Below are positions 1 through 37,433 of a stretch of DNA of 37,433 bases, one piece after another. How positions within the stretch are numbered: the stretch's first letter is position 1; every line of letters starts with the position of its first letter. This DNA is from a virus. A program made the position numbers and the translations under genes. The stretch is from the IMG/VR virus record IMGVR_UViG_3300025853_000014, positions 1 to 37,433 of that record; one strand, written 5' to 3'. Under the pieces are notes generated by a model. It saw only the letters and a list, made by a program, of their open reading frames with translations. It had not been told where the DNA came from and did not search any database.

Positions 1-127
1 TAGTGGACGGGATGACCCCGCAAGAGGTAGCGGATTTGATTGAAGAGCTTATCTCGCAAGGCAAAATGAAGGAAGGTGGTTTAGGTCGGTACAACACATT
101 TACTCATTATGATATTCGAGGATATAA
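1..127. repeat. Terminal direct repeat, left copy
   Basis: These 127 bases are identical to the last 127 bases of the window (37307-37433). The M15 peptidase frame continues without interruption from the right copy into the left copy and then to its stop, so the two ends join into a circle. A repeat of exactly 127 bases is what a de Bruijn assembler using a word size of 127 leaves on a closed contig. I read it as an assembly overlap, not as a physical terminal repeat of the virion DNA. Confidence 0.93.
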
Positions 128-140
128 TGCTAGGTGGTAA
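3..140 (+). CDS. M15-family peptidase endolysin, C-terminal part
   Basis: This is the end of the gene that begins at 37075; in the circular genome the two pieces give one protein of 123 residues. The part here contains the last zinc-ligand region: a GGLGRYNTFTHYDIRG stretch with the third ligand His113. The partner piece carries SGYRH and SQHLYACAADI with His69 and Asp76. This order is that of the phage Peptidase_M15_3 group, small zinc peptidases that cut peptide cross-links of peptidoglycan. The stop codon is at 138-140, and a small reading frame starts inside the end of this gene at 127. Confidence 0.9.
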   Translation: MDGMTPQEVADLIEELISQGKMKEGGLGRYNTFTHYDIRGYNARW

Positions 141-231
141 TTACTTTACCATAGATACAGAGGACGGGTATATTTACAATTACTGTAACGTAATGTTTCC
201 CGATGCAACGATGACTTATGTTGGATACTAA
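127..231 (+). CDS. Small hypothetical protein, 34 aa
   Basis: An ATG at 127 overlaps the last 14 bases of the peptidase gene and opens a frame of 34 codons ending in TAA at 229-231. The peptide begins MLGGNYFTIDTEDGYIYNY and is rich in Tyr, Thr and Asp, with no signal peptide or membrane segment. The overlap is typical of translationally coupled phage genes. I do not recognise the family. It may be a non-coding gap before the HNH gene. Confidence 0.35.
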   Translation: MLGGNYFTIDTEDGYIYNYCNVMFPDATMTYVGY

Positions 232-249
232 TTCAATAGGCTGAAATAA

Positions 250-813
250 ATGAAGGTTAGTAAGTCTATTTTTTTAGAAAATGTTGGGGCTGTTGATATA
301 TCAATAGATATGTCAGAGTTTGAATATTGGGCGAACGTGCCTAGAACTTTTGGCAAAGTCCAAGTAAGCAACATGGGCAATGTGAGGAGGTATTCTAATG
401 GGGGTTACATACCAGCTCAAAGAACTAAAACGCCATACGGCTATTGGTCTATCGCTATCAATGGGCAACACAGATTAGTGCACAGGCTAGTCGCACAGGC
501 TTTTCTACCAAACCCGCACAATAAGCCATATATAAACCACATAGATGGCGTTAGGGATAATGCTTCATTGGAGAACTTGGAATGGTGCACACAACAAGAA
601 AATATGGCTCATGCAATAGGGAATAAGAAATGGGATGCCTCCATGAACGGCAAAAAAATTGTTTGCATGACCAAAGACTATCAAAAGGTGGCTATATTTA
701 ACACTCAAATAGAGGCTGCCAAATTGATGGAGTGCGCTCAATCGAGCATTAGCGCGGCAATAAAAAGGGGGACTAATTGTTTAGGATTCAAATGGGACTT
801 CGTAGTATTATAG
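250..813 (+). CDS. NUMOD4/HNH homing-type endonuclease
   Basis: A 187-residue protein with the layout of a free-standing phage homing endonuclease. A NUMOD4-like DNA-binding segment lies at about residues 22-60 (VSNMGNVRR). The HNH_3 nuclease core is at about 70-120, with VHRLVAQAF, then INHIDG, then NLEWCTQQEN, so the catalytic His97 and the metal-binding Asn and His residues are present. A NUMOD1-like helix-turn-helix follows at about 149-181 (EAAKLM, SISAAIKRG, GFKW). It sits between the endolysin and the spanin-like gene, and its last 22 bases overlap the start of the latter. Such genes are usually mobile and dispensable; whether this one cuts an intron-less homologous site is inference. 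Confidence 0.88.
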   Translation: MKVSKSIFLENVGAVDISIDMSEFEYWANVPRTFGKVQVSNMGNVRRYSNGGYIPAQRTKTPYGYWSIAINGQHRLVHRLVAQAFLPNPHNKPYINHIDGVRDNASLENLEWCTQQENMAHAIGNKKWDASMNGKKIVCMTKDYQKVAIFNTQIEAAKLMECAQSSISAAIKRGTNCLGFKWDFVVL

Positions 814-1268
814 ACTATAAAATAGGTCTTTCCGCGATATTTATTATATCGACTATATTCTCCTCGTGTAGCTACGAGAAGAGGATGACACGCAGAATGG
901 ATAGGCTTTGTACAAAGTATCCACCACTCTGCCAAATGGAGTCTCATTCGATAGACACTATCTACAAGATCAGATTCACCCCAAGACTAGACACGGTGGC
1001 AGTAACTCGTTACTTGCACGACACCATTGAGGTCACTAATGGGGATGCTACAGCTAGGGTAATCATCCGACAAGACACAATAGAGAACAAGGATACGGTT
1101 CTGATTACACTTACTCAGAAGCCGGACACGCTGATTCAGATACGTGAGAAGACGGTAATAAAGTATAAGACTAGAAAGACTAAATGGTGGATGTGGGTAT
1201 TGCTCACGCTACTATCTATAAGAGTGTTCAAATGGACTATACAAAAACTCATAGTACTCCTAGAATAA
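792..1268 (+). CDS. Probable unimolecular spanin (u-spanin) lipoprotein
   Basis: A 158-residue protein with two ends that fit a u-spanin, the phage product that links outer and inner membranes and disrupts the outer membrane at the last step of lysis. Residues 1-26 form a lipoprotein signal: Arg4 and Lys10, a hydrophobic run, then IFSSC with Cys26 as the lipidation site. Residues 132-147 (WWMWVLLTLLSIRVF) form a C-terminal membrane segment followed by a basic, hydrophobic tail. The middle, about 100 residues, is rich in beta-branched residues and should lie in the periplasm. I chose the ATG at 792 because it gives a proper signal peptide; a TTG at 777 would add five residues. Position just after the endolysin supports a lysis role. 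The same sequence pattern could also be an ordinary membrane-anchored lipoprotein. Confidence 0.6.
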   Translation: MGLRSIIDYKIGLSAIFIISTIFSSCSYEKRMTRRMDRLCTKYPPLCQMESHSIDTIYKIRFTPRLDTVAVTRYLHDTIEVTNGDATARVIIRQDTIENKDTVLITLTQKPDTLIQIREKTVIKYKTRKTKWWMWVLLTLLSIRVFKWTIQKLIVLLE

Positions 1269-1972
1269 GGCTGAAACCGCACGAGTACGAAGCTGTGCTA
1301 GAGATGCGCGGCAAGAACGGGAGAGCTGTACTAGCTATTGGGGATCTTCACGAACCTTTCTGCTTGGACGAGTACCTGGACTTCAACATTGAACTAGCCA
1401 ACAAGTACAATATCACCGATGTAGTTTTTATGGGAGATGTGATTGACAACCACTACTCATCTTACCACGAGACTGATCCTGACGGGATGGGTGCTGGGAA
1501 TGAGCTAGAGTTAGCGCAGGAGAGAATAGAGCGTTGGCATAAGGCGTTCCCCGAAGCTACTGTCATTATCGGAAACCACGACAGGATGATTATGCGTAAG
1601 GCGTTCACAGGTGGTATACCAAGGGCGTGGATACGGGACTACAAAGAGGTACTTAACACTCCTAAGTGGGAGTTCGTAGAGCATAAGACGATTGACGATG
1701 TGTTGTACGTTCATGGTGACGGTGGGGGTAAGGCGATAGCACGAGCAAGAAAGAATATGCAGACTACCGTATGTGGACATTGGCACACAGAGGTGTACAC
1801 GCAGTATGTGGTAGGGGCAAGATTTAAAGTATTCGGTATGCAGGTCGGGTGTGGCATTGACAAGGATAGCTACGCCATGGCGTATGCCAAACATTATGGG
1901 AAACCTGCAATAGGAAGTGGGGTAATACTGGAAGACGGGACTCTACCGATAAACGTAATGATGGATCTATGA
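1232..1972 (+). CDS. Calcineurin-like metallophosphoesterase
   Basis: A 246-residue protein with all the metal-binding motifs of the Metallophos family in order: GDLH (37-40), GDVID (68-72), GNHD (114-117), HGD (161-163) and GHWH (182-185). These enzymes use two metal ions to cleave phosphoester bonds; the substrate in phages is usually unknown and may be nucleic acid or nucleotides. I chose the ATG at 1232, which overlaps the spanin-like gene by 37 bases; a frame extension to 1184 exists but has no support. It is coupled to the next gene by an ATGA overlap at 1969-1972. Confidence 0.87.
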   Translation: MDYTKTHSTPRIRLKPHEYEAVLEMRGKNGRAVLAIGDLHEPFCLDEYLDFNIELANKYNITDVVFMGDVIDNHYSSYHETDPDGMGAGNELELAQERIERWHKAFPEATVIIGNHDRMIMRKAFTGGIPRAWIRDYKEVLNTPKWEFVEHKTIDDVLYVHGDGGGKAIARARKNMQTTVCGHWHTEVYTQYVVGARFKVFGMQVGCGIDKDSYAMAYAKHYGKPAIGSGVILEDGTLPINVMMDL

Positions 1973-2232
1973 TAATCAAGATACCTATACTATTGGAGAG
2001 GGTTGGAGACTTGGCTGATTTGGGGCTTGTAGAGCAGCAATACGGGCTATTAAACATAGATGACGTATCGTATGTAGTTCCGCAGGATAGTGGGGCTGTT
2101 ATATTCATAAAGTCCGGTATGTTGACAGATGAAGAGGTTGAGGCTGATATGAGTCATTGCCACATTCACACCACGTTGACGGTGGAAGAGCTGTATGAGA
2201 GAATGAAATCGGGTTTCCTGACAAACAACTGA
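1969..2232 (+). CDS. Hypothetical protein, 87 aa
   Basis: Starts in an ATGA overlap with the phosphoesterase gene, so the two are probably co-translated. The protein is acidic, with a hydrophobic N-terminal strand (IIKIPILLERVGDL) and a C-terminal helix, and has no signal peptide. I do not recognise the family. Its stop codon at 2230-2232 lies inside the operator-like site 2219-2234 that precedes the replication operon. Confidence 0.7.
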   Translation: MIIKIPILLERVGDLADLGLVEQQYGLLNIDDVSYVVPQDSGAVIFIKSGMLTDEEVEADMSHCHIHTTLTVEELYERMKSGFLTNN

Positions 2233-2234
2233 CA
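2219..2234 (+). promoter_or_regulatory. Operator-like direct repeat TGACA-N6-TGACA
   Basis: Two TGACA half-sites start 11 bases apart (2219 and 2230), at the end of the 87-residue gene and about 30 bases upstream of a promoter-like box for the replication operon. The same pattern recurs at eight other places, nearly all at gene ends or promoters. One turn of helix between half-sites suggests side-by-side binding of two protein dimers on the same DNA face. Confidence 0.55.
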
Positions 2235-2241
2235 TTTATTA

Positions 2242-2273
2242 TTTGGTAGTCTCGTTCTTTTGGCATTACTTTG
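2242..2273 (+). promoter_or_regulatory. Candidate promoter of the replication operon
   Basis: TTTGG at 2242-2246 resembles the Bacteroidota -33 element and TTACTTTG at 2266-2273 resembles the -7 element TAnnTTTG with one mismatch. The first gene starts at 2279, so the leader would be almost absent. The operator-like site 2219-2234 is directly upstream. The match is imperfect, so this is a tentative call. Confidence 0.4.
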
Positions 2274-2278
2274 CCTCT

Positions 2279-2578
2279 ATGAAAACGAGATACTATTACG
2301 ATGAAGACCTGTATAACCTTTACATTGTAGAGGAAGACGGGCAAACGAGTGCTATTGACGTTGAGGTATTTTGGCGTTGGGTGTGCGAGAATGACTACAA
2401 CACAATAACCTTTACCGAGGATAGTTTAAATCACACAGGGGAGCATGTGCAAAGGGAGTATGACTACACATACGACAACTATCACGAGTTCCTGACAGAG
2501 ATTGCAGACAAAGAACTGATTGACCGCTACATTGCGGAAGAAAAACCACAGACAATATCATTATTAGAAATACTATGA
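2279..2578 (+). CDS. Hypothetical acidic protein, 99 aa
   Basis: First gene of the replication operon. The protein is strongly acidic and Tyr-rich (RYYYDEDLYNLYIVEEDG at the N-terminus) with no membrane segment. I chose the ATG at 2279; an upstream TTG at 2243 would fall in the promoter region. It ends in an ATGA overlap with the OB-fold gene at 2575. I do not recognise it. Acidic small early proteins in phages sometimes act as inhibitors by mimicking DNA, but nothing here shows that directly. Confidence 0.65.
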   Translation: MKTRYYYDEDLYNLYIVEEDGQTSAIDVEVFWRWVCENDYNTITFTEDSLNHTGEHVQREYDYTYDNYHEFLTEIADKELIDRYIAEEKPQTISLLEIL

Positions 2579-3051
2579 AAATCACAAAAGCAGAAAATGC
2601 GGGTACATTTGAGTACCAAGGAGACACGTTCTACAAGCAAAAGGTAGAACTATCTGACGGCACATCGGGAGAGGTGAATGCTAAGTCAGAAGGGAAATGG
2701 AAAGTCGGTGACGAGGTTGAGGTCAAGTCCAGGAAGGATACTCAGTACGGCACACGACTCAGTTTAGGTAAGCCTAACAACTTTGGCAGTCAGGGTGGTG
2801 GCAAGAAAGGAGCTATGTCCGGTTACGCACTATCTTGGGCAAAGAAAGCTGTCATTGCTGGGAAGGTAGAACTTGCAAACATTGAAGAGTTCGCCAAGGA
2901 GCTGATGGGTCACGCAAAGTCTATCGGAGACAATGGGTCGGTTGTGGTGAGTTATGCTAACGACTTGTTCTGTGACGGATTCTTCACTCGTGAGCAAATC
3001 CTGGATGCTGCAAAAAGGTTTGATGACATCACTAAAAGGCTAGACTCATGA
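2575..3051 (+). CDS. Putative OB-fold single-stranded DNA-binding protein
   Basis: A 158-residue protein. Residues 1-65 read like a small OB fold: alternating strands around TFEYQGDTFYKQKVELSDG, SGEVNAKS, WKVGDEVEV and SRLSLGKP-like segments, followed by a Gly-rich linker (GSQGGGKKG). The C-terminal half is helical. Proteins of this kind in phage replication operons are usually single-stranded DNA-binding proteins. Position just ahead of the RecA/DnaB-like ATPase supports that. There is no classical acidic SSB tail, so the call rests on fold-like pattern and context. Confidence 0.5.
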   Translation: MKITKAENAGTFEYQGDTFYKQKVELSDGTSGEVNAKSEGKWKVGDEVEVKSRKDTQYGTRLSLGKPNNFGSQGGGKKGAMSGYALSWAKKAVIAGKVELANIEEFAKELMGHAKSIGDNGSVVVSYANDLFCDGFFTREQILDAAKRFDDITKRLDS

Positions 3052-3365
3052 TTGAGTTAGTGTATTACCAGCAGGAATACCCTACTAAGGAAACATTGAC
3101 GGGGTGGTGTTACGAAAAACGCGACTACATCATCCCATCTATGAAGAACTTTAGGGTAACGGAGCAAGGAGAGCTTATACCAAAGCTAACCCGGCAAGAA
3201 CGATTTGCTTTGATCTACAACCCTAACCAAAAGAACACGTTTAAGCAGAACATACAGCGACCTGTATATGATGTAAAGTACACAGGAATCACAATGACTT
3301 GGAAGGAGTTTGTAGCAAAGTATGATATCACGGCAAAAGAACTAAACGCGGAGTGGAGTGAGTAA
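3048..3365 (+). CDS. Hypothetical protein, 105 aa
   Basis: Overlaps the OB-fold gene by four bases (ATGA) and the ATPase gene by eight, so it is translationally coupled on both sides. The protein is basic and aromatic-rich with a C-terminal helix (MTWKEFVAKYDITAKELNAEW). I do not recognise it. Its place between a DNA-binding protein and a helicase-like ATPase suggests an accessory replication role, but that is inference only. Confidence 0.65.
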   Translation: MIELVYYQQEYPTKETLTGWCYEKRDYIIPSMKNFRVTEQGELIPKLTRQERFALIYNPNQKNTFKQNIQRPVYDVKYTGITMTWKEFVAKYDITAKELNAEWSE

Positions 3366-4269
3366 AGACCTAGAGTTCGTACATAAGTATCGCAGAGGCG
3401 AGATTAAACTAGGAGAGACTTGGGGTTCTGAGATTATCGACAAGTGGTGGTTATATAAGCAGAACTTTACTGTCCTATTGGGGAACTCAGGATCGGGTAA
3501 GACTACTTTGATAACCTATATGTGCCTATTGCAGTCTATACGGCAAGGCAAAAAAACCTTGGTATGGAGTAGTGAGAATTCTCGACTTGAACTCATAGTG
3601 ATGTGTGTGAACGCTATCCTGGATGCTGACCTAAGACATATCCCGGCAGAACAAGTGAGTGATGCTTATGATAAAGTGAACGAGTATATGGATTTTGTGG
3701 AGTCTCACACACCTACGTCTGTCTATGGTATTATGGCAGCAGCCGATAAGAGGCTCACAGAGGACTACCACGCCATTATAATTGATCCGTGGAGTAGTTT
3801 AAAGAAAGACACAGAGAAGGGCAAATACAAGAGCAGCTACGACTACAATTACGATGCTCTGACGGATCTCAGGCAATGGAGAGACAATAAGGGAGTTGCG
3901 TTGTATCTTTGTGTACATCCGAACACAGATGCCAAGAGGCGAAGACACAAGGAAGATCATCAGTACGCTGACCAAGTATCTCCACCGAATGCTGCGGATG
4001 TAGAGCATGGTGGAATGTTTGAGAACAGGGCGGATGACATGATTGTCGTGCATAGGTACAAGCAGGATGCGAATGATTGGAATATCACTAAGATATGGAC
4101 GGCAAAGATCAAGTCACACATGACCGGAGGCAAAGAGAACCCTATCGAGATACCTATTGAGGGTACGTTTGATGGGAAGAGGTTTCACTTCGGAGGTGTA
4201 GATATTTTACAACGGGCAATAAATGACAAATGGAGCAATGACATCGGAGAAGAAATTACAGCATATTGA
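3358..4269 (+). CDS. RecA/DnaB-like replication ATPase
   Basis: A 303-residue protein with a Walker A motif GNSGSGKT at 42-49, a Walker B strand HAIIIDP at 138-144 and a downstream strand VALYLCVHPNTDAKR that fits the RecA-type sensor region. The pattern is that of single-domain RecA-like/AAA_25 or DnaB C-terminal ATPases common in phage replication modules, where they act as helicase or helicase-like motor. It lacks an N-terminal DnaB domain and no primase is encoded nearby, so the phage would depend on host primase and polymerase. The start is a GTG overlapping the preceding gene. Confidence 0.78.
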   Translation: MSKDLEFVHKYRRGEIKLGETWGSEIIDKWWLYKQNFTVLLGNSGSGKTTLITYMCLLQSIRQGKKTLVWSSENSRLELIVMCVNAILDADLRHIPAEQVSDAYDKVNEYMDFVESHTPTSVYGIMAAADKRLTEDYHAIIIDPWSSLKKDTEKGKYKSSYDYNYDALTDLRQWRDNKGVALYLCVHPNTDAKRRRHKEDHQYADQVSPPNAADVEHGGMFENRADDMIVVHRYKQDANDWNITKIWTAKIKSHMTGGKENPIEIPIEGTFDGKRFHFGGVDILQRAINDKWSNDIGEEITAY

Positions 4270-4399
4270 CAAGTACATAAATGACAGGATCTACAAGTTA
4301 TACCACTCAGAAGGGGATAGTAGCTATGCTCGTATGGGAGAGATAACCATGATTAAGAACTTTATCAGAGAACTAGATGAGAGTATTAATAGCTTGTGA
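4238..4399 (+). CDS. Small hypothetical protein, 53 aa
   Basis: An ATG at 4238 opens a 53-codon frame ending at TGA 4397-4399. It overlaps the end of the ATPase gene by 32 bases and the start of the methylase-like gene by 23, and fills what would otherwise be a gap of about 105 bases in a tightly packed operon. The peptide is helical and charged (KLQHIDKYINDRIYKLYH, then MGEITMIKNFIRELDESINSL). No known family. Confidence 0.5.
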   Translation: MTSEKKLQHIDKYINDRIYKLYHSEGDSSYARMGEITMIKNFIRELDESINSL

Positions 4400-4967
4400 G
4401 GAAAGCCAAGAGGTTTGTAAGCGTTTTCGTGAGAAGGGTCACGAGGCTTATAGTTGCGACATCCAAGAGTGTAGCGGCGGACACCCTGAGTGGCATATAT
4501 GTGGGGATGTTTTAGAGCAGCTTGATAAAGGTTGGGATATGATGATAGCGTTCCCGCCATGCACACACCTTGCTGTAAGTGGCGCGAGGTGGTTTAAGGA
4601 GAAGCAAAAAGATGGCAGACAACAACAGGGGGTAGATTTTTTTATGAGCTTAGTTAATTGCTCAATACCAAGAAAGGCAATAGAGAATCCGATTGGGATT
4701 ATGTCTAAAAAGTATAGGAAGCCCGATCAAATAATACAGCCGTATGAGTTTGGCGATCCGTCAAGGAAGGCTACTTGCTTATGGTTGGAGTGGTTGCCAA
4801 AGCTAGTGCCCACAAAAATTGTTGAGCCTGACCTATATACTTGCAGTAATGGCAAAACATTTAGCAGGGATTATATGGTATCTTTGTCGGCAGGGGATGA
4901 TCGTGGTAAACTTCGGAGCAAGACATACCCAGGCATAGCACAAGCAATGGCAGATCAATGGGCATGA
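4377..4967 (+). CDS. C5-cytosine methylase-like phage protein
   Basis: A 196-residue protein with a Rossmann-like N-terminus (MRVLIACEESQEV), an acidic strand end (YSCDIQE), and FPPCTHLAVSG at 59-69, which matches the Pro-Cys active-site loop of C5-cytosine DNA methyltransferases. A second conserved stretch is ENPIG with QPYEFGDPSRKATCLW. Short proteins of this kind are common in phages and are annotated as DNA methylase-like; they lack the long target-recognition domain of full enzymes. It may modify phage DNA or bind nucleotides; activity is not shown by sequence alone. Confidence 0.72.
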   Translation: MRVLIACEESQEVCKRFREKGHEAYSCDIQECSGGHPEWHICGDVLEQLDKGWDMMIAFPPCTHLAVSGARWFKEKQKDGRQQQGVDFFMSLVNCSIPRKAIENPIGIMSKKYRKPDQIIQPYEFGDPSRKATCLWLEWLPKLVPTKIVEPDLYTCSNGKTFSRDYMVSLSAGDDRGKLRSKTYPGIAQAMADQWA

Positions 4968-5299
4968 GAGAGCCATTTGACCCGGAACTATTTGACTTGG
5001 GCGAGTTCGAGTTCGACCCATACAAAGTCCTCTTGGATGCAAAGCTAACGCTTGAGTCTATGGTGGAGGTGCATGAGAAACGTGTACGCAAAGGCTTAGA
5101 TGTGGGAGATATGAACAGCAAGTTGAGCAAGATGATGGACTTGTATAACTGTTGCACCCGTCTGATTGGGGAAAGAGAAACCATCGCAAATTACATGAGG
5201 ATTCACAAGCTGAATCTACTAGAAGCAAAAGAAATAACGAATGAATACTATGATAAAAAAGAGCAGAAAATACGAGTGGGTGCTGAGAGCAGCGAATGA
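4964..5299 (+). CDS. Hypothetical protein, 111 aa
   Basis: Starts in an ATGA overlap with the methylase-like gene (a second ATG lies two codons upstream). The N-terminus is acidic (REPFDPELFDLGEFEFDPYK), followed by a long helical region with heptad-like spacing, so it may be a coiled-coil dimer. Its 3' end overlaps the DnaA-like gene by 59 bases. No family recognised. Confidence 0.65.
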   Translation: MREPFDPELFDLGEFEFDPYKVLLDAKLTLESMVEVHEKRVRKGLDVGDMNSKLSKMMDLYNCCTRLIGERETIANYMRIHKLNLLEAKEITNEYYDKKEQKIRVGAESSE

Positions 5300-5627
5300 G
5301 TTTTACGGGTTTGACATCTCTCAGAGATGCCGCAATAGACATTATGTGTACGCGAGACGTATGGTGATGGCATTCATAAAAGAATTTGACACCACTAGCC
5401 AATGGATTCAGATTGGTGGGTTATTCGGTGTAGACCACTCTACCGTCATCCATAACGTACGAATCCACGAGAGCGATATTGACCTGGCAAAGACGATGAT
5501 TGCGTATCAACCCTATTTAACAGAGTATATCCGATTAAAGGATTATCTTTACAAAGCAGATCCACTCACAGATACAAAACCTCTATTCTCTCCTGAGAAC
5601 CTAAAAGGATATGAGTGGTGGATTTAA
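5241..5627 (+). CDS. DnaA domain IV-like DNA-binding protein
   Basis: A 128-residue protein whose central part matches the DNA-binding domain IV of the bacterial initiator DnaA: FGFDISQRCRNRHYVYARR, then IGGLFGVDHSTVIHNVR at 58-74. DHSTVIHNVR corresponds to the DnaA signature loop and helix that reads the DnaA box. The ATPase domain of DnaA is absent. In this operon, next to a RecA/DnaB-like ATPase, it is a good candidate for the protein that recognises the phage origin or recruits host factors to it. It could also be a regulator. Confidence 0.75.
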   Translation: MNTMIKKSRKYEWVLRAANEFYGFDISQRCRNRHYVYARRMVMAFIKEFDTTSQWIQIGGLFGVDHSTVIHNVRIHESDIDLAKTMIAYQPYLTEYIRLKDYLYKADPLTDTKPLFSPENLKGYEWWI

Positions 5628-5639
5628 CCACAGACGGCT

Positions 5640-5951
5640 GTGAGAGGACGGATAAGGGACTTTCTACACAAAAAGGTATCAACCTACTACAACGTGAGGA
5701 AACACACTAAAATATACTTCTCCTACTTTGGGTATGATGAGAGTGATTTTATACCTTGTGAGTGTTGCTCCAGGAGGGCGGTGGATATTCACCACATAGA
5801 TGCGAGAGGTATGGGTGGCGGCAAAGATGCGGATGTAATTGAAAACCTAATGGCGGTATGCAGATTGTGTCACGAAAAATACGGAGACAAAAAGGAGTAC
5901 AAGGAATTTCTAAAACGTATTCACTCCCAAAAAATTCATAGGGGTAACTAA
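5640..5951 (+). CDS. HNH nuclease, zinc-binding type
   Basis: A 103-residue protein with CECC at 40-43, DIHHID at 49-54, ENLMAVCRLCH at 68-78: two Cys pairs for zinc and the His-Asn-His core of an HNH nuclease. It starts at GTG 5640, the only reasonable start since a stop lies just upstream in frame. It closes the replication operon. Short HNH proteins here may process recombination or packaging intermediates. Its last codons (KIHRG) fall in the first copy of a 27-base tandem repeat. Confidence 0.8.
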   Translation: MRGRIRDFLHKKVSTYYNVRKHTKIYFSYFGYDESDFIPCECCSRRAVDIHHIDARGMGGGKDADVIENLMAVCRLCHEKYGDKKEYKEFLKRIHSQKIHRGN

Positions 5952-6009
5952 ACCCAAAAAATCTATAGGGGGTACTTTAATTAAAAAATTCATAGGGGGT
6001 CAGCAGCCC
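5929..6009 (+). repeat. Three tandem 27-base repeats ending in the terminator
   Basis: Copies begin at 5929, 5956 and 5983; each starts AAAAAATTCATAGGGGG or a close variant. The first copy overlaps the end of the HNH gene and encodes KIHRGN; the next two, read in the same frame, would encode KIYRG and KIHRG but are separated by stop codons. The third copy supplies the left arm of the terminator hairpin. Confidence 0.85.
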
Positions 6010-6017
6010 CCTTTTTT
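5995..6017 (+). terminator. Rho-independent terminator after the replication operon
   Basis: GGGGG (5995-5999), a seven-base loop, CCCCC (6007-6011), then six T. This is a strong intrinsic terminator and separates the replication operon from the next promoter at 6119-6152. Confidence 0.9.
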
Positions 6018-6027
6018 CGTTGCCTGG

Positions 6028-6143
6028 TGTCGAAATGGTGTCACCTATTTTTGATCCTGTCCAGGTTGTCTGCAATTATTTATTGCCTCATTTCGTGACA
6101 TAAATATGACAATTTTTTTTGTGGTGGTGTCAATATGATGTCG
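6028..6143. promoter_or_regulatory. Cluster of three operator-like direct repeats
   Basis: Three copies of the 5-N6-5 pattern lie within 116 bases: 6028-6043 (TGTCG-N6-TGTCA), 6096-6111 (TGACA-N6-TGACA, opposite orientation) and 6128-6143 (TGTCA-N6-TGTCG). The last one lies inside the spacer between the -33 and -7 boxes of the promoter 6119-6152, so a bound protein would block or remodel that promoter. This is the densest cluster in the genome. Further GTC-containing words lie between the sites, so the region may be a control point or, less likely, an iteron-type origin. Confidence 0.6.
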
Positions 6144-6152
6144 TTATCTTTG
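6119..6152 (+). promoter_or_regulatory. Bacteroidota-type promoter of the 6172-7590 operon
   Basis: TTG at 6119-6121 and TATCTTTG at 6145-6152 match the -33 TTG and -7 TAnnTTTG elements of the Bacteroidota housekeeping sigma factor, with a 23-base spacer. Expected transcript start is near 6158, about 14 bases before the first gene. Confidence 0.7.
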
Positions 6153-6171
6153 TGCTAACAAAATGACAAAC

Positions 6172-6279
6172 ATGAAAAAAGAAACATTTACAATTTATGG
6201 AGCTTTACTAGGTTTAGCCCTTATCATTGGAACGTGTATAGCGTTCTATTTTTACAACATTCAAAACATGCCACAATGA
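6172..6279 (+). CDS. Tiny membrane protein, 35 aa
   Basis: ATG at 6172 opens 35 codons with one hydrophobic segment (IYGALLGLALIIGTCIAFYFY) after a Lys-rich N-terminus. It ends in an ATGA overlap with the next gene. It directly follows a strong promoter, so it is the first product of this operon. Function unknown; tiny early membrane proteins in phages may alter host membrane processes or block superinfection. Confidence 0.65.
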   Translation: MKKETFTIYGALLGLALIIGTCIAFYFYNIQNMPQ

Positions 6280-6473
6280 AAGATCTACTAAAAGAATACG
6301 CGGAACGATATTATTACCACGTTGAACATATGAGTAAATACGAATATTCAGATCGAATGTATTTTTTCCACGACGGCGCCGCAATGATCGCAAAACATGC
6401 ATACGACCGCCTTAACTGGAAATTAGTAGCAACCGGACAAGTCAAAACATTTGCTCCACCACTAACAAAATAA
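6276..6473 (+). CDS. Hypothetical protein, 65 aa
   Basis: Starts in the ATGA overlap with the preceding tiny membrane protein. The protein is soluble and aromatic-rich (KEYAERYYYHVEHMSKYEYSD at one end, then FFHDGAAMIAKHAYDRLNWKL). No known family. It precedes the GP88-like gene by four bases, so the three are one transcript. Confidence 0.65.
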   Translation: MKDLLKEYAERYYYHVEHMSKYEYSDRMYFFHDGAAMIAKHAYDRLNWKLVATGQVKTFAPPLTK

Positions 6474-6477
6474 CAAC

Positions 6478-7215
6478 ATGAAAACAAGTAAACTACAGCG
6501 CAGAAAGTTGCTAGGTATGAGCTCTGCGAAAACTCAGAAAGGTGAAAAACTAGGATATTTAACGGGTATACTATATTTGGCGCCGGCAAAGATATCCGGG
6601 TTCGAGGTTTGCCCGAATAGATCCAAAGGATGCACAAAAGCTTGCCTATACGTCTCAGGACGTGGCGCGTTCAATAGCGTGCAAACGGCGCGTATTAATA
6701 AAACAAAGTATTTTAGAGAAAATAACGCGGAATTCATGTACAATATTGTAAAGGATATTGAGTCACTTATAAGAAAGGCAAAGCGCGAAAACATGATCCC
6801 ATGTATACGTTTGAACGGAACCAGCGACCTACCTATTGAGAACTTTAAGTATAACGGCGCGCGGATATTAGATTTATTTCCGGACGTAAAATTCTACGAT
6901 TACACCAAAAGTTATAAGCGTATGGCGCAATATTTGAACGGTGGGTTGCCGTCTAATTATCAATTAACTTTCAGCTTATCGGAAGACAATAAAAAACAAA
7001 GCTTTGACATATTGGAACGTGGTGGAAATATTGCCGCTGTATTTTCAGACCTTGACAAGGCAATTACAGACGGTTGGAACGGTTATAAGGTTATCAACGC
7101 GGATAAACACGATTTGAGATTTCTAGATGAAAAGAACGTAATTTGCGGGCTATCCTTTAAAGGAACAAAGGCAAACAAGCAGCAAGGTATCAAAGAAGGT
7201 TTTGTACTTAATTAA
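6478..7215 (+). CDS. GP88-like phage protein
   Basis: A 245-residue protein whose first third matches what I recall of the phage Gene product 88 family: SSAKTQKGEKLGYLTGILYLAPA, then CPNRSKGCTKACLYVSGRG with Cys45, Cys52 and Cys56, then VQTARINKTKYF. The three closely spaced Cys may bind a metal. The rest has alternating strands and helices. The molecular function of the family is not established to my knowledge. Base use in this gene is richer in GCGC words than in flanking operons, which hints at separate acquisition. Confidence 0.65.
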   Translation: MKTSKLQRRKLLGMSSAKTQKGEKLGYLTGILYLAPAKISGFEVCPNRSKGCTKACLYVSGRGAFNSVQTARINKTKYFRENNAEFMYNIVKDIESLIRKAKRENMIPCIRLNGTSDLPIENFKYNGARILDLFPDVKFYDYTKSYKRMAQYLNGGLPSNYQLTFSLSEDNKKQSFDILERGGNIAAVFSDLDKAITDGWNGYKVINADKHDLRFLDEKNVICGLSFKGTKANKQQGIKEGFVLN

Positions 7216-7221
7216 TATAAC

Positions 7222-7374
7222 ATGAAACGGACTACAATAAGAGTATCAAGCGATTTACATAACGAACTATCCAGGATCGCGGCAAAGAATATGAGAAGTC
7301 TAAACAGTGAAATAAACAAGGCTCTCACAGAGTACACAGAAAAAGAAATCTTAATTGGCTTGAATGAGCTATAA
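7222..7374 (+). CDS. Ribbon-helix-helix (Arc/CopG-type) regulator, 50 aa
   Basis: A 50-residue protein: strand RTTIRVSS at 3-10, helix DLHNELSRIAAKN, turn and second helix SLNSEINKALTEYTEKEIL. This is the size and layout of Arc/CopG repressors, which bind DNA as dimers through the N-terminal strands and often bind two adjacent sites one helical turn apart. It is the only small classical regulator I see in the genome, and its own operon carries three copies of an 11-base-spaced direct repeat at the promoter. I infer that it may be the protein that binds the TGACA-N6-TGACA sites. Confidence 0.82.
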   Translation: MKRTTIRVSSDLHNELSRIAAKNMRSLNSEINKALTEYTEKEILIGLNEL

Positions 7375-7386
7375 AACAAAAACAAC

Positions 7387-7590
7387 ATGAACACAATAAA
7401 CAACATGCGAACACACTACAACCTTAAGGTAACAAACAAACCACCACGCAAAGCGAAAGCAAACTACATACAAGCGTTACTAATTCTAGCAACTATAACG
7501 CTAGTAATAAGCGCGGCAATAACAGGAAGCCAACACGAATTAACAAGAGGGTATATAACAGCCGTTGCGTCTATGATCTATAGAAGGTAG
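7387..7590 (+). CDS. Small single-span membrane protein, 67 aa
   Basis: Basic N-terminus, then a membrane segment at about 28-46 (YIQALLILATITLVISAAI), then a short hydrophilic tail. It is the last gene before the terminator at 7613. I do not recognise the family. The translation start at 7387 follows an A-rich stretch and no Shine-Dalgarno sequence. Confidence 0.55.
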   Translation: MNTINNMRTHYNLKVTNKPPRKAKANYIQALLILATITLVISAAITGSQHELTRGYITAVASMIYRR

Positions 7591-7612
7591 ACAGAAACAA
7601 ACCCAACACAAT

Positions 7613-7639
7613 AAGCCTAGTTAAACGCTAGGCTTTTTT
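7613..7639 (+). terminator. Rho-independent terminator of the GP88/RHH operon
   Basis: AAGCCTAG (7613-7620), loop of seven bases, CTAGGCTT (7628-7635), ending in a run of six T. It follows the last gene by 22 bases. Confidence 0.9.
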
Positions 7640-7866
7640 GTTGCCCTAAATTAAAAGTTAAAAGACTCTAACAATATAAGTTAGGCTATTCTAACAATAC
7701 ATAACCGAATAGGCCACATAGCTAACAAACCACATAAAAACATATCTTGAGCCCTTTAAGAGCCCGATATAGCGACTTTCTCGCCTCGGTTGATACCTAC
7801 CTACCATAAAGGATTAAAGTGGCTTAAACGGGCTTATTTGCAGCCATGTAATCCTGGCGAAAGAAA
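7640..7866. other. Noncoding spacer with inverted repeats
   Basis: About 230 bases without a gene between two converging operons. It contains CTAAC/GTTAG arms near 7668-7686, and a longer-range pair AGCCCG (about 7761) with CGGGCT (about 7838) that could close an RNA or DNA structure of roughly 80 bases holding a smaller GCGA/TCGC hairpin. No promoter box or start codon with a good frame was seen. An origin of replication or a structured transcript are both possible. Confidence 0.4.
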
Positions 7867-7914
7867 TGTCACAGAAATGTCATAAAAGGGGGCCCCTCTG
7901 TCATCTTTTTGTCA
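7867..7914. promoter_or_regulatory. Pair of operator-like direct repeats
   Basis: TGTCA-N6-TGTCA occurs at 7867-7882 and again at 7899-7914, with start points 32 bases apart. The second overlaps the last codon and stop of the GIY-YIG gene. The pair at 19041-19088 has the same 32-base offset. There is no promoter evident here, so the function at this place is unclear. Confidence 0.5.
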
Positions 7915-8344
7915 TATTGGTGGGTACTAACTCATATATTTTTTCAGTTTTGTTCTTAGGGCGTTTGTGTGCGTGTCCATTCATTGGAGGGTTGAGTGTA
8001 CGGATCATTAGTTCCTCTTGTTGTTCTAGTTCTTCTCTAGTCATGTTAGAGCAGTCGAATGTGAGGAAGTATTGAAAGTCCAGGTTGTCGTTTCGGTAAT
8101 GTTCTTTTAGTCTTCTTTGTAGGTTGTCTGATATCCCTATGTATATTAGCTTGTCTTTGGTGAATAGGTGATACATACCTCTTATTGCCGGGGCGTGGTA
8201 ATATGATCTGTAATCTGCTCTTACGGGGTGTCCTATGGTGTTTCCGTTATGTGTATACGGTTTGCTGCGATAGGCTACTGCAAAATACTTGTACTCTATT
8301 ACGAAGTCGCTGACCATTATGTTTCCAATTTTGTCGTCTCTCAT
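7901..8344 (-). CDS. GIY-YIG endonuclease
   Basis: A 147-residue protein with the GIY-YIG nuclease core: GMYHLF at 56-61, LIYIGIS at 66-72, then NLQRRLKEH with the conserved Arg and His, Glu111 in EQQEELMIRTLNPPMN and Asn at the end of that stretch. The first His-Leu replaces the usual Ile-Tyr of the GIY motif, a common variation. It is the last gene of the leftward operon. Likely a homing-type or DNA-processing nuclease. Confidence 0.8.
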   Translation of the reverse strand: MRDDKIGNIMVSDFVIEYKYFAVAYRSKPYTHNGNTIGHPVRADYRSYYHAPAIRGMYHLFTKDKLIYIGISDNLQRRLKEHYRNDNLDFQYFLTFDCSNMTREELEQQEELMIRTLNPPMNGHAHKRPKNKTEKIYELVPTNMTKR

Positions 8345-8365
8345 ATTATTTTTCTCAATTCTCCC

Positions 8366-8641
8366 TTAGGGCTTGAATCTCTCTACGAACTTGTCCTTGC
8401 CGTATGTGAACCACTTTGTTCCTCCGGCAAACTTGACTTTGATCTTGTGGTATTTGTCTTTATTTAGGGATACGAGTGCTTCACCGTTATTTATCTTTAC
8501 CAGGCTAGGTGTGTTTGTGTATTCAAAGGGGATTTTGTGTTTCTTGAGTAGTTTTTCTGTTGCGTTTATACTTCTTTCGTTACGCCTTTGCTTTGCTTCT
8601 CGCATCATCTCCCATATGGTTTGCTCTCTTTGTTCTTCCAT
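8366..8641 (-). CDS. Hypothetical phage protein, 91 aa
   Basis: A 91-residue protein: a basic, helical N-terminus (MMREAKQRRNERSINATEKLLKKH) then a beta-rich half ending KWFTYGKDKFVERFKP. This pattern looks like a small conserved phage family of unknown function. It lies 21 bases upstream of the GIY-YIG gene in the same operon. Confidence 0.65.
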   Translation of the reverse strand: MEEQREQTIWEMMREAKQRRNERSINATEKLLKKHKIPFEYTNTPSLVKINNGEALVSLNKDKYHKIKVKFAGGTKWFTYGKDKFVERFKP

Positions 8642-8680
8642 TTTTTGCTATTTCTCTTTAGGTGGGTTATATGTCTTCGC

Positions 8681-9055
8681 TCATAGTTCTTCTCCTGTGA
8701 GTGCGAAGTATAGGTTTTGAAGTTGGTGAACGTATTTGACATTCCTCATTGTTATTGTTTCTGAACCCCAAGACCCGTCCGAGTCCTTGTATATCGTAAA
8801 ATCATAATCCACAAAACCCACACCCCCGCAATCGGTAAGCTGCTCACCTAGATACCAATATCCATCGCCATCACATGAGTAGTGATTAAACCCGAACCGC
8901 TTTAGCCATTCTTCGGTGAGAGGGATGGGATGCCAAAATTCAGGAGCACCATATATAATGTCGTGCATATCCCGCTCACTAATCGGCTTCTTCACCGATG
9001 CACTTTGGAATCTTTCTTCTATCCAATTACCTATACGTAGTTCCTCTGCTCTCAT
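8681..9055 (-). CDS. Bacteroidota-phage conserved protein (ELRIGNW...YVHQLQNLYFALTG)
   Basis: A 124-residue protein starting MRAEELRIGNWI and ending YVHQLQNLYFALTGEEL. Both end motifs are, to my knowledge, hallmarks of a family found widely in Bacteroidota phages and prophages, with an inner IPLTEEWLKRFGF stretch. The function is unknown. I chose the ATG at 9055 because the family begins there; 16 further in-frame codons lie upstream. This gene is one of the best host indicators in the window. Confidence 0.75.
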   Translation of the reverse strand: MRAEELRIGNWIEERFQSASVKKPISERDMHDIIYGAPEFWHPIPLTEEWLKRFGFNHYSCDGDGYWYLGEQLTDCGGVGFVDYDFTIYKDSDGSWGSETITMRNVKYVHQLQNLYFALTGEEL

Positions 9056-9333
9056 TGTTGTATTAGTTCTAGTGTCTTGCCTATGCCCAGAATTTCTTTC
9101 CATGCCGCCACTACTTCTCCATACTCATAGCTATCTTCGTTGTTGGTCACGTGTAGCGAATTTTGATATCTATCACTTCGCCTCACTTCTTCCACTCTCC
9201 GCTGTAACTCTGCCTCGAAGAAGTCAGACATTAGGCTAATGGCTGTCTTTGACATTGTGGGGCTAGTTCCTGCTGGGTGTACTTGCTGAAAGTACCAATC
9301 CTTCGCTCTCTGCTCTAATTCTTCTCTGTTCAT
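9052..9333 (-). CDS. Hypothetical helical protein, 93 aa
   Basis: Coupled by a four-base ATGA overlap to both neighbours. The sequence is mostly charged and helical (REELEQRAKDWYFQQVHP, then FFEAELQRRVEEVRRSDRY), likely a short coiled coil. No known family. Confidence 0.65.
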   Translation of the reverse strand: MNREELEQRAKDWYFQQVHPAGTSPTMSKTAISLMSDFFEAELQRRVEEVRRSDRYQNSLHVTNNEDSYEYGEVVAAWKEILGIGKTLELIQQ

Positions 9334-9803
9334 AGTTGCCTGTTAAATTCCCTTATCATACCCCCAAGAGCCCCTATCCCTATCAAATAGGCTAAAAACC
9401 ACTCTACTCCGCTCCCAAATACGTCATACAGGTCAGAAACAAGCCACAATGTAGCTACCATATACAGACCAACCCGATGCCAAGGCTTGAGCGGGATATC
9501 CCAGTTCTTACTCATATGCCATGTCTTCCAACCCATCTTCTTGTTGAGACGTAGGTTGAAGAATAGGGTACGAAAACTTACTGCGTAGAGGGCTGTAGAG
9601 GCTAGTAATTCAAGTCTCACACCCATCAGTAGGGATAAGTACCCCCACAAGATAATAGCCCACGCAGCGTAGAATATTTCCCCTGTCCGGTGAGAGACCT
9701 CATCTCCTTTCTTCATTGTCTTGGAGTCAATCCAAGTCTCTAGCTCGACTAGCAGCCACAGGAATATGGTGTAGCATACTAGGTATACAATTCCGTTGTT
9801 CAT
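9330..9803 (-). CDS. Multi-span membrane protein, 157 aa
   Basis: From the ATG at 9803 the protein has four or five hydrophobic segments: near 3-18 (IVYLVCYTIFLWLLV), 43-60 (FYAAWAIILWGYLSLLMGV), 60-75, 112-128 (LYMVATLWLVSDLY) and 134-150 (WFLAYLIGIGALGGM). Basic loops separate them. It lies in the leftward operon with two more tiny membrane proteins. I do not recognise the family; superinfection exclusion is one possible role but nothing proves it. Confidence 0.65.
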   Translation of the reverse strand: MNNGIVYLVCYTIFLWLLVELETWIDSKTMKKGDEVSHRTGEIFYAAWAIILWGYLSLLMGVRLELLASTALYAVSFRTLFFNLRLNKKMGWKTWHMSKNWDIPLKPWHRVGLYMVATLWLVSDLYDVFGSGVEWFLAYLIGIGALGGMIREFNRQL

Positions 9804-9889
9804 GATAACGCCATTAAGATTAATGCCCAAATTGTCAGCCCTAGAATAATCAATAGCGCTATTTCCTTGTTGTTTCTTCTGTTACTCAT
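9800..9889 (-). CDS. Tiny membrane peptide, 29 aa
   Basis: An ATG at 9889 opens 29 codons: a basic N-terminus (MSNRRNNKE) and a single hydrophobic segment (IALLIILGLTIWALILMAL). It overlaps its neighbours by ATGA at both ends (9886-9889 and 9800-9803), which strongly supports translation. It fills what would otherwise be an 82-base gap. Confidence 0.7.
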   Translation of the reverse strand: MSNRRNNKEIALLIILGLTIWALILMALS

Positions 9890-10128
9890 AGTCCTTCGTT
9901 TATTTGTCGGATTCGCTCCTGACATACATGTATGATTTTCTCGTAGTCCTCTTTGCGCGATTGAGACTTCTTATTCCTCAATACCCGCTTGACAATATCC
10001 GCATCCCAAGGATTCAGCTTATACTCAAGCCAAATATCCCAAGGTTGTATGCTATGCTCGGAGTAGTCTGAGTCTCCTACGCTGTAGCTGCGAATATCGT
10101 CAATAGGTTGTGCTTCTTCTAGTTTCAT
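9886..10128 (-). CDS. DUF3310 family protein
   Basis: An 80-residue protein with SIQPWDIWLEYKLNPWDADIVKRVLR followed by a helix YEKIIHVCQERI. This is the core of DUF3310, a small family frequent in phages (often labelled nucleotide kinase-like). Its exact activity is not established. It is ATGA-coupled to the tiny membrane peptides on both sides. Confidence 0.82.
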   Translation of the reverse strand: MKLEEAQPIDDIRSYSVGDSDYSEHSIQPWDIWLEYKLNPWDADIVKRVLRNKKSQSRKEDYEKIIHVCQERIRQINEGL

Positions 10129-10223
10129 ATCTCTTCGTATTGTTCTCGTTGTCCTCTGATAACCCAGCCACCGATAAAGCCGATTGCTATGAGTATCATG
10201 TATGTTGTGAATAGTGCTGTCAT
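10125..10223 (-). CDS. Tiny membrane peptide, 32 aa
   Basis: An ATG at 10223 opens 32 codons with one hydrophobic segment (ALFTTYMILIAIGFIGGWVI) and a charged tail (RGQREQYEEI). ATGA overlaps join it to the RecB-like nuclease gene (10220) and to the DUF3310 gene (10128). Such perfect coupling on both ends makes it very likely real. Confidence 0.7.
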   Translation of the reverse strand: MTALFTTYMILIAIGFIGGWVIRGQREQYEEI

Positions 10224-10825
10224 AGGTGTTTTTTATAGTAAGTGGATATATCTGTCACAACTTTCGGAATCTGCTCATATACACGCTCTAAAGTAGGTTT
10301 AGAGACATCCTGAGGTATCTTTATGACCTCATTCCCAACCCTTAGAGGCTGATATCGGTATGGATTGCCTACTCTACGTATAAATTCTACCCACGAATCC
10401 GTTACTTCTATACCCTCTTGTTGCAAAGCTAGTGCATATATCTGACATTGCCAATAATTTTCGTCAGAATATTGCAATTCTTTGTTCTTTCCTCCGGTTT
10501 TGTAGTCGATTATCGTGTTATAGTCAGTTGTGTCGATGTATCCCTTCACATAGAAGTCATTATACTCCAACCTAATCTCGACCTCGAAATCATCTAACCT
10601 GGTTACAGAACTGAGCGTATTCTGCTCTGAGAGGCTGAAATAAGCAAAATCACCCGTCTCTAGGGCTTCCCCTACCTTTTGACCGAAATCAGTCCATATA
10701 TTGCCCTCAAACGGCTCTCCGTCTATGTAACGTGCCTTGTACTCCTCCGGGCTGCGCTTAAATAACGCAAGTTGGGAGTAGCTAACATACGGAATGCCGT
10801 CCTTATCTTTTTTTGGTAGGATCAT
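10220..10825 (-). CDS. PD-(D/E)XK nuclease, RecB-like
   Basis: A 201-residue protein beginning with VSYSQLALFKRSPEEYKARYIDG, typical of the Cas4/RecB-like PDDEXK_1 group, followed by VKGYIDTT (Asp98) and IIDYKTGGK (Asp107, Lys109), then the QCQIYALALQQ helix with its conserved Gln and Tyr. These residues form the metal-dependent nuclease centre. There are no Cys for an iron-sulfur cluster. It probably acts as an exonuclease in phage recombination or host DNA degradation. Confidence 0.82.
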   Translation of the reverse strand: MILPKKDKDGIPYVSYSQLALFKRSPEEYKARYIDGEPFEGNIWTDFGQKVGEALETGDFAYFSLSEQNTLSSVTRLDDFEVEIRLEYNDFYVKGYIDTTDYNTIIDYKTGGKNKELQYSDENYWQCQIYALALQQEGIEVTDSWVEFIRRVGNPYRYQPLRVGNEVIKIPQDVSKPTLERVYEQIPKVVTDISTYYKKHL

Positions 10826-11094
10826 ATCCCAATTCGGTCTAGGATTTCTTGCTTGGCTTTCTCGAACCGCATAATGTACTCTGCCAAGTCCACTTCCCCG
10901 TCCAGGTGGACAGATTTTAGCTTACAGATGCGCATTACTGCCGAACTTAGCTTAGAATGGTATGTGTGGTATACGGGTCTAACTTCCCCTTTGTCTTTCC
11001 CGGACTTAATAACCGTTTCGGTGCATACCGTGTAGTTGTAATCGTCCAACCGTATATGATACGGCTCTAGTGATTTGTCTCTGATTACATTCAT
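10822..11094 (-). CDS. Hypothetical phage protein, 90 aa
   Basis: I start it at the ATG at 11094, which overlaps the next upstream gene by ATGA; upstream in-frame codons belong to another gene's strand region. It has a beta-rich first half (YHIRLDDYNYTVCTETVIKS) and a helical second half. The pattern resembles small proteins found next to recombination nucleases in phages, but I cannot name a family. Confidence 0.65.
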   Translation of the reverse strand: MNVIRDKSLEPYHIRLDDYNYTVCTETVIKSGKDKGEVRPVYHTYHSKLSSAVMRICKLKSVHLDGEVDLAEYIMRFEKAKQEILDRIGI

Positions 11095-11294
11095 GATATA
11101 AGTGTTTGTTCTACTTGAAATTGCCACGCCTCTATGTCTGTGTATAGTGCCTGACATCTGATACGCACAGCCATAGGAATATCCTCGTCTGTATGCGCGA
11201 GTTCGCACACTAACGCTCTTGCGCGGGTGCTAACATCGTCTTTAAGCTCCTCTAGAGCCTCGATGTCTGTGTATAGTTCTTGATGTTTATCCAT
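11091..11294 (-). CDS. Hypothetical protein, 67 aa
   Basis: A helical, acidic protein with an internal repeat: ELYTDIEALEEL near the start and ALYTDIEAWQFQ near the end. The ATG at 11294 shares its A with the stop of the preceding small gene. No family recognised. Confidence 0.6.
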   Translation of the reverse strand: MDKHQELYTDIEALEELKDDVSTRARALVCELAHTDEDIPMAVRIRCQALYTDIEAWQFQVEQTLIS

Positions 11295-11428
11295 TATAAT
11301 TCTTTCTCCATTTGTAGATGCAAATCTCTTGATTGTTGCTTGAGTTCTTCTAACTCTCGCTCTAGTATTGTGATTCTGCGACAAATTCTATCGTACTCAT
11401 CGCAAAGCGTTTGTAAATTACTAACCAT
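11294..11428 (-). CDS. Small coiled-coil protein, 44 aa
   Basis: ATG at 11428 opens 44 codons with a heptad pattern (RICRRITILERELEELKQQ) that fits a coiled coil. It is the first gene of the leftward operon: its start codon is only five bases after the -7 box at 11441-11434, so the mRNA is probably leaderless. It ends in a TAATG overlap with the next gene. Confidence 0.65.
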   Translation of the reverse strand: MVSNLQTLCDEYDRICRRITILERELEELKQQSRDLHLQMEKEL

Positions 11429-11433
11429 AGGTT

Positions 11434-11441
11434 CAAAGATA
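11434..11441 (-). promoter_or_regulatory. -7 box of the leftward operon promoter
   Basis: On the minus strand this reads TATCTTTG, a full match to the Bacteroidota -7 element TAnnTTTG. The expected transcript start falls at or next to the ATG at 11428. No clear -33 TTG is seen at the usual distance. Confidence 0.6.
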
Positions 11442-11464
11442 ATCAAAGAATAACAAAATTGCAC

Positions 11465-11472
11465 TATATTTG
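11465..11472 (+). promoter_or_regulatory. -7 box of the sigma-like gene promoter
   Basis: TATATTTG matches TAnnTTTG. The expected start is near 11478, inside the operator-like site 11479-11494 and just before the ATG at 11489. With the minus-strand box at 11434-11441 it forms a compact divergent control region of about 60 bases. Confidence 0.6.
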
Positions 11473-11478
11473 TGATAA

Positions 11479-11494
11479 TGACAAAGAAATGACA
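11479..11494 (+). promoter_or_regulatory. Operator-like direct repeat over the sigma-like gene start
   Basis: TGACA at 11479-11483 and again at 11490-11494, 11 bases apart, covering the predicted transcript start and the start codon of the sigma-like gene. A protein bound here would block initiation of that gene. Confidence 0.6.
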
Positions 11495-12067
11495 ATAGAA
11501 GAGTTTGCGAATAGTGGGATGGTTGAACGCTGCTGCGAGATACTATCTGCCGATGAAGATGTCGCGCAGGAGGTACACCTATCCATACTAGAGAAGTGCT
11601 TAAATAACGGCTCAGAATGGCTGTCTCAGCCTTGGTTAGAGGGGTATGTATACCGAATGTGCAGGAACATGGCTTACAACCTATCATCACCACTCAACGT
11701 AAAGAGACGGGTAAGGTTGCTAGAGGATCAAGATGCTATTATGCAGGACACCATAGATGACCTAGAGTGCATCTCGGACAGACTAGATGACCAAATTCTT
11801 CTTGCCGATGTTATGGAGTTTATAGATAAGCGAGTGCCGGGAGAGCCTGGATGGTATGAGAGGGCGATATTTTGGGGTTGGCTAGAGACGGGTTCTTACC
11901 GTAGCTTAGAGAAGGATATTATAGACCGAACAGGACACCGAATAAGCTATCAGAGTATTAGTGTAGTTGTTCGGGAGTTCATTAAAGAATTGGAAACATT
12001 ATGGCTACCCTCTAAGGGGTGGCGTAGAGTTAATGATAAATGGGTAAAAAGAAACTTAACGTATTAG
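11489..12067 (+). CDS. Sigma-70 family (ECF-like) transcription factor
   Basis: A 192-residue protein. Residues 21-74 resemble sigma region 2: ADEDVAQEVHLSILEK, then WLEGYVYRMCRNMAYNL, comparable to the conserved EDLVQEVFL and WLYRIARN signatures of ECF sigma factors. The second half is helical with a possible helix-turn-helix (SYQSISVVVREFIKELE) in the place of region 4, though it does not match that region closely. It is the first gene of the late region. I infer that it directs RNA polymerase to the late promoters (TTGACA...TTATAT) found downstream. An alternative is a DNA-binding protein of another class. Confidence 0.55.
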   Translation: MTIEEFANSGMVERCCEILSADEDVAQEVHLSILEKCLNNGSEWLSQPWLEGYVYRMCRNMAYNLSSPLNVKRRVRLLEDQDAIMQDTIDDLECISDRLDDQILLADVMEFIDKRVPGEPGWYERAIFWGWLETGSYRSLEKDIIDRTGHRISYQSISVVVREFIKELETLWLPSKGWRRVNDKWVKRNLTY

Positions 12068-13029
12068 TCACCTTTCAAGGATATGGTGGCGTTCAACGGC
12101 ATCGTATCCACGATCCGTTTCAGCACTTGTCTCAATTCGTGAATGTGCAACACACTCCGAGCCTAGACAACCTTAATGATGAGTCTGTCAAGATGCTTGA
12201 AGCGTTTGACGTAGTGGTGTTCAATAGGAATATCTCAAATCTACATCAGCCTGACCAAGTGTTCCATATGCTCAAGAAAGCGGGAATCAAGATTGTAATG
12301 GACATAGATGACTATTGGCTATTGCCGAAGCACCATGTCGCTTACGAGACGTATCAGAAGACAAACCTCACCAATTCGATGTTGGGGCAACTTCGTCACG
12401 CAGATGTTATTTGGGTTACGCACGAGAGACTAGGTAGGGCTGTAAACGAATATAACCCTAATTGGGTGATTGTGCCTAACGCGATAGACCCGGCAATGTT
12501 CCCTAGTGAGCGAAACTACTACACAGATAAAGCGTTTTATCAAGGCTCTGTAACACATAGGAGAGATTTACAGTTGATTAAGGATTTGCCTATTACTATT
12601 TGCGGGAACGTGGATGCTGACCCCGAGTGGAAGAAGATACGCAAGATGATGCCTAATGCGGAGTGGGAGGATGCTAGAGATGCTAGTAGCTACCACGAAC
12701 TATATTGGGATAAGGGTATTTGTGTGATTCCGCTACTCAAGAACAAGTTTAACGTAATGAAGTCGAACTTGAAGATGATTGAGGCAGGATGGTATAAGAA
12801 ACCCGTTATCGTTGCCGCGATACACCCGTATACTCCATTCGCCAAGCATAAGCACAACGCCTTACTTGTCAGAAAGGGAGACTACGCACGTAAACTCAAG
12901 ACCCTACAAGAGAGTAAGCAGTTCCAAGACGATCTGCGCTTTCAGTTACACGAAGACATCCTCGCTCATCACATGATGGACGATGTAAATAAAATCAGAC
13001 TACAATCATTAGAATCATTATGTCAGTAA
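12040..13029 (+). CDS. Glycosyltransferase, GT4-like (GT-B fold)
   Basis: A 329-residue protein with a Gly-rich N-terminal loop (TFQGYGGVQRHRI), an acidic stretch VMDIDDYW at 86-93, VIVPNAIDPAMF at 143-154 and a C-terminal NVMKSNLKMIEAGWYKKPVIV, which corresponds to the donor-nucleotide binding region of GT4 enzymes. It transfers a sugar from a nucleotide-sugar donor. In a phage late region this may modify a virion protein or host surface sugar. It overlaps the sigma-like gene by 28 bases. Confidence 0.8.
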   Translation: MGKKKLNVLVTFQGYGGVQRHRIHDPFQHLSQFVNVQHTPSLDNLNDESVKMLEAFDVVVFNRNISNLHQPDQVFHMLKKAGIKIVMDIDDYWLLPKHHVAYETYQKTNLTNSMLGQLRHADVIWVTHERLGRAVNEYNPNWVIVPNAIDPAMFPSERNYYTDKAFYQGSVTHRRDLQLIKDLPITICGNVDADPEWKKIRKMMPNAEWEDARDASSYHELYWDKGICVIPLLKNKFNVMKSNLKMIEAGWYKKPVIVAAIHPYTPFAKHKHNALLVRKGDYARKLKTLQESKQFQDDLRFQLHEDILAHHMMDDVNKIRLQSLESLCQ

Positions 13030-13298
13030 GAAAGATCCTACACAATCGTAGAAAGAGACACGACCCGAACTATGTTCCGGTTAAACTAGAAACACGTAAA
13101 CGAGTACGACTATTCGTGGAAGAGGGTGCAGGGTGGCAAGGAACAGACGAAGAGGTGCAAACGCTCCGTAAGTTCTATCAAATAACCTTTAGGGATAATC
13201 CACCTGACTTCACAAATTGTGGTAAGTGTTTTTTGCGCTGCTGCAAGAGAATGCTTGAGTATTGGAAAGAGGAAAACAGGAAGAAATGGGAGGACTAA
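13020..13298 (+). CDS. Small Cys-rich basic protein, 92 aa
   Basis: A 92-residue basic protein with CGKCFLRCCKRM near the end, a possible metal-binding group of four Cys. N-terminal part RKILHNRRKRHDPNYVPVKLETRKRVRLF is strongly positive. It lies between two glycosyltransferase genes, overlapping one by ten bases and the other by one. No family recognised. Confidence 0.65.
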   Translation: MSVRKILHNRRKRHDPNYVPVKLETRKRVRLFVEEGAGWQGTDEEVQTLRKFYQITFRDNPPDFTNCGKCFLRCCKRMLEYWKEENRKKWED

Positions 13299-14029
13299 TG
13301 AGAGTCTTGGAATATGTTGAACAACACCCCGACTTTGCTCTAGGCAACTTTATACACCTCACCCCAACTCTGCGGTATCTGTCTGAGAAGAGGGGAATGA
13401 AGATTCCTGTCTTGTTTCGGACAGACTACGTTAAAGAGGCATTTCTTGATTGCCCGTTCATAGAGCATATTTACCGTCCGGGTAAAACCAGGATGTTTGG
13501 TAGTAACATAACCAATCAAGCGAACGACAGACCTGACTATGAATACATATTTCAGACCCTCACAGGTCGGATATGGAACAAATACTACCACACCTATGTA
13601 GATACCCCACCGCCCGTAGAAGAGGGCTTATATATCGTCATTGTGAATGGTGCGGGGAACACAAGTGAAAGATATGTTCAATCCAAAGACCCCGGTGCTA
13701 GTCCTTACATGATTGCTATGCAGAAATGTAGGACTATCGCTGTGGGTTCTCAAGAGGATTTTGATCGGTGTCCATACTTGTATGAGGCAGATAAGTTTGT
13801 GGTAGGAGATATGCGGTTAGCTTTATCTTACATACATGGTGCTAGAGCTGTTATTGCAAACGATACGGGGCTTTATCATGCTGCGGGTGCTATGAATGTG
13901 CCTACCCTTGCCTTGTGGAAAAATACGCTTAAAGAGCGGTGCAAGAATGCGGGAGTAAACACAGAGTATGCTTACGAGAATCACGACCTTGCTGTTGACA
14001 GATTCCTTACCAAACACTTATATATATAG
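13298..14029 (+). CDS. Glycosyltransferase, GT9/heptosyltransferase-like
   Basis: A 243-residue protein. HPDFALGNFIHLTPTLRYL at the N-terminus and AVIANDTGLYHAAGAMNVPTLALW near residue 200 match the first loop and the donor-binding motif of GT9 ADP-heptose:LPS heptosyltransferases. The start ATG at 13298 overlaps the previous stop (TAATG). The protein is shorter than bacterial GT9 enzymes, so a middle segment is reduced. Likely role: adding a sugar to a virion protein or altering a host glycan. Confidence 0.72.
   Translation: MRVLEYVEQHPDFALGNFIHLTPTLRYLSEKRGMKIPVLFRTDYVKEAFLDCPFIEHIYRPGKTRMFGSNITNQANDRPDYEYIFQTLTGRIWNKYYHTYVDTPPPVEEGLYIVIVNGAGNTSERYVQSKDPGASPYMIAMQKCRTIAVGSQEDFDRCPYLYEADKFVVGDMRLALSYIHGARAVIANDTGLYHAAGAMNVPTLALWKNTLKERCKNAGVNTEYAYENHDLAVDRFLTKHLYI
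13995..14023 (+). promoter_or_regulatory. Late promoter candidate a
   Basis: TTGACA at 13995-14000, 17-base spacer ending ACAC, TTATAT at 14018-14023. The gene at 14033 follows by nine bases. Best -35 match of the family. Confidence 0.65.
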
Positions 14030-14032
14030 AAG

Positions 14033-14371
14033 ATGATATTAACAGGTGGATTCATTAATTTCACACGTTGGCTTAAAGATCATAGCGCACAGGTTACTGT
14101 GGAGACTAACGAACTATCTACGTCCACTAAGCGAGAGCTTGGGGAACTTGGTGGGGAGTTTGTGTATTTCGCTATCAAGAAAGAGCCTTTTACCGCTACT
14201 GAACTTGAGGACTTGGATAAGCTCAAAGCTAGAACTGCCAAGACTAAATCCCTCAAGCTACGACAAACCATATTCCGACTATGGGAGTCTAGGGGTAGTG
14301 AGGGTTCATTCGATGAGTTCTATGCCGACAGAATGGATGAGATACTACATCAAGTAAGGGAACTAATATGA
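14033..14371 (+). CDS. Hypothetical protein before the small terminase, 112 aa
   Basis: A 112-residue soluble protein with a beta-rich N-terminal half (VTVETNELSTS, GGEFVYFAIKKEPF) and a helical C-terminus (SLKLRQTIFRLWESR, then DEFYADRMDEILHQVRELI). It is coupled to the small terminase gene by ATGA at 14368. It is the first gene after late promoter a. No family recognised; a packaging accessory role is plausible from position. Confidence 0.65.
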   Translation: MILTGGFINFTRWLKDHSAQVTVETNELSTSTKRELGELGGEFVYFAIKKEPFTATELEDLDKLKARTAKTKSLKLRQTIFRLWESRGSEGSFDEFYADRMDEILHQVRELI

Positions 14372-14901
14372 CCAAAAAGAACGGCAACTACGGCAAATGG
14401 AAAATGACAGGTAAGCGACTGCTTAACCATTGGGAGAAGTATGTATCTGACATGGAAACAGCTAGGGCTGAATTTCCTACTCCTAGAGGGGCTGTCGATT
14501 ACAACAAGAAGCGTGTGCCTCACTTGGGCTACTTCGTAAACAAATACCTCAAGGTTGCTCGGACTACTTTTGATAGGTGGTGCAGCAAAGAATGGATAAT
14601 GAAGTACGAGGACACTCCTGACAACAAATCCTACAACGCCTACGACTTCAAGAGAGCGAAGGCTTTATATGATGCTGCGACATTTGTTCGTGAGAGTTGC
14701 TTGAGTACTCTTGAGAACGGACTCGCTAACGGGGAAGGACACGCACAGGGCATTATGTTCAACATCAAGAACAACTGGGGCAAAGATCCTTCCCGTCATG
14801 TTGAGCAGAACACCGACCAAGAGGTAAAAGTAACGATTGTAGATGCAAGAAGTCGAGGTAAACAAGATATACCCGCAACTGACAAAGGCGTATCAGAGTA
14901 A
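14368..14901 (+). CDS. terS: Terminase small subunit
   Basis: A 177-residue protein directly before and overlapping the large terminase gene by 59 bases. Helical N-terminus, a possible helix-turn-helix (LKVARTTFDRWCSKEWI), then GIMFNIKNNWGKDPSRHVEQNTDQEVKVTIVD: the KNNWGW-like motif followed by a hydrophilic tail is typical of small terminase subunits, which recognise phage DNA and feed it to the motor. Confidence 0.8.
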   Translation: MTKKNGNYGKWKMTGKRLLNHWEKYVSDMETARAEFPTPRGAVDYNKKRVPHLGYFVNKYLKVARTTFDRWCSKEWIMKYEDTPDNKSYNAYDFKRAKALYDAATFVRESCLSTLENGLANGEGHAQGIMFNIKNNWGKDPSRHVEQNTDQEVKVTIVDARSRGKQDIPATDKGVSE

Positions 14902-16015
14902 GAAGCGTTTTTGTGTACAGCAGGGTGGAACTAGATCGGGAAAGTCATACAATATTCTCCTTTGGCTAATCTTTTGGTATTGCCATAAGTTCAATGGCAG
15001 ACTGATAACCATAACCCGTAATACGTCTCCTACGTTACGTAACACTATTATGCGCGACTTCTTTGAAATATTGGAGAATACGGGGAAGTACCAGGAGAAG
15101 TATCACAACAAGACTAATTGGGAGTATAAGCTGTTTGGCAACACCGTTCAGTTTCTTGCCGTGGATAGTGGACAGAAGATTCGTGGAGGCAAGAGGGATG
15201 TGCTTTTTATCAATGAGGCGAACGAGATCAGCTTAGATGCGTATCGTCAGTTAGACTTCCGTACTAAGGAGTTCATCATTATGGACTACAACCCGTCCGA
15301 GGCGTATCATTGGATATATGACTTGATCATAGACGATCCCGACTGTGCCTTCCATAAGACAACATACCTTGATAACCCTTGGTTGCCGGAGGCGCAAGTA
15401 AAAGTTATTGAGAAGCTGATGGAGACTGATGAGGCGTATTGGAAGATATACGGACTCGGAGAGAGGGCAGAGGTAGGTAACCTTGTATTCCCGTCTCACA
15501 GCACTACAGACTACATTCCACCCGATGCGGACTTTGTAGGGTATGGTATGGACTTCGGTTATTCCGTTGACCCTACTGCGCTCATCAAGGTTTACAGTCG
15601 TGGTGATGACCTGTACTTCAAGGAGGTGTTTTACCGCAACAAGATGTCGGGAGACTCGATCTGTGAGATGTTAATGGAGAATGAGGTTGACAGACATCAC
15701 ATTATCTATGCCGACCAAGCAGACCCTAGGCTTGTGGATCACATCAAAGGCAGAGGGTTTAACATAATTGGTGTGGGTAAAGGTAGAGACTCTATCCGAG
15801 GCGGGATAGACCTACTTAAACGTAAAAAGCTGTATATTCACGAAAGCTCTTCCAACTTAGTCTCAGAGTTTAGAATGTACAAGTGGAAAGAGGACAGAAA
15901 TGGCAAAGCAACTCAAGATCCTATTGACGGATGGAATCACGGGATTGATGCTATTCGTTATTGGGCATTAGGAGCATTAAAGAGGGCAAATTACGGTAGA
16001 TACAAATTCGGATGA
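14843..16015 (+). CDS. terL: Terminase large subunit
   Basis: A 390-residue packaging ATPase and nuclease. Walker A is GGTRSGKS (28-35), Walker B is DVLFINEA (119-126) with the catalytic Glu. The nuclease part has GMDFGY with Asp237, YADQADP with Asp291 and DGWNHGIDAIRYW with Asp369, the three acidic residues of the RNase H-like fold. The match is to the PBSX/Terminase_3 type. Adjacent genes on both sides carry sugar- and methyl-transferases. Confidence 0.95.
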   Translation: MQEVEVNKIYPQLTKAYQSKKRFCVQQGGTRSGKSYNILLWLIFWYCHKFNGRLITITRNTSPTLRNTIMRDFFEILENTGKYQEKYHNKTNWEYKLFGNTVQFLAVDSGQKIRGGKRDVLFINEANEISLDAYRQLDFRTKEFIIMDYNPSEAYHWIYDLIIDDPDCAFHKTTYLDNPWLPEAQVKVIEKLMETDEAYWKIYGLGERAEVGNLVFPSHSTTDYIPPDADFVGYGMDFGYSVDPTALIKVYSRGDDLYFKEVFYRNKMSGDSICEMLMENEVDRHHIIYADQADPRLVDHIKGRGFNIIGVGKGRDSIRGGIDLLKRKKLYIHESSSNLVSEFRMYKWKEDRNGKATQDPIDGWNHGIDAIRYWALGALKRANYGRYKFG

Positions 16016-16566
16016 TAAACATAAACCCAAAAGAATATTGGACTAAGCGTTACAACGAGGCAGGTGAGAATACTGTTTGGTTAAACAATAAGTACCAACC
16101 CGAAACGCACAAGATCCGCAAGGAGTTCTTGAAGGCAGGATTTCCTACGAATCAAATGGGAACTGTCTTGGACTTTGGCTGTGGTACAGGGGCTTACTCG
16201 GAGCTGTTTCACCCTGACCTATATATTGGGTACGACCACATGGAGAAAGCGATTGAGATAGCTAAGAGGAAGAACCCAAAGCATGATTACACCACATCTA
16301 AGACTCAGTATGGTTACTACACGCTTTTCACTAATTGTGTGTTACAGCATAACCCGCAAGATGTGGTTAAGGAGATACTGGACAGGTACGCTAAGAATAA
16401 GTGCGTGATTTTATACGAGTGTACGGATGAGAGTATTCAGAGTGGGCATTGTGAAGGTAGAAGCCCTGAGTGGTATAGTGAGGTGTTGGGCAGAGAGGTT
16501 GACAAGGTTTATTCGCACGTTATTGACGGCGCAGAACATAGTATGATGGTATGGTTGCAGCAATAA
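16012..16566 (+). CDS. SAM-dependent methyltransferase, class I
   Basis: A 184-residue protein with motif I VLDFGCGTG at 52-60, the acidic residue after strand 2 (YIGYDHMEKAIEIAKRK, Asp75), and a later strand CVILYECTD. It overlaps the terminase gene by ATGA and the next glycosyltransferase by 16 bases. Its order between glycosyltransferases suggests it may methylate a sugar or a protein; no DNA-methylase motif is seen. Confidence 0.8.
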   Translation: MININPKEYWTKRYNEAGENTVWLNNKYQPETHKIRKEFLKAGFPTNQMGTVLDFGCGTGAYSELFHPDLYIGYDHMEKAIEIAKRKNPKHDYTTSKTQYGYYTLFTNCVLQHNPQDVVKEILDRYAKNKCVILYECTDESIQSGHCEGRSPEWYSEVLGREVDKVYSHVIDGAEHSMMVWLQQ

Positions 16567-17264
16567 TGAATACGATCAATCGGAGTAACATCACTCCGAT
16601 GTGTACCGAGGAGAATATCACTCGTGCAGGGGTAGACTTTGATTTGTTTATCACAGATAACGGAAGTACTGACCCTAAGACAATAGAGTGGGGTAAGAAG
16701 ATTGCCAAGAAGCACACCGCTAATGAGTACAATATGGGTAATCCCTATGCACTCAATAGGATGATTGCCGACACCCTGGATTATGAGTTTATTGTCATCT
16801 TAGGTAACGATGTCCTACTCCCTGAGAATTGGCTAGTTAATGCCTTGGATGTGTTTGGCAAGATACCGAAAGTTGGTATGCTTGGGTGGATGCTAGAAGG
16901 CAGTAAACAGAAACACCGATTCAAGAAGAATGAAGTGGAGTTAGAAGTGGATGATACCAATGTTGTTATTGGCGCGACCATTCAACGGAGCGATGTGTTC
17001 AAGAAGATCGGATACCTAAACGAGTTCTCTAACTACGGGCATTGGGATGCGACATTCTGCCGTAGAGTGCAAGTTTGGTATGATTGTTTCTATATGCCAA
17101 GGAAGAGGGCGCACCACTTAGGCAACTTCCATGCAGAGGGGGACTTCGGTTATGCAGAAATGAAACAACAAGAGGCTGCGAAGGCTTGGGTTGAGGCAAA
17201 AGAGTGGCACGAGAAATATCACAAGAAGAAAGTATATCTAACACTAGATCAGAAAGTAATATGA
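16551..17264 (+). CDS. Glycosyltransferase, GT2-like (GT-A fold)
   Basis: A 237-residue protein with FITDNGSTD at 33-41, NMGNPYALNRMI at 61-72 and VILGNDVLLPENW at 82-94, which holds the Asp of the metal-binding DxD-like site. This is the layout of family 2 glycosyltransferases. It ends in an ATGA overlap with the tail chaperone gene. It is the third glycosyltransferase of the late region. Confidence 0.82.
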   Translation: MVAAIMNTINRSNITPMCTEENITRAGVDFDLFITDNGSTDPKTIEWGKKIAKKHTANEYNMGNPYALNRMIADTLDYEFIVILGNDVLLPENWLVNALDVFGKIPKVGMLGWMLEGSKQKHRFKKNEVELEVDDTNVVIGATIQRSDVFKKIGYLNEFSNYGHWDATFCRRVQVWYDCFYMPRKRAHHLGNFHAEGDFGYAEMKQQEAAKAWVEAKEWHEKYHKKKVYLTLDQKVI

Positions 17265-17845
17265 AAACTTGGAACGACATAACGATTGAGAAAGCAGAGG
17301 CTATCTTCTCTGCTGCTGAGAAACACGAACATCCAATAGCTAAACGTGCAGCTATTTACGCTGCTGCTATGGGTGAGGACTTTGACAAGCTATACAATAT
17401 GGGGTTGTCCGACTTTGAGTCTTACACGAAGGAATGGCGATTCCTAGACACCTCTCCGAGTAAGAAAGTGCCGAAAGAGTGGGATGGTTATGAGTTGACA
17501 GGTGATATTAAGGATCTGTCTGCTGGGCAACTTGTCGATATAGAGACTACCACTAAAGACGGTAAGAACACCCTGCATAGGGTTATGGCTCTCTTGTGGA
17601 AGAAAGATATGCCGCTTGACGAGAAGGAGAAGTATGTCAGGGAGAATATGCCTTACCCGATTGCTCGTGGAGTGCATGATTTTTTTTTGCGACGTTCGCT
17701 TCGTCTGCAAAGTCGTTTAGTAAGATATTTGGCTCTAAGGATGCGGACTCAACTGATGAAGCTCCGCCTTCAAATAGCTTTGGACAAGTTTTTCGGTGGT
17801 TTTCGTGGTTCAAGAAAATCGCGCAAACGTACAACTGCCGAATAG
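17261..17845 (+). CDS. Tail assembly chaperone, short (unshifted) form
   Basis: The 194-residue product of normal reading. The first 142 residues are helical and acidic (TIEKAEAIFSAAEKHEHPIAKRAAIYAAAMG, LSDFESYTKEW...EKYVRENMPYPIARGVHDFF). After the T-run at 17680-17688 the unshifted frame gives a Leu/Arg-rich sequence (RRSLRLQSRLVRYLAL) that looks like out-of-frame translation. The likely working long form is made by a -1 frameshift (next entry). In long-tailed phages such gene pairs encode the chaperones that coat the tape measure. The unshifted form could end here by chance. Confidence 0.6.
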   Translation: MKTWNDITIEKAEAIFSAAEKHEHPIAKRAAIYAAAMGEDFDKLYNMGLSDFESYTKEWRFLDTSPSKKVPKEWDGYELTGDIKDLSAGQLVDIETTTKDGKNTLHRVMALLWKKDMPLDEKEKYVRENMPYPIARGVHDFFLRRSLRLQSRLVRYLALRMRTQLMKLRLQIALDKFFGGFRGSRKSRKRTTAE

Positions 17846-17946
17846 ATGAGGTGTATGAGATGAAGGCACTAGAGTTTTTAAATTGGATCAACTACGAAAT
17901 ACACTTAGCGGAGGAAGAAGAAAGACGTGCCAAACAATCTCGATAA
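17261..17946 (+). CDS. Tail assembly chaperone, frameshift fusion, 228 aa
   Basis: If ribosomes slip back one base on T TTT TTT at 17680-17686, the product continues as FFFATFASSAKSFSKIFGSK, a linker (DADSTDEAPPSNSFGQ), then VFRWFSWFKKIAQTYNCRIDEVYEMKALEFLNWINYEIHLAEEEERR and stops at 17944-17946. The new C-terminus looks like real protein, and its length and charge pattern resemble the GT part of G/GT chaperones. The next gene starts within it, at 17927. A homopolymer sequencing error would give the same picture, so read support is needed. Confidence 0.65.
17680..17688 (+). other. Slippery T-run for -1 frameshifting
   Basis: Nine T in a row. In the zero frame they read GAT TTT TTT TTG; after a -1 slip on TTT TTT they lead into GCG ACG TTC and an open frame to 17946. 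The heptamer T TTT TTT fits the X XXY YYZ rule for tandem slippage. Confidence 0.7.
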
Positions 17947-18517
17947 TCTACACAAGTATCTCTCAGAGGCTATTGACGATGCCTTAGAGCGTGTTTCTCA
18001 TAATCTAGCCACAATGAAGGATAGCCGGGGTAATTCCCGTAGGGCTAGTGGTCGAACTGCCGAGAAGGTAATCTCCTACAATAATCGTGCGGTCAAGAGA
18101 AAGAAAGCGCAAATTAACGTAGATGTCACGATGCCTTCTCACTTGAAGTTCATCGACGAAGGTATTAAGGGTAGAGATTCTGTCAAGCCACACACAGGTT
18201 CTAGCCCGTTCCGTCAGAGGCGTATGCCGAACATTAATGCTATTTCCCGTTGGATCAGAGACGCGGGTTTATCTACCCCTGCCAAGTTTAAGAATCGTAG
18301 ACGTTTTGCCGGGGCTATTGCTGCGGGAATATTGAAACAAGGTATTGAGGCTGTGCCTGTTTACTCAAGCGTGTTCAACATGACGTTCTACGAGCAACTA
18401 GAAGAAGATCTTGCTAATATTGCTGCCCGTGATTGGGAAGGAGATATAGATGAAATGATCGAGAAAATGGTGGTGAATCTACAAGCCACCGGAATTGATG
18501 TGAGGTACAAACTTTAA
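17927..18517 (+). CDS. Putative tail completion / virion morphogenesis protein
   Basis: A 196-residue basic protein starting at GTG 17927, overlapping the chaperone fusion by 20 bases. It has a helical N-terminus, then RTAEKVISYNNRAVKRKKAQINVDVTMP, KFIDEGIKGRDSVKPHTGS and a helical C-terminus. The sequence style resembles HK97 gp10-type or other neck/tail-completion proteins of siphoviruses. The location after the tail chaperones and before the tail tip genes supports a tail role; exact family not certain. Confidence 0.5.
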   Translation: MPNNLDNLHKYLSEAIDDALERVSHNLATMKDSRGNSRRASGRTAEKVISYNNRAVKRKKAQINVDVTMPSHLKFIDEGIKGRDSVKPHTGSSPFRQRRMPNINAISRWIRDAGLSTPAKFKNRRRFAGAIAAGILKQGIEAVPVYSSVFNMTFYEQLEEDLANIAARDWEGDIDEMIEKMVVNLQATGIDVRYKL

Positions 18518-18732
18518 TCCCTCACCGTGCGAATTGTCTTGATGTTCGTGACTTCCCATTTGTCGAGTTGACCTTTCTTGCCTGACTTAGCGAATGCGTA
18601 TTCAAGCACCTTATCCTTATTGGCGAGTACTTCCTTCTCGTCTTTGGATGTTACTAGGGTGACGAGCAATGATGTTTTACCCGTACCTTTCTTCACCTTC
18701 TTGTGAAACCTTATTTCGTATTCGTAGAGCAT
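18514..18732 (-). CDS. Hypothetical protein, 72 aa (leftward cassette)
   Basis: A 72-residue basic protein: MLYEYEIRFHKKVKKGTGKTSLLVTLVTSKDEKEV with two strands, then a helix and a final strand. It is the last gene of a leftward cassette inside the otherwise rightward late region, and converges with the tail completion gene with a four-base overlap. No family recognised. The GTGKTS stretch looks like a Walker A fragment but lacks the rest of a P-loop protein. Confidence 0.6.
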   Translation of the reverse strand: MLYEYEIRFHKKVKKGTGKTSLLVTLVTSKDEKEVLANKDKVLEYAFAKSGKKGQLDKWEVTNIKTIRTVRD

Positions 18733-18733
18733 A

Positions 18734-18991
18734 TTATTCAAATACTATGTCATAAGACGCAATCATTTTATCTAAATCGACACGCCTAAAATTAATAATA
18801 AATCCCATATCTGCTAGTGTAATGAAATCCCCCTCATTAAACACAAATTCCAAATCTTTCTCTATGACAAGCAAGTCATTAAATATCCCACCAACCTCAA
18901 ACCCATTCGCATAAAGCTGCTGCAAATCCTCATCATTTACCTGTTTGTCATCCAACACATCGCTAAAAGGTATTACAAATCTTGATTTCAT
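18734..18991 (-). CDS. Hypothetical acidic protein, 85 aa (leftward cassette)
   Basis: An acidic 85-residue protein (LDDKQVNDEDLQQLYANG; FVFNEGDFITLADMGFII) starting at the ATG at 18991. Two operator-like sites lie about 50-100 bases upstream at 19041-19088, and a promoter-like box TTACTTTG reads leftward at 19020-19013. No family recognised. Confidence 0.6.
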   Translation of the reverse strand: MKSRFVIPFSDVLDDKQVNDEDLQQLYANGFEVGGIFNDLLVIEKDLEFVFNEGDFITLADMGFIINFRRVDLDKMIASYDIVFE

Positions 18992-19012
18992 AATGTTGTT
19001 TTTTATTGGGTT

Positions 19013-19020
19013 CAAAGTAA
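19013..19020 (-). promoter_or_regulatory. Candidate -7 box for the 18991 gene
   Basis: Reads TTACTTTG on the minus strand, the same variant as at 2266-2273 before the replication operon; each lies downstream of TGACA-N6-TGACA-type sites. One mismatch to TAnnTTTG and no clear -33 element, so it is tentative. Confidence 0.35.
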
Positions 19021-19029
19021 GTGGCTAAA

Positions 19030-19092
19030 CAACACTATTGTATCATAGAAGTGTCATAAAACAACACTATTGTGTCATAGAATTGTCATAAA
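19030..19092. repeat. Two tandem 32-base repeats carrying operator-like sites
   Basis: Copies begin CAACACTATTGT at 19030 and 19062. Each holds one 5-N6-5 site: 19041-19056 (TATCA-N6-TGTCA) and 19073-19088 (TGTCA-N6-TGTCA). The duplication gives two operators in register upstream of the 18991 gene; the second overlaps the stop codon of the VRR-NUC gene. Confidence 0.75.
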
Positions 19093-19350
19093 CTCTTCAA
19101 GTGTGTGTATTACTGCGTATTGCCCTTTCCACTTGTCCTGGAACTCAATCTCGTCAGTTGTGAGTTTGCGTTGACTAGGTGGCTTATCGGGATCTTTAAT
19201 CTCAAGAAGGTAGTTGACCCCACGATACCCTACGACAATATCCGGGAATCCACTACCTAACTGAGACGTTATTGCGACACTACAGCCTATGCTGCGTAAT
19301 TCTTTGACAAGCTGACGTTGGTTGCTATCAACCCTTCCTCGCTTTCTCAC
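19075..19350 (-). CDS. VRR-NUC type nuclease, 91 aa
   Basis: Starting at GTG 19350 the protein reads VRKRGRVDSNQRQLVKELRSIG, then SGFPDIVVGYRG with Asp37, YLLEIKD with Glu50 and Lys52, then LTTDEIEFQDKWKGQYAVIHTLEEF. That is the whole catalytic core of the small phage VRR-NUC (PD-(D/E)XK) family, which cleaves branched or structured DNA. A TTG at 19368 would add six codons, but these overlap the promoter box and are not needed. First gene of the leftward cassette. Confidence 0.78.
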   Translation of the reverse strand: MRKRGRVDSNQRQLVKELRSIGCSVAITSQLGSGFPDIVVGYRGVNYLLEIKDPDKPPSQRKLTTDEIEFQDKWKGQYAVIHTLEEFMTIL

Positions 19351-19379
19351 TTGACAAATATACAACAAAACACTTATAT
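19351..19379 (+). promoter_or_regulatory. Late promoter candidate f, before a noncoding region
   Basis: TTGACA at 19351-19356, 17-base spacer ending ACAC, TTATAT at 19374-19379. The predicted start near 19386 has no gene until 19734, so this promoter would make the structured noncoding transcript. Its -35 overlaps the leftward -7 box at 19355-19362. Confidence 0.6.
19355..19362 (-). promoter_or_regulatory. -7 box for the VRR-NUC gene
   Basis: Reads TATATTTG on the minus strand, a full match to TAnnTTTG. The transcript start would be at or next to the GTG at 19350, that is a leaderless mRNA. Confidence 0.55.
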
Positions 19380-19385
19380 AAGTAC

Positions 19386-19718
19386 AGATTATTTAGAAAT
19401 TAGTGTATATTTGCATAAATAGGCTCGTAGTCGTTCCATCCGAAGCGACAATAAAAAATCGGAATACAAGAAACACGAGATAGGTAGAAGCATCTACTCA
19501 GGGTGAGGGCGAGGAGCAATGCTACGGCAGCAACTCCAAGGTCATCTAAGTAAGTCTAAGCCCACAGAGTAACGTCAAAGAGAGAGGGGAGAGGTAAGCC
19601 CCGATCCACCTAGAAGGTATGACCTACGAATTGTTGCTTTTGCTCGACACCTGTAACGGGTGTACAGGCTCTCGGTAGAGATGACCTATAAGCCGAGCTG
19701 CACAAATTTCCGTCTTAA
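19386..19718 (+). ncRNA. Candidate structured noncoding RNA, about 330 nt
   Basis: No gene lies here, yet the stretch follows late promoter f and contains many short, well-formed hairpins in the sense strand: GTAGA 19484-19488 with TCTAC 19493-19497; GGAG 19513-19516 plus TGCT 19520-19523 with AGCA 19529-19532 plus CTCC 19534-19537; GGGG 19586-19589 with CCCC 19599-19602; ACACC 19647-19651 with GGTGT 19659-19663; CAG plus CTCGG 19665-19675 with CCGAG plus CTG 19693-19700. A host-type box TATATTTG at 19406-19413 is a possible second start. GGCTCG at 19422-19427 could pair with CGAGCT at 19694-19699 and compete with the last hairpin. I do not recognise the family; it could also be a long 5' leader for the tail gene. 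Confidence 0.5.
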
Positions 19719-19727
19719 CACTTATAT
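19699..19727 (+). promoter_or_regulatory. Late promoter candidate b, tail gene
   Basis: TGCACA at 19699-19704 (weak -35), 17-base spacer ending ACAC, TTATAT at 19722-19727. Seven bases after the -10 lies 19734, the A of the start codon of the tail gene. Confidence 0.6.
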
Positions 19728-19733
19728 ATATGT

Positions 19734-21086
19734 ATGGCACTCACAGTTCAGACAGATGTAAGTGGGAACGTAATTTACCCTTCCTACAACCCGATAAGGT
19801 TCGGGGTCGAATCCTCAAGCACTTCCGAGGACAACTACAAGACAATCGTTTATATTCATCGCGATCCGTCAGGAGATGACGAGAAGGTAGCGGAATTGCG
19901 GTATGACATAAGACCTAGCACGAATGCGGTTCTAGTGGACGTAAGTAAGATCACACAAAGTTTCGTAAGCACAGACATTGCTAATGTAGTGGCTGAGACT
20001 GTAGGCGGGGCAACAGAGTCTAGTGACTACGAGGAATGGAAGGTAGCGTTCCAAGAGTACTTTGGGGCTATCCCGGCAGCAACAGGTAGCGTGGTGAGTG
20101 GCACTACTTTCTACACTTGCAACGGGGCATTCAGATTTGAAGAGTGGAAAGACTACAACTACTACGCATCTGAGGGTAATTGGGTAGTGTTAGCAGATGA
20201 CACGGCAGCAAGTATTGTGAGCAGCAATATATGGATGCACGATTGGGGTAACGTACACACTACCTCAACAGGCGCTACAGGGTTAGAGGCTAGTTCTCTC
20301 ACCCGAGACCTAAATTGGCTACCTATCCAAGCGGGGCAATACCTCCCTATACGATGGAGGAAGTCGGACTACACCGAGGGTGGTATATACATAAACCTGT
20401 ATGACGAGAACTTTAGCCTAAACCACCAAGACGGAGTAGATTGGATAAATGCTCCGAGCGAGTACTGTGTGCGCTCTATGAATGTCGGTACGGACGAATT
20501 GAACGCTACAGCGGGTATAACGTTCACGGTAAACACAGATGATAAGTACATGGCTGTTTGTTGGTATGATCCTGACGATTCCGGTGGTGGCGCAGCAATA
20601 AGACGAGGAAGCAATTTCTTGTTGTATGAGATTGACCACACACCTTGCGACACGTACACGAATTACGAGATCCTGTGGCTAAACCGATTGGGTGGCATTG
20701 ATTCCTATGTGTTCACAGGAAGACCATATAAGAACTATGAGTGGGAGAATAGTCGGTATATGAGGAATACAGTATCAATCAACACAGATGGTTCTACTAT
20801 TACTGATAATCTACACGCTAGGAAGATGGGTACAGACTCTACCCGAACGAAGAGAAAGTACAAAGTGAATAGCCGAATAATCCCTGCATGGATGGCAGAG
20901 GGGTTCGCTGACCTATTCTCTAGCCCTATGGTTTGGTGGAGGCGCACAACCGAAACGAGCAACCAGCTTATTCAGATTGTGCCGCAAGGAAGTATGTACG
21001 AAGTGAAGAACTCGGTAGGAGACAAAGCATTCAACATTGAACTCGATTTTGTAATAGATAGCAAAGACGTAAGACAGAGAGGATGA
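19734..21086 (+). CDS. Putative distal tail protein, 450 aa
   Basis: A 450-residue beta-rich protein with few charged helices (RFGVESSSTSEDN, YIHRDPSG, NYEILWLNRLGGIDSYVFTG, NIELDFVIDSKDV). The LWLNRLGG...YVFTG stretch is, as I recall, seen in tail proteins of Bacteroidota phages. It is followed with ATGA overlap by a large tail tip protein. Role by position: distal tail or baseplate hub component. Start at 19734 is fixed by late promoter b, probably leaderless. Confidence 0.6.
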   Translation: MALTVQTDVSGNVIYPSYNPIRFGVESSSTSEDNYKTIVYIHRDPSGDDEKVAELRYDIRPSTNAVLVDVSKITQSFVSTDIANVVAETVGGATESSDYEEWKVAFQEYFGAIPAATGSVVSGTTFYTCNGAFRFEEWKDYNYYASEGNWVVLADDTAASIVSSNIWMHDWGNVHTTSTGATGLEASSLTRDLNWLPIQAGQYLPIRWRKSDYTEGGIYINLYDENFSLNHQDGVDWINAPSEYCVRSMNVGTDELNATAGITFTVNTDDKYMAVCWYDPDDSGGGAAIRRGSNFLLYEIDHTPCDTYTNYEILWLNRLGGIDSYVFTGRPYKNYEWENSRYMRNTVSINTDGSTITDNLHARKMGTDSTRTKRKYKVNSRIIPAWMAEGFADLFSSPMVWWRRTTETSNQLIQIVPQGSMYEVKNSVGDKAFNIELDFVIDSKDVRQRG

Positions 21087-23995
21087 TCGTAATTGGAGGG
21101 CAGATAATCAATGCGGAAGTAGACGAACCCGTAGTAATCACAAAAGAGATTGCGCCACTAGAGGACATAAGCTCTAGGACTGGGTTCTACTCTAAGACAT
21201 TTAGCATAGTAGGTGATACTGAGGCGAATAAAGTCTTTAACCACCTATTCGACACGAACATTATCGTTCAGAATACGTCAACAGAGAACTTCACACCGGA
21301 CTTTAACCCGAACCTAAAGGCTAGTTTTCAGCATTGGGTAGATGATTTGGTCACGTTCCAAGGGTTCTGTAAGCTAGATAACATAACTATTGAGGACGAG
21401 AAGGTGGTGTATCACTTGACTGCGTTCGGTGGTGCGGGTGAGTTCTTTGAAGAGGTGGGCGAGAAGAGATTGGGGGACTTAGACATTTCAGCGTACAACC
21501 ACTCTTTCACGAGGGCAAATGTGGTGGCATCCTGGTCAAACGACTATACAGACGGATACGTGTACCCGATGATTGATTACGGGCATAAGTATCAGCGTAA
21601 TTGGTGGAGTTGGACAGAGTTCAGACCCGCAGTATTTGTTAAAGCGGTTTGGGATCAGATATTTACAGAGGCGGGGTGGAGTTACGAATCCACATTCCTA
21701 TCTACGGATAACTTCGAGAAGTTAATAATACCTAGTCCTAGTGCATCCGTAAAGCTAACCAATAGCGAGATAAATGACCTCACATTTACGGTAGCTAATG
21801 ACGCTCCTTTCAGTATCCCGAACAGTAGGGATCTCAGTCTAGCAACCCCGTTCGAATTCCCGCTAGATACGGGGTCTTTACTTGCGAACGTCTTACAGAA
21901 CACATCGGGAACAGAGTGGGATACCTCTAGTTACGATTACACAGCGGCAGGGGATGTGACTTGTGCGTTTAGAATAAAATTCATTGCAGACGTGGAGTAC
22001 GTTGGGGCTAGTCCAATATCTTCCGTAGGGGCGGTTAGGGCTAAGTTCTCTATAATAAGGAATAGAGGGGGTGTATATAGAAGACTTGAGACATTTGAGA
22101 TAGGCAACTACTTCACATTTACATTCTTTTCAACCACACTATCAGCGGGTAGCACTTCAACAAATACCGAGGACATAAACTTAACAACCTCAGAGCATGA
22201 CATAGAGGATGGTGACATTATTTTTGTATCGCTGACAGATATAGAAATTCAAACAGTTGGGGGTGCGGGTATGGCTATATCTGGCATAGACGGTGATTGG
22301 AATATAAATGTACAAGCTGGGTCGCTTTTTGGGAACGTGGTAAATCCCACCATGAAGAATGGGCAGACGGTGACATTGGCGAGAGCTATACCGGATTGGA
22401 CTCAGCGTGAGTTTATGCGAAACATCTCTAAGATGTTCAACCTATACATTGAGCAAACAGGGGATAGAACCTTACTTATAGAGCCTAGAGATGAGGGTTA
22501 CTTGCAGTCAACTAAGGAGGATTGGACAGATATACTCGCATACGACAAGGAGCGCAAAATCACTCCAATGGGAGAGTTGAACAAGAAGGAGTATTACTTC
22601 ACATGGAATGAGGATGATGATATATGGAACACCATATATACGGATTCATGGGATGGCGATATATACGGAGACAAGCGCGTGTATGTCAACAACGACTTTC
22701 AGACGGATGTAGAAGAGATTAAGCTAGATTTTGCCCCTACGGTTTTGTCAAACTCGAAGGCGGGTAATATACCAAACAACAGGGTGATCTCAGATATGTC
22801 CTTCTATAAGGATGATGGTCTACCCGAAATTCAAGAGGCGAAGCCGAGAATCATTTACTATGGCGGTTTGATAAGTGGAGATCCTTGGACGTTAGTGAAT
22901 GGAAACCAAGTGGGAGCAGCTACGGATGTAATATACACCACATACCCGTATGCGGGGCATTTAGACAACCCGATCACACCAACGTATGACTTCCTGTGGT
23001 TCTTCCCGAAGAACATATTTTACAACAGAGCTTATGGGTCTTCGGATTACCCACAATACCCAAACAGGAATCTATATACCCTGTATTGGTATCGGTTCAT
23101 CCAGGAAATAACTGACAAAGACTCAAAGATATTTGAGGGGTGGTTCGACTTGAGCTATTACGATTGGGTAAACCTGTCATTCAGAAAGCTATACCATTTC
23201 CTTGATGCAGATTGGAGGCTTGTAAGTGTGAGTGACTATGATCTCGAAAAAGGAGGGCTAACATACTGCAAGTTCCTCAAAGCAGGGGCGTGGGTGAATC
23301 CAACCTATGACCGATACAAACTCAATACGGGTTACGGAGAGACGGATGATAACGGAGACACTTTGCCATTCATATATAGGGGTGAGGGGAGTGGTGGCAA
23401 CAAATTCCCACAAGAGAAAGATTGGGGTGACGGGAATACTATAGGTGGTCGGGTCGGTTTTGTGTATGGCGATGCTAACTTAATAGGCACAGGGACTGCT
23501 GGTTTTGCATTAATGAACGCATCTGGGAACAATGTCCAGGCTAGTGGTGCTGTGCTGATAAACACCGATGGCAGAGATGTTTTTAGAGATAATGAAGTTT
23601 GGATCAACGACATAAACTACGAGAGGTATCAAGAGTTCACTTTCGATAATAGCGTATTCAATACGTTGGCGGCAACGCCTATACAGTTCTTACCCGACTT
23701 AGAGGACAACCAATTCTACGACATAACTAGAATCACAGAGAAGCTGGACTATGACGGAACTGCCTATGCGGACGGGGGTGTGCGAATAATTAAGACGGTT
23801 ACATCGGGAACTACGCTTGGAACACTTGTGGGGTCTATGACGGGAACGGCAGATGCGGTTTATTACTCTTCACTAACGCCTCCACTATCACCCGACTTAG
23901 GTGAGGGCGTAGAGATTATGGTTGATTCAACAGAGTTTACGGGTAGTGGGGGTGATGTGACTTACAGAGTTTATTACAGAATAATCGAGACATAA
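21083..23995 (+). CDS. Tail tip / baseplate protein (Tal-like), 970 aa
   Basis: A 970-residue protein with an N-terminal region typical of Bacteroidota phage tail tips: EDISSRTGFYSKTFSIVGDT, FNPNLKASF, YNHSFTR, VYPMIDYGH and AVFVKAVWDQIFTEAGW. A beta-rich centre and a Gly-rich C-terminus (VGFVYGDANLIGTGTAGF, then GSGGDVTYRVYYRI) follow. No peptidase motif is visible. It probably forms the tail tip that contacts the cell and extends toward the fibres. It is immediately before the tape measure gene (TAATG overlap). Confidence 0.65.
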   Translation: MIVIGGQIINAEVDEPVVITKEIAPLEDISSRTGFYSKTFSIVGDTEANKVFNHLFDTNIIVQNTSTENFTPDFNPNLKASFQHWVDDLVTFQGFCKLDNITIEDEKVVYHLTAFGGAGEFFEEVGEKRLGDLDISAYNHSFTRANVVASWSNDYTDGYVYPMIDYGHKYQRNWWSWTEFRPAVFVKAVWDQIFTEAGWSYESTFLSTDNFEKLIIPSPSASVKLTNSEINDLTFTVANDAPFSIPNSRDLSLATPFEFPLDTGSLLANVLQNTSGTEWDTSSYDYTAAGDVTCAFRIKFIADVEYVGASPISSVGAVRAKFSIIRNRGGVYRRLETFEIGNYFTFTFFSTTLSAGSTSTNTEDINLTTSEHDIEDGDIIFVSLTDIEIQTVGGAGMAISGIDGDWNINVQAGSLFGNVVNPTMKNGQTVTLARAIPDWTQREFMRNISKMFNLYIEQTGDRTLLIEPRDEGYLQSTKEDWTDILAYDKERKITPMGELNKKEYYFTWNEDDDIWNTIYTDSWDGDIYGDKRVYVNNDFQTDVEEIKLDFAPTVLSNSKAGNIPNNRVISDMSFYKDDGLPEIQEAKPRIIYYGGLISGDPWTLVNGNQVGAATDVIYTTYPYAGHLDNPITPTYDFLWFFPKNIFYNRAYGSSDYPQYPNRNLYTLYWYRFIQEITDKDSKIFEGWFDLSYYDWVNLSFRKLYHFLDADWRLVSVSDYDLEKGGLTYCKFLKAGAWVNPTYDRYKLNTGYGETDDNGDTLPFIYRGEGSGGNKFPQEKDWGDGNTIGGRVGFVYGDANLIGTGTAGFALMNASGNNVQASGAVLINTDGRDVFRDNEVWINDINYERYQEFTFDNSVFNTLAATPIQFLPDLEDNQFYDITRITEKLDYDGTAYADGGVRIIKTVTSGTTLGTLVGSMTGTADAVYYSSLTPPLSPDLGEGVEIMVDSTEFTGSGGDVTYRVYYRIIET

Positions 23996-25767
23996 TGGCG
24001 AAACTGAAAGAGATAACGCTAAAAATGGTCGTTGACAATGAGGGCAACGTCCAAAGCCTTGATGCCACAACTCGAGCGATGAAACGTGCCGAGAAACAAG
24101 TCAAGAAACTTAATAAGGAAACAGAAGAAAGTACATCTAATCTCGGCAAACAAAGCAAGGCTACAAATCTAGCAGGGCAGTCGGCTTTAGAGATGTCTCG
24201 TATCGCTTCGGACGCGGCTTACGGCATGAGGGGGATGGCAAACAACATTGGTCAGGTTGCTACGATGATGGGAGAGCTTTCAAAACAGGCACCAAAAGGA
24301 ATAAACGCTATGGGCAGATTGCAGTTTATGGGGAGGGAGCTTGGTGCGGCACTAATGGGACCGATGGGGGTTATAGTCGCAATACAGGGGCTATTGTCGC
24401 TATTGACAATATGGGAGTCTCGAACAAATAAGCAGGCTGAAGCTCAGAAGTCTTTAAATGAGGCGTTGCAGGAAAGCATAGTGTCGATTGATGAAAGGCG
24501 AGCCAAGATAGAGGCATTGATAAGTCAGATGGACGATAGTGACCCTCTCGAAATATTTGACCCAGAAGTAGCTAGACAAGCAATGAAAGAGCTAGAGAAG
24601 GAGATTCCTAACTTTAAAAAGCTGCAAGAAAGGTTCACCGATGACGAAATAGCCAAGAAGTATACGGAATACTTAGAGAACATGAAGCGAGAGGGTATTG
24701 AGGCTAAGAGGGTGGCAAAATATAGAGAAGAATTAAATAAGATTAAGGCTAAGGGTGAAGATATGTCTTTGGTCGAAGCCGAAAGGTGGAAAGAATTAAA
24801 GAATGAGTTAATTCCAGAAGCGCAGAGAGCGTTGGAGACTTACCAATTCCTCAGATTGAAGGGGGAGCAGCTTTTCGGAAAACAGAATGGTGGTAAAGCT
24901 AAAAAACGCGGGTATGTGGTGGAATTTTACGGAAAGCCTGCGGGTGAAATATTGCTAGAGGCAAAGCAATTTAATGATGCCTTAATAGCACTACAAACCG
25001 ATGCTGTAACTGAGTGGGAGGAGAAAGAGAAGGCAAGAATCAAGGAATTCTACTCAGGACTTATGGCTGAGTCAATGGAAGGCACTACTATATCAGAGGA
25101 GCAAATAGCCCAACTACAAGCTGATGAATTAGCTGCCCTAGATATTGTGGAGCAACAGGCTATTGATAAAAGGGAAATGCTATGGCAGGATCACCTAGAC
25201 TGGATGGCTGAAAAGGATGCGGAGTTTGTCAAACGACAAAGGGAAACAGATGAAAAAGCCTTAAAATTGATGATGGAGGATTTTAACAATCGCATAGAAA
25301 AGCAACAATTCTTCACATCAGCTATTGGAGCTATAATGGCAAATAGTATAGAGTTTATAGGCGGGTTAGCTGAAAAGAACACTAAGAACGAGGAAAGGCT
25401 ATTCAAGATACAGAAGCAAGTAGCGATAGCCACCACTATCATAGACACAATAGTTGCAGCACAGAGGGCATACACAAGCCAACTAAATCCTCTTGATCCA
25501 ACATCAATAGTAAAAGCTAAGATAGCTGCTGCTGTTGCTATAACGGCAGGTATGGCTAGAGTCGCTGCAATAAGAGCTCAGAAGCTACCATCAAAAACAA
25601 CTGACTCTGTTTCTGCCGAAGGTACAATGCCTGTAACAACAACAGGGTTCTCAAACCTAAGTGGCGGGGAAACACCAGGTTCAGCAGTCAGAGTATATGT
25701 TTTAGAGCATGACATCCGAACAACCACAGACAAGGTGAGCAAGACTAAGGTTCGCTCCCGACTCTAA
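23995..25767 (+). CDS. Tape measure protein
   Basis: A 590-residue protein with a long coiled-coil N-terminus (LDATTRAMKRAEKQVKKLNKETEE), an Ala/Met-rich hydrophobic stretch (GAALMGPMGVIVAIQGLLSLLTIW) at about 120-142, more coiled coil, a second hydrophobic region around 440-530 and a Ser/Thr-rich C-terminus. These are features of tape measure proteins, which set tail length; at about 0.15 nm per residue this predicts a tail near 90 nm. It lies after the distal tail genes, a reversed order compared with lambda. Confidence 0.8.
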   Translation: MAKLKEITLKMVVDNEGNVQSLDATTRAMKRAEKQVKKLNKETEESTSNLGKQSKATNLAGQSALEMSRIASDAAYGMRGMANNIGQVATMMGELSKQAPKGINAMGRLQFMGRELGAALMGPMGVIVAIQGLLSLLTIWESRTNKQAEAQKSLNEALQESIVSIDERRAKIEALISQMDDSDPLEIFDPEVARQAMKELEKEIPNFKKLQERFTDDEIAKKYTEYLENMKREGIEAKRVAKYREELNKIKAKGEDMSLVEAERWKELKNELIPEAQRALETYQFLRLKGEQLFGKQNGGKAKKRGYVVEFYGKPAGEILLEAKQFNDALIALQTDAVTEWEEKEKARIKEFYSGLMAESMEGTTISEEQIAQLQADELAALDIVEQQAIDKREMLWQDHLDWMAEKDAEFVKRQRETDEKALKLMMEDFNNRIEKQQFFTSAIGAIMANSIEFIGGLAEKNTKNEERLFKIQKQVAIATTIIDTIVAAQRAYTSQLNPLDPTSIVKAKIAAAVAITAGMARVAAIRAQKLPSKTTDSVSAEGTMPVTTTGFSNLSGGETPGSAVRVYVLEHDIRTTTDKVSKTKVRSRL

Positions 25768-25768
25768 T

Positions 25769-25798
25769 TAGACAGATAGCCGTACATAGCACTTATAG
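25769..25798 (+). promoter_or_regulatory. Late promoter candidate c, protease gene
   Basis: TAGACA at 25769-25774, 18-base spacer ending GCAC, TTATAG at 25793-25798. The A of the start codon is at 25805, seven bases after the -10. Confidence 0.55.
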
Positions 25799-25804
25799 TT
25801 ATGT

Positions 25805-26425
25805 ATGGACAATATACCAATTTTCGACATTGTATTTGATGAGGTGAATGGTGGAGTAAATACTGTGAGTCTCGTTTCTAGCCCTGCTATGGAGAGCGCA
25901 TGGTTGGCATTTAATCACAGCACAGCTCAATACAAACTGCAATCAGAGGAGAAACGCTTAATCTTAGGAGCGTTACTGATTCCCGACAAGCTGGTTCTTA
26001 GACGAGACGATTCGGGCAACCCGTTCTTCATACGCTTTAGTAAGGATGTAATCGAGAAGACTGTCTACAAGTACTTCAAGACATCTAAGACAAACAACAC
26101 GAATGCGGAGCATGACCAGGAGTGGACACTTGACGGTGTTTATATGGTAAGCTCTTTCATTAAGGATAGCTCTATGGGTATCAATCCTCCTGTGGAACTT
26201 CAAGATCACCCGGACGGGACTTGGTTCGGAATGTTCAGAGTAGAGGATGATGAGGTTTGGGAAAGATACATCAAGGAAGGCGTATTCACAGGGTTCAGCA
26301 TTGAGGGCATCTACTCTCTAGCAGACACGGGCGAGTCCGCATCGTTGGCAATGAGCAAGGAGGATAAGGAGCTAGAAGAACTAGCTGATATGATCTTGAG
26401 CAAATTAGACACTTTAGTAGACTAA
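25805..26425 (+). CDS. Prohead protease, XkdF-like (Peptidase_S78_2 type)
   Basis: A 206-residue protein: VSSPAMESAWLAF, then LILGALLIPDKLVLRRDDSGNPFFIRFSKDVIEK, NAEHDQEW, VYMVSSFIKDSSMG, PDGTWFGMFRVEDDEVWERYIKEGVFTGFSIEG. This sequence order matches XkdF-like proteins, small serine-protease-like head maturation proteases. The HD in NAEHD fits the conserved His. It lies before the scaffold and capsid genes, as expected for a maturation protease. Confidence 0.75.
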   Translation: MDNIPIFDIVFDEVNGGVNTVSLVSSPAMESAWLAFNHSTAQYKLQSEEKRLILGALLIPDKLVLRRDDSGNPFFIRFSKDVIEKTVYKYFKTSKTNNTNAEHDQEWTLDGVYMVSSFIKDSSMGINPPVELQDHPDGTWFGMFRVEDDEVWERYIKEGVFTGFSIEGIYSLADTGESASLAMSKEDKELEELADMILSKLDTLVD

Positions 26426-26435
26426 TCACTTATAT
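26406..26435 (+). promoter_or_regulatory. Late promoter candidate d, scaffold gene
   Basis: TAGACA at 26406-26411, 18-base spacer ending TCAC, TTATAT at 26430-26435. The start codon of the scaffold gene is at 26443, eight bases after. Confidence 0.55.
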
Positions 26436-26442
26436 AGATAGA

Positions 26443-26844
26443 ATGGAAGAAAAAAAGAACAAGCTACTCGCCTTCTTGAAGTCACTCGTTTCTGAGGAGA
26501 CTGTAGAGGAAGTCGAGGTGGAGGCTTCCACAGAGGAAACTCCCGAAGCTGAAACAGACGAAACTCCAAGCGCGGAAGCAGATGCTCTCAATAAGCTCTC
26601 TGAGACAGTTGCTGCACTCGCTGAGAAGGTAGAAGGGTTTGAAGCAAGACTTTCTGAGGTTTCTAAGGAGCGTGACGAAGCGAAAGCTGAGAACGCAGAA
26701 ATCAAAGAACAAGCTGCTGAACTACTTGCAGAAATGAGCAAAGTTCCTGCGGTAGAAACTCCTGCAAAGACACCTTCGACTAAGGAGATGACACGAGCAG
26801 AGAGAGCAATCGCAATGGGTAACGTACTACTTAAAAAGAAATAA
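26443..26844 (+). CDS. Scaffold-like protein, 133 aa
   Basis: A Glu/Ala-rich, largely helical protein (AEADALNKLSETVAALAEKVEGFEARLSEVSKERDEAK) with a coiled-coil centre and a basic C-terminus. Such proteins between a protease and the major capsid gene are usually scaffolds that are degraded during head maturation. The acidic Thr-rich N-terminal region agrees. No exact family. Confidence 0.7.
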   Translation: MEEKKNKLLAFLKSLVSEETVEEVEVEASTEETPEAETDETPSAEADALNKLSETVAALAEKVEGFEARLSEVSKERDEAKAENAEIKEQAAELLAEMSKVPAVETPAKTPSTKEMTRAERAIAMGNVLLKKK

Positions 26845-26846
26845 CA

Positions 26847-27794
26847 ATGTCATTTGACGTATCATCATTAACGAATTATGTGGATCAGTCCTCAACGGAA
26901 TTGCTCCACCGCCTATATTTCGAGGGGACTACACAAGAGTATGTGAGTTTCCAAACGGGCGTAAAACACAAAGATGCTTTGCAGCTCTTCGATCTTACTG
27001 CATATCCGCAGGACGATAGTTGCTCAAACACAGCATCAGGATCAACCACTTTCACACAGGCAGAAATCACAGTTGTAGGTATCAAGTACTTCGACTCTCT
27101 TTGCCCTATCGACTTGGAAGCTAAATGGACTCAGAACTTGCTCCGTCAAGGTGCTAACGCACAGCAAGAGTCTTTGACTTTCGAGGAAGATGTAGCGATG
27201 GGAATCTTGTCTTTGGTACAAGAGAACAACGAGACTGTAATTTGGCAAGGTAACGATGCGGGTTCTAACACAGACCCTATCACCAACAAATTCGATGGCT
27301 TTATGCAGCTTATCGACGATGCGGGTACAGCAACAGCCGGTAACACCAACTCAGTATCAGCTATTTCTGCTACTGCTTCGGATAACACCAACGCTGTAAC
27401 AATCGTAAACGCAATGATTGATGCTCGTCCGGCTCGACTGAGACGTAAGCAAAATCAAGTATTGTTCTGTGGAACTGACACGTTTGACAAGTGGGTAACT
27501 GCACAGATCGCCCAAAACAACTTCCACATTGACCAAACTCAATGGGTGAACTACTCGGTTCAAATCCCTGGCAAGAATGTCACTTTGGTGGGTGTTCACG
27601 GTCTTGACGGAACGAACCGAATGGTTCTTGGGCAGACAAGCAACTTCTACATTGGAGTTGACGGAATGAATGACCATGAGGTATTCGACATTTGGTACTC
27701 CAAAGACGATGACGTAATCTACTACAAGGTTCGTTTCAAACTTGGTGTTCAAATCGCTCGTATTGCTGACTTGGTTGAGTTTACATTATCTTAA
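26847..27794 (+). CDS. Major capsid protein
   Basis: A 315-residue protein directly after protease and scaffold. Features: SLTNYVDQSSTELLHRLYFEGTT at the N-terminus, a beta-rich middle with YFDSLCPIDLEAKWTQ and TFEEDVAMGILSLVQEN, then a C-terminus with VRFKLGVQIARIADLVEF. The order and the alternating segments are consistent with HK97-like capsid proteins. No processing motif is recognised. Confidence 0.78.
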   Translation: MSFDVSSLTNYVDQSSTELLHRLYFEGTTQEYVSFQTGVKHKDALQLFDLTAYPQDDSCSNTASGSTTFTQAEITVVGIKYFDSLCPIDLEAKWTQNLLRQGANAQQESLTFEEDVAMGILSLVQENNETVIWQGNDAGSNTDPITNKFDGFMQLIDDAGTATAGNTNSVSAISATASDNTNAVTIVNAMIDARPARLRRKQNQVLFCGTDTFDKWVTAQIAQNNFHIDQTQWVNYSVQIPGKNVTLVGVHGLDGTNRMVLGQTSNFYIGVDGMNDHEVFDIWYSKDDDVIYYKVRFKLGVQIARIADLVEFTLS

Positions 27795-27807
27795 TAGAAT
27801 CTGAATT

Positions 27808-28329
27808 ATGGCTTGTGAATTAACAACCGGTGTAAGCGTTGGGTGTAAGGACTCAGCGGGTGGAATCAAGGAGGTGTACTTTGCTAATAAAAGTAACGTC
27901 TCAGGAATCTCTGTGACTGCCGATGGAACTGTGTCGGGGATCACTAACAGCGGTAGTTGGTACAAATACGAGCCTCGCAATGCTACTTCGGCAATGATGG
28001 ATAACCCACAGGTTAATCGTCAGAACGGAACGGCATTCTATCAACAAGGTGTAAACTTAGTTCTCACCAAGATGGAACAAGCTAAACGCAACGAGATCAT
28101 CCTCCTTGCTAAAGCGAATATGCATATCATTGTGAAGGATCAGAACGATAAGTACTGGCTACTTGGGCAAGATAATGGAATGGAGATGGAGAACTCTGAG
28201 GTAGGAACGGGTACAGAATTAGGGGACAGAAACGGGTACACCCTCAACTTCGAGGGGAAAGAGCCTGAACCTGCTCCTGAGATTCAGTATGCTGCTTTCA
28301 GCGCAGATGTCTCAGTCACACAAATCTAG
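27808..28329 (+). CDS. Putative major tail tube protein, 173 aa
   Basis: A 173-residue beta-rich protein starting MACELTTGVSVGCKDSAGGIKEVYFANKSN, with GCKDSAGGIKEVYF and later WLLGQDNGMEME and GTELGDRNGYTLNFEGKEP. I recall similar short proteins in Bacteroidota phages as tail tube or virion proteins. It follows the capsid gene and is followed by a terminator. The tail chaperone and tape measure genes are far upstream, which is unusual. Confidence 0.6.
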   Translation: MACELTTGVSVGCKDSAGGIKEVYFANKSNVSGISVTADGTVSGITNSGSWYKYEPRNATSAMMDNPQVNRQNGTAFYQQGVNLVLTKMEQAKRNEIILLAKANMHIIVKDQNDKYWLLGQDNGMEMENSEVGTGTELGDRNGYTLNFEGKEPEPAPEIQYAAFSADVSVTQI

Positions 28330-28352
28330 TCATCACTCTCATATATCGGTAG

Positions 28353-28381
28353 AAGCCCCTCTTTGGGGCTTTTACTTTTTT
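28353..28381 (+). terminator. Rho-independent terminator after capsid and tail tube genes
   Basis: AAGCCCC (28353-28359), loop, GGGGCTT (28365-28371), then a T-rich tract. It ends the transcript that begins at the scaffold or protease gene. Confidence 0.88.
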
Positions 28382-28408
28382 ATGACACTTCGTATTGTTT
28401 TTTGTTCG

Positions 28409-28416
28409 TATATTTG
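28409..28416 (+). promoter_or_regulatory. -7 box before the small noncoding RNA
   Basis: TATATTTG matches TAnnTTTG. There is no start codon with a good frame downstream before the terminator at 28530; the transcript would begin near 28422. Confidence 0.55.
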
Positions 28417-28421
28417 CGATA

Positions 28422-28558
28422 TAAAGTTATTTAAATCTAAGTTTTTAGGCGGGTATTAACGAATAACAAACTTGGGGAAGCGACTTATTTTTCACCACCC
28501 GCCAAAATATTGTTTCATGTTGTGTTTTGAGCCTCGGCAGAAATGTCGGGGCTTTTTT
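28422..28558 (+). ncRNA. Candidate small noncoding RNA with a pseudoknot, about 137 nt
   Basis: Between the box at 28409 and the terminator at 28530 no gene is present. GTTATT at 28426-28431 can pair with AATAAC at 28462-28467, and GGCGGGT at 28448-28454 with ACCCGCC at 28497-28503; their order on the strand (1-2-1-2) makes an H-type pseudoknot. A 9-base-pair hairpin with T-run closes it. Promoter, compact fold and terminator are what one expects for an independent RNA. Family not recognised. Confidence 0.6.
28530..28558 (+). terminator. Terminator of the small noncoding RNA
   Basis: AGCCTCGGC (28530-28538), six-base loop, GTCGGGGCT (28545-28553) with a T-G and a G-T pair, then T to 28558. 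It lies directly before late promoter e. Confidence 0.9.
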
Positions 28559-28587
28559 GTGACACTTTTGCCACTTAACACTTATAT
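28559..28587 (+). promoter_or_regulatory. Late promoter candidate e, before the portal gene
   Basis: GTGACA at 28559-28564, 17-base spacer ending ACAC, TTATAT at 28582-28587. The start codon A is at 28594, seven bases after the -10. The spacer end and the -10 region are nearly the same as in promoter b. Confidence 0.6.
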
Positions 28588-28593
28588 ATATGT

Positions 28594-28962
28594 ATGGTGG
28601 TTATAACAAGAGCGGCATCAAACACATTTGTAATGACATTAGGGGAGAAGGCTACCTATGCCTCACCCGAATACTTGCTTGTCCTCTACGACAAGCACGA
28701 CAGAGCTTTGATTAAGTTCTTCTTGACCAACACATCATCGGATACGAGTTACGAGAAGTTCACTCTGACAGAGGGAACAGACGAAACGATCCCGGAAGGG
28801 GATTACACCTACAAGGTTTACGAGAAGGCGAATCAGGACGATGAAGATATACCTGCTGACACATTTATTGTTGAGACGGGAATACTCAGGTCTTTGGGTG
28901 CTGACATAACTGAGGTGGAGTACTCGATCTCAAATACGAACGTGGTTTATGACACAGAATAA
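28594..28962 (+). CDS. Hypothetical beta-rich protein, 122 aa
   Basis: A 122-residue protein starting MVVITRAASNTFVMTLGEKATYASPEYLLVLYDK. Its beta-rich sequence (TSYEKFTLTEG, EGDYTYKVYEKANQD) suggests an immunoglobulin-like fold, perhaps a head decoration or adhesion domain. It overlaps the portal gene by 14 bases. No family named. Confidence 0.6.
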   Translation: MVVITRAASNTFVMTLGEKATYASPEYLLVLYDKHDRALIKFFLTNTSSDTSYEKFTLTEGTDETIPEGDYTYKVYEKANQDDEDIPADTFIVETGILRSLGADITEVEYSISNTNVVYDTE

Positions 28963-30661
28963 GAAGAAGCCTCAAATGAGTGCCAAGAACAGAACCTTCT
29001 CGATTGAGTTGGCGAGTTACGAGTTGCCGTTATTCAAGGAGAAACCTAACAGCAGAACTGATTGGGTGGAGTTCGGGGAAAGAAACTTATTCCCTCTGTA
29101 CTTGGTAGACTTGTTTAACCAGTCTGCGGTACACAACGCAATCATCACGGGTAAGGTAAACTACATTGTAGGTAGAGGGCTTACGACAGAAACGGGTAGA
29201 AGTGGGGTGTCAGGACTCAGAGACTTCGTGATGTTTCCTAATGGCTATGAAACCCTGCAAGAGACCTATAAGAAGTTAGTAATTGACAACGAGGTATTCA
29301 ACGGGTATGCCATTAAGGTTGTCAGAGCGAAGGCGGGGAATAAGATTGTTGAGATCCACCACGAGGACTTCACGAATGTCCGCATGGATAAGAGCAACAA
29401 AGGGGTGTGGATCTCTGATGAATGGGAGAGTCCGAGAAGTAAGCCATCCTACAGGATGCAGAACAGAAACCCGGAGGTAAAGTACTACCCACTATTCGAC
29501 CCTAAAGGCACAGCAAAAGTGTCTTACATATATCACAGAGAGTATAGACCTGACATCAACTACTACCCATATCCTGAGTATGTAGGTGCGATTCCTCAGA
29601 TTGAAACGTCTGTAGAGATCGGCAAGTTCGACCTAAACTCTATCAAGAACGGGTTTAGTGGCGGTACAATTATCAACCTACTGAACGGTATCCCTCCAAC
29701 AGACGAGGAAGCTAAAGCGATTGAGAGAGACTTGACCGAGAAGTTCACGGGGTCAGAGAATGGGAATAGGGTTGTAATCAACTTTGCAGAAGATAAAGAC
29801 CACGCCACCACAGTTGAGCAAATAAACTCAAATGATTTAGCGGAGAGATTCAGCAACCTAGAGGAGCGCACAAAGGAGTCTATATTCATTGGTCACAAGA
29901 TCACAAGTCCGATGCTGTTCGGAGTTCGCTCTGAGGGGCAGCTAGGTGGACGAAGAGAGATACTAGAAGCCTACAAACTGTTCAAAGAGACTTACGTTGT
30001 CAGAAGACAGGCTAAAGTGGTAGGAACGCTCAACTATCTACTCGATATTATGGGGCTACCAAAAGCCTTGAAGGTAGAAGAACTGAAGCCAATGAACCCA
30101 AGGCTTCCTATATCTGACGAAGAGGTATCAGCATTGATTCCTGACGAGGAGAAAGCAGAGTTCTTGCGAAGAGAGTTCGGAGTAAAGAATGTGAAGGCAG
30201 CTCCCGTTGAAGAGAATGTCGATATGAGCGCAACAGAGGACGGATATGGCGATGTTTTGATGTACTTGGGGTCTTGTGGGGAAGATGCAGAGAACTTTGA
30301 AATATTGGACGAATTTGATATTGAGTTCGAGGACGAGCAGCCGAAGTTCGCATTAAAGGATGTGGGTGATTATATCGCCTTAAAAAAAATAGACTTAGCC
30401 ACGATTGAACTCAGGTACAGATATGCGTTAGCGGACGATGCTTTGCCACTCAAGACGAAGAGTAGGGGATTTTGCAGCACGTTGATGGGGCGCAACGCTC
30501 TGTATACCCGGCAAGAGATTGAAGGTATGGAGAATCACATGACAGACTTTAATCAGAGTGTGTGGCTATACAGAGGTGGATGGTACAATAGGGCGGGTGA
30601 GCGTAGACCTCAATGCCGTCACGTATGGAAACAAGTAGTAGTAAGACGAAATGGCAACTAG
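28949..30661 (+). CDS. Portal protein with a long C-terminal extension
   Basis: A 570-residue protein. Residues 1-400 read like a phage portal: DLFNQSAVHNAIITGKVNYIVGRGL, then NSIKNGFSGGTIINLL, RFSNLEERTKESIFIGHKITSPMLFG and LGGRREILEAYKLFKETYV. Residues 400-570 are an acidic linker (CGEDAENFEILDEFDIEFEDEQPK) followed by LKTKSRGFCSTLMGRNALYTRQEI and a C-terminus with RGGWYNRAGERRPQCRHVW. The Cys/His/Trp end resembles tails seen on head proteins of Bacteroidota phages; function unknown. It may carry out head assembly in one protein what others do with separate minor head proteins. Confidence 0.82.
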   Translation: MTQNKKKPQMSAKNRTFSIELASYELPLFKEKPNSRTDWVEFGERNLFPLYLVDLFNQSAVHNAIITGKVNYIVGRGLTTETGRSGVSGLRDFVMFPNGYETLQETYKKLVIDNEVFNGYAIKVVRAKAGNKIVEIHHEDFTNVRMDKSNKGVWISDEWESPRSKPSYRMQNRNPEVKYYPLFDPKGTAKVSYIYHREYRPDINYYPYPEYVGAIPQIETSVEIGKFDLNSIKNGFSGGTIINLLNGIPPTDEEAKAIERDLTEKFTGSENGNRVVINFAEDKDHATTVEQINSNDLAERFSNLEERTKESIFIGHKITSPMLFGVRSEGQLGGRREILEAYKLFKETYVVRRQAKVVGTLNYLLDIMGLPKALKVEELKPMNPRLPISDEEVSALIPDEEKAEFLRREFGVKNVKAAPVEENVDMSATEDGYGDVLMYLGSCGEDAENFEILDEFDIEFEDEQPKFALKDVGDYIALKKIDLATIELRYRYALADDALPLKTKSRGFCSTLMGRNALYTRQEIEGMENHMTDFNQSVWLYRGGWYNRAGERRPQCRHVWKQVVVRRNGN

Positions 30662-31220
30662 GAAATATTTACTAAGCGCAACAGACTTCAAGAAGTTGAC
30701 TCCGGTTCACAGAAACGTGGACGATGAGCTTATCAAGCAGAGTATTATATCCTGCCAAGATATGTTCATTCAGCCTCTTATCGGAACGGGTATATACAAC
30801 GACATCAAGGGTGAGTTACCGAGTTCGCTTACGAGTGCGAATCAGACGTTACTAGAGGATTACATTCATAACGCTATGCTGTATTGGATCATGTGCGACA
30901 TTGTGCGCCCTACGACCTATCAGATGAGCAATATGGGTGTGCAGACTCGTGATGGTGACAATATGCAACCAGCCGACCAAGAGGAAATCCGCAGGTTAGA
31001 GAACAACTACTTTAACAAGGCTAAGTTCTATGCGAACAGATTGGTCAAGTACTTGAAGGAGAACAAGAGTACTTTCCCTCTGTATGATAATCCAGGAACG
31101 GGGTATGACATCATACATCCAACAGGAAGACCATACCGAACAAGCATTTACTTGGGTGGCAATAAAGGGAAGAAGCACTTAGGACTAGATATATATATGG
31201 GTGATGAGTGGTGTGAATAG
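30651..31220 (+). CDS. Head-tail adaptor protein, DUF6712-like
   Basis: A 189-residue mostly helical protein (TPVHRNVDDELIKQSIISCQDMFIQPLIG, YIHNAMLYWIMCDIVRPT, ENNYFNKAKFYANRLVKYLKEN). It is directly after the portal and before neck-type genes. The pattern fits the DUF6712 group of Bacteroidota phage adaptors. It overlaps the portal gene by 11 bases. Confidence 0.65.
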   Translation: MATRKYLLSATDFKKLTPVHRNVDDELIKQSIISCQDMFIQPLIGTGIYNDIKGELPSSLTSANQTLLEDYIHNAMLYWIMCDIVRPTTYQMSNMGVQTRDGDNMQPADQEEIRRLENNYFNKAKFYANRLVKYLKENKSTFPLYDNPGTGYDIIHPTGRPYRTSIYLGGNKGKKHLGLDIYMGDEWCE

Positions 31221-31338
31221 GGGTAGAGACAAGAAGAACCTCAAGACTTTGAGGTTGTACGAGAAGAAGAAGAATGACCTTAAACGAGGCAATAGCGATA
31301 ATAGAGGACTTCGGAAGCAGTCATCTGATGGTGAATGA
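31204..31338 (+). CDS. Small basic protein, 44 aa
   Basis: An ATG at 31204 overlaps the end of the adaptor gene and opens 44 codons rich in Lys, Arg and Asp (RGRDKKNLKTLRLYEKKKNDLKRG). Its second half overlaps the 31274 gene in another frame. The first half fills what would otherwise be a 53-base gap. It may be real or chance. Confidence 0.4.
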   Translation: MSGVNRGRDKKNLKTLRLYEKKKNDLKRGNSDNRGLRKQSSDGE

Positions 31339-31771
31339 CACCATTTTTGGTGCAGCCCCGGAGATTGATACTGATGACTTGAATGGATTTGTTCTGTGGT
31401 TCTACTTGAATGGTAGTGAAGTCGAGGAAACTCGTAAGTCCTTCACGTTCGATGTTCGGATCATGGATGTGTTGCAGAAGGATATGAGCAATGAGATTGA
31501 GGGGATAAGTGACACAGATAAGATAGCGCAAGACTTACTAGCTTGGCTAGACACTAAGCAGTACGATGAGGGCTATCAGTTTGACAGGTCGGCAACGAAG
31601 GTGAATTTCGTACACTACGACAGAAGTGATTATGTAGGACACCAACTATTTGTCACCTTGCACCAAAAGGCAGAGTTTGATGTGTGTGAGGCGGCTATGT
31701 ACGTACACTTAGTTGACGAGAACGGAACATACATATCGGATGAAGATAACGACAGAATATTAGTAGAATGA
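31274..31771 (+). CDS. Neck/tail completion-type protein, first paralogue, 165 aa
   Basis: A 165-residue protein starting MTLNEAIAIIEDFGSSHLMVN with later DDLNGFVLWFYLNG, IMDVLQKDMSNEIEG, DKIAQDLLAWLD, GYQFDRSATKVNFVHYDRSDYVG. The same order of motifs appears in the protein at 35565, on the other side of the fibre cassette. Size and location suggest a neck or tail-terminator protein. The 31771 end overlaps the fibre start (ATGA). Confidence 0.6.
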   Translation: MTLNEAIAIIEDFGSSHLMVNDTIFGAAPEIDTDDLNGFVLWFYLNGSEVEETRKSFTFDVRIMDVLQKDMSNEIEGISDTDKIAQDLLAWLDTKQYDEGYQFDRSATKVNFVHYDRSDYVGHQLFVTLHQKAEFDVCEAAMYVHLVDENGTYISDEDNDRILVE

Positions 31772-34359
31772 CAAGGCGTAAAAATCCAAGCGAGTTCGAT
31801 GCGATATTAGCGGCAGCAACCGCCAATGATGATCTTATTATATGGTGGGATACCTCTGCGGGTAAGATGTACTCTATCACCAAGAGTGAGTTCTTGACTA
31901 TGGTAACTGCCGGTAGTGGGGATATGTCTACGTCCACCTATGACCCCGCATCTATCGCAGAGCAGTTGGTGGGATTGACCGCTGCTCAGACTATCACCAA
32001 TAAAACCATTGATGCGGATAACAACACCGTATCAAACATAGGTGACGAAGAACTGAAAGCGGGTATAGATGCTGCGAAGATCGCGGACGCATCTGTGTCA
32101 AATACCGAATTTCAATATCTCAACGGGGTAACATCTGCAATTCAAACGCAGATTGACGGCAAGGCTGATTCAAGCCACACGCACACACTAACAGACATAA
32201 CAGACTCAGGGGCTTTGGCAGCACTTGATACGGTTGGAACTGCTGAGATAGATAATGATGCTGTAACATTTGACAAGATATCGAACATTGCTACTAACAG
32301 GGTTTTGGCTCGTAGTTCTGCGGGTAGCGGGAGTGTGGAGGCTTTGACTTTGCCGAACTTCCGAACTCTGATAAATGTCGAGGACGGGGCAGACGTAACA
32401 GATACCACAAATGTAACGGCTGCTGGTGCTTTGATGGATTCGGAAGTCACAGACTTAGCAGGGATAAAATCACTTGACACATCAACGCTGCAAGTGAAAC
32501 CAACAGAAGGGGCTTTCGTTGATGGCGATAAGACAAAACTCGATGGGATTGAAACGGGGGCAACGGCAGACCAAACGGCAGCAGAGATAAAAACAGCTTA
32601 CGAGAGCAACTTAGACACCAACGTTTTCACGGATGCGGAGCAGACTAAACTTGCTGGGATTGAAACGGGGGCAGATGTTACGGACGAGACGAATGTAGTA
32701 TCAGCCTTGAGCGGAGCGACTCTAACCGATGCGGGTACACCACAGGCAACCGACAAAGTGCTAGTGCAGGATTCTTCCGACTCAGACAACTTAAAGTACG
32801 TTGATTTCAGCGACTTTAGTTCAGGCACTACGGTAGATGTGGTTTCAAATGTAGCACAAGATAGAATATTAGGTCGAGTTACTGCGGGGTCGGGCGATAG
32901 CGAAGAATTGACAGCGACTCAAGTTCGGACGTTGATAAATGTCGAAGATGGCGCAACGGCAGATCAGACGGGAGCGGAAATAAAGGCAGCCTACGAAGGC
33001 GAAGCAGATACTAACGCTTTCACCGATGCAGAGCAGAGCAAGTTGTCAGGTATTGAAGCAAGTGCGGATGTTACAGATACAGCCAATGTAACGGCAGCGG
33101 GGGCTTTGATGGATTCGGAGCTTACAGACCTTGCGGGGATAAAATCACTTGATACCTCAACTCTACAAGTCAAGCCGAGTGAAGGTGCATTTGTCGATGG
33201 TGATAAAACCAAGTTAGACGGGATAGAAACGGGAGCAGATGTAACTGACGAAACAAACGTAGTATCTGCATTAAGCGGAGCAACACTATCGGACGCAGGA
33301 ACACCACAAGCAACGGATAAAGTTCTTGTGCAAGACGCATCAGATAGCGACAATCTCAAATACGTTGATTTTAGCGACTTTTCAAGCGGAACGACAGTAG
33401 ATGTTGTTTCAAATGTTGCGGCTGATCGGATACTTGGTAGGGTTACGGCAGGCAGTGGCGATAGTGAGGAACTTACAGCAGCACAGGTTCGGTCATTGAT
33501 TAATGTGGAGGATGGTGCAGACGTAACGGATACCACCAACGTAACGGCTGCGGGTGCGCTCATGGATTCTGAAGTTACGGATTTGGCGGGAATTAAGGCA
33601 CTTGACACGAGTACGTTGCAAGTCAAACCCGCAGAGGGTGCGTTTGTAGATGGGGATAAGACTAAACTTGATGGCATTGAAACAGGCGCAGATGTAACCG
33701 ACACAGCTAATGTGACGGCTGCGGGGGCTTTAATGGATTCTGAGGTAGATGCAGACATAAAAACCCTTTCGCTTCCTGCAAATACAACTATCAGCACATT
33801 CGGGGCAAGTTTGGTAGACGATGCAGATGCGAGTGCTGCACGTACTACGCTAGGCATATCGACAGCGAGTAAGACGGCAGAGGGGCTAGTTGAATTAGCA
33901 ACCACAGCCGAGATAGATACAGGCACGGACACTACACGGGCAATGCCGATAGACCAGTTTGTAGCGAGTAAGCGGAATATAGAGTGGATTGTGTTCGATT
34001 GTGTAGACCCTGACACAGACTGCGCGGTAGGCACGAACATAGCGGGGGATTTTGTTAGCCCTATTGCGGGAACGATTCTGCAAAGCGATTCTAGTCCGTT
34101 TTACTTGTATGCAACTAACTCGACAGCAGGAGCTCCAACAGGAACGATGGTAGTCGATGTGAACATTAACGGCACAACGATAATGACCACGAACAAACTC
34201 GACTTTGACGCAACAGAGAAAACAACGACCACGGCAGCAACACCTCCTGACTTGACTACAACAAGTCTAGCAGTAGGGGATATTATCACGATAGATATAG
34301 ATTCAGTTCACGTAACACCCGCCAAAGGGTTAAAGGTTTACATGGGGATTAGGCAATGA
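31768..34359 (+). CDS. Tail fibre protein with long internal repeats, 863 aa
   Basis: An 863-residue Thr/Ala/Asp-rich protein. The N-terminus (RRKNPSEFDAIL, TSAGKMYSITKSEF) and a QTITNKTIDADNNTVSNIG stretch are common at the start of phage tail fibres. Residues 207-660 are repeats with unit DGDKTKLDGIETGADVTD and a long companion unit DSDNLKYVDFSDFSSG. Near 700, AEGLVELATTAEIDTGTDT is a typical fibre motif. The C-terminal 170 residues (IEWIVFDCVDPDTDC...) form a separate domain, probably the receptor-binding head. Confidence 0.85.
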   Translation: MTRRKNPSEFDAILAAATANDDLIIWWDTSAGKMYSITKSEFLTMVTAGSGDMSTSTYDPASIAEQLVGLTAAQTITNKTIDADNNTVSNIGDEELKAGIDAAKIADASVSNTEFQYLNGVTSAIQTQIDGKADSSHTHTLTDITDSGALAALDTVGTAEIDNDAVTFDKISNIATNRVLARSSAGSGSVEALTLPNFRTLINVEDGADVTDTTNVTAAGALMDSEVTDLAGIKSLDTSTLQVKPTEGAFVDGDKTKLDGIETGATADQTAAEIKTAYESNLDTNVFTDAEQTKLAGIETGADVTDETNVVSALSGATLTDAGTPQATDKVLVQDSSDSDNLKYVDFSDFSSGTTVDVVSNVAQDRILGRVTAGSGDSEELTATQVRTLINVEDGATADQTGAEIKAAYEGEADTNAFTDAEQSKLSGIEASADVTDTANVTAAGALMDSELTDLAGIKSLDTSTLQVKPSEGAFVDGDKTKLDGIETGADVTDETNVVSALSGATLSDAGTPQATDKVLVQDASDSDNLKYVDFSDFSSGTTVDVVSNVAADRILGRVTAGSGDSEELTAAQVRSLINVEDGADVTDTTNVTAAGALMDSEVTDLAGIKALDTSTLQVKPAEGAFVDGDKTKLDGIETGADVTDTANVTAAGALMDSEVDADIKTLSLPANTTISTFGASLVDDADASAARTTLGISTASKTAEGLVELATTAEIDTGTDTTRAMPIDQFVASKRNIEWIVFDCVDPDTDCAVGTNIAGDFVSPIAGTILQSDSSPFYLYATNSTAGAPTGTMVVDVNINGTTIMTTNKLDFDATEKTTTTAATPPDLTTTSLAVGDIITIDIDSVHVTPAKGLKVYMGIRQ
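32386..33750 (+). repeat. Tandem protein repeats in the fibre gene, diverged in DNA
   Basis: Two unit types alternate. Unit A (GADVTDxxNVTAAGALMD then DGDKTKLDGIETGA, about 58 codons) occurs three times in full and once in part. Unit B (NVVSALSGATL then DSDNLKYVDFSDFSSG, about 90 codons) occurs twice. The protein sequence is nearly the same in each copy, but third codon positions differ throughout, so long exact DNA repeats are absent. Confidence 0.85.
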
Positions 34360-35066
34360 TATTCGTAAACAAAGCGACAGCACCTGCGGGGGCATCTAAC
34401 GGGTTACTCACAGACCTTGAAAGCTATTGGAAGCTAGACGAAGCTAGTGGTACACTTGCGGATAGTCACGGGGCGCGTGACGTAACAAATAATGGAGCTA
34501 CTTATGGAGCCACAGGCATTATTGATGATGCCCTAGATTTTGATGGTTCTAACGACTACGCAACAACTGGCACTTGGACTGGCTTCGCATCAGGTACAAA
34601 AACCATATCGTTTTGGTTTAAGGCGGATGTCATCCCCACTACGGTTACTCCCAAAGACCGAATTATCACCATAGAAGACAATAGCTACCAAGATAGACCC
34701 GCTTTTACAGCAGGACTATTTAGCAGTACTTTAGATGTAGGTTTTGGAGGGAATCCTTGGAATGGATATGTAAACTTAATTAGTGTATCCACAGCAACAT
34801 GGTATCACATAGTCGCTACAATGAACTATTCTACTGGGGCTTTATCCGTATATGTTAATGGTTCGTTAGAGGGAACTGCTACTAATACAGGATTAGTACA
34901 TTCAAATGTGATTGTTCAGTTTGGTCGCTTCAACTCTCCGTTTGGTCAATTTTTTAATGGAATACTTGACGAGGTGGGTATTTGGAGCAGAGAGTTAAGC
35001 AGCACAGACGTAACCAACCTATACAACTCAGGGAGTGGACTAGCATACGGAGATTTTACAAGTTAA
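34356..35066 (+). CDS. LamG / concanavalin A-like lectin-fold protein, 236 aa
   Basis: A 236-residue protein with the LamG jelly-roll pattern: LESYWKLDEASGTLADSHGARDVTNNG, ALDFDGSNDYATTG, KTISFWFKAD, ATWYHIVATMNYSTGALSVYVNG and NGILDEVGIWSRELSSTDVTNLYNSG. This family binds carbohydrates. It is coupled by ATGA to the fibre gene and probably forms the tip of the receptor-binding structure. Confidence 0.85.
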   Translation: MIFVNKATAPAGASNGLLTDLESYWKLDEASGTLADSHGARDVTNNGATYGATGIIDDALDFDGSNDYATTGTWTGFASGTKTISFWFKADVIPTTVTPKDRIITIEDNSYQDRPAFTAGLFSSTLDVGFGGNPWNGYVNLISVSTATWYHIVATMNYSTGALSVYVNGSLEGTATNTGLVHSNVIVQFGRFNSPFGQFFNGILDEVGIWSRELSSTDVTNLYNSGSGLAYGDFTS

Positions 35067-35067
35067 T

Positions 35068-35568
35068 ATGTACGCAAGAGAAGAAAATAACAAGATAGTC
35101 AAGTACAACAAGCTGCCTAAAATATTCGATGCAGCGAAGGATGAGCATATAACCCTCACAGCAGACAACTGTGGGGCGTATGGTTTTAAGCCTTTGGTGC
35201 AGCCGACATATAACAGCAGAACGCACAAGCGGACTACGAACATTATTGCTGACGGAGCAAACTACACGTTTGAGGTGGTTAGCCTTAACAAGACCTTGGC
35301 GCAGCTAAAGAAAGAGCTACTACTTGAATTACAGGGCTACCGTAGAGCAGCCTTTGATGAGGGCAAACATCATCACGACTACTTGAAAGACACGGGGCGC
35401 AACAACGAACTGAACAGCCTCAAGACGAAGATAGGCGAGTTCTATCAGATACACGAAACAACACGTGCACAGATTGAGGCACTCACTACGATTGAGGATG
35501 CAGCAAATTACACGCTGCCAATGACAGACATTAACGCAGCACTAACCTATTTAAGAGAATTGGTGTGA
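35068..35568 (+). CDS. Fibre-associated protein, DUF4376-like, 166 aa
   Basis: A 166-residue protein. It starts MYAREENNKIVKYNKLPKIF and has an alpha-helical C-terminus (LAQLKKELLLELQGYRRAAFDEG, TIEDAANYTLPMTDINAALTYLREL). It lies just after the lectin gene. Similar proteins follow tail fibre genes and may help fibre assembly. Confidence 0.55.
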   Translation: MYAREENNKIVKYNKLPKIFDAAKDEHITLTADNCGAYGFKPLVQPTYNSRTHKRTTNIIADGANYTFEVVSLNKTLAQLKKELLLELQGYRRAAFDEGKHHHDYLKDTGRNNELNSLKTKIGEFYQIHETTRAQIEALTTIEDAANYTLPMTDINAALTYLRELV

Positions 35569-35993
35569 CCCTAAACGAATTAAAAATAGAGCTAGAAGAG
35601 TTCGGGTTCGATCACTATATGATCGGATCTGTTCTGTACACCACTCCTGAAAAGGTAGACACAACTAATACAAATGGTGTGGTGATGTGGTTCTACAATA
35701 ACGGGGTGACAGTCCAAGGTACGTCCAGGGAAGTGAAGATGCAGGTTGTATTTATGGATGTTCTCAACAAGAACATGGATAACGAGAAGGATGCCTTGAG
35801 TGACTGTGATAAGATTATGGATGACTTTATTGCTGTTATGGATTACGAGCAGTACATACACGGATTCCAATTCGAGCGTTCCGCAGAGATGAGTAACTTT
35901 GTCCACGAGCATGGTAGCGACTATGTGGGTATAAGTGCAGAGTTTAGTTTTATGCTACCGGAGACATACGATTATTGCGAGATACCACAATGA
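35565..35993 (+). CDS. Neck/tail completion-type protein, second paralogue, 142 aa
   Basis: A 142-residue protein that aligns along its length with the one at 31274: MTLNELKIELEEFGFDHYMIG, TNGVVMWFYNNG, VFMDVLNKNMDNEKDALSDCDKI, GFQFERSAEMSNFVHEHGSDYVG. I estimate more than a third of positions identical. Starts at GTG, sharing TGA with the upstream stop. It and its paralogue flank the fibre-lectin-chaperone cassette. Confidence 0.6.
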   Translation: MTLNELKIELEEFGFDHYMIGSVLYTTPEKVDTTNTNGVVMWFYNNGVTVQGTSREVKMQVVFMDVLNKNMDNEKDALSDCDKIMDDFIAVMDYEQYIHGFQFERSAEMSNFVHEHGSDYVGISAEFSFMLPETYDYCEIPQ

Positions 35994-36394
35994 TAAAAAG
36001 TTTAGTACTTATGATTGCCGCAAGGCTACTGATGTTGACGTTCGGTACGTTTGCATTTATCTACGTGCATATTAAATTCTTAGCGAGAAGCATCATTAGA
36101 GGTCGGATAAGCCACTTTACGACAAAAATGGAGGCATACTACCACCAACTAGCTTTTGCGGACGATCAGAAGGGTAATGTACTTTGCAGGGATGTGTTCA
36201 ACGATTGGTTCTTGAAGAACAAGTTGGGCAGGAAAGAATACGGAAGTCCCGATTTGACGGTCAGCCATGTGACGGGAGTGAATGAAGAGAGAGGGTATTT
36301 GACGGGTATGGGTAGATTACTAGCCGGGATACTTAATGCAATAGACGAGAACCACACAAAGAAAGCACGGGAAAATGAGCAGTTTAATATTTGA
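35990..36394 (+). CDS. Membrane-anchored protein of the lysis region, 134 aa
   Basis: Starting at ATG 35990 (ATGA overlap), residues 3-28 form a membrane segment (SLVLMIAARLLMLTFGTFAFIYVHIKF), followed by a basic region and a soluble domain (HVTGVNEERGYLTGMGRLLAGILNAIDENH). The end pattern GxLTxxGxxL...IDxNH is, as I recall, common in Bacteroidota phage proteins next to lysis genes. Its role is unknown. Confidence 0.6.
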   Translation: MIKSLVLMIAARLLMLTFGTFAFIYVHIKFLARSIIRGRISHFTTKMEAYYHQLAFADDQKGNVLCRDVFNDWFLKNKLGRKEYGSPDLTVSHVTGVNEERGYLTGMGRLLAGILNAIDENHTKKARENEQFNI

Positions 36395-36662
36395 CCTGAC
36401 ACAGGAGGCAGCAGAACACGCATTTAAGATTACTCCATACAATGGGGTTGCCTTTGGTGCGCTCGTATTTGTCTTGGGGTTTTTTGCATACACGTTCTAC
36501 AAGGATAACAAAGAGAAGGACGAGAAGCTACACGATCTATCTGACAAGTCTTTGCGGATCATTGCGCTAGTGGAGGAGAAGTTACCTGACCCGATGGAGA
36601 TGAGGCACGTGGTGGAGAAGCTAGAGGAGTTGAAGGCGTTGATTAAGGAGATACAGAAATGA
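36375..36662 (+). CDS. Putative holin, 95 aa
   Basis: A 95-residue protein with a short N-terminal helix, one membrane segment at about 24-42 (GVAFGALVFVLGFFAYTFY) and a long charged coiled coil. One-span holins of this type occur in many phages and sit before the endolysin. It overlaps the preceding membrane gene by 20 bases and the next by four. Confidence 0.65.
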   Translation: MSSLIFDLTQEAAEHAFKITPYNGVAFGALVFVLGFFAYTFYKDNKEKDEKLHDLSDKSLRIIALVEEKLPDPMEMRHVVEKLEELKALIKEIQK

Positions 36663-37075
36663 AATTCAAGTTCGCGGGGAATAAAGCGGATGCCACGATA
36701 AATAAACTCGATGGCATCTTGGAGAAGTTGGGAACGAACTCAGTCAGTCGTAAGCGATATATTCGCATTGCAGATGCTCTAACGAACACGGACAAGATTG
36801 GTATTGTCAGAATGGTACGCACAGAGTTTGGTGTGCTTATTGAGAATGTAAGCGAGTCGTTCACTAATATGACAGGAGTTCCTAGAAAAGCACTAGAGGG
36901 CAAGTATCTGCATCACATAACCGGAGGCAACAGAGACAATGACTTATTATTATGTGATCAGATAGATGCCGAAGGGGCGGGGCATAAGATCCAGGAGTTT
37001 AACGGACTTATGTTAGAGGGGCTGATTCTAAAAGAGGAAGACGGAGTTTACACAGAATTGTTATATTTGAAGTAA
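36659..37075 (+). CDS. Protein with a PAS-like stretch, 138 aa
   Basis: Residues 57-90 (FGVLIENVSESFTNMTGVPRKALEGKYLHHI) look like the core of a PAS domain: beta strand, N-x-x-x-x-F-x-x-x-T-G turn, R-x-A-L-E-G-K and a helix end. The first 50 residues are helical and the end is a beta pair (EGLILKEEDGVYTELLYLK). It lies between holin and endolysin genes and shares its TAATG with the endolysin start. Whether it senses a ligand is open. Confidence 0.5.
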   Translation: MKFKFAGNKADATINKLDGILEKLGTNSVSRKRYIRIADALTNTDKIGIVRMVRTEFGVLIENVSESFTNMTGVPRKALEGKYLHHITGGNRDNDLLLCDQIDAEGAGHKIQEFNGLMLEGLILKEEDGVYTELLYLK

Positions 37076-37433
37076 TGCAACTGACCGACAACTTCAACAT
37101 ACGTGAGTTTTGCTGCAACGATGGCACTCGTATTCCACAGGAGTACATTGAGAATGTAATCGAACTAGCAGAGAACTTGCAAGTACTTCGAGATTATGCC
37201 GGCGCAGCAATAAGAGTCAATTCGGGCTATCGACACAGAGACTATAATACCAGGATAGGTGGAGCAAAGAACTCACAGCACCTATACGCTTGTGCAGCAG
37301 ACATTATAGTGGACGGGATGACCCCGCAAGAGGTAGCGGATTTGATTGAAGAGCTTATCTCGCAAGGCAAAATGAAGGAAGGTGGTTTAGGTCGGTACAA
37401 CACATTTACTCATTATGATATTCGAGGATATAA
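37075..37433 (+). CDS. M15-family peptidase endolysin, N-terminal part
   Basis: The gene starts at ATG 37075 (TAATG overlap) and continues across the circular junction to 140. In this part: a short helical N-terminus with two adjacent Cys (13, 14), SGYRHRDYNTRIGG, and SQHLYACAADI holding His69 and Asp76 of the zinc site. Completed protein 123 residues, a single catalytic domain with no cell-wall binding domain or signal peptide, so it needs the holin for release. Confidence 0.93.
   Translation, partial: MQLTDNFNIREFCCNDGTRIPQEYIENVIELAENLQVLRDYAGAAIRVNSGYRHRDYNTRIGGAKNSQHLYACAADIIVDGMTPQEVADLIEELISQGKMKEGGLGRYNTFTHYDIRGY
37307..37433. repeat. Terminal direct repeat, right copy
   Basis: Identical to positions 1-127. 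See the left copy: both ends lie within the endolysin gene and close the map at 37,306 bp. Confidence 0.93.

Follow-up and report, generated by a model that had tools for sequence, protein, structure and literature searches.

In phage T4 the sigma-like subunit gp55 redirects the host core polymerase to the late genes, whose promoters consist of a single TATAAATA box and work with a sliding-clamp co-activator. Phages phiEco32 and 7-11 encode a divergent sigma factor, a distant relative of the sigma-A family; their structural genes have promoters that are specific to the phage, and bacterial promoters serve the others (PMC4331800). The phiEco32 consensus is the 9-nt TAATGTATA, and the promoter motifs of the two phages are similar, but not identical (PMC4331800). 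The promoters of Bacteroidota sigma-A take the form TAnnTTTG/TTTG (PMC6847099, PMC7366714, PMC9723704). The control of late transcription in phages of this phylum seems to be little described: literature searches on Bacteroidetes, Flavobacterium and Bacteroides phages yielded only a general review of jumbo phages.

Here we analyse the viral record IMGVR_UViG_3300025853_000014, all 37,433 nt of which we call the window. Judging from its genes for terminase, portal, protease and capsid, it is a tailed phage related to phages of Bacteroidota. Among named records, Bacteroides and Flavobacterium phages have the closest terminases, and the protease and portal match only the Nonlabens phages P12024S/L (Inhavirus), with only about 27-34% identity between the portal and protease of P12024S and those of the window. 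The close relatives in IMG/VR are fragments. The host phylum is probably Bacteroidota; since a scan of the capsid protein against bacterial genomes found no relative, this assignment is limited to the TAnnTTTG promoters and the Bacteroidota-phage relatives. We show that the window carries six similar sites, for which a phage-specific class of late promoter is a well-supported and very probable identity, judging from sequence comparisons.

Six sites on the late strand

All six sites lie on the late strand, to the right of position 13,990:

13995 to 14023, plus strand: late promoter 1, TTGACA-N17-TTATAT, heads the packaging operon, of which ORF 14033 is the first gene
19351 to 19379, plus strand: late promoter 2, TTGACA-N17-TTATAT, followed by a noncoding region and no gene
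19699 to 19727, plus strand: late promoter 3, TGCACA-N17-TTATAT, before ORF 19734 (tail)
25769 to 25798, plus strand: late promoter 4, TAGACA-N18-TTATAG, before the head maturation protease ORF 25805
26406 to 26435, plus strand: late promoter 5, TAGACA-N18-TTATAT, before the scaffold-like ORF 26443
28559 to 28587, plus strand: late promoter 6, GTGACA-N17-TTATAT, before ORF 28594

An earlier note on this DNA had listed the same six sites, and each is present where it was reported, with a spacer of 17 nt (13995, 19351, 19699 and 28559) or 18 nt (25769 and 26406). Its consensus of TTGACA-N17/18-TTATAT stands in the spacing; the full TTGACA is found at only two of the six sites, and the invariant upstream part is ACA (6/6). 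Downstream the core CACTTATA is common to all six, giving NNNACA-N17/18-TTATA(T/G) as the best-fitting form. Five sites do precede late genes, e.g. the protease ORF 25805, which matches Peptidase_S78_2 (2e-15), and site 19351 does precede a noncoding region. One detail needs correction: site 28559 is not directly before the portal gene, which comes second in its operon after a gene of 122 aa. Site 13995 falls within the 3′ end of ORF 13286-14029, and is therefore also under coding constraint.

Two boxes can arise by chance when their choice is free, and one may suspect a coincidence of AT-rich composition picked out by eye. However, in a search of both strands ACA-N14/15-CACTTATA occurs six times on the plus strand and never on the minus strand, against a mean of 0.05 and a maximum of 1 in 200 dinucleotide shuffles. 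This comparison with shuffled genomes had been proposed in the earlier note, and it returned a strand-specific motif. We also counted all 8-mers, allowing one wildcard at most, without reference to the sites (6,049 patterns tested), and CACTTATA showed the strongest enrichment in the 24 nt upstream of ORFs (5/9 copies, p=4e-8). It occurs without the upstream box at 6764 (plus strand), 11104 (minus) and 35937 (minus). The MEME-like motif discovery by EM, likewise proposed, did not recover the six-site motif from the upstream regions and yielded only weak or A-rich motifs, which speaks for a coincidence and is the reason why a k-mer enrichment test was used. Set against the unbiased enrichment, the count of six where 0.05 is expected, and the independent prediction of the sites by a matrix from a sister phage (see below), a coincidence is extremely improbable.

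None of the six sites came up in a generic sigma-70 scan, whose total matches were fewer than in shuffles; the sites are missed because TTATAT fails the rule of the scan. We also tried to read the -10 as a degenerate TAnnTTTG, with TATATATG at some sites, and rejected this because the remaining sites lack the form whereas CACTTATA does not vary.

Conservation and layout of the sites

L006 and L117 are fragments from the same sample that appear to belong to a single sister phage, with 65-71% DNA identity to the window. Four of the five gene-preceding sites can be checked in it, and all four are conserved: the counterpart of 13995 is at 2758 in L006, and those of 19699, 25769 and 26406 are at 1446, 7493 and 8124 in L117. 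Site 19351 is not conserved in L117. We trained a weight matrix solely on these four orthologous sister sites, a set that holds no counterpart of 28559 or 19351. Among about 75,000 positions the six sites of the window take ranks 1-6, with scores of 24.5-17.2 and 13.5 for the next position; site 19351 ranks second. Every site held out in leave-one-out tests ranks 1 to 7 (28559 is fifth), and in the reverse scan of the sister genome the four sister sites rank top.

The boxes are far better conserved between the two phages than the spacers. Across the orthologous pairs identity is 22/24 in the -35 and 33/36 in the core, compared with 33/54 in the remaining spacer and 51/120 over the 30 nt before the sites, part of the identity at the sites being coding constraint because two of the four overlap the end of the upstream gene. 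The distal -35 bases differ in one sister pair (TGCACA to AACACA), and the sites show no within-species variation, bar one change just before the core.

The distance from the end of TTATAT or TTATAG to the ATG is 6 nt for ORFs 19734, 25805 and 28594, 7 nt for ORF 26443 and 9 nt for ORF 14033. These start codons are fixed by N-termini that are conserved between the window and the sister phage from the ATG on, e.g. MALTVQTD, MEEKKNKL/MEDKKNKF and MILTGGF. Transcription usually starts about 7 nt past the -10 hexamer, and the spacing therefore predicts leaders of 0-3 nt, so that the late messages are probably leaderless or nearly so. Leaderless messages are rare in Bacteroidota: they make up 5.5% in F. 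psychrophilum (PMC9723704), leaders below 10 nt account for 3.7% in B. thetaiotaomicron (PMC7366714), and leaders above 10 nt for 87% in F. johnsoniae (PMC6847099). The messages of Bacteroidota hosts are thus mostly leadered, in contrast to the near-leaderless form predicted for the late messages of this phage.

The sites also have neighbours that bear on their role:

19406 to 19413, plus strand: host-type TATATTTG, which lies downstream of late promoter 19351 and where a possible noncoding RNA starts
28348 to 28376, plus strand: second terminator-like hairpin, at the end of the major-capsid operon
28529 to 28554, plus strand: intrinsic-terminator-like hairpin and T run, whose end lies 4 nt from promoter 28559

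At the corresponding place in four relatives (G003, G006, G012 and G014) we read a terminator-like hairpin with a T run, followed by a lineage-specific motif and a start codon, which in G003, G012 and G014 belongs to the orthologue of ORF 28594. The terminator before 28559 and the start-codon spacing are both additions to the earlier note.

With five of six sites directly before start codons, one could also see in them elements that act on the RNA or DNA level, such as translation enhancers, repressor operators, or packaging or replication signals. We regard this as very unlikely: each site pairs two boxes, 17/18 nt apart, around a spacer that has diverged, a terminator directly adjoins one site, for which an element acting in translation would have no need, and another site precedes no gene. 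Promoters remain our preferred reading.

The noncoding region holds some features of its own. The possible noncoding RNA (19406-19698, plus strand) begins at the host-type TATATTTG, with late promoter 19351 just upstream. Its 5′ part, about 70 nt, resembles the opposite strand of the same locus in L117, with a local score of 51 (null maximum 34.5), or 38 (null maximum 36.5) without the promoter. An Rfam scan of the window gave no match. On the minus strand a host-type TATATTTG (19362; window 19355-19386) overlaps late promoter 19351 and faces ORF 19075-19368, and ACTTATATAAGT within this promoter is a perfect palindrome. A further host-type TATATTTG, at 28409 between the two terminators (28377-28554), could yield a short RNA of about 140 nt.

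In more distant relatives the orthologous genes are preceded by other motifs. This cross-lineage comparison is a reading of upstream regions; for the window, P12024S and G003 the unbiased count, too, has the motifs among its top patterns. G003 has AACACCNCCCTATTA(C/T) or a near form at six places, and its AACACCNCCCTATTAC lies before the orthologues of the tail, protease, scaffold and 28594 genes of the window, for which the orthologue support is 3.9e-9, 2.2e-35, 0.0046 (weak) and 1.2e-5, respectively. The orthologue of ORF 19734 in this genome thus has a different motif in the same place as promoter 19699. In genomes G004-G009 the motif is TTGACA-N14-TTTATATTATA, a close variant or a TTATATTTTA form, and it often stands 4-9 nt upstream of the ATG; G012 carries TTTATACTTAC. 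In P12024S the motif CGTTA(A/C)TA is found 4 nt upstream of the ATG of six genes, and CGTTAATA is the top enriched upstream 8-mer (5/7, p=9e-9). In descriptive terms, the type of sigma and the type of promoter seem to match across lineages.

Two side observations concern these genomes. The late motifs of P12024S (L054) lie back to back with small minus-strand genes, with overlapping upstream regions, around 2980-3031, 5365-5412, 23927-23961 and 25135-25201; three of these four loci have a host-type TATATTTG. The terminase large subunit of G009 (L063, 3123-4329) is split over two frames, with an in-frame TGA; this is a metagenome contig, and the split may be an assembly or sequencing error.

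A candidate reader of the late promoters

The proposed reader is encoded upstream of the sites:

11465 to 11472, plus strand: host-type -7 element TATATTTG, before the sigma-like gene
11489 to 12067, plus strand: ECF-type sigma-like protein, 192 aa, the proposed reader of the late promoters

ORF 11489-12067 has no direct match in Pfam, PHROG or PDB, sigma families included, and we call it sigma-like rather than a family member because neither Sigma70_r2 nor r4 matches directly. By profile and synteny it is homologous to, and in the same gene position as, proteins that do match the sigma family. The profile of the window and L006 proteins aligns with that of the syntenic proteins of L075 and G003 (hhalign, E=1.8e-5, probability 78%), and these two match PHROG 1740 'RNA polymerase sigma factor' at 6.7e-5 and 5.9e-6, respectively. 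The gp33 protein of P12024S matches Sigma70_r2 at 1.4e-5, above the curated cut-off. With a seven-protein profile the best PDB matches are SigW and sigma-H (E=0.01), and sigma-H is still first (0.03) with a four-protein profile that excludes gp33. AlphaFold models from 6 and 7 sequences are poor (pLDDT 65 and 57), the second alignment consisting of rows from related loci without the P12024S row; with these low-confidence models Foldseek places ECF sigmas first for one (E 0.4-2), and not for the other. A direct search for sigma factors in annotated phages found nothing.

The sigma-like gene lies upstream of the terminase in P12024S (gp33), G003, G006, G009 and L006, and a related glycosyltransferase is encoded directly 3′ of it in the window, L006, G003 and L075. 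In these last four the gene is also preceded by TAnnTTTG, as TATATTTG in the window, L006 and G003 and as TAAATTTG in L075; none was seen in the 100 nt upstream of the gene in G006 and P12024S. In both sister phages a four-codon ORF (ATGACAAAGAAATGA, window 11478-11492; ATGACAATAAAATGA, L006 about 105-122) ends on the ATGA that starts the sigma-like gene, a possible case of translational coupling.

We propose that host RNA polymerase with the Bacteroidota sigma-A, which uses TAnnTTTG, would first transcribe the sigma-like gene. The phage sigma would then redirect the host core polymerase to the six late promoters, switching on the packaging, tail, protease, scaffold and neck/portal operons, with transcription starting at the start codon or at most about 3 nt from it. 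A scan of early and late proteins revealed no RNA polymerase, and we infer that the core polymerase at these sites, if they are active as predicted, is the host's. The earlier note had the sigma-like protein directing polymerase to the sites; the syntenic sigma genes, the profile match and the lineage-varying promoters speak for this, the missing direct match speaks against it, and on balance such a reader is likely.

It could also be the host that reads these promoters, using its sigma-A or one of its ECF sigmas, possibly aided by an activator or co-factor from the phage. A -35 TTG with an AT-rich -10 is not far from host promoters, and TTGACA-N14-TTTATATTATA of G004-G009 somewhat resembles TAnnTTTG. 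However, the core CACTTATA is outside the host consensus, TAnnTTTG is absent at the sites, the motifs before orthologous genes vary by lineage, contrary to what one would expect of a conserved host sigma, and the relatives have a dedicated sigma-like gene in a syntenic position. We find reading by a host sigma unlikely. That these promoters are of a non-host class, as first suggested, is borne out by the absence of TAnnTTTG, and supported by the statistics, the cross-species matrix, the conserved footprint and the terminator-promoter layout. The best explanation overall, and one that is quite likely to be right, is NNNACA (-35)-N17/18-(CAC)TTATAT (-10) read by a phage sigma. The lack of conservation of site 19351 in the sister phage and the changed distal -35 bases of one sister pair weigh against it.

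Comparison with described systems

A wider proposal, for which the case seems to us evenly balanced, is that a private sigma/promoter pair has been re-coded again and again among the Inhavirus-like phages of Bacteroidota, such that the heads of the late operons keep their promoters, the sequences of both sigma and promoter change with each lineage, and the late messages are leaderless. If true, nature would have produced a series of sigma-promoter pairs that are orthogonal to one another. E. coli promoters fail in Bacteroidota, and the system, if right, would offer orthogonal expression parts for this phylum as well as a case of rapid change in a sigma factor and its promoters. Translation in Bacteroidota does without Shine-Dalgarno sites, and leaderless late genes would probe how their ribosomes start translation. 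The predicted sigma and its six predicted promoters are directly testable, and an isolated relative, P12024S, exists.

This relative resembles the window in having a sigma-70 region 2 protein (gp33) upstream of the terminase and a motif of its own before the ATG, and differs in that this motif is unlike that of the window; no description of its late promoters was found in the literature searched. With Bacteroidota sigma-A the late promoters likely share the core polymerase, and the TAnnTTTG form stands upstream of the phage sigma-like gene, whereas TAnnTTTG at -7 is absent from the late sites. The likeness to T4 gp55 is that a sigma-like phage subunit is proposed for the late genes. Unlike T4 the window has a second upstream box, and clamp coupling is not known there. 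The likeness to the phiEco32 type, drawn from its published description, is a proposed divergent phage sigma with promoters of its own before structural genes, bacterial promoters for other genes, and promoter motifs that resemble each other in related phages without being identical. There a single 9-nt consensus is used, whereas the window has two boxes at 17/18 nt and a different host phylum; its start codons come directly after the promoter, and no anti-sigma factor was identified in it. A phage sigma factor with late promoters is already known from T4, and from phiEco32 and 7-11 (PMC4331800). The new parts are the host phylum, the spacing to the start codon and the change of motif from lineage to lineage.

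Follow-up and report, generated by a model that had tools for sequence, protein, structure and literature searches.

Phages encode free-standing structured RNAs, few of which have been assigned a role, and among Bacteroidota phages such RNAs seem, to our knowledge, little explored; a literature search found no study of one. The packaging RNA (pRNA) of the tailed phage phi29 is a phage-encoded structured RNA used by the phi29 type of terminase. The put RNA of phage HK022, about 65-75 nt long, is a structured RNA lying directly behind its promoter with genes downstream, and ToxI, the antitoxin RNA of type III systems, contains an H-type pseudoknot. ROOL RNAs are larger than the ~283 nt of the RNA described here. 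GOLLD, often longer than 800 nt, and ROOL are presented as free-standing, pseudoknotted RNAs of phages and prophages, and the cited text gives them no known function (PMC12286853).

The RNA proposed here shares features with each of these systems and matches none of them. It resembles ROOL and GOLLD as a predicted free-standing, pseudoknotted phage RNA, pRNA in being encoded by a tailed phage, put in its position behind a promoter and ToxI in its H-type pseudoknot. Rfam, searched at the gathering score and at E up to 10 with the window and with the corresponding region of a related contig (L003), returned no known family, ROOL, GOLLD and packaging RNA included. ARAGORN found no tRNA and no tmRNA in the window, and the promoter is of the Bacteroidota type, which also separates the RNA from ROOL and GOLLD. 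It differs from pRNA in that its phage has a large terminase subunit of the Terminase_3 type, and from put in being much larger, in having a terminal closing stem and in preceding different genes in two phages. Unlike ToxI, it contains no tandem repeats (none at score 30), and no toxin gene was recognised among the window proteins scanned. The literature search yielded no description of this RNA, which on sequence comparison is unrelated to described phage RNAs and is a predicted orphan structured phage RNA.

The window, by which the whole analysed stretch is meant, is IMG/VR virus record IMGVR_UViG_3300025853_000014, 37,433 bases long. It carries a 127-base direct terminal repeat and, on that basis, is probably a complete genome. 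The repeat occupies positions 1-127 and 37307-37433, and a 147-codon open frame spans the joined ends. Genes for portal, large terminase (Terminase_3, PF04466, E 9e-23), tape-measure and tail-fibre proteins are present. The portal protein has distant relatives (27%) in the Nonlabens phages P12024S and P12024L, and the window contains promoter-like TAnnTTTG elements; together these point to a host among the Bacteroidota.

A first-pass annotation had picked out a noncoding region of 330 bases (19386-19718) as the longest gene-free stretch of a densely packed genome. Both descriptions hold under the present gene list, which covers 92.7% of the window and puts the gap at 19369-19733 (365 nt): the runner-up internal stretch measures 282 nt (5952-6233), and the 358 nt at 37076-37433 are not gene-free, since the 147-codon frame crosses the terminal repeat. 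No open reading frame of at least 50 aa was found inside the gap, which is overlapped only by frames of 20-49 aa. To its left lies an endonuclease gene (19075-19368, minus strand, phrog_93 match), which we take to be a VRR-NUC gene. The gene to its right (19734-21086, plus strand) matched no family; it is named the first tail gene here on account of the tape-measure and tail-fibre genes that come after it. The RNA itself, ~283 nt with both ends predicted, would occupy 19418-19700 on the plus strand, where G+C reaches 0.49 against 0.21-0.25 in the portions of the gap flanking it on either side. No intrinsic terminator was found between 18500 and 20000, so the 3' end must arise by processing or read-through.

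Promoters of Flavobacterium have a -7 element with the consensus TAHHTTTG, 4-5 nt from the transcription start, and only a weak -33 element (PMC6847099). The TATATTTG element at 19406-19413 (plus strand) fits this consensus, which places the RNA start near 19418. The element common to the window and L003 beside the RNA is TATATTTGCA, that is, TATATTTG in the window. The region had earlier been credited with a late promoter of its own, the motif AACACTTATATA. This motif does stand upstream of the RNA in the window (19369-19380, plus strand), but in L003 it occurs only before the tail gene and does not adjoin the RNA; the shared promoter element is TATATTTG instead. Exact copies of AACACTTATATA begin at 14013, 19369, 19717 and 28577 and a copy with one mismatch at 26425; with up to two mismatches, nine were found against 5.4 expected. 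Copies sit 17-20 nt ahead of the start codons at 14033, 19734, 26443 and 28594. With the one before the first tail gene (19717-19728, plus strand) the RNA region ends; it reads AACGCTTATATA in L003, and the motif is kept in this form in L039 too. The motif AACACTTATATA is probably a late promoter of the phage, placed near the start codon. A separate TATATTTG element (19362, minus strand) serves the divergent endonuclease gene, and beside it the palindrome ACTTATATAAGT, at about 19372-19383, may be an operator.

Relatives of the first tail protein were found encoded on five IMG/VR contigs. Three of them (L001, L002 and L004) span the gap, and all three agree with the window at 365 of 365 bases. 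L001 and L002 are strongly diverged from the window elsewhere, yet their identity reaches beyond the RNA, L001 showing no difference from 19136 to 19858; because the flanks are identical too, these near copies say nothing special about the RNA. At about 18600-19860, L001 and L002 have a block of complete or nearly complete identity, which lies between strongly diverged segments (17350-18150 and beyond 20960). On this pattern the genomes may be read as mosaics that have in common the block surrounding the RNA.

The tail protein of L003 is 76% identical to that of the window (alignment A2; 74% in the best tblastn segment), and a homologue of the RNA lies in its corresponding gap, flanked by the same two genes, on the minus strand from about 1386 down to 1040. 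There TATATTTGCACAAAA is followed by sequence aligning with the window RNA; the alignment scores 67, and none of 200 shuffles exceeds 36. L003 thus has the promoter-like element together with the 5' part of the RNA, both inverted and facing the endonuclease side. The inversion, which rests on a single contig where an assembly error is possible, speaks for an RNA whose action does not depend on its neighbours and against a switch or leader of the adjacent gene. In the distant phage P12024S the gap adjoining the presumed counterpart gene separates divergent genes by only 65 nt and leaves no room for such an RNA; ready loss in related phages, which the first-pass annotation would have counted against a functional RNA, is thus seen in part.

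Both RNAs, from promoter to 3' tail, were aligned with MAFFT (alignment A6); the alignment is structure-blind, its ends are not, as they were picked after other cuts had misaligned the 3' tail. Among its ungapped columns 166 are identical and 116 differ. All stems of at least four Watson-Crick pairs formed by both sequences in the same columns were listed, which gave eight shared stems. Two or more compensated pairs occur in three of them: pseudoknot stem S2, the long-range helix P4 and the inner of the two P3 stems. Next on the list comes the pairing of the P3 loop with the 3' tail. The total of eight compensated Watson-Crick pairs was equalled in 6 of 3000 column shuffles and the shared stem of 8 bp in 1 of 3000, figures to be read with the understanding that column shuffles break neighbour effects and that two independent sequences amount to one evolutionary comparison. 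Over the whole named structure of 28 pairs, 55 of 55 countable cells are paired, with both partners altered in nine pairs and a single partner altered in none, a count that is partly circular as the structure was derived from the same two sequences; with the partners slid by 1-3 columns, 22-44% are paired. An earlier test with G-U pairs allowed, on two other alignments, had a weaker outcome: it gave an 8-bp stem with two compensations in 5 and 9 of 1000 shuffles, and the number of stems with at least two compensations was matched in 14 and 88 of 1000. A stem with three compensations, however, appeared in 319 and 399 of 1000. These comparisons support a shared RNA structure, short of proof. The earlier suggestion of a structured RNA gains from the compensated changes between two divergent homologues, and the absence of covariation, named beforehand as counting against it, was not observed.

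The predicted parts, all on the plus strand, begin with P1, in which GGCTCG (19422-19427) pairs with CGAGCT (19694-19699) to close the molecule; L003 can form GGCGTG/CACGCT, compared by hand as MAFFT shifts the 5' strand of P1. The pairing of GGCTCG at 19422 with the end of the region had been noticed before and taken for a switch between GGCTCG and CCGAG; the pairing stands, and it is better read as this closing stem. Next comes a 5' H-type pseudoknot formed by S1 (GTCG 19430-19433 with CGAC 19446-19449, identical in L003) and S2 (CCGA 19440-19443 with TCGG 19459-19462, spanning an A-rich loop), in which L003 has CTCG/CGAG and three of the four pairs are compensated. Hairpin P2 (GTAGA-AGCA-TCTAC, 19484-19497) appears in the forced fold described below and has a longer hairpin at a similar place in L003. 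The bulged hairpin P3 (19513-19537, loop ACGGC), with three compensated pairs across two stems, consists of an outer stem GGAG/CTCC (19513-19516 and 19534-19537) and an inner stem TGCT/AGCA (19520-19523 and 19529-19532), the latter TGTC/GACA in L003. Its loop bases CGGC (19525-19528) would pair with GCCG in the 3' tail (19692-19695), as TGGC does with GCCA in L003, one of the four pairs being compensated. Since this pairing overlaps the inner pairs of P1, at the first two bases of its 3' strand, either the bases are shared between the two pairings or only one of them can form at a time. Helix P4 joins AGGTCATCT (19539-19547) to AGATGACCT (19679-19687), 9 bp in the window, and the 8-bp stem common to both phages reads AGGTCATC/GATGACCT in the window and GGGTCATG/CATGACCC in L003, with two compensated pairs. 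Within the P4 domain a hairpin ACACCTG-TAA-CGGGTGT (19647-19663) is known from the window sequence and appears in the forced fold.

Folding energy gives a different picture. The minimum free energy of 19417-19730 has z = -0.69, with 24 of 100 shuffles as good, and that of 19418-19700 has z = -1.28, with 24 of 200 as good; the L003 relative scores -1.62 and the opposite strand of the window -0.93. With z-scores this weak, thermodynamic stability was rejected as proof of structure. The same result qualifies the short hairpins listed in the first-pass annotation, since GTAGA/TCTAC, GGAG/CTCC, GGGG/CCCC, ACCT/AGGT and ACACCTG/CGGGTGT are all present but the folding energy of the sequence is not beyond chance. 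When P1, S1, P3 and P4 are forced together, GTAGA/TCTAC, GGAG/CTCC and ACACCTG/CGGGTGT recur, at a cost of 5.3 and 4.3 kcal/mol over the minimum with pseudoknots uncredited. Nested folding gives P4 a probability of 0.06-0.11 and P1 in L003 about 0.02, so the conserved long helix P4 is not favoured thermodynamically.

The gap probably holds an autonomous structured RNA gene, judging from the sequence comparison, and the explanation that we consider best, with somewhat better than even confidence, is a free-standing RNA gene of ~283 nt whose product may be a trans-acting, protein-binding effector. The reading first given to the region, a regulatory leader or riboswitch of the tail genes, draws on the position of the RNA in the window, directly upstream of 19734 and in the same direction. 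In L003, however, the RNA in the same gap points away from the tail gene, and in both phages that gene has its own motif directly ahead of the start codon; the inversion favours an RNA independent of its neighbours, and a tail leader is very improbable. The best rival, though an unlikely one, is a cis-acting antiterminator in the manner of HK022 put, aiding transcription of any downstream operon, because no terminator sets the RNA apart from the codirectional genes after it in either phage (those of the tail operon in the window and those on the endonuclease side in L003). The RNA also lies directly behind its promoter, and nascent put RNA is described as suppressing pausing and termination (PMC9378689). 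Against this, an RNA of ~283 nt that has a closing stem and a long-range helix would be a large antiterminator, and the two phages would be applying it to quite different operons.

A role in the virion or in packaging, or assembly into particles, would suit a phage-encoded, pseudoknotted RNA of the late region, and the multi-pseudoknot phage RNAs ROOL and GOLLD are reported to form cages (PMC12286853). Such a role is nevertheless improbable for an RNA that is much smaller, has no Rfam match and belongs to a phage with no tRNA in the window and a Terminase_3-type, not phi29-type, large subunit. There is a similarly low probability that the gap is a DNA control region, with operators or an origin between divergent promoters, and that the resemblance to L003 is residual similarity with chance stems. 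That the gap parts divergent genes, with promoter-like motifs on both strands, and that single-sequence folding stays near the shuffles would agree with it, but against it stand compensated pairs in a structure-blind alignment in which no pair has changed on one side only, and P12024S copes with 65 nt between its divergent genes.

In the preferred reading, a free-standing RNA gene, host RNA polymerase would make the RNA from the TATATTTG element, and the transcript would be trimmed to the closing stem. It may then fold into a compact double-pseudoknot particle and might bind a host or phage protein in trans, for example one of defence, RNA decay or transcription. Action in trans, which we judge the likelier mode, would make it irrelevant which neighbour the RNA faces. 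Binding of a protein is favoured as the mode of action because of the size of the RNA, the lack of an ORF, the pseudoknots and the absence of clear antisense targets elsewhere in the phage, where the best antisense pairing is 14 nt and 3 of 100 shuffles reach that length; taken by itself, this mode is a tentative proposal that we hold at less than even confidence. More doubtful still, the RNA may represent a new class, a compact double-pseudoknot RNA of Bacteroidota phages acting in trans on a host protein during infection and carried as a small, self-contained cassette that can lie either way round between divergent operons. If it does bind a host protein, the phage would gain from neutralising or recruiting that protein. 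Its small size and its clear core, made up of the 5' pseudoknot, P3 and P4, make the RNA tractable for probing, for pulling down a partner and for deletion.

The searches for further members described here found none beyond the window type and L003. The strict pseudoknot pattern matched five stretches in IMG/VR, four of them known copies, the P3-P4 pattern six, four of them known, and the relaxed pseudoknot pattern 47; of 37 distinct sequence contexts examined, all but the window type and L003 lacked the combination of promoter element and P3 motif with the pseudoknot. Five candidates (L010, L035, L036, L042 and L043) were taken, on reading, as protein-coding chance matches. A covariance model (R1) built on the 5' part, run on the window and 40 of 86 loci, recovered only the window type and L003; the best other match (E 0.04), shared by L048 and the similar loci L058 and L084, falls within an ORF of L048. 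On six named phages (L041 being in both sets) the model reached a best E of 0.3, and P12024S and P12024L gave no credible match (best E 9.7). In GTDB genome contigs the pseudoknot pattern matched two stretches, both taken as chance, and alignment of the tail protein gave no matches. Similarity to the RNA was at chance level in plasmids and, by blastn, in named phages, where the best piece (L044) is a terminator-like hairpin, and protein-based scans added no further RNA members. RNase P (RF00010) was found in 11 of 14 control genomes and not in the window's record (0 of 1). Either the RNA is specific to its lineage, or it evolves too fast for the pattern, protein, blastn and covariance-model searches made.

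Gene-free gaps of 600-705 nt were seen in named Bacteroides and Parabacteroides gut phages (L087, 15126-15727; L088, 13149-13749; L089, 18366-19070), directly preceding the gene that comes before the large terminase; two of the three, inspected by eye, bear no resemblance to the RNA. The window itself contains a second gene-free stretch resembling a small RNA gene, at 28330-28593, with a TATATTTGC promoter element at 28409 and a GGCGGGT...ACCCGCC closing stem followed by a GC-rich hairpin with a T run; this stretch is 96.6% identical in L009.
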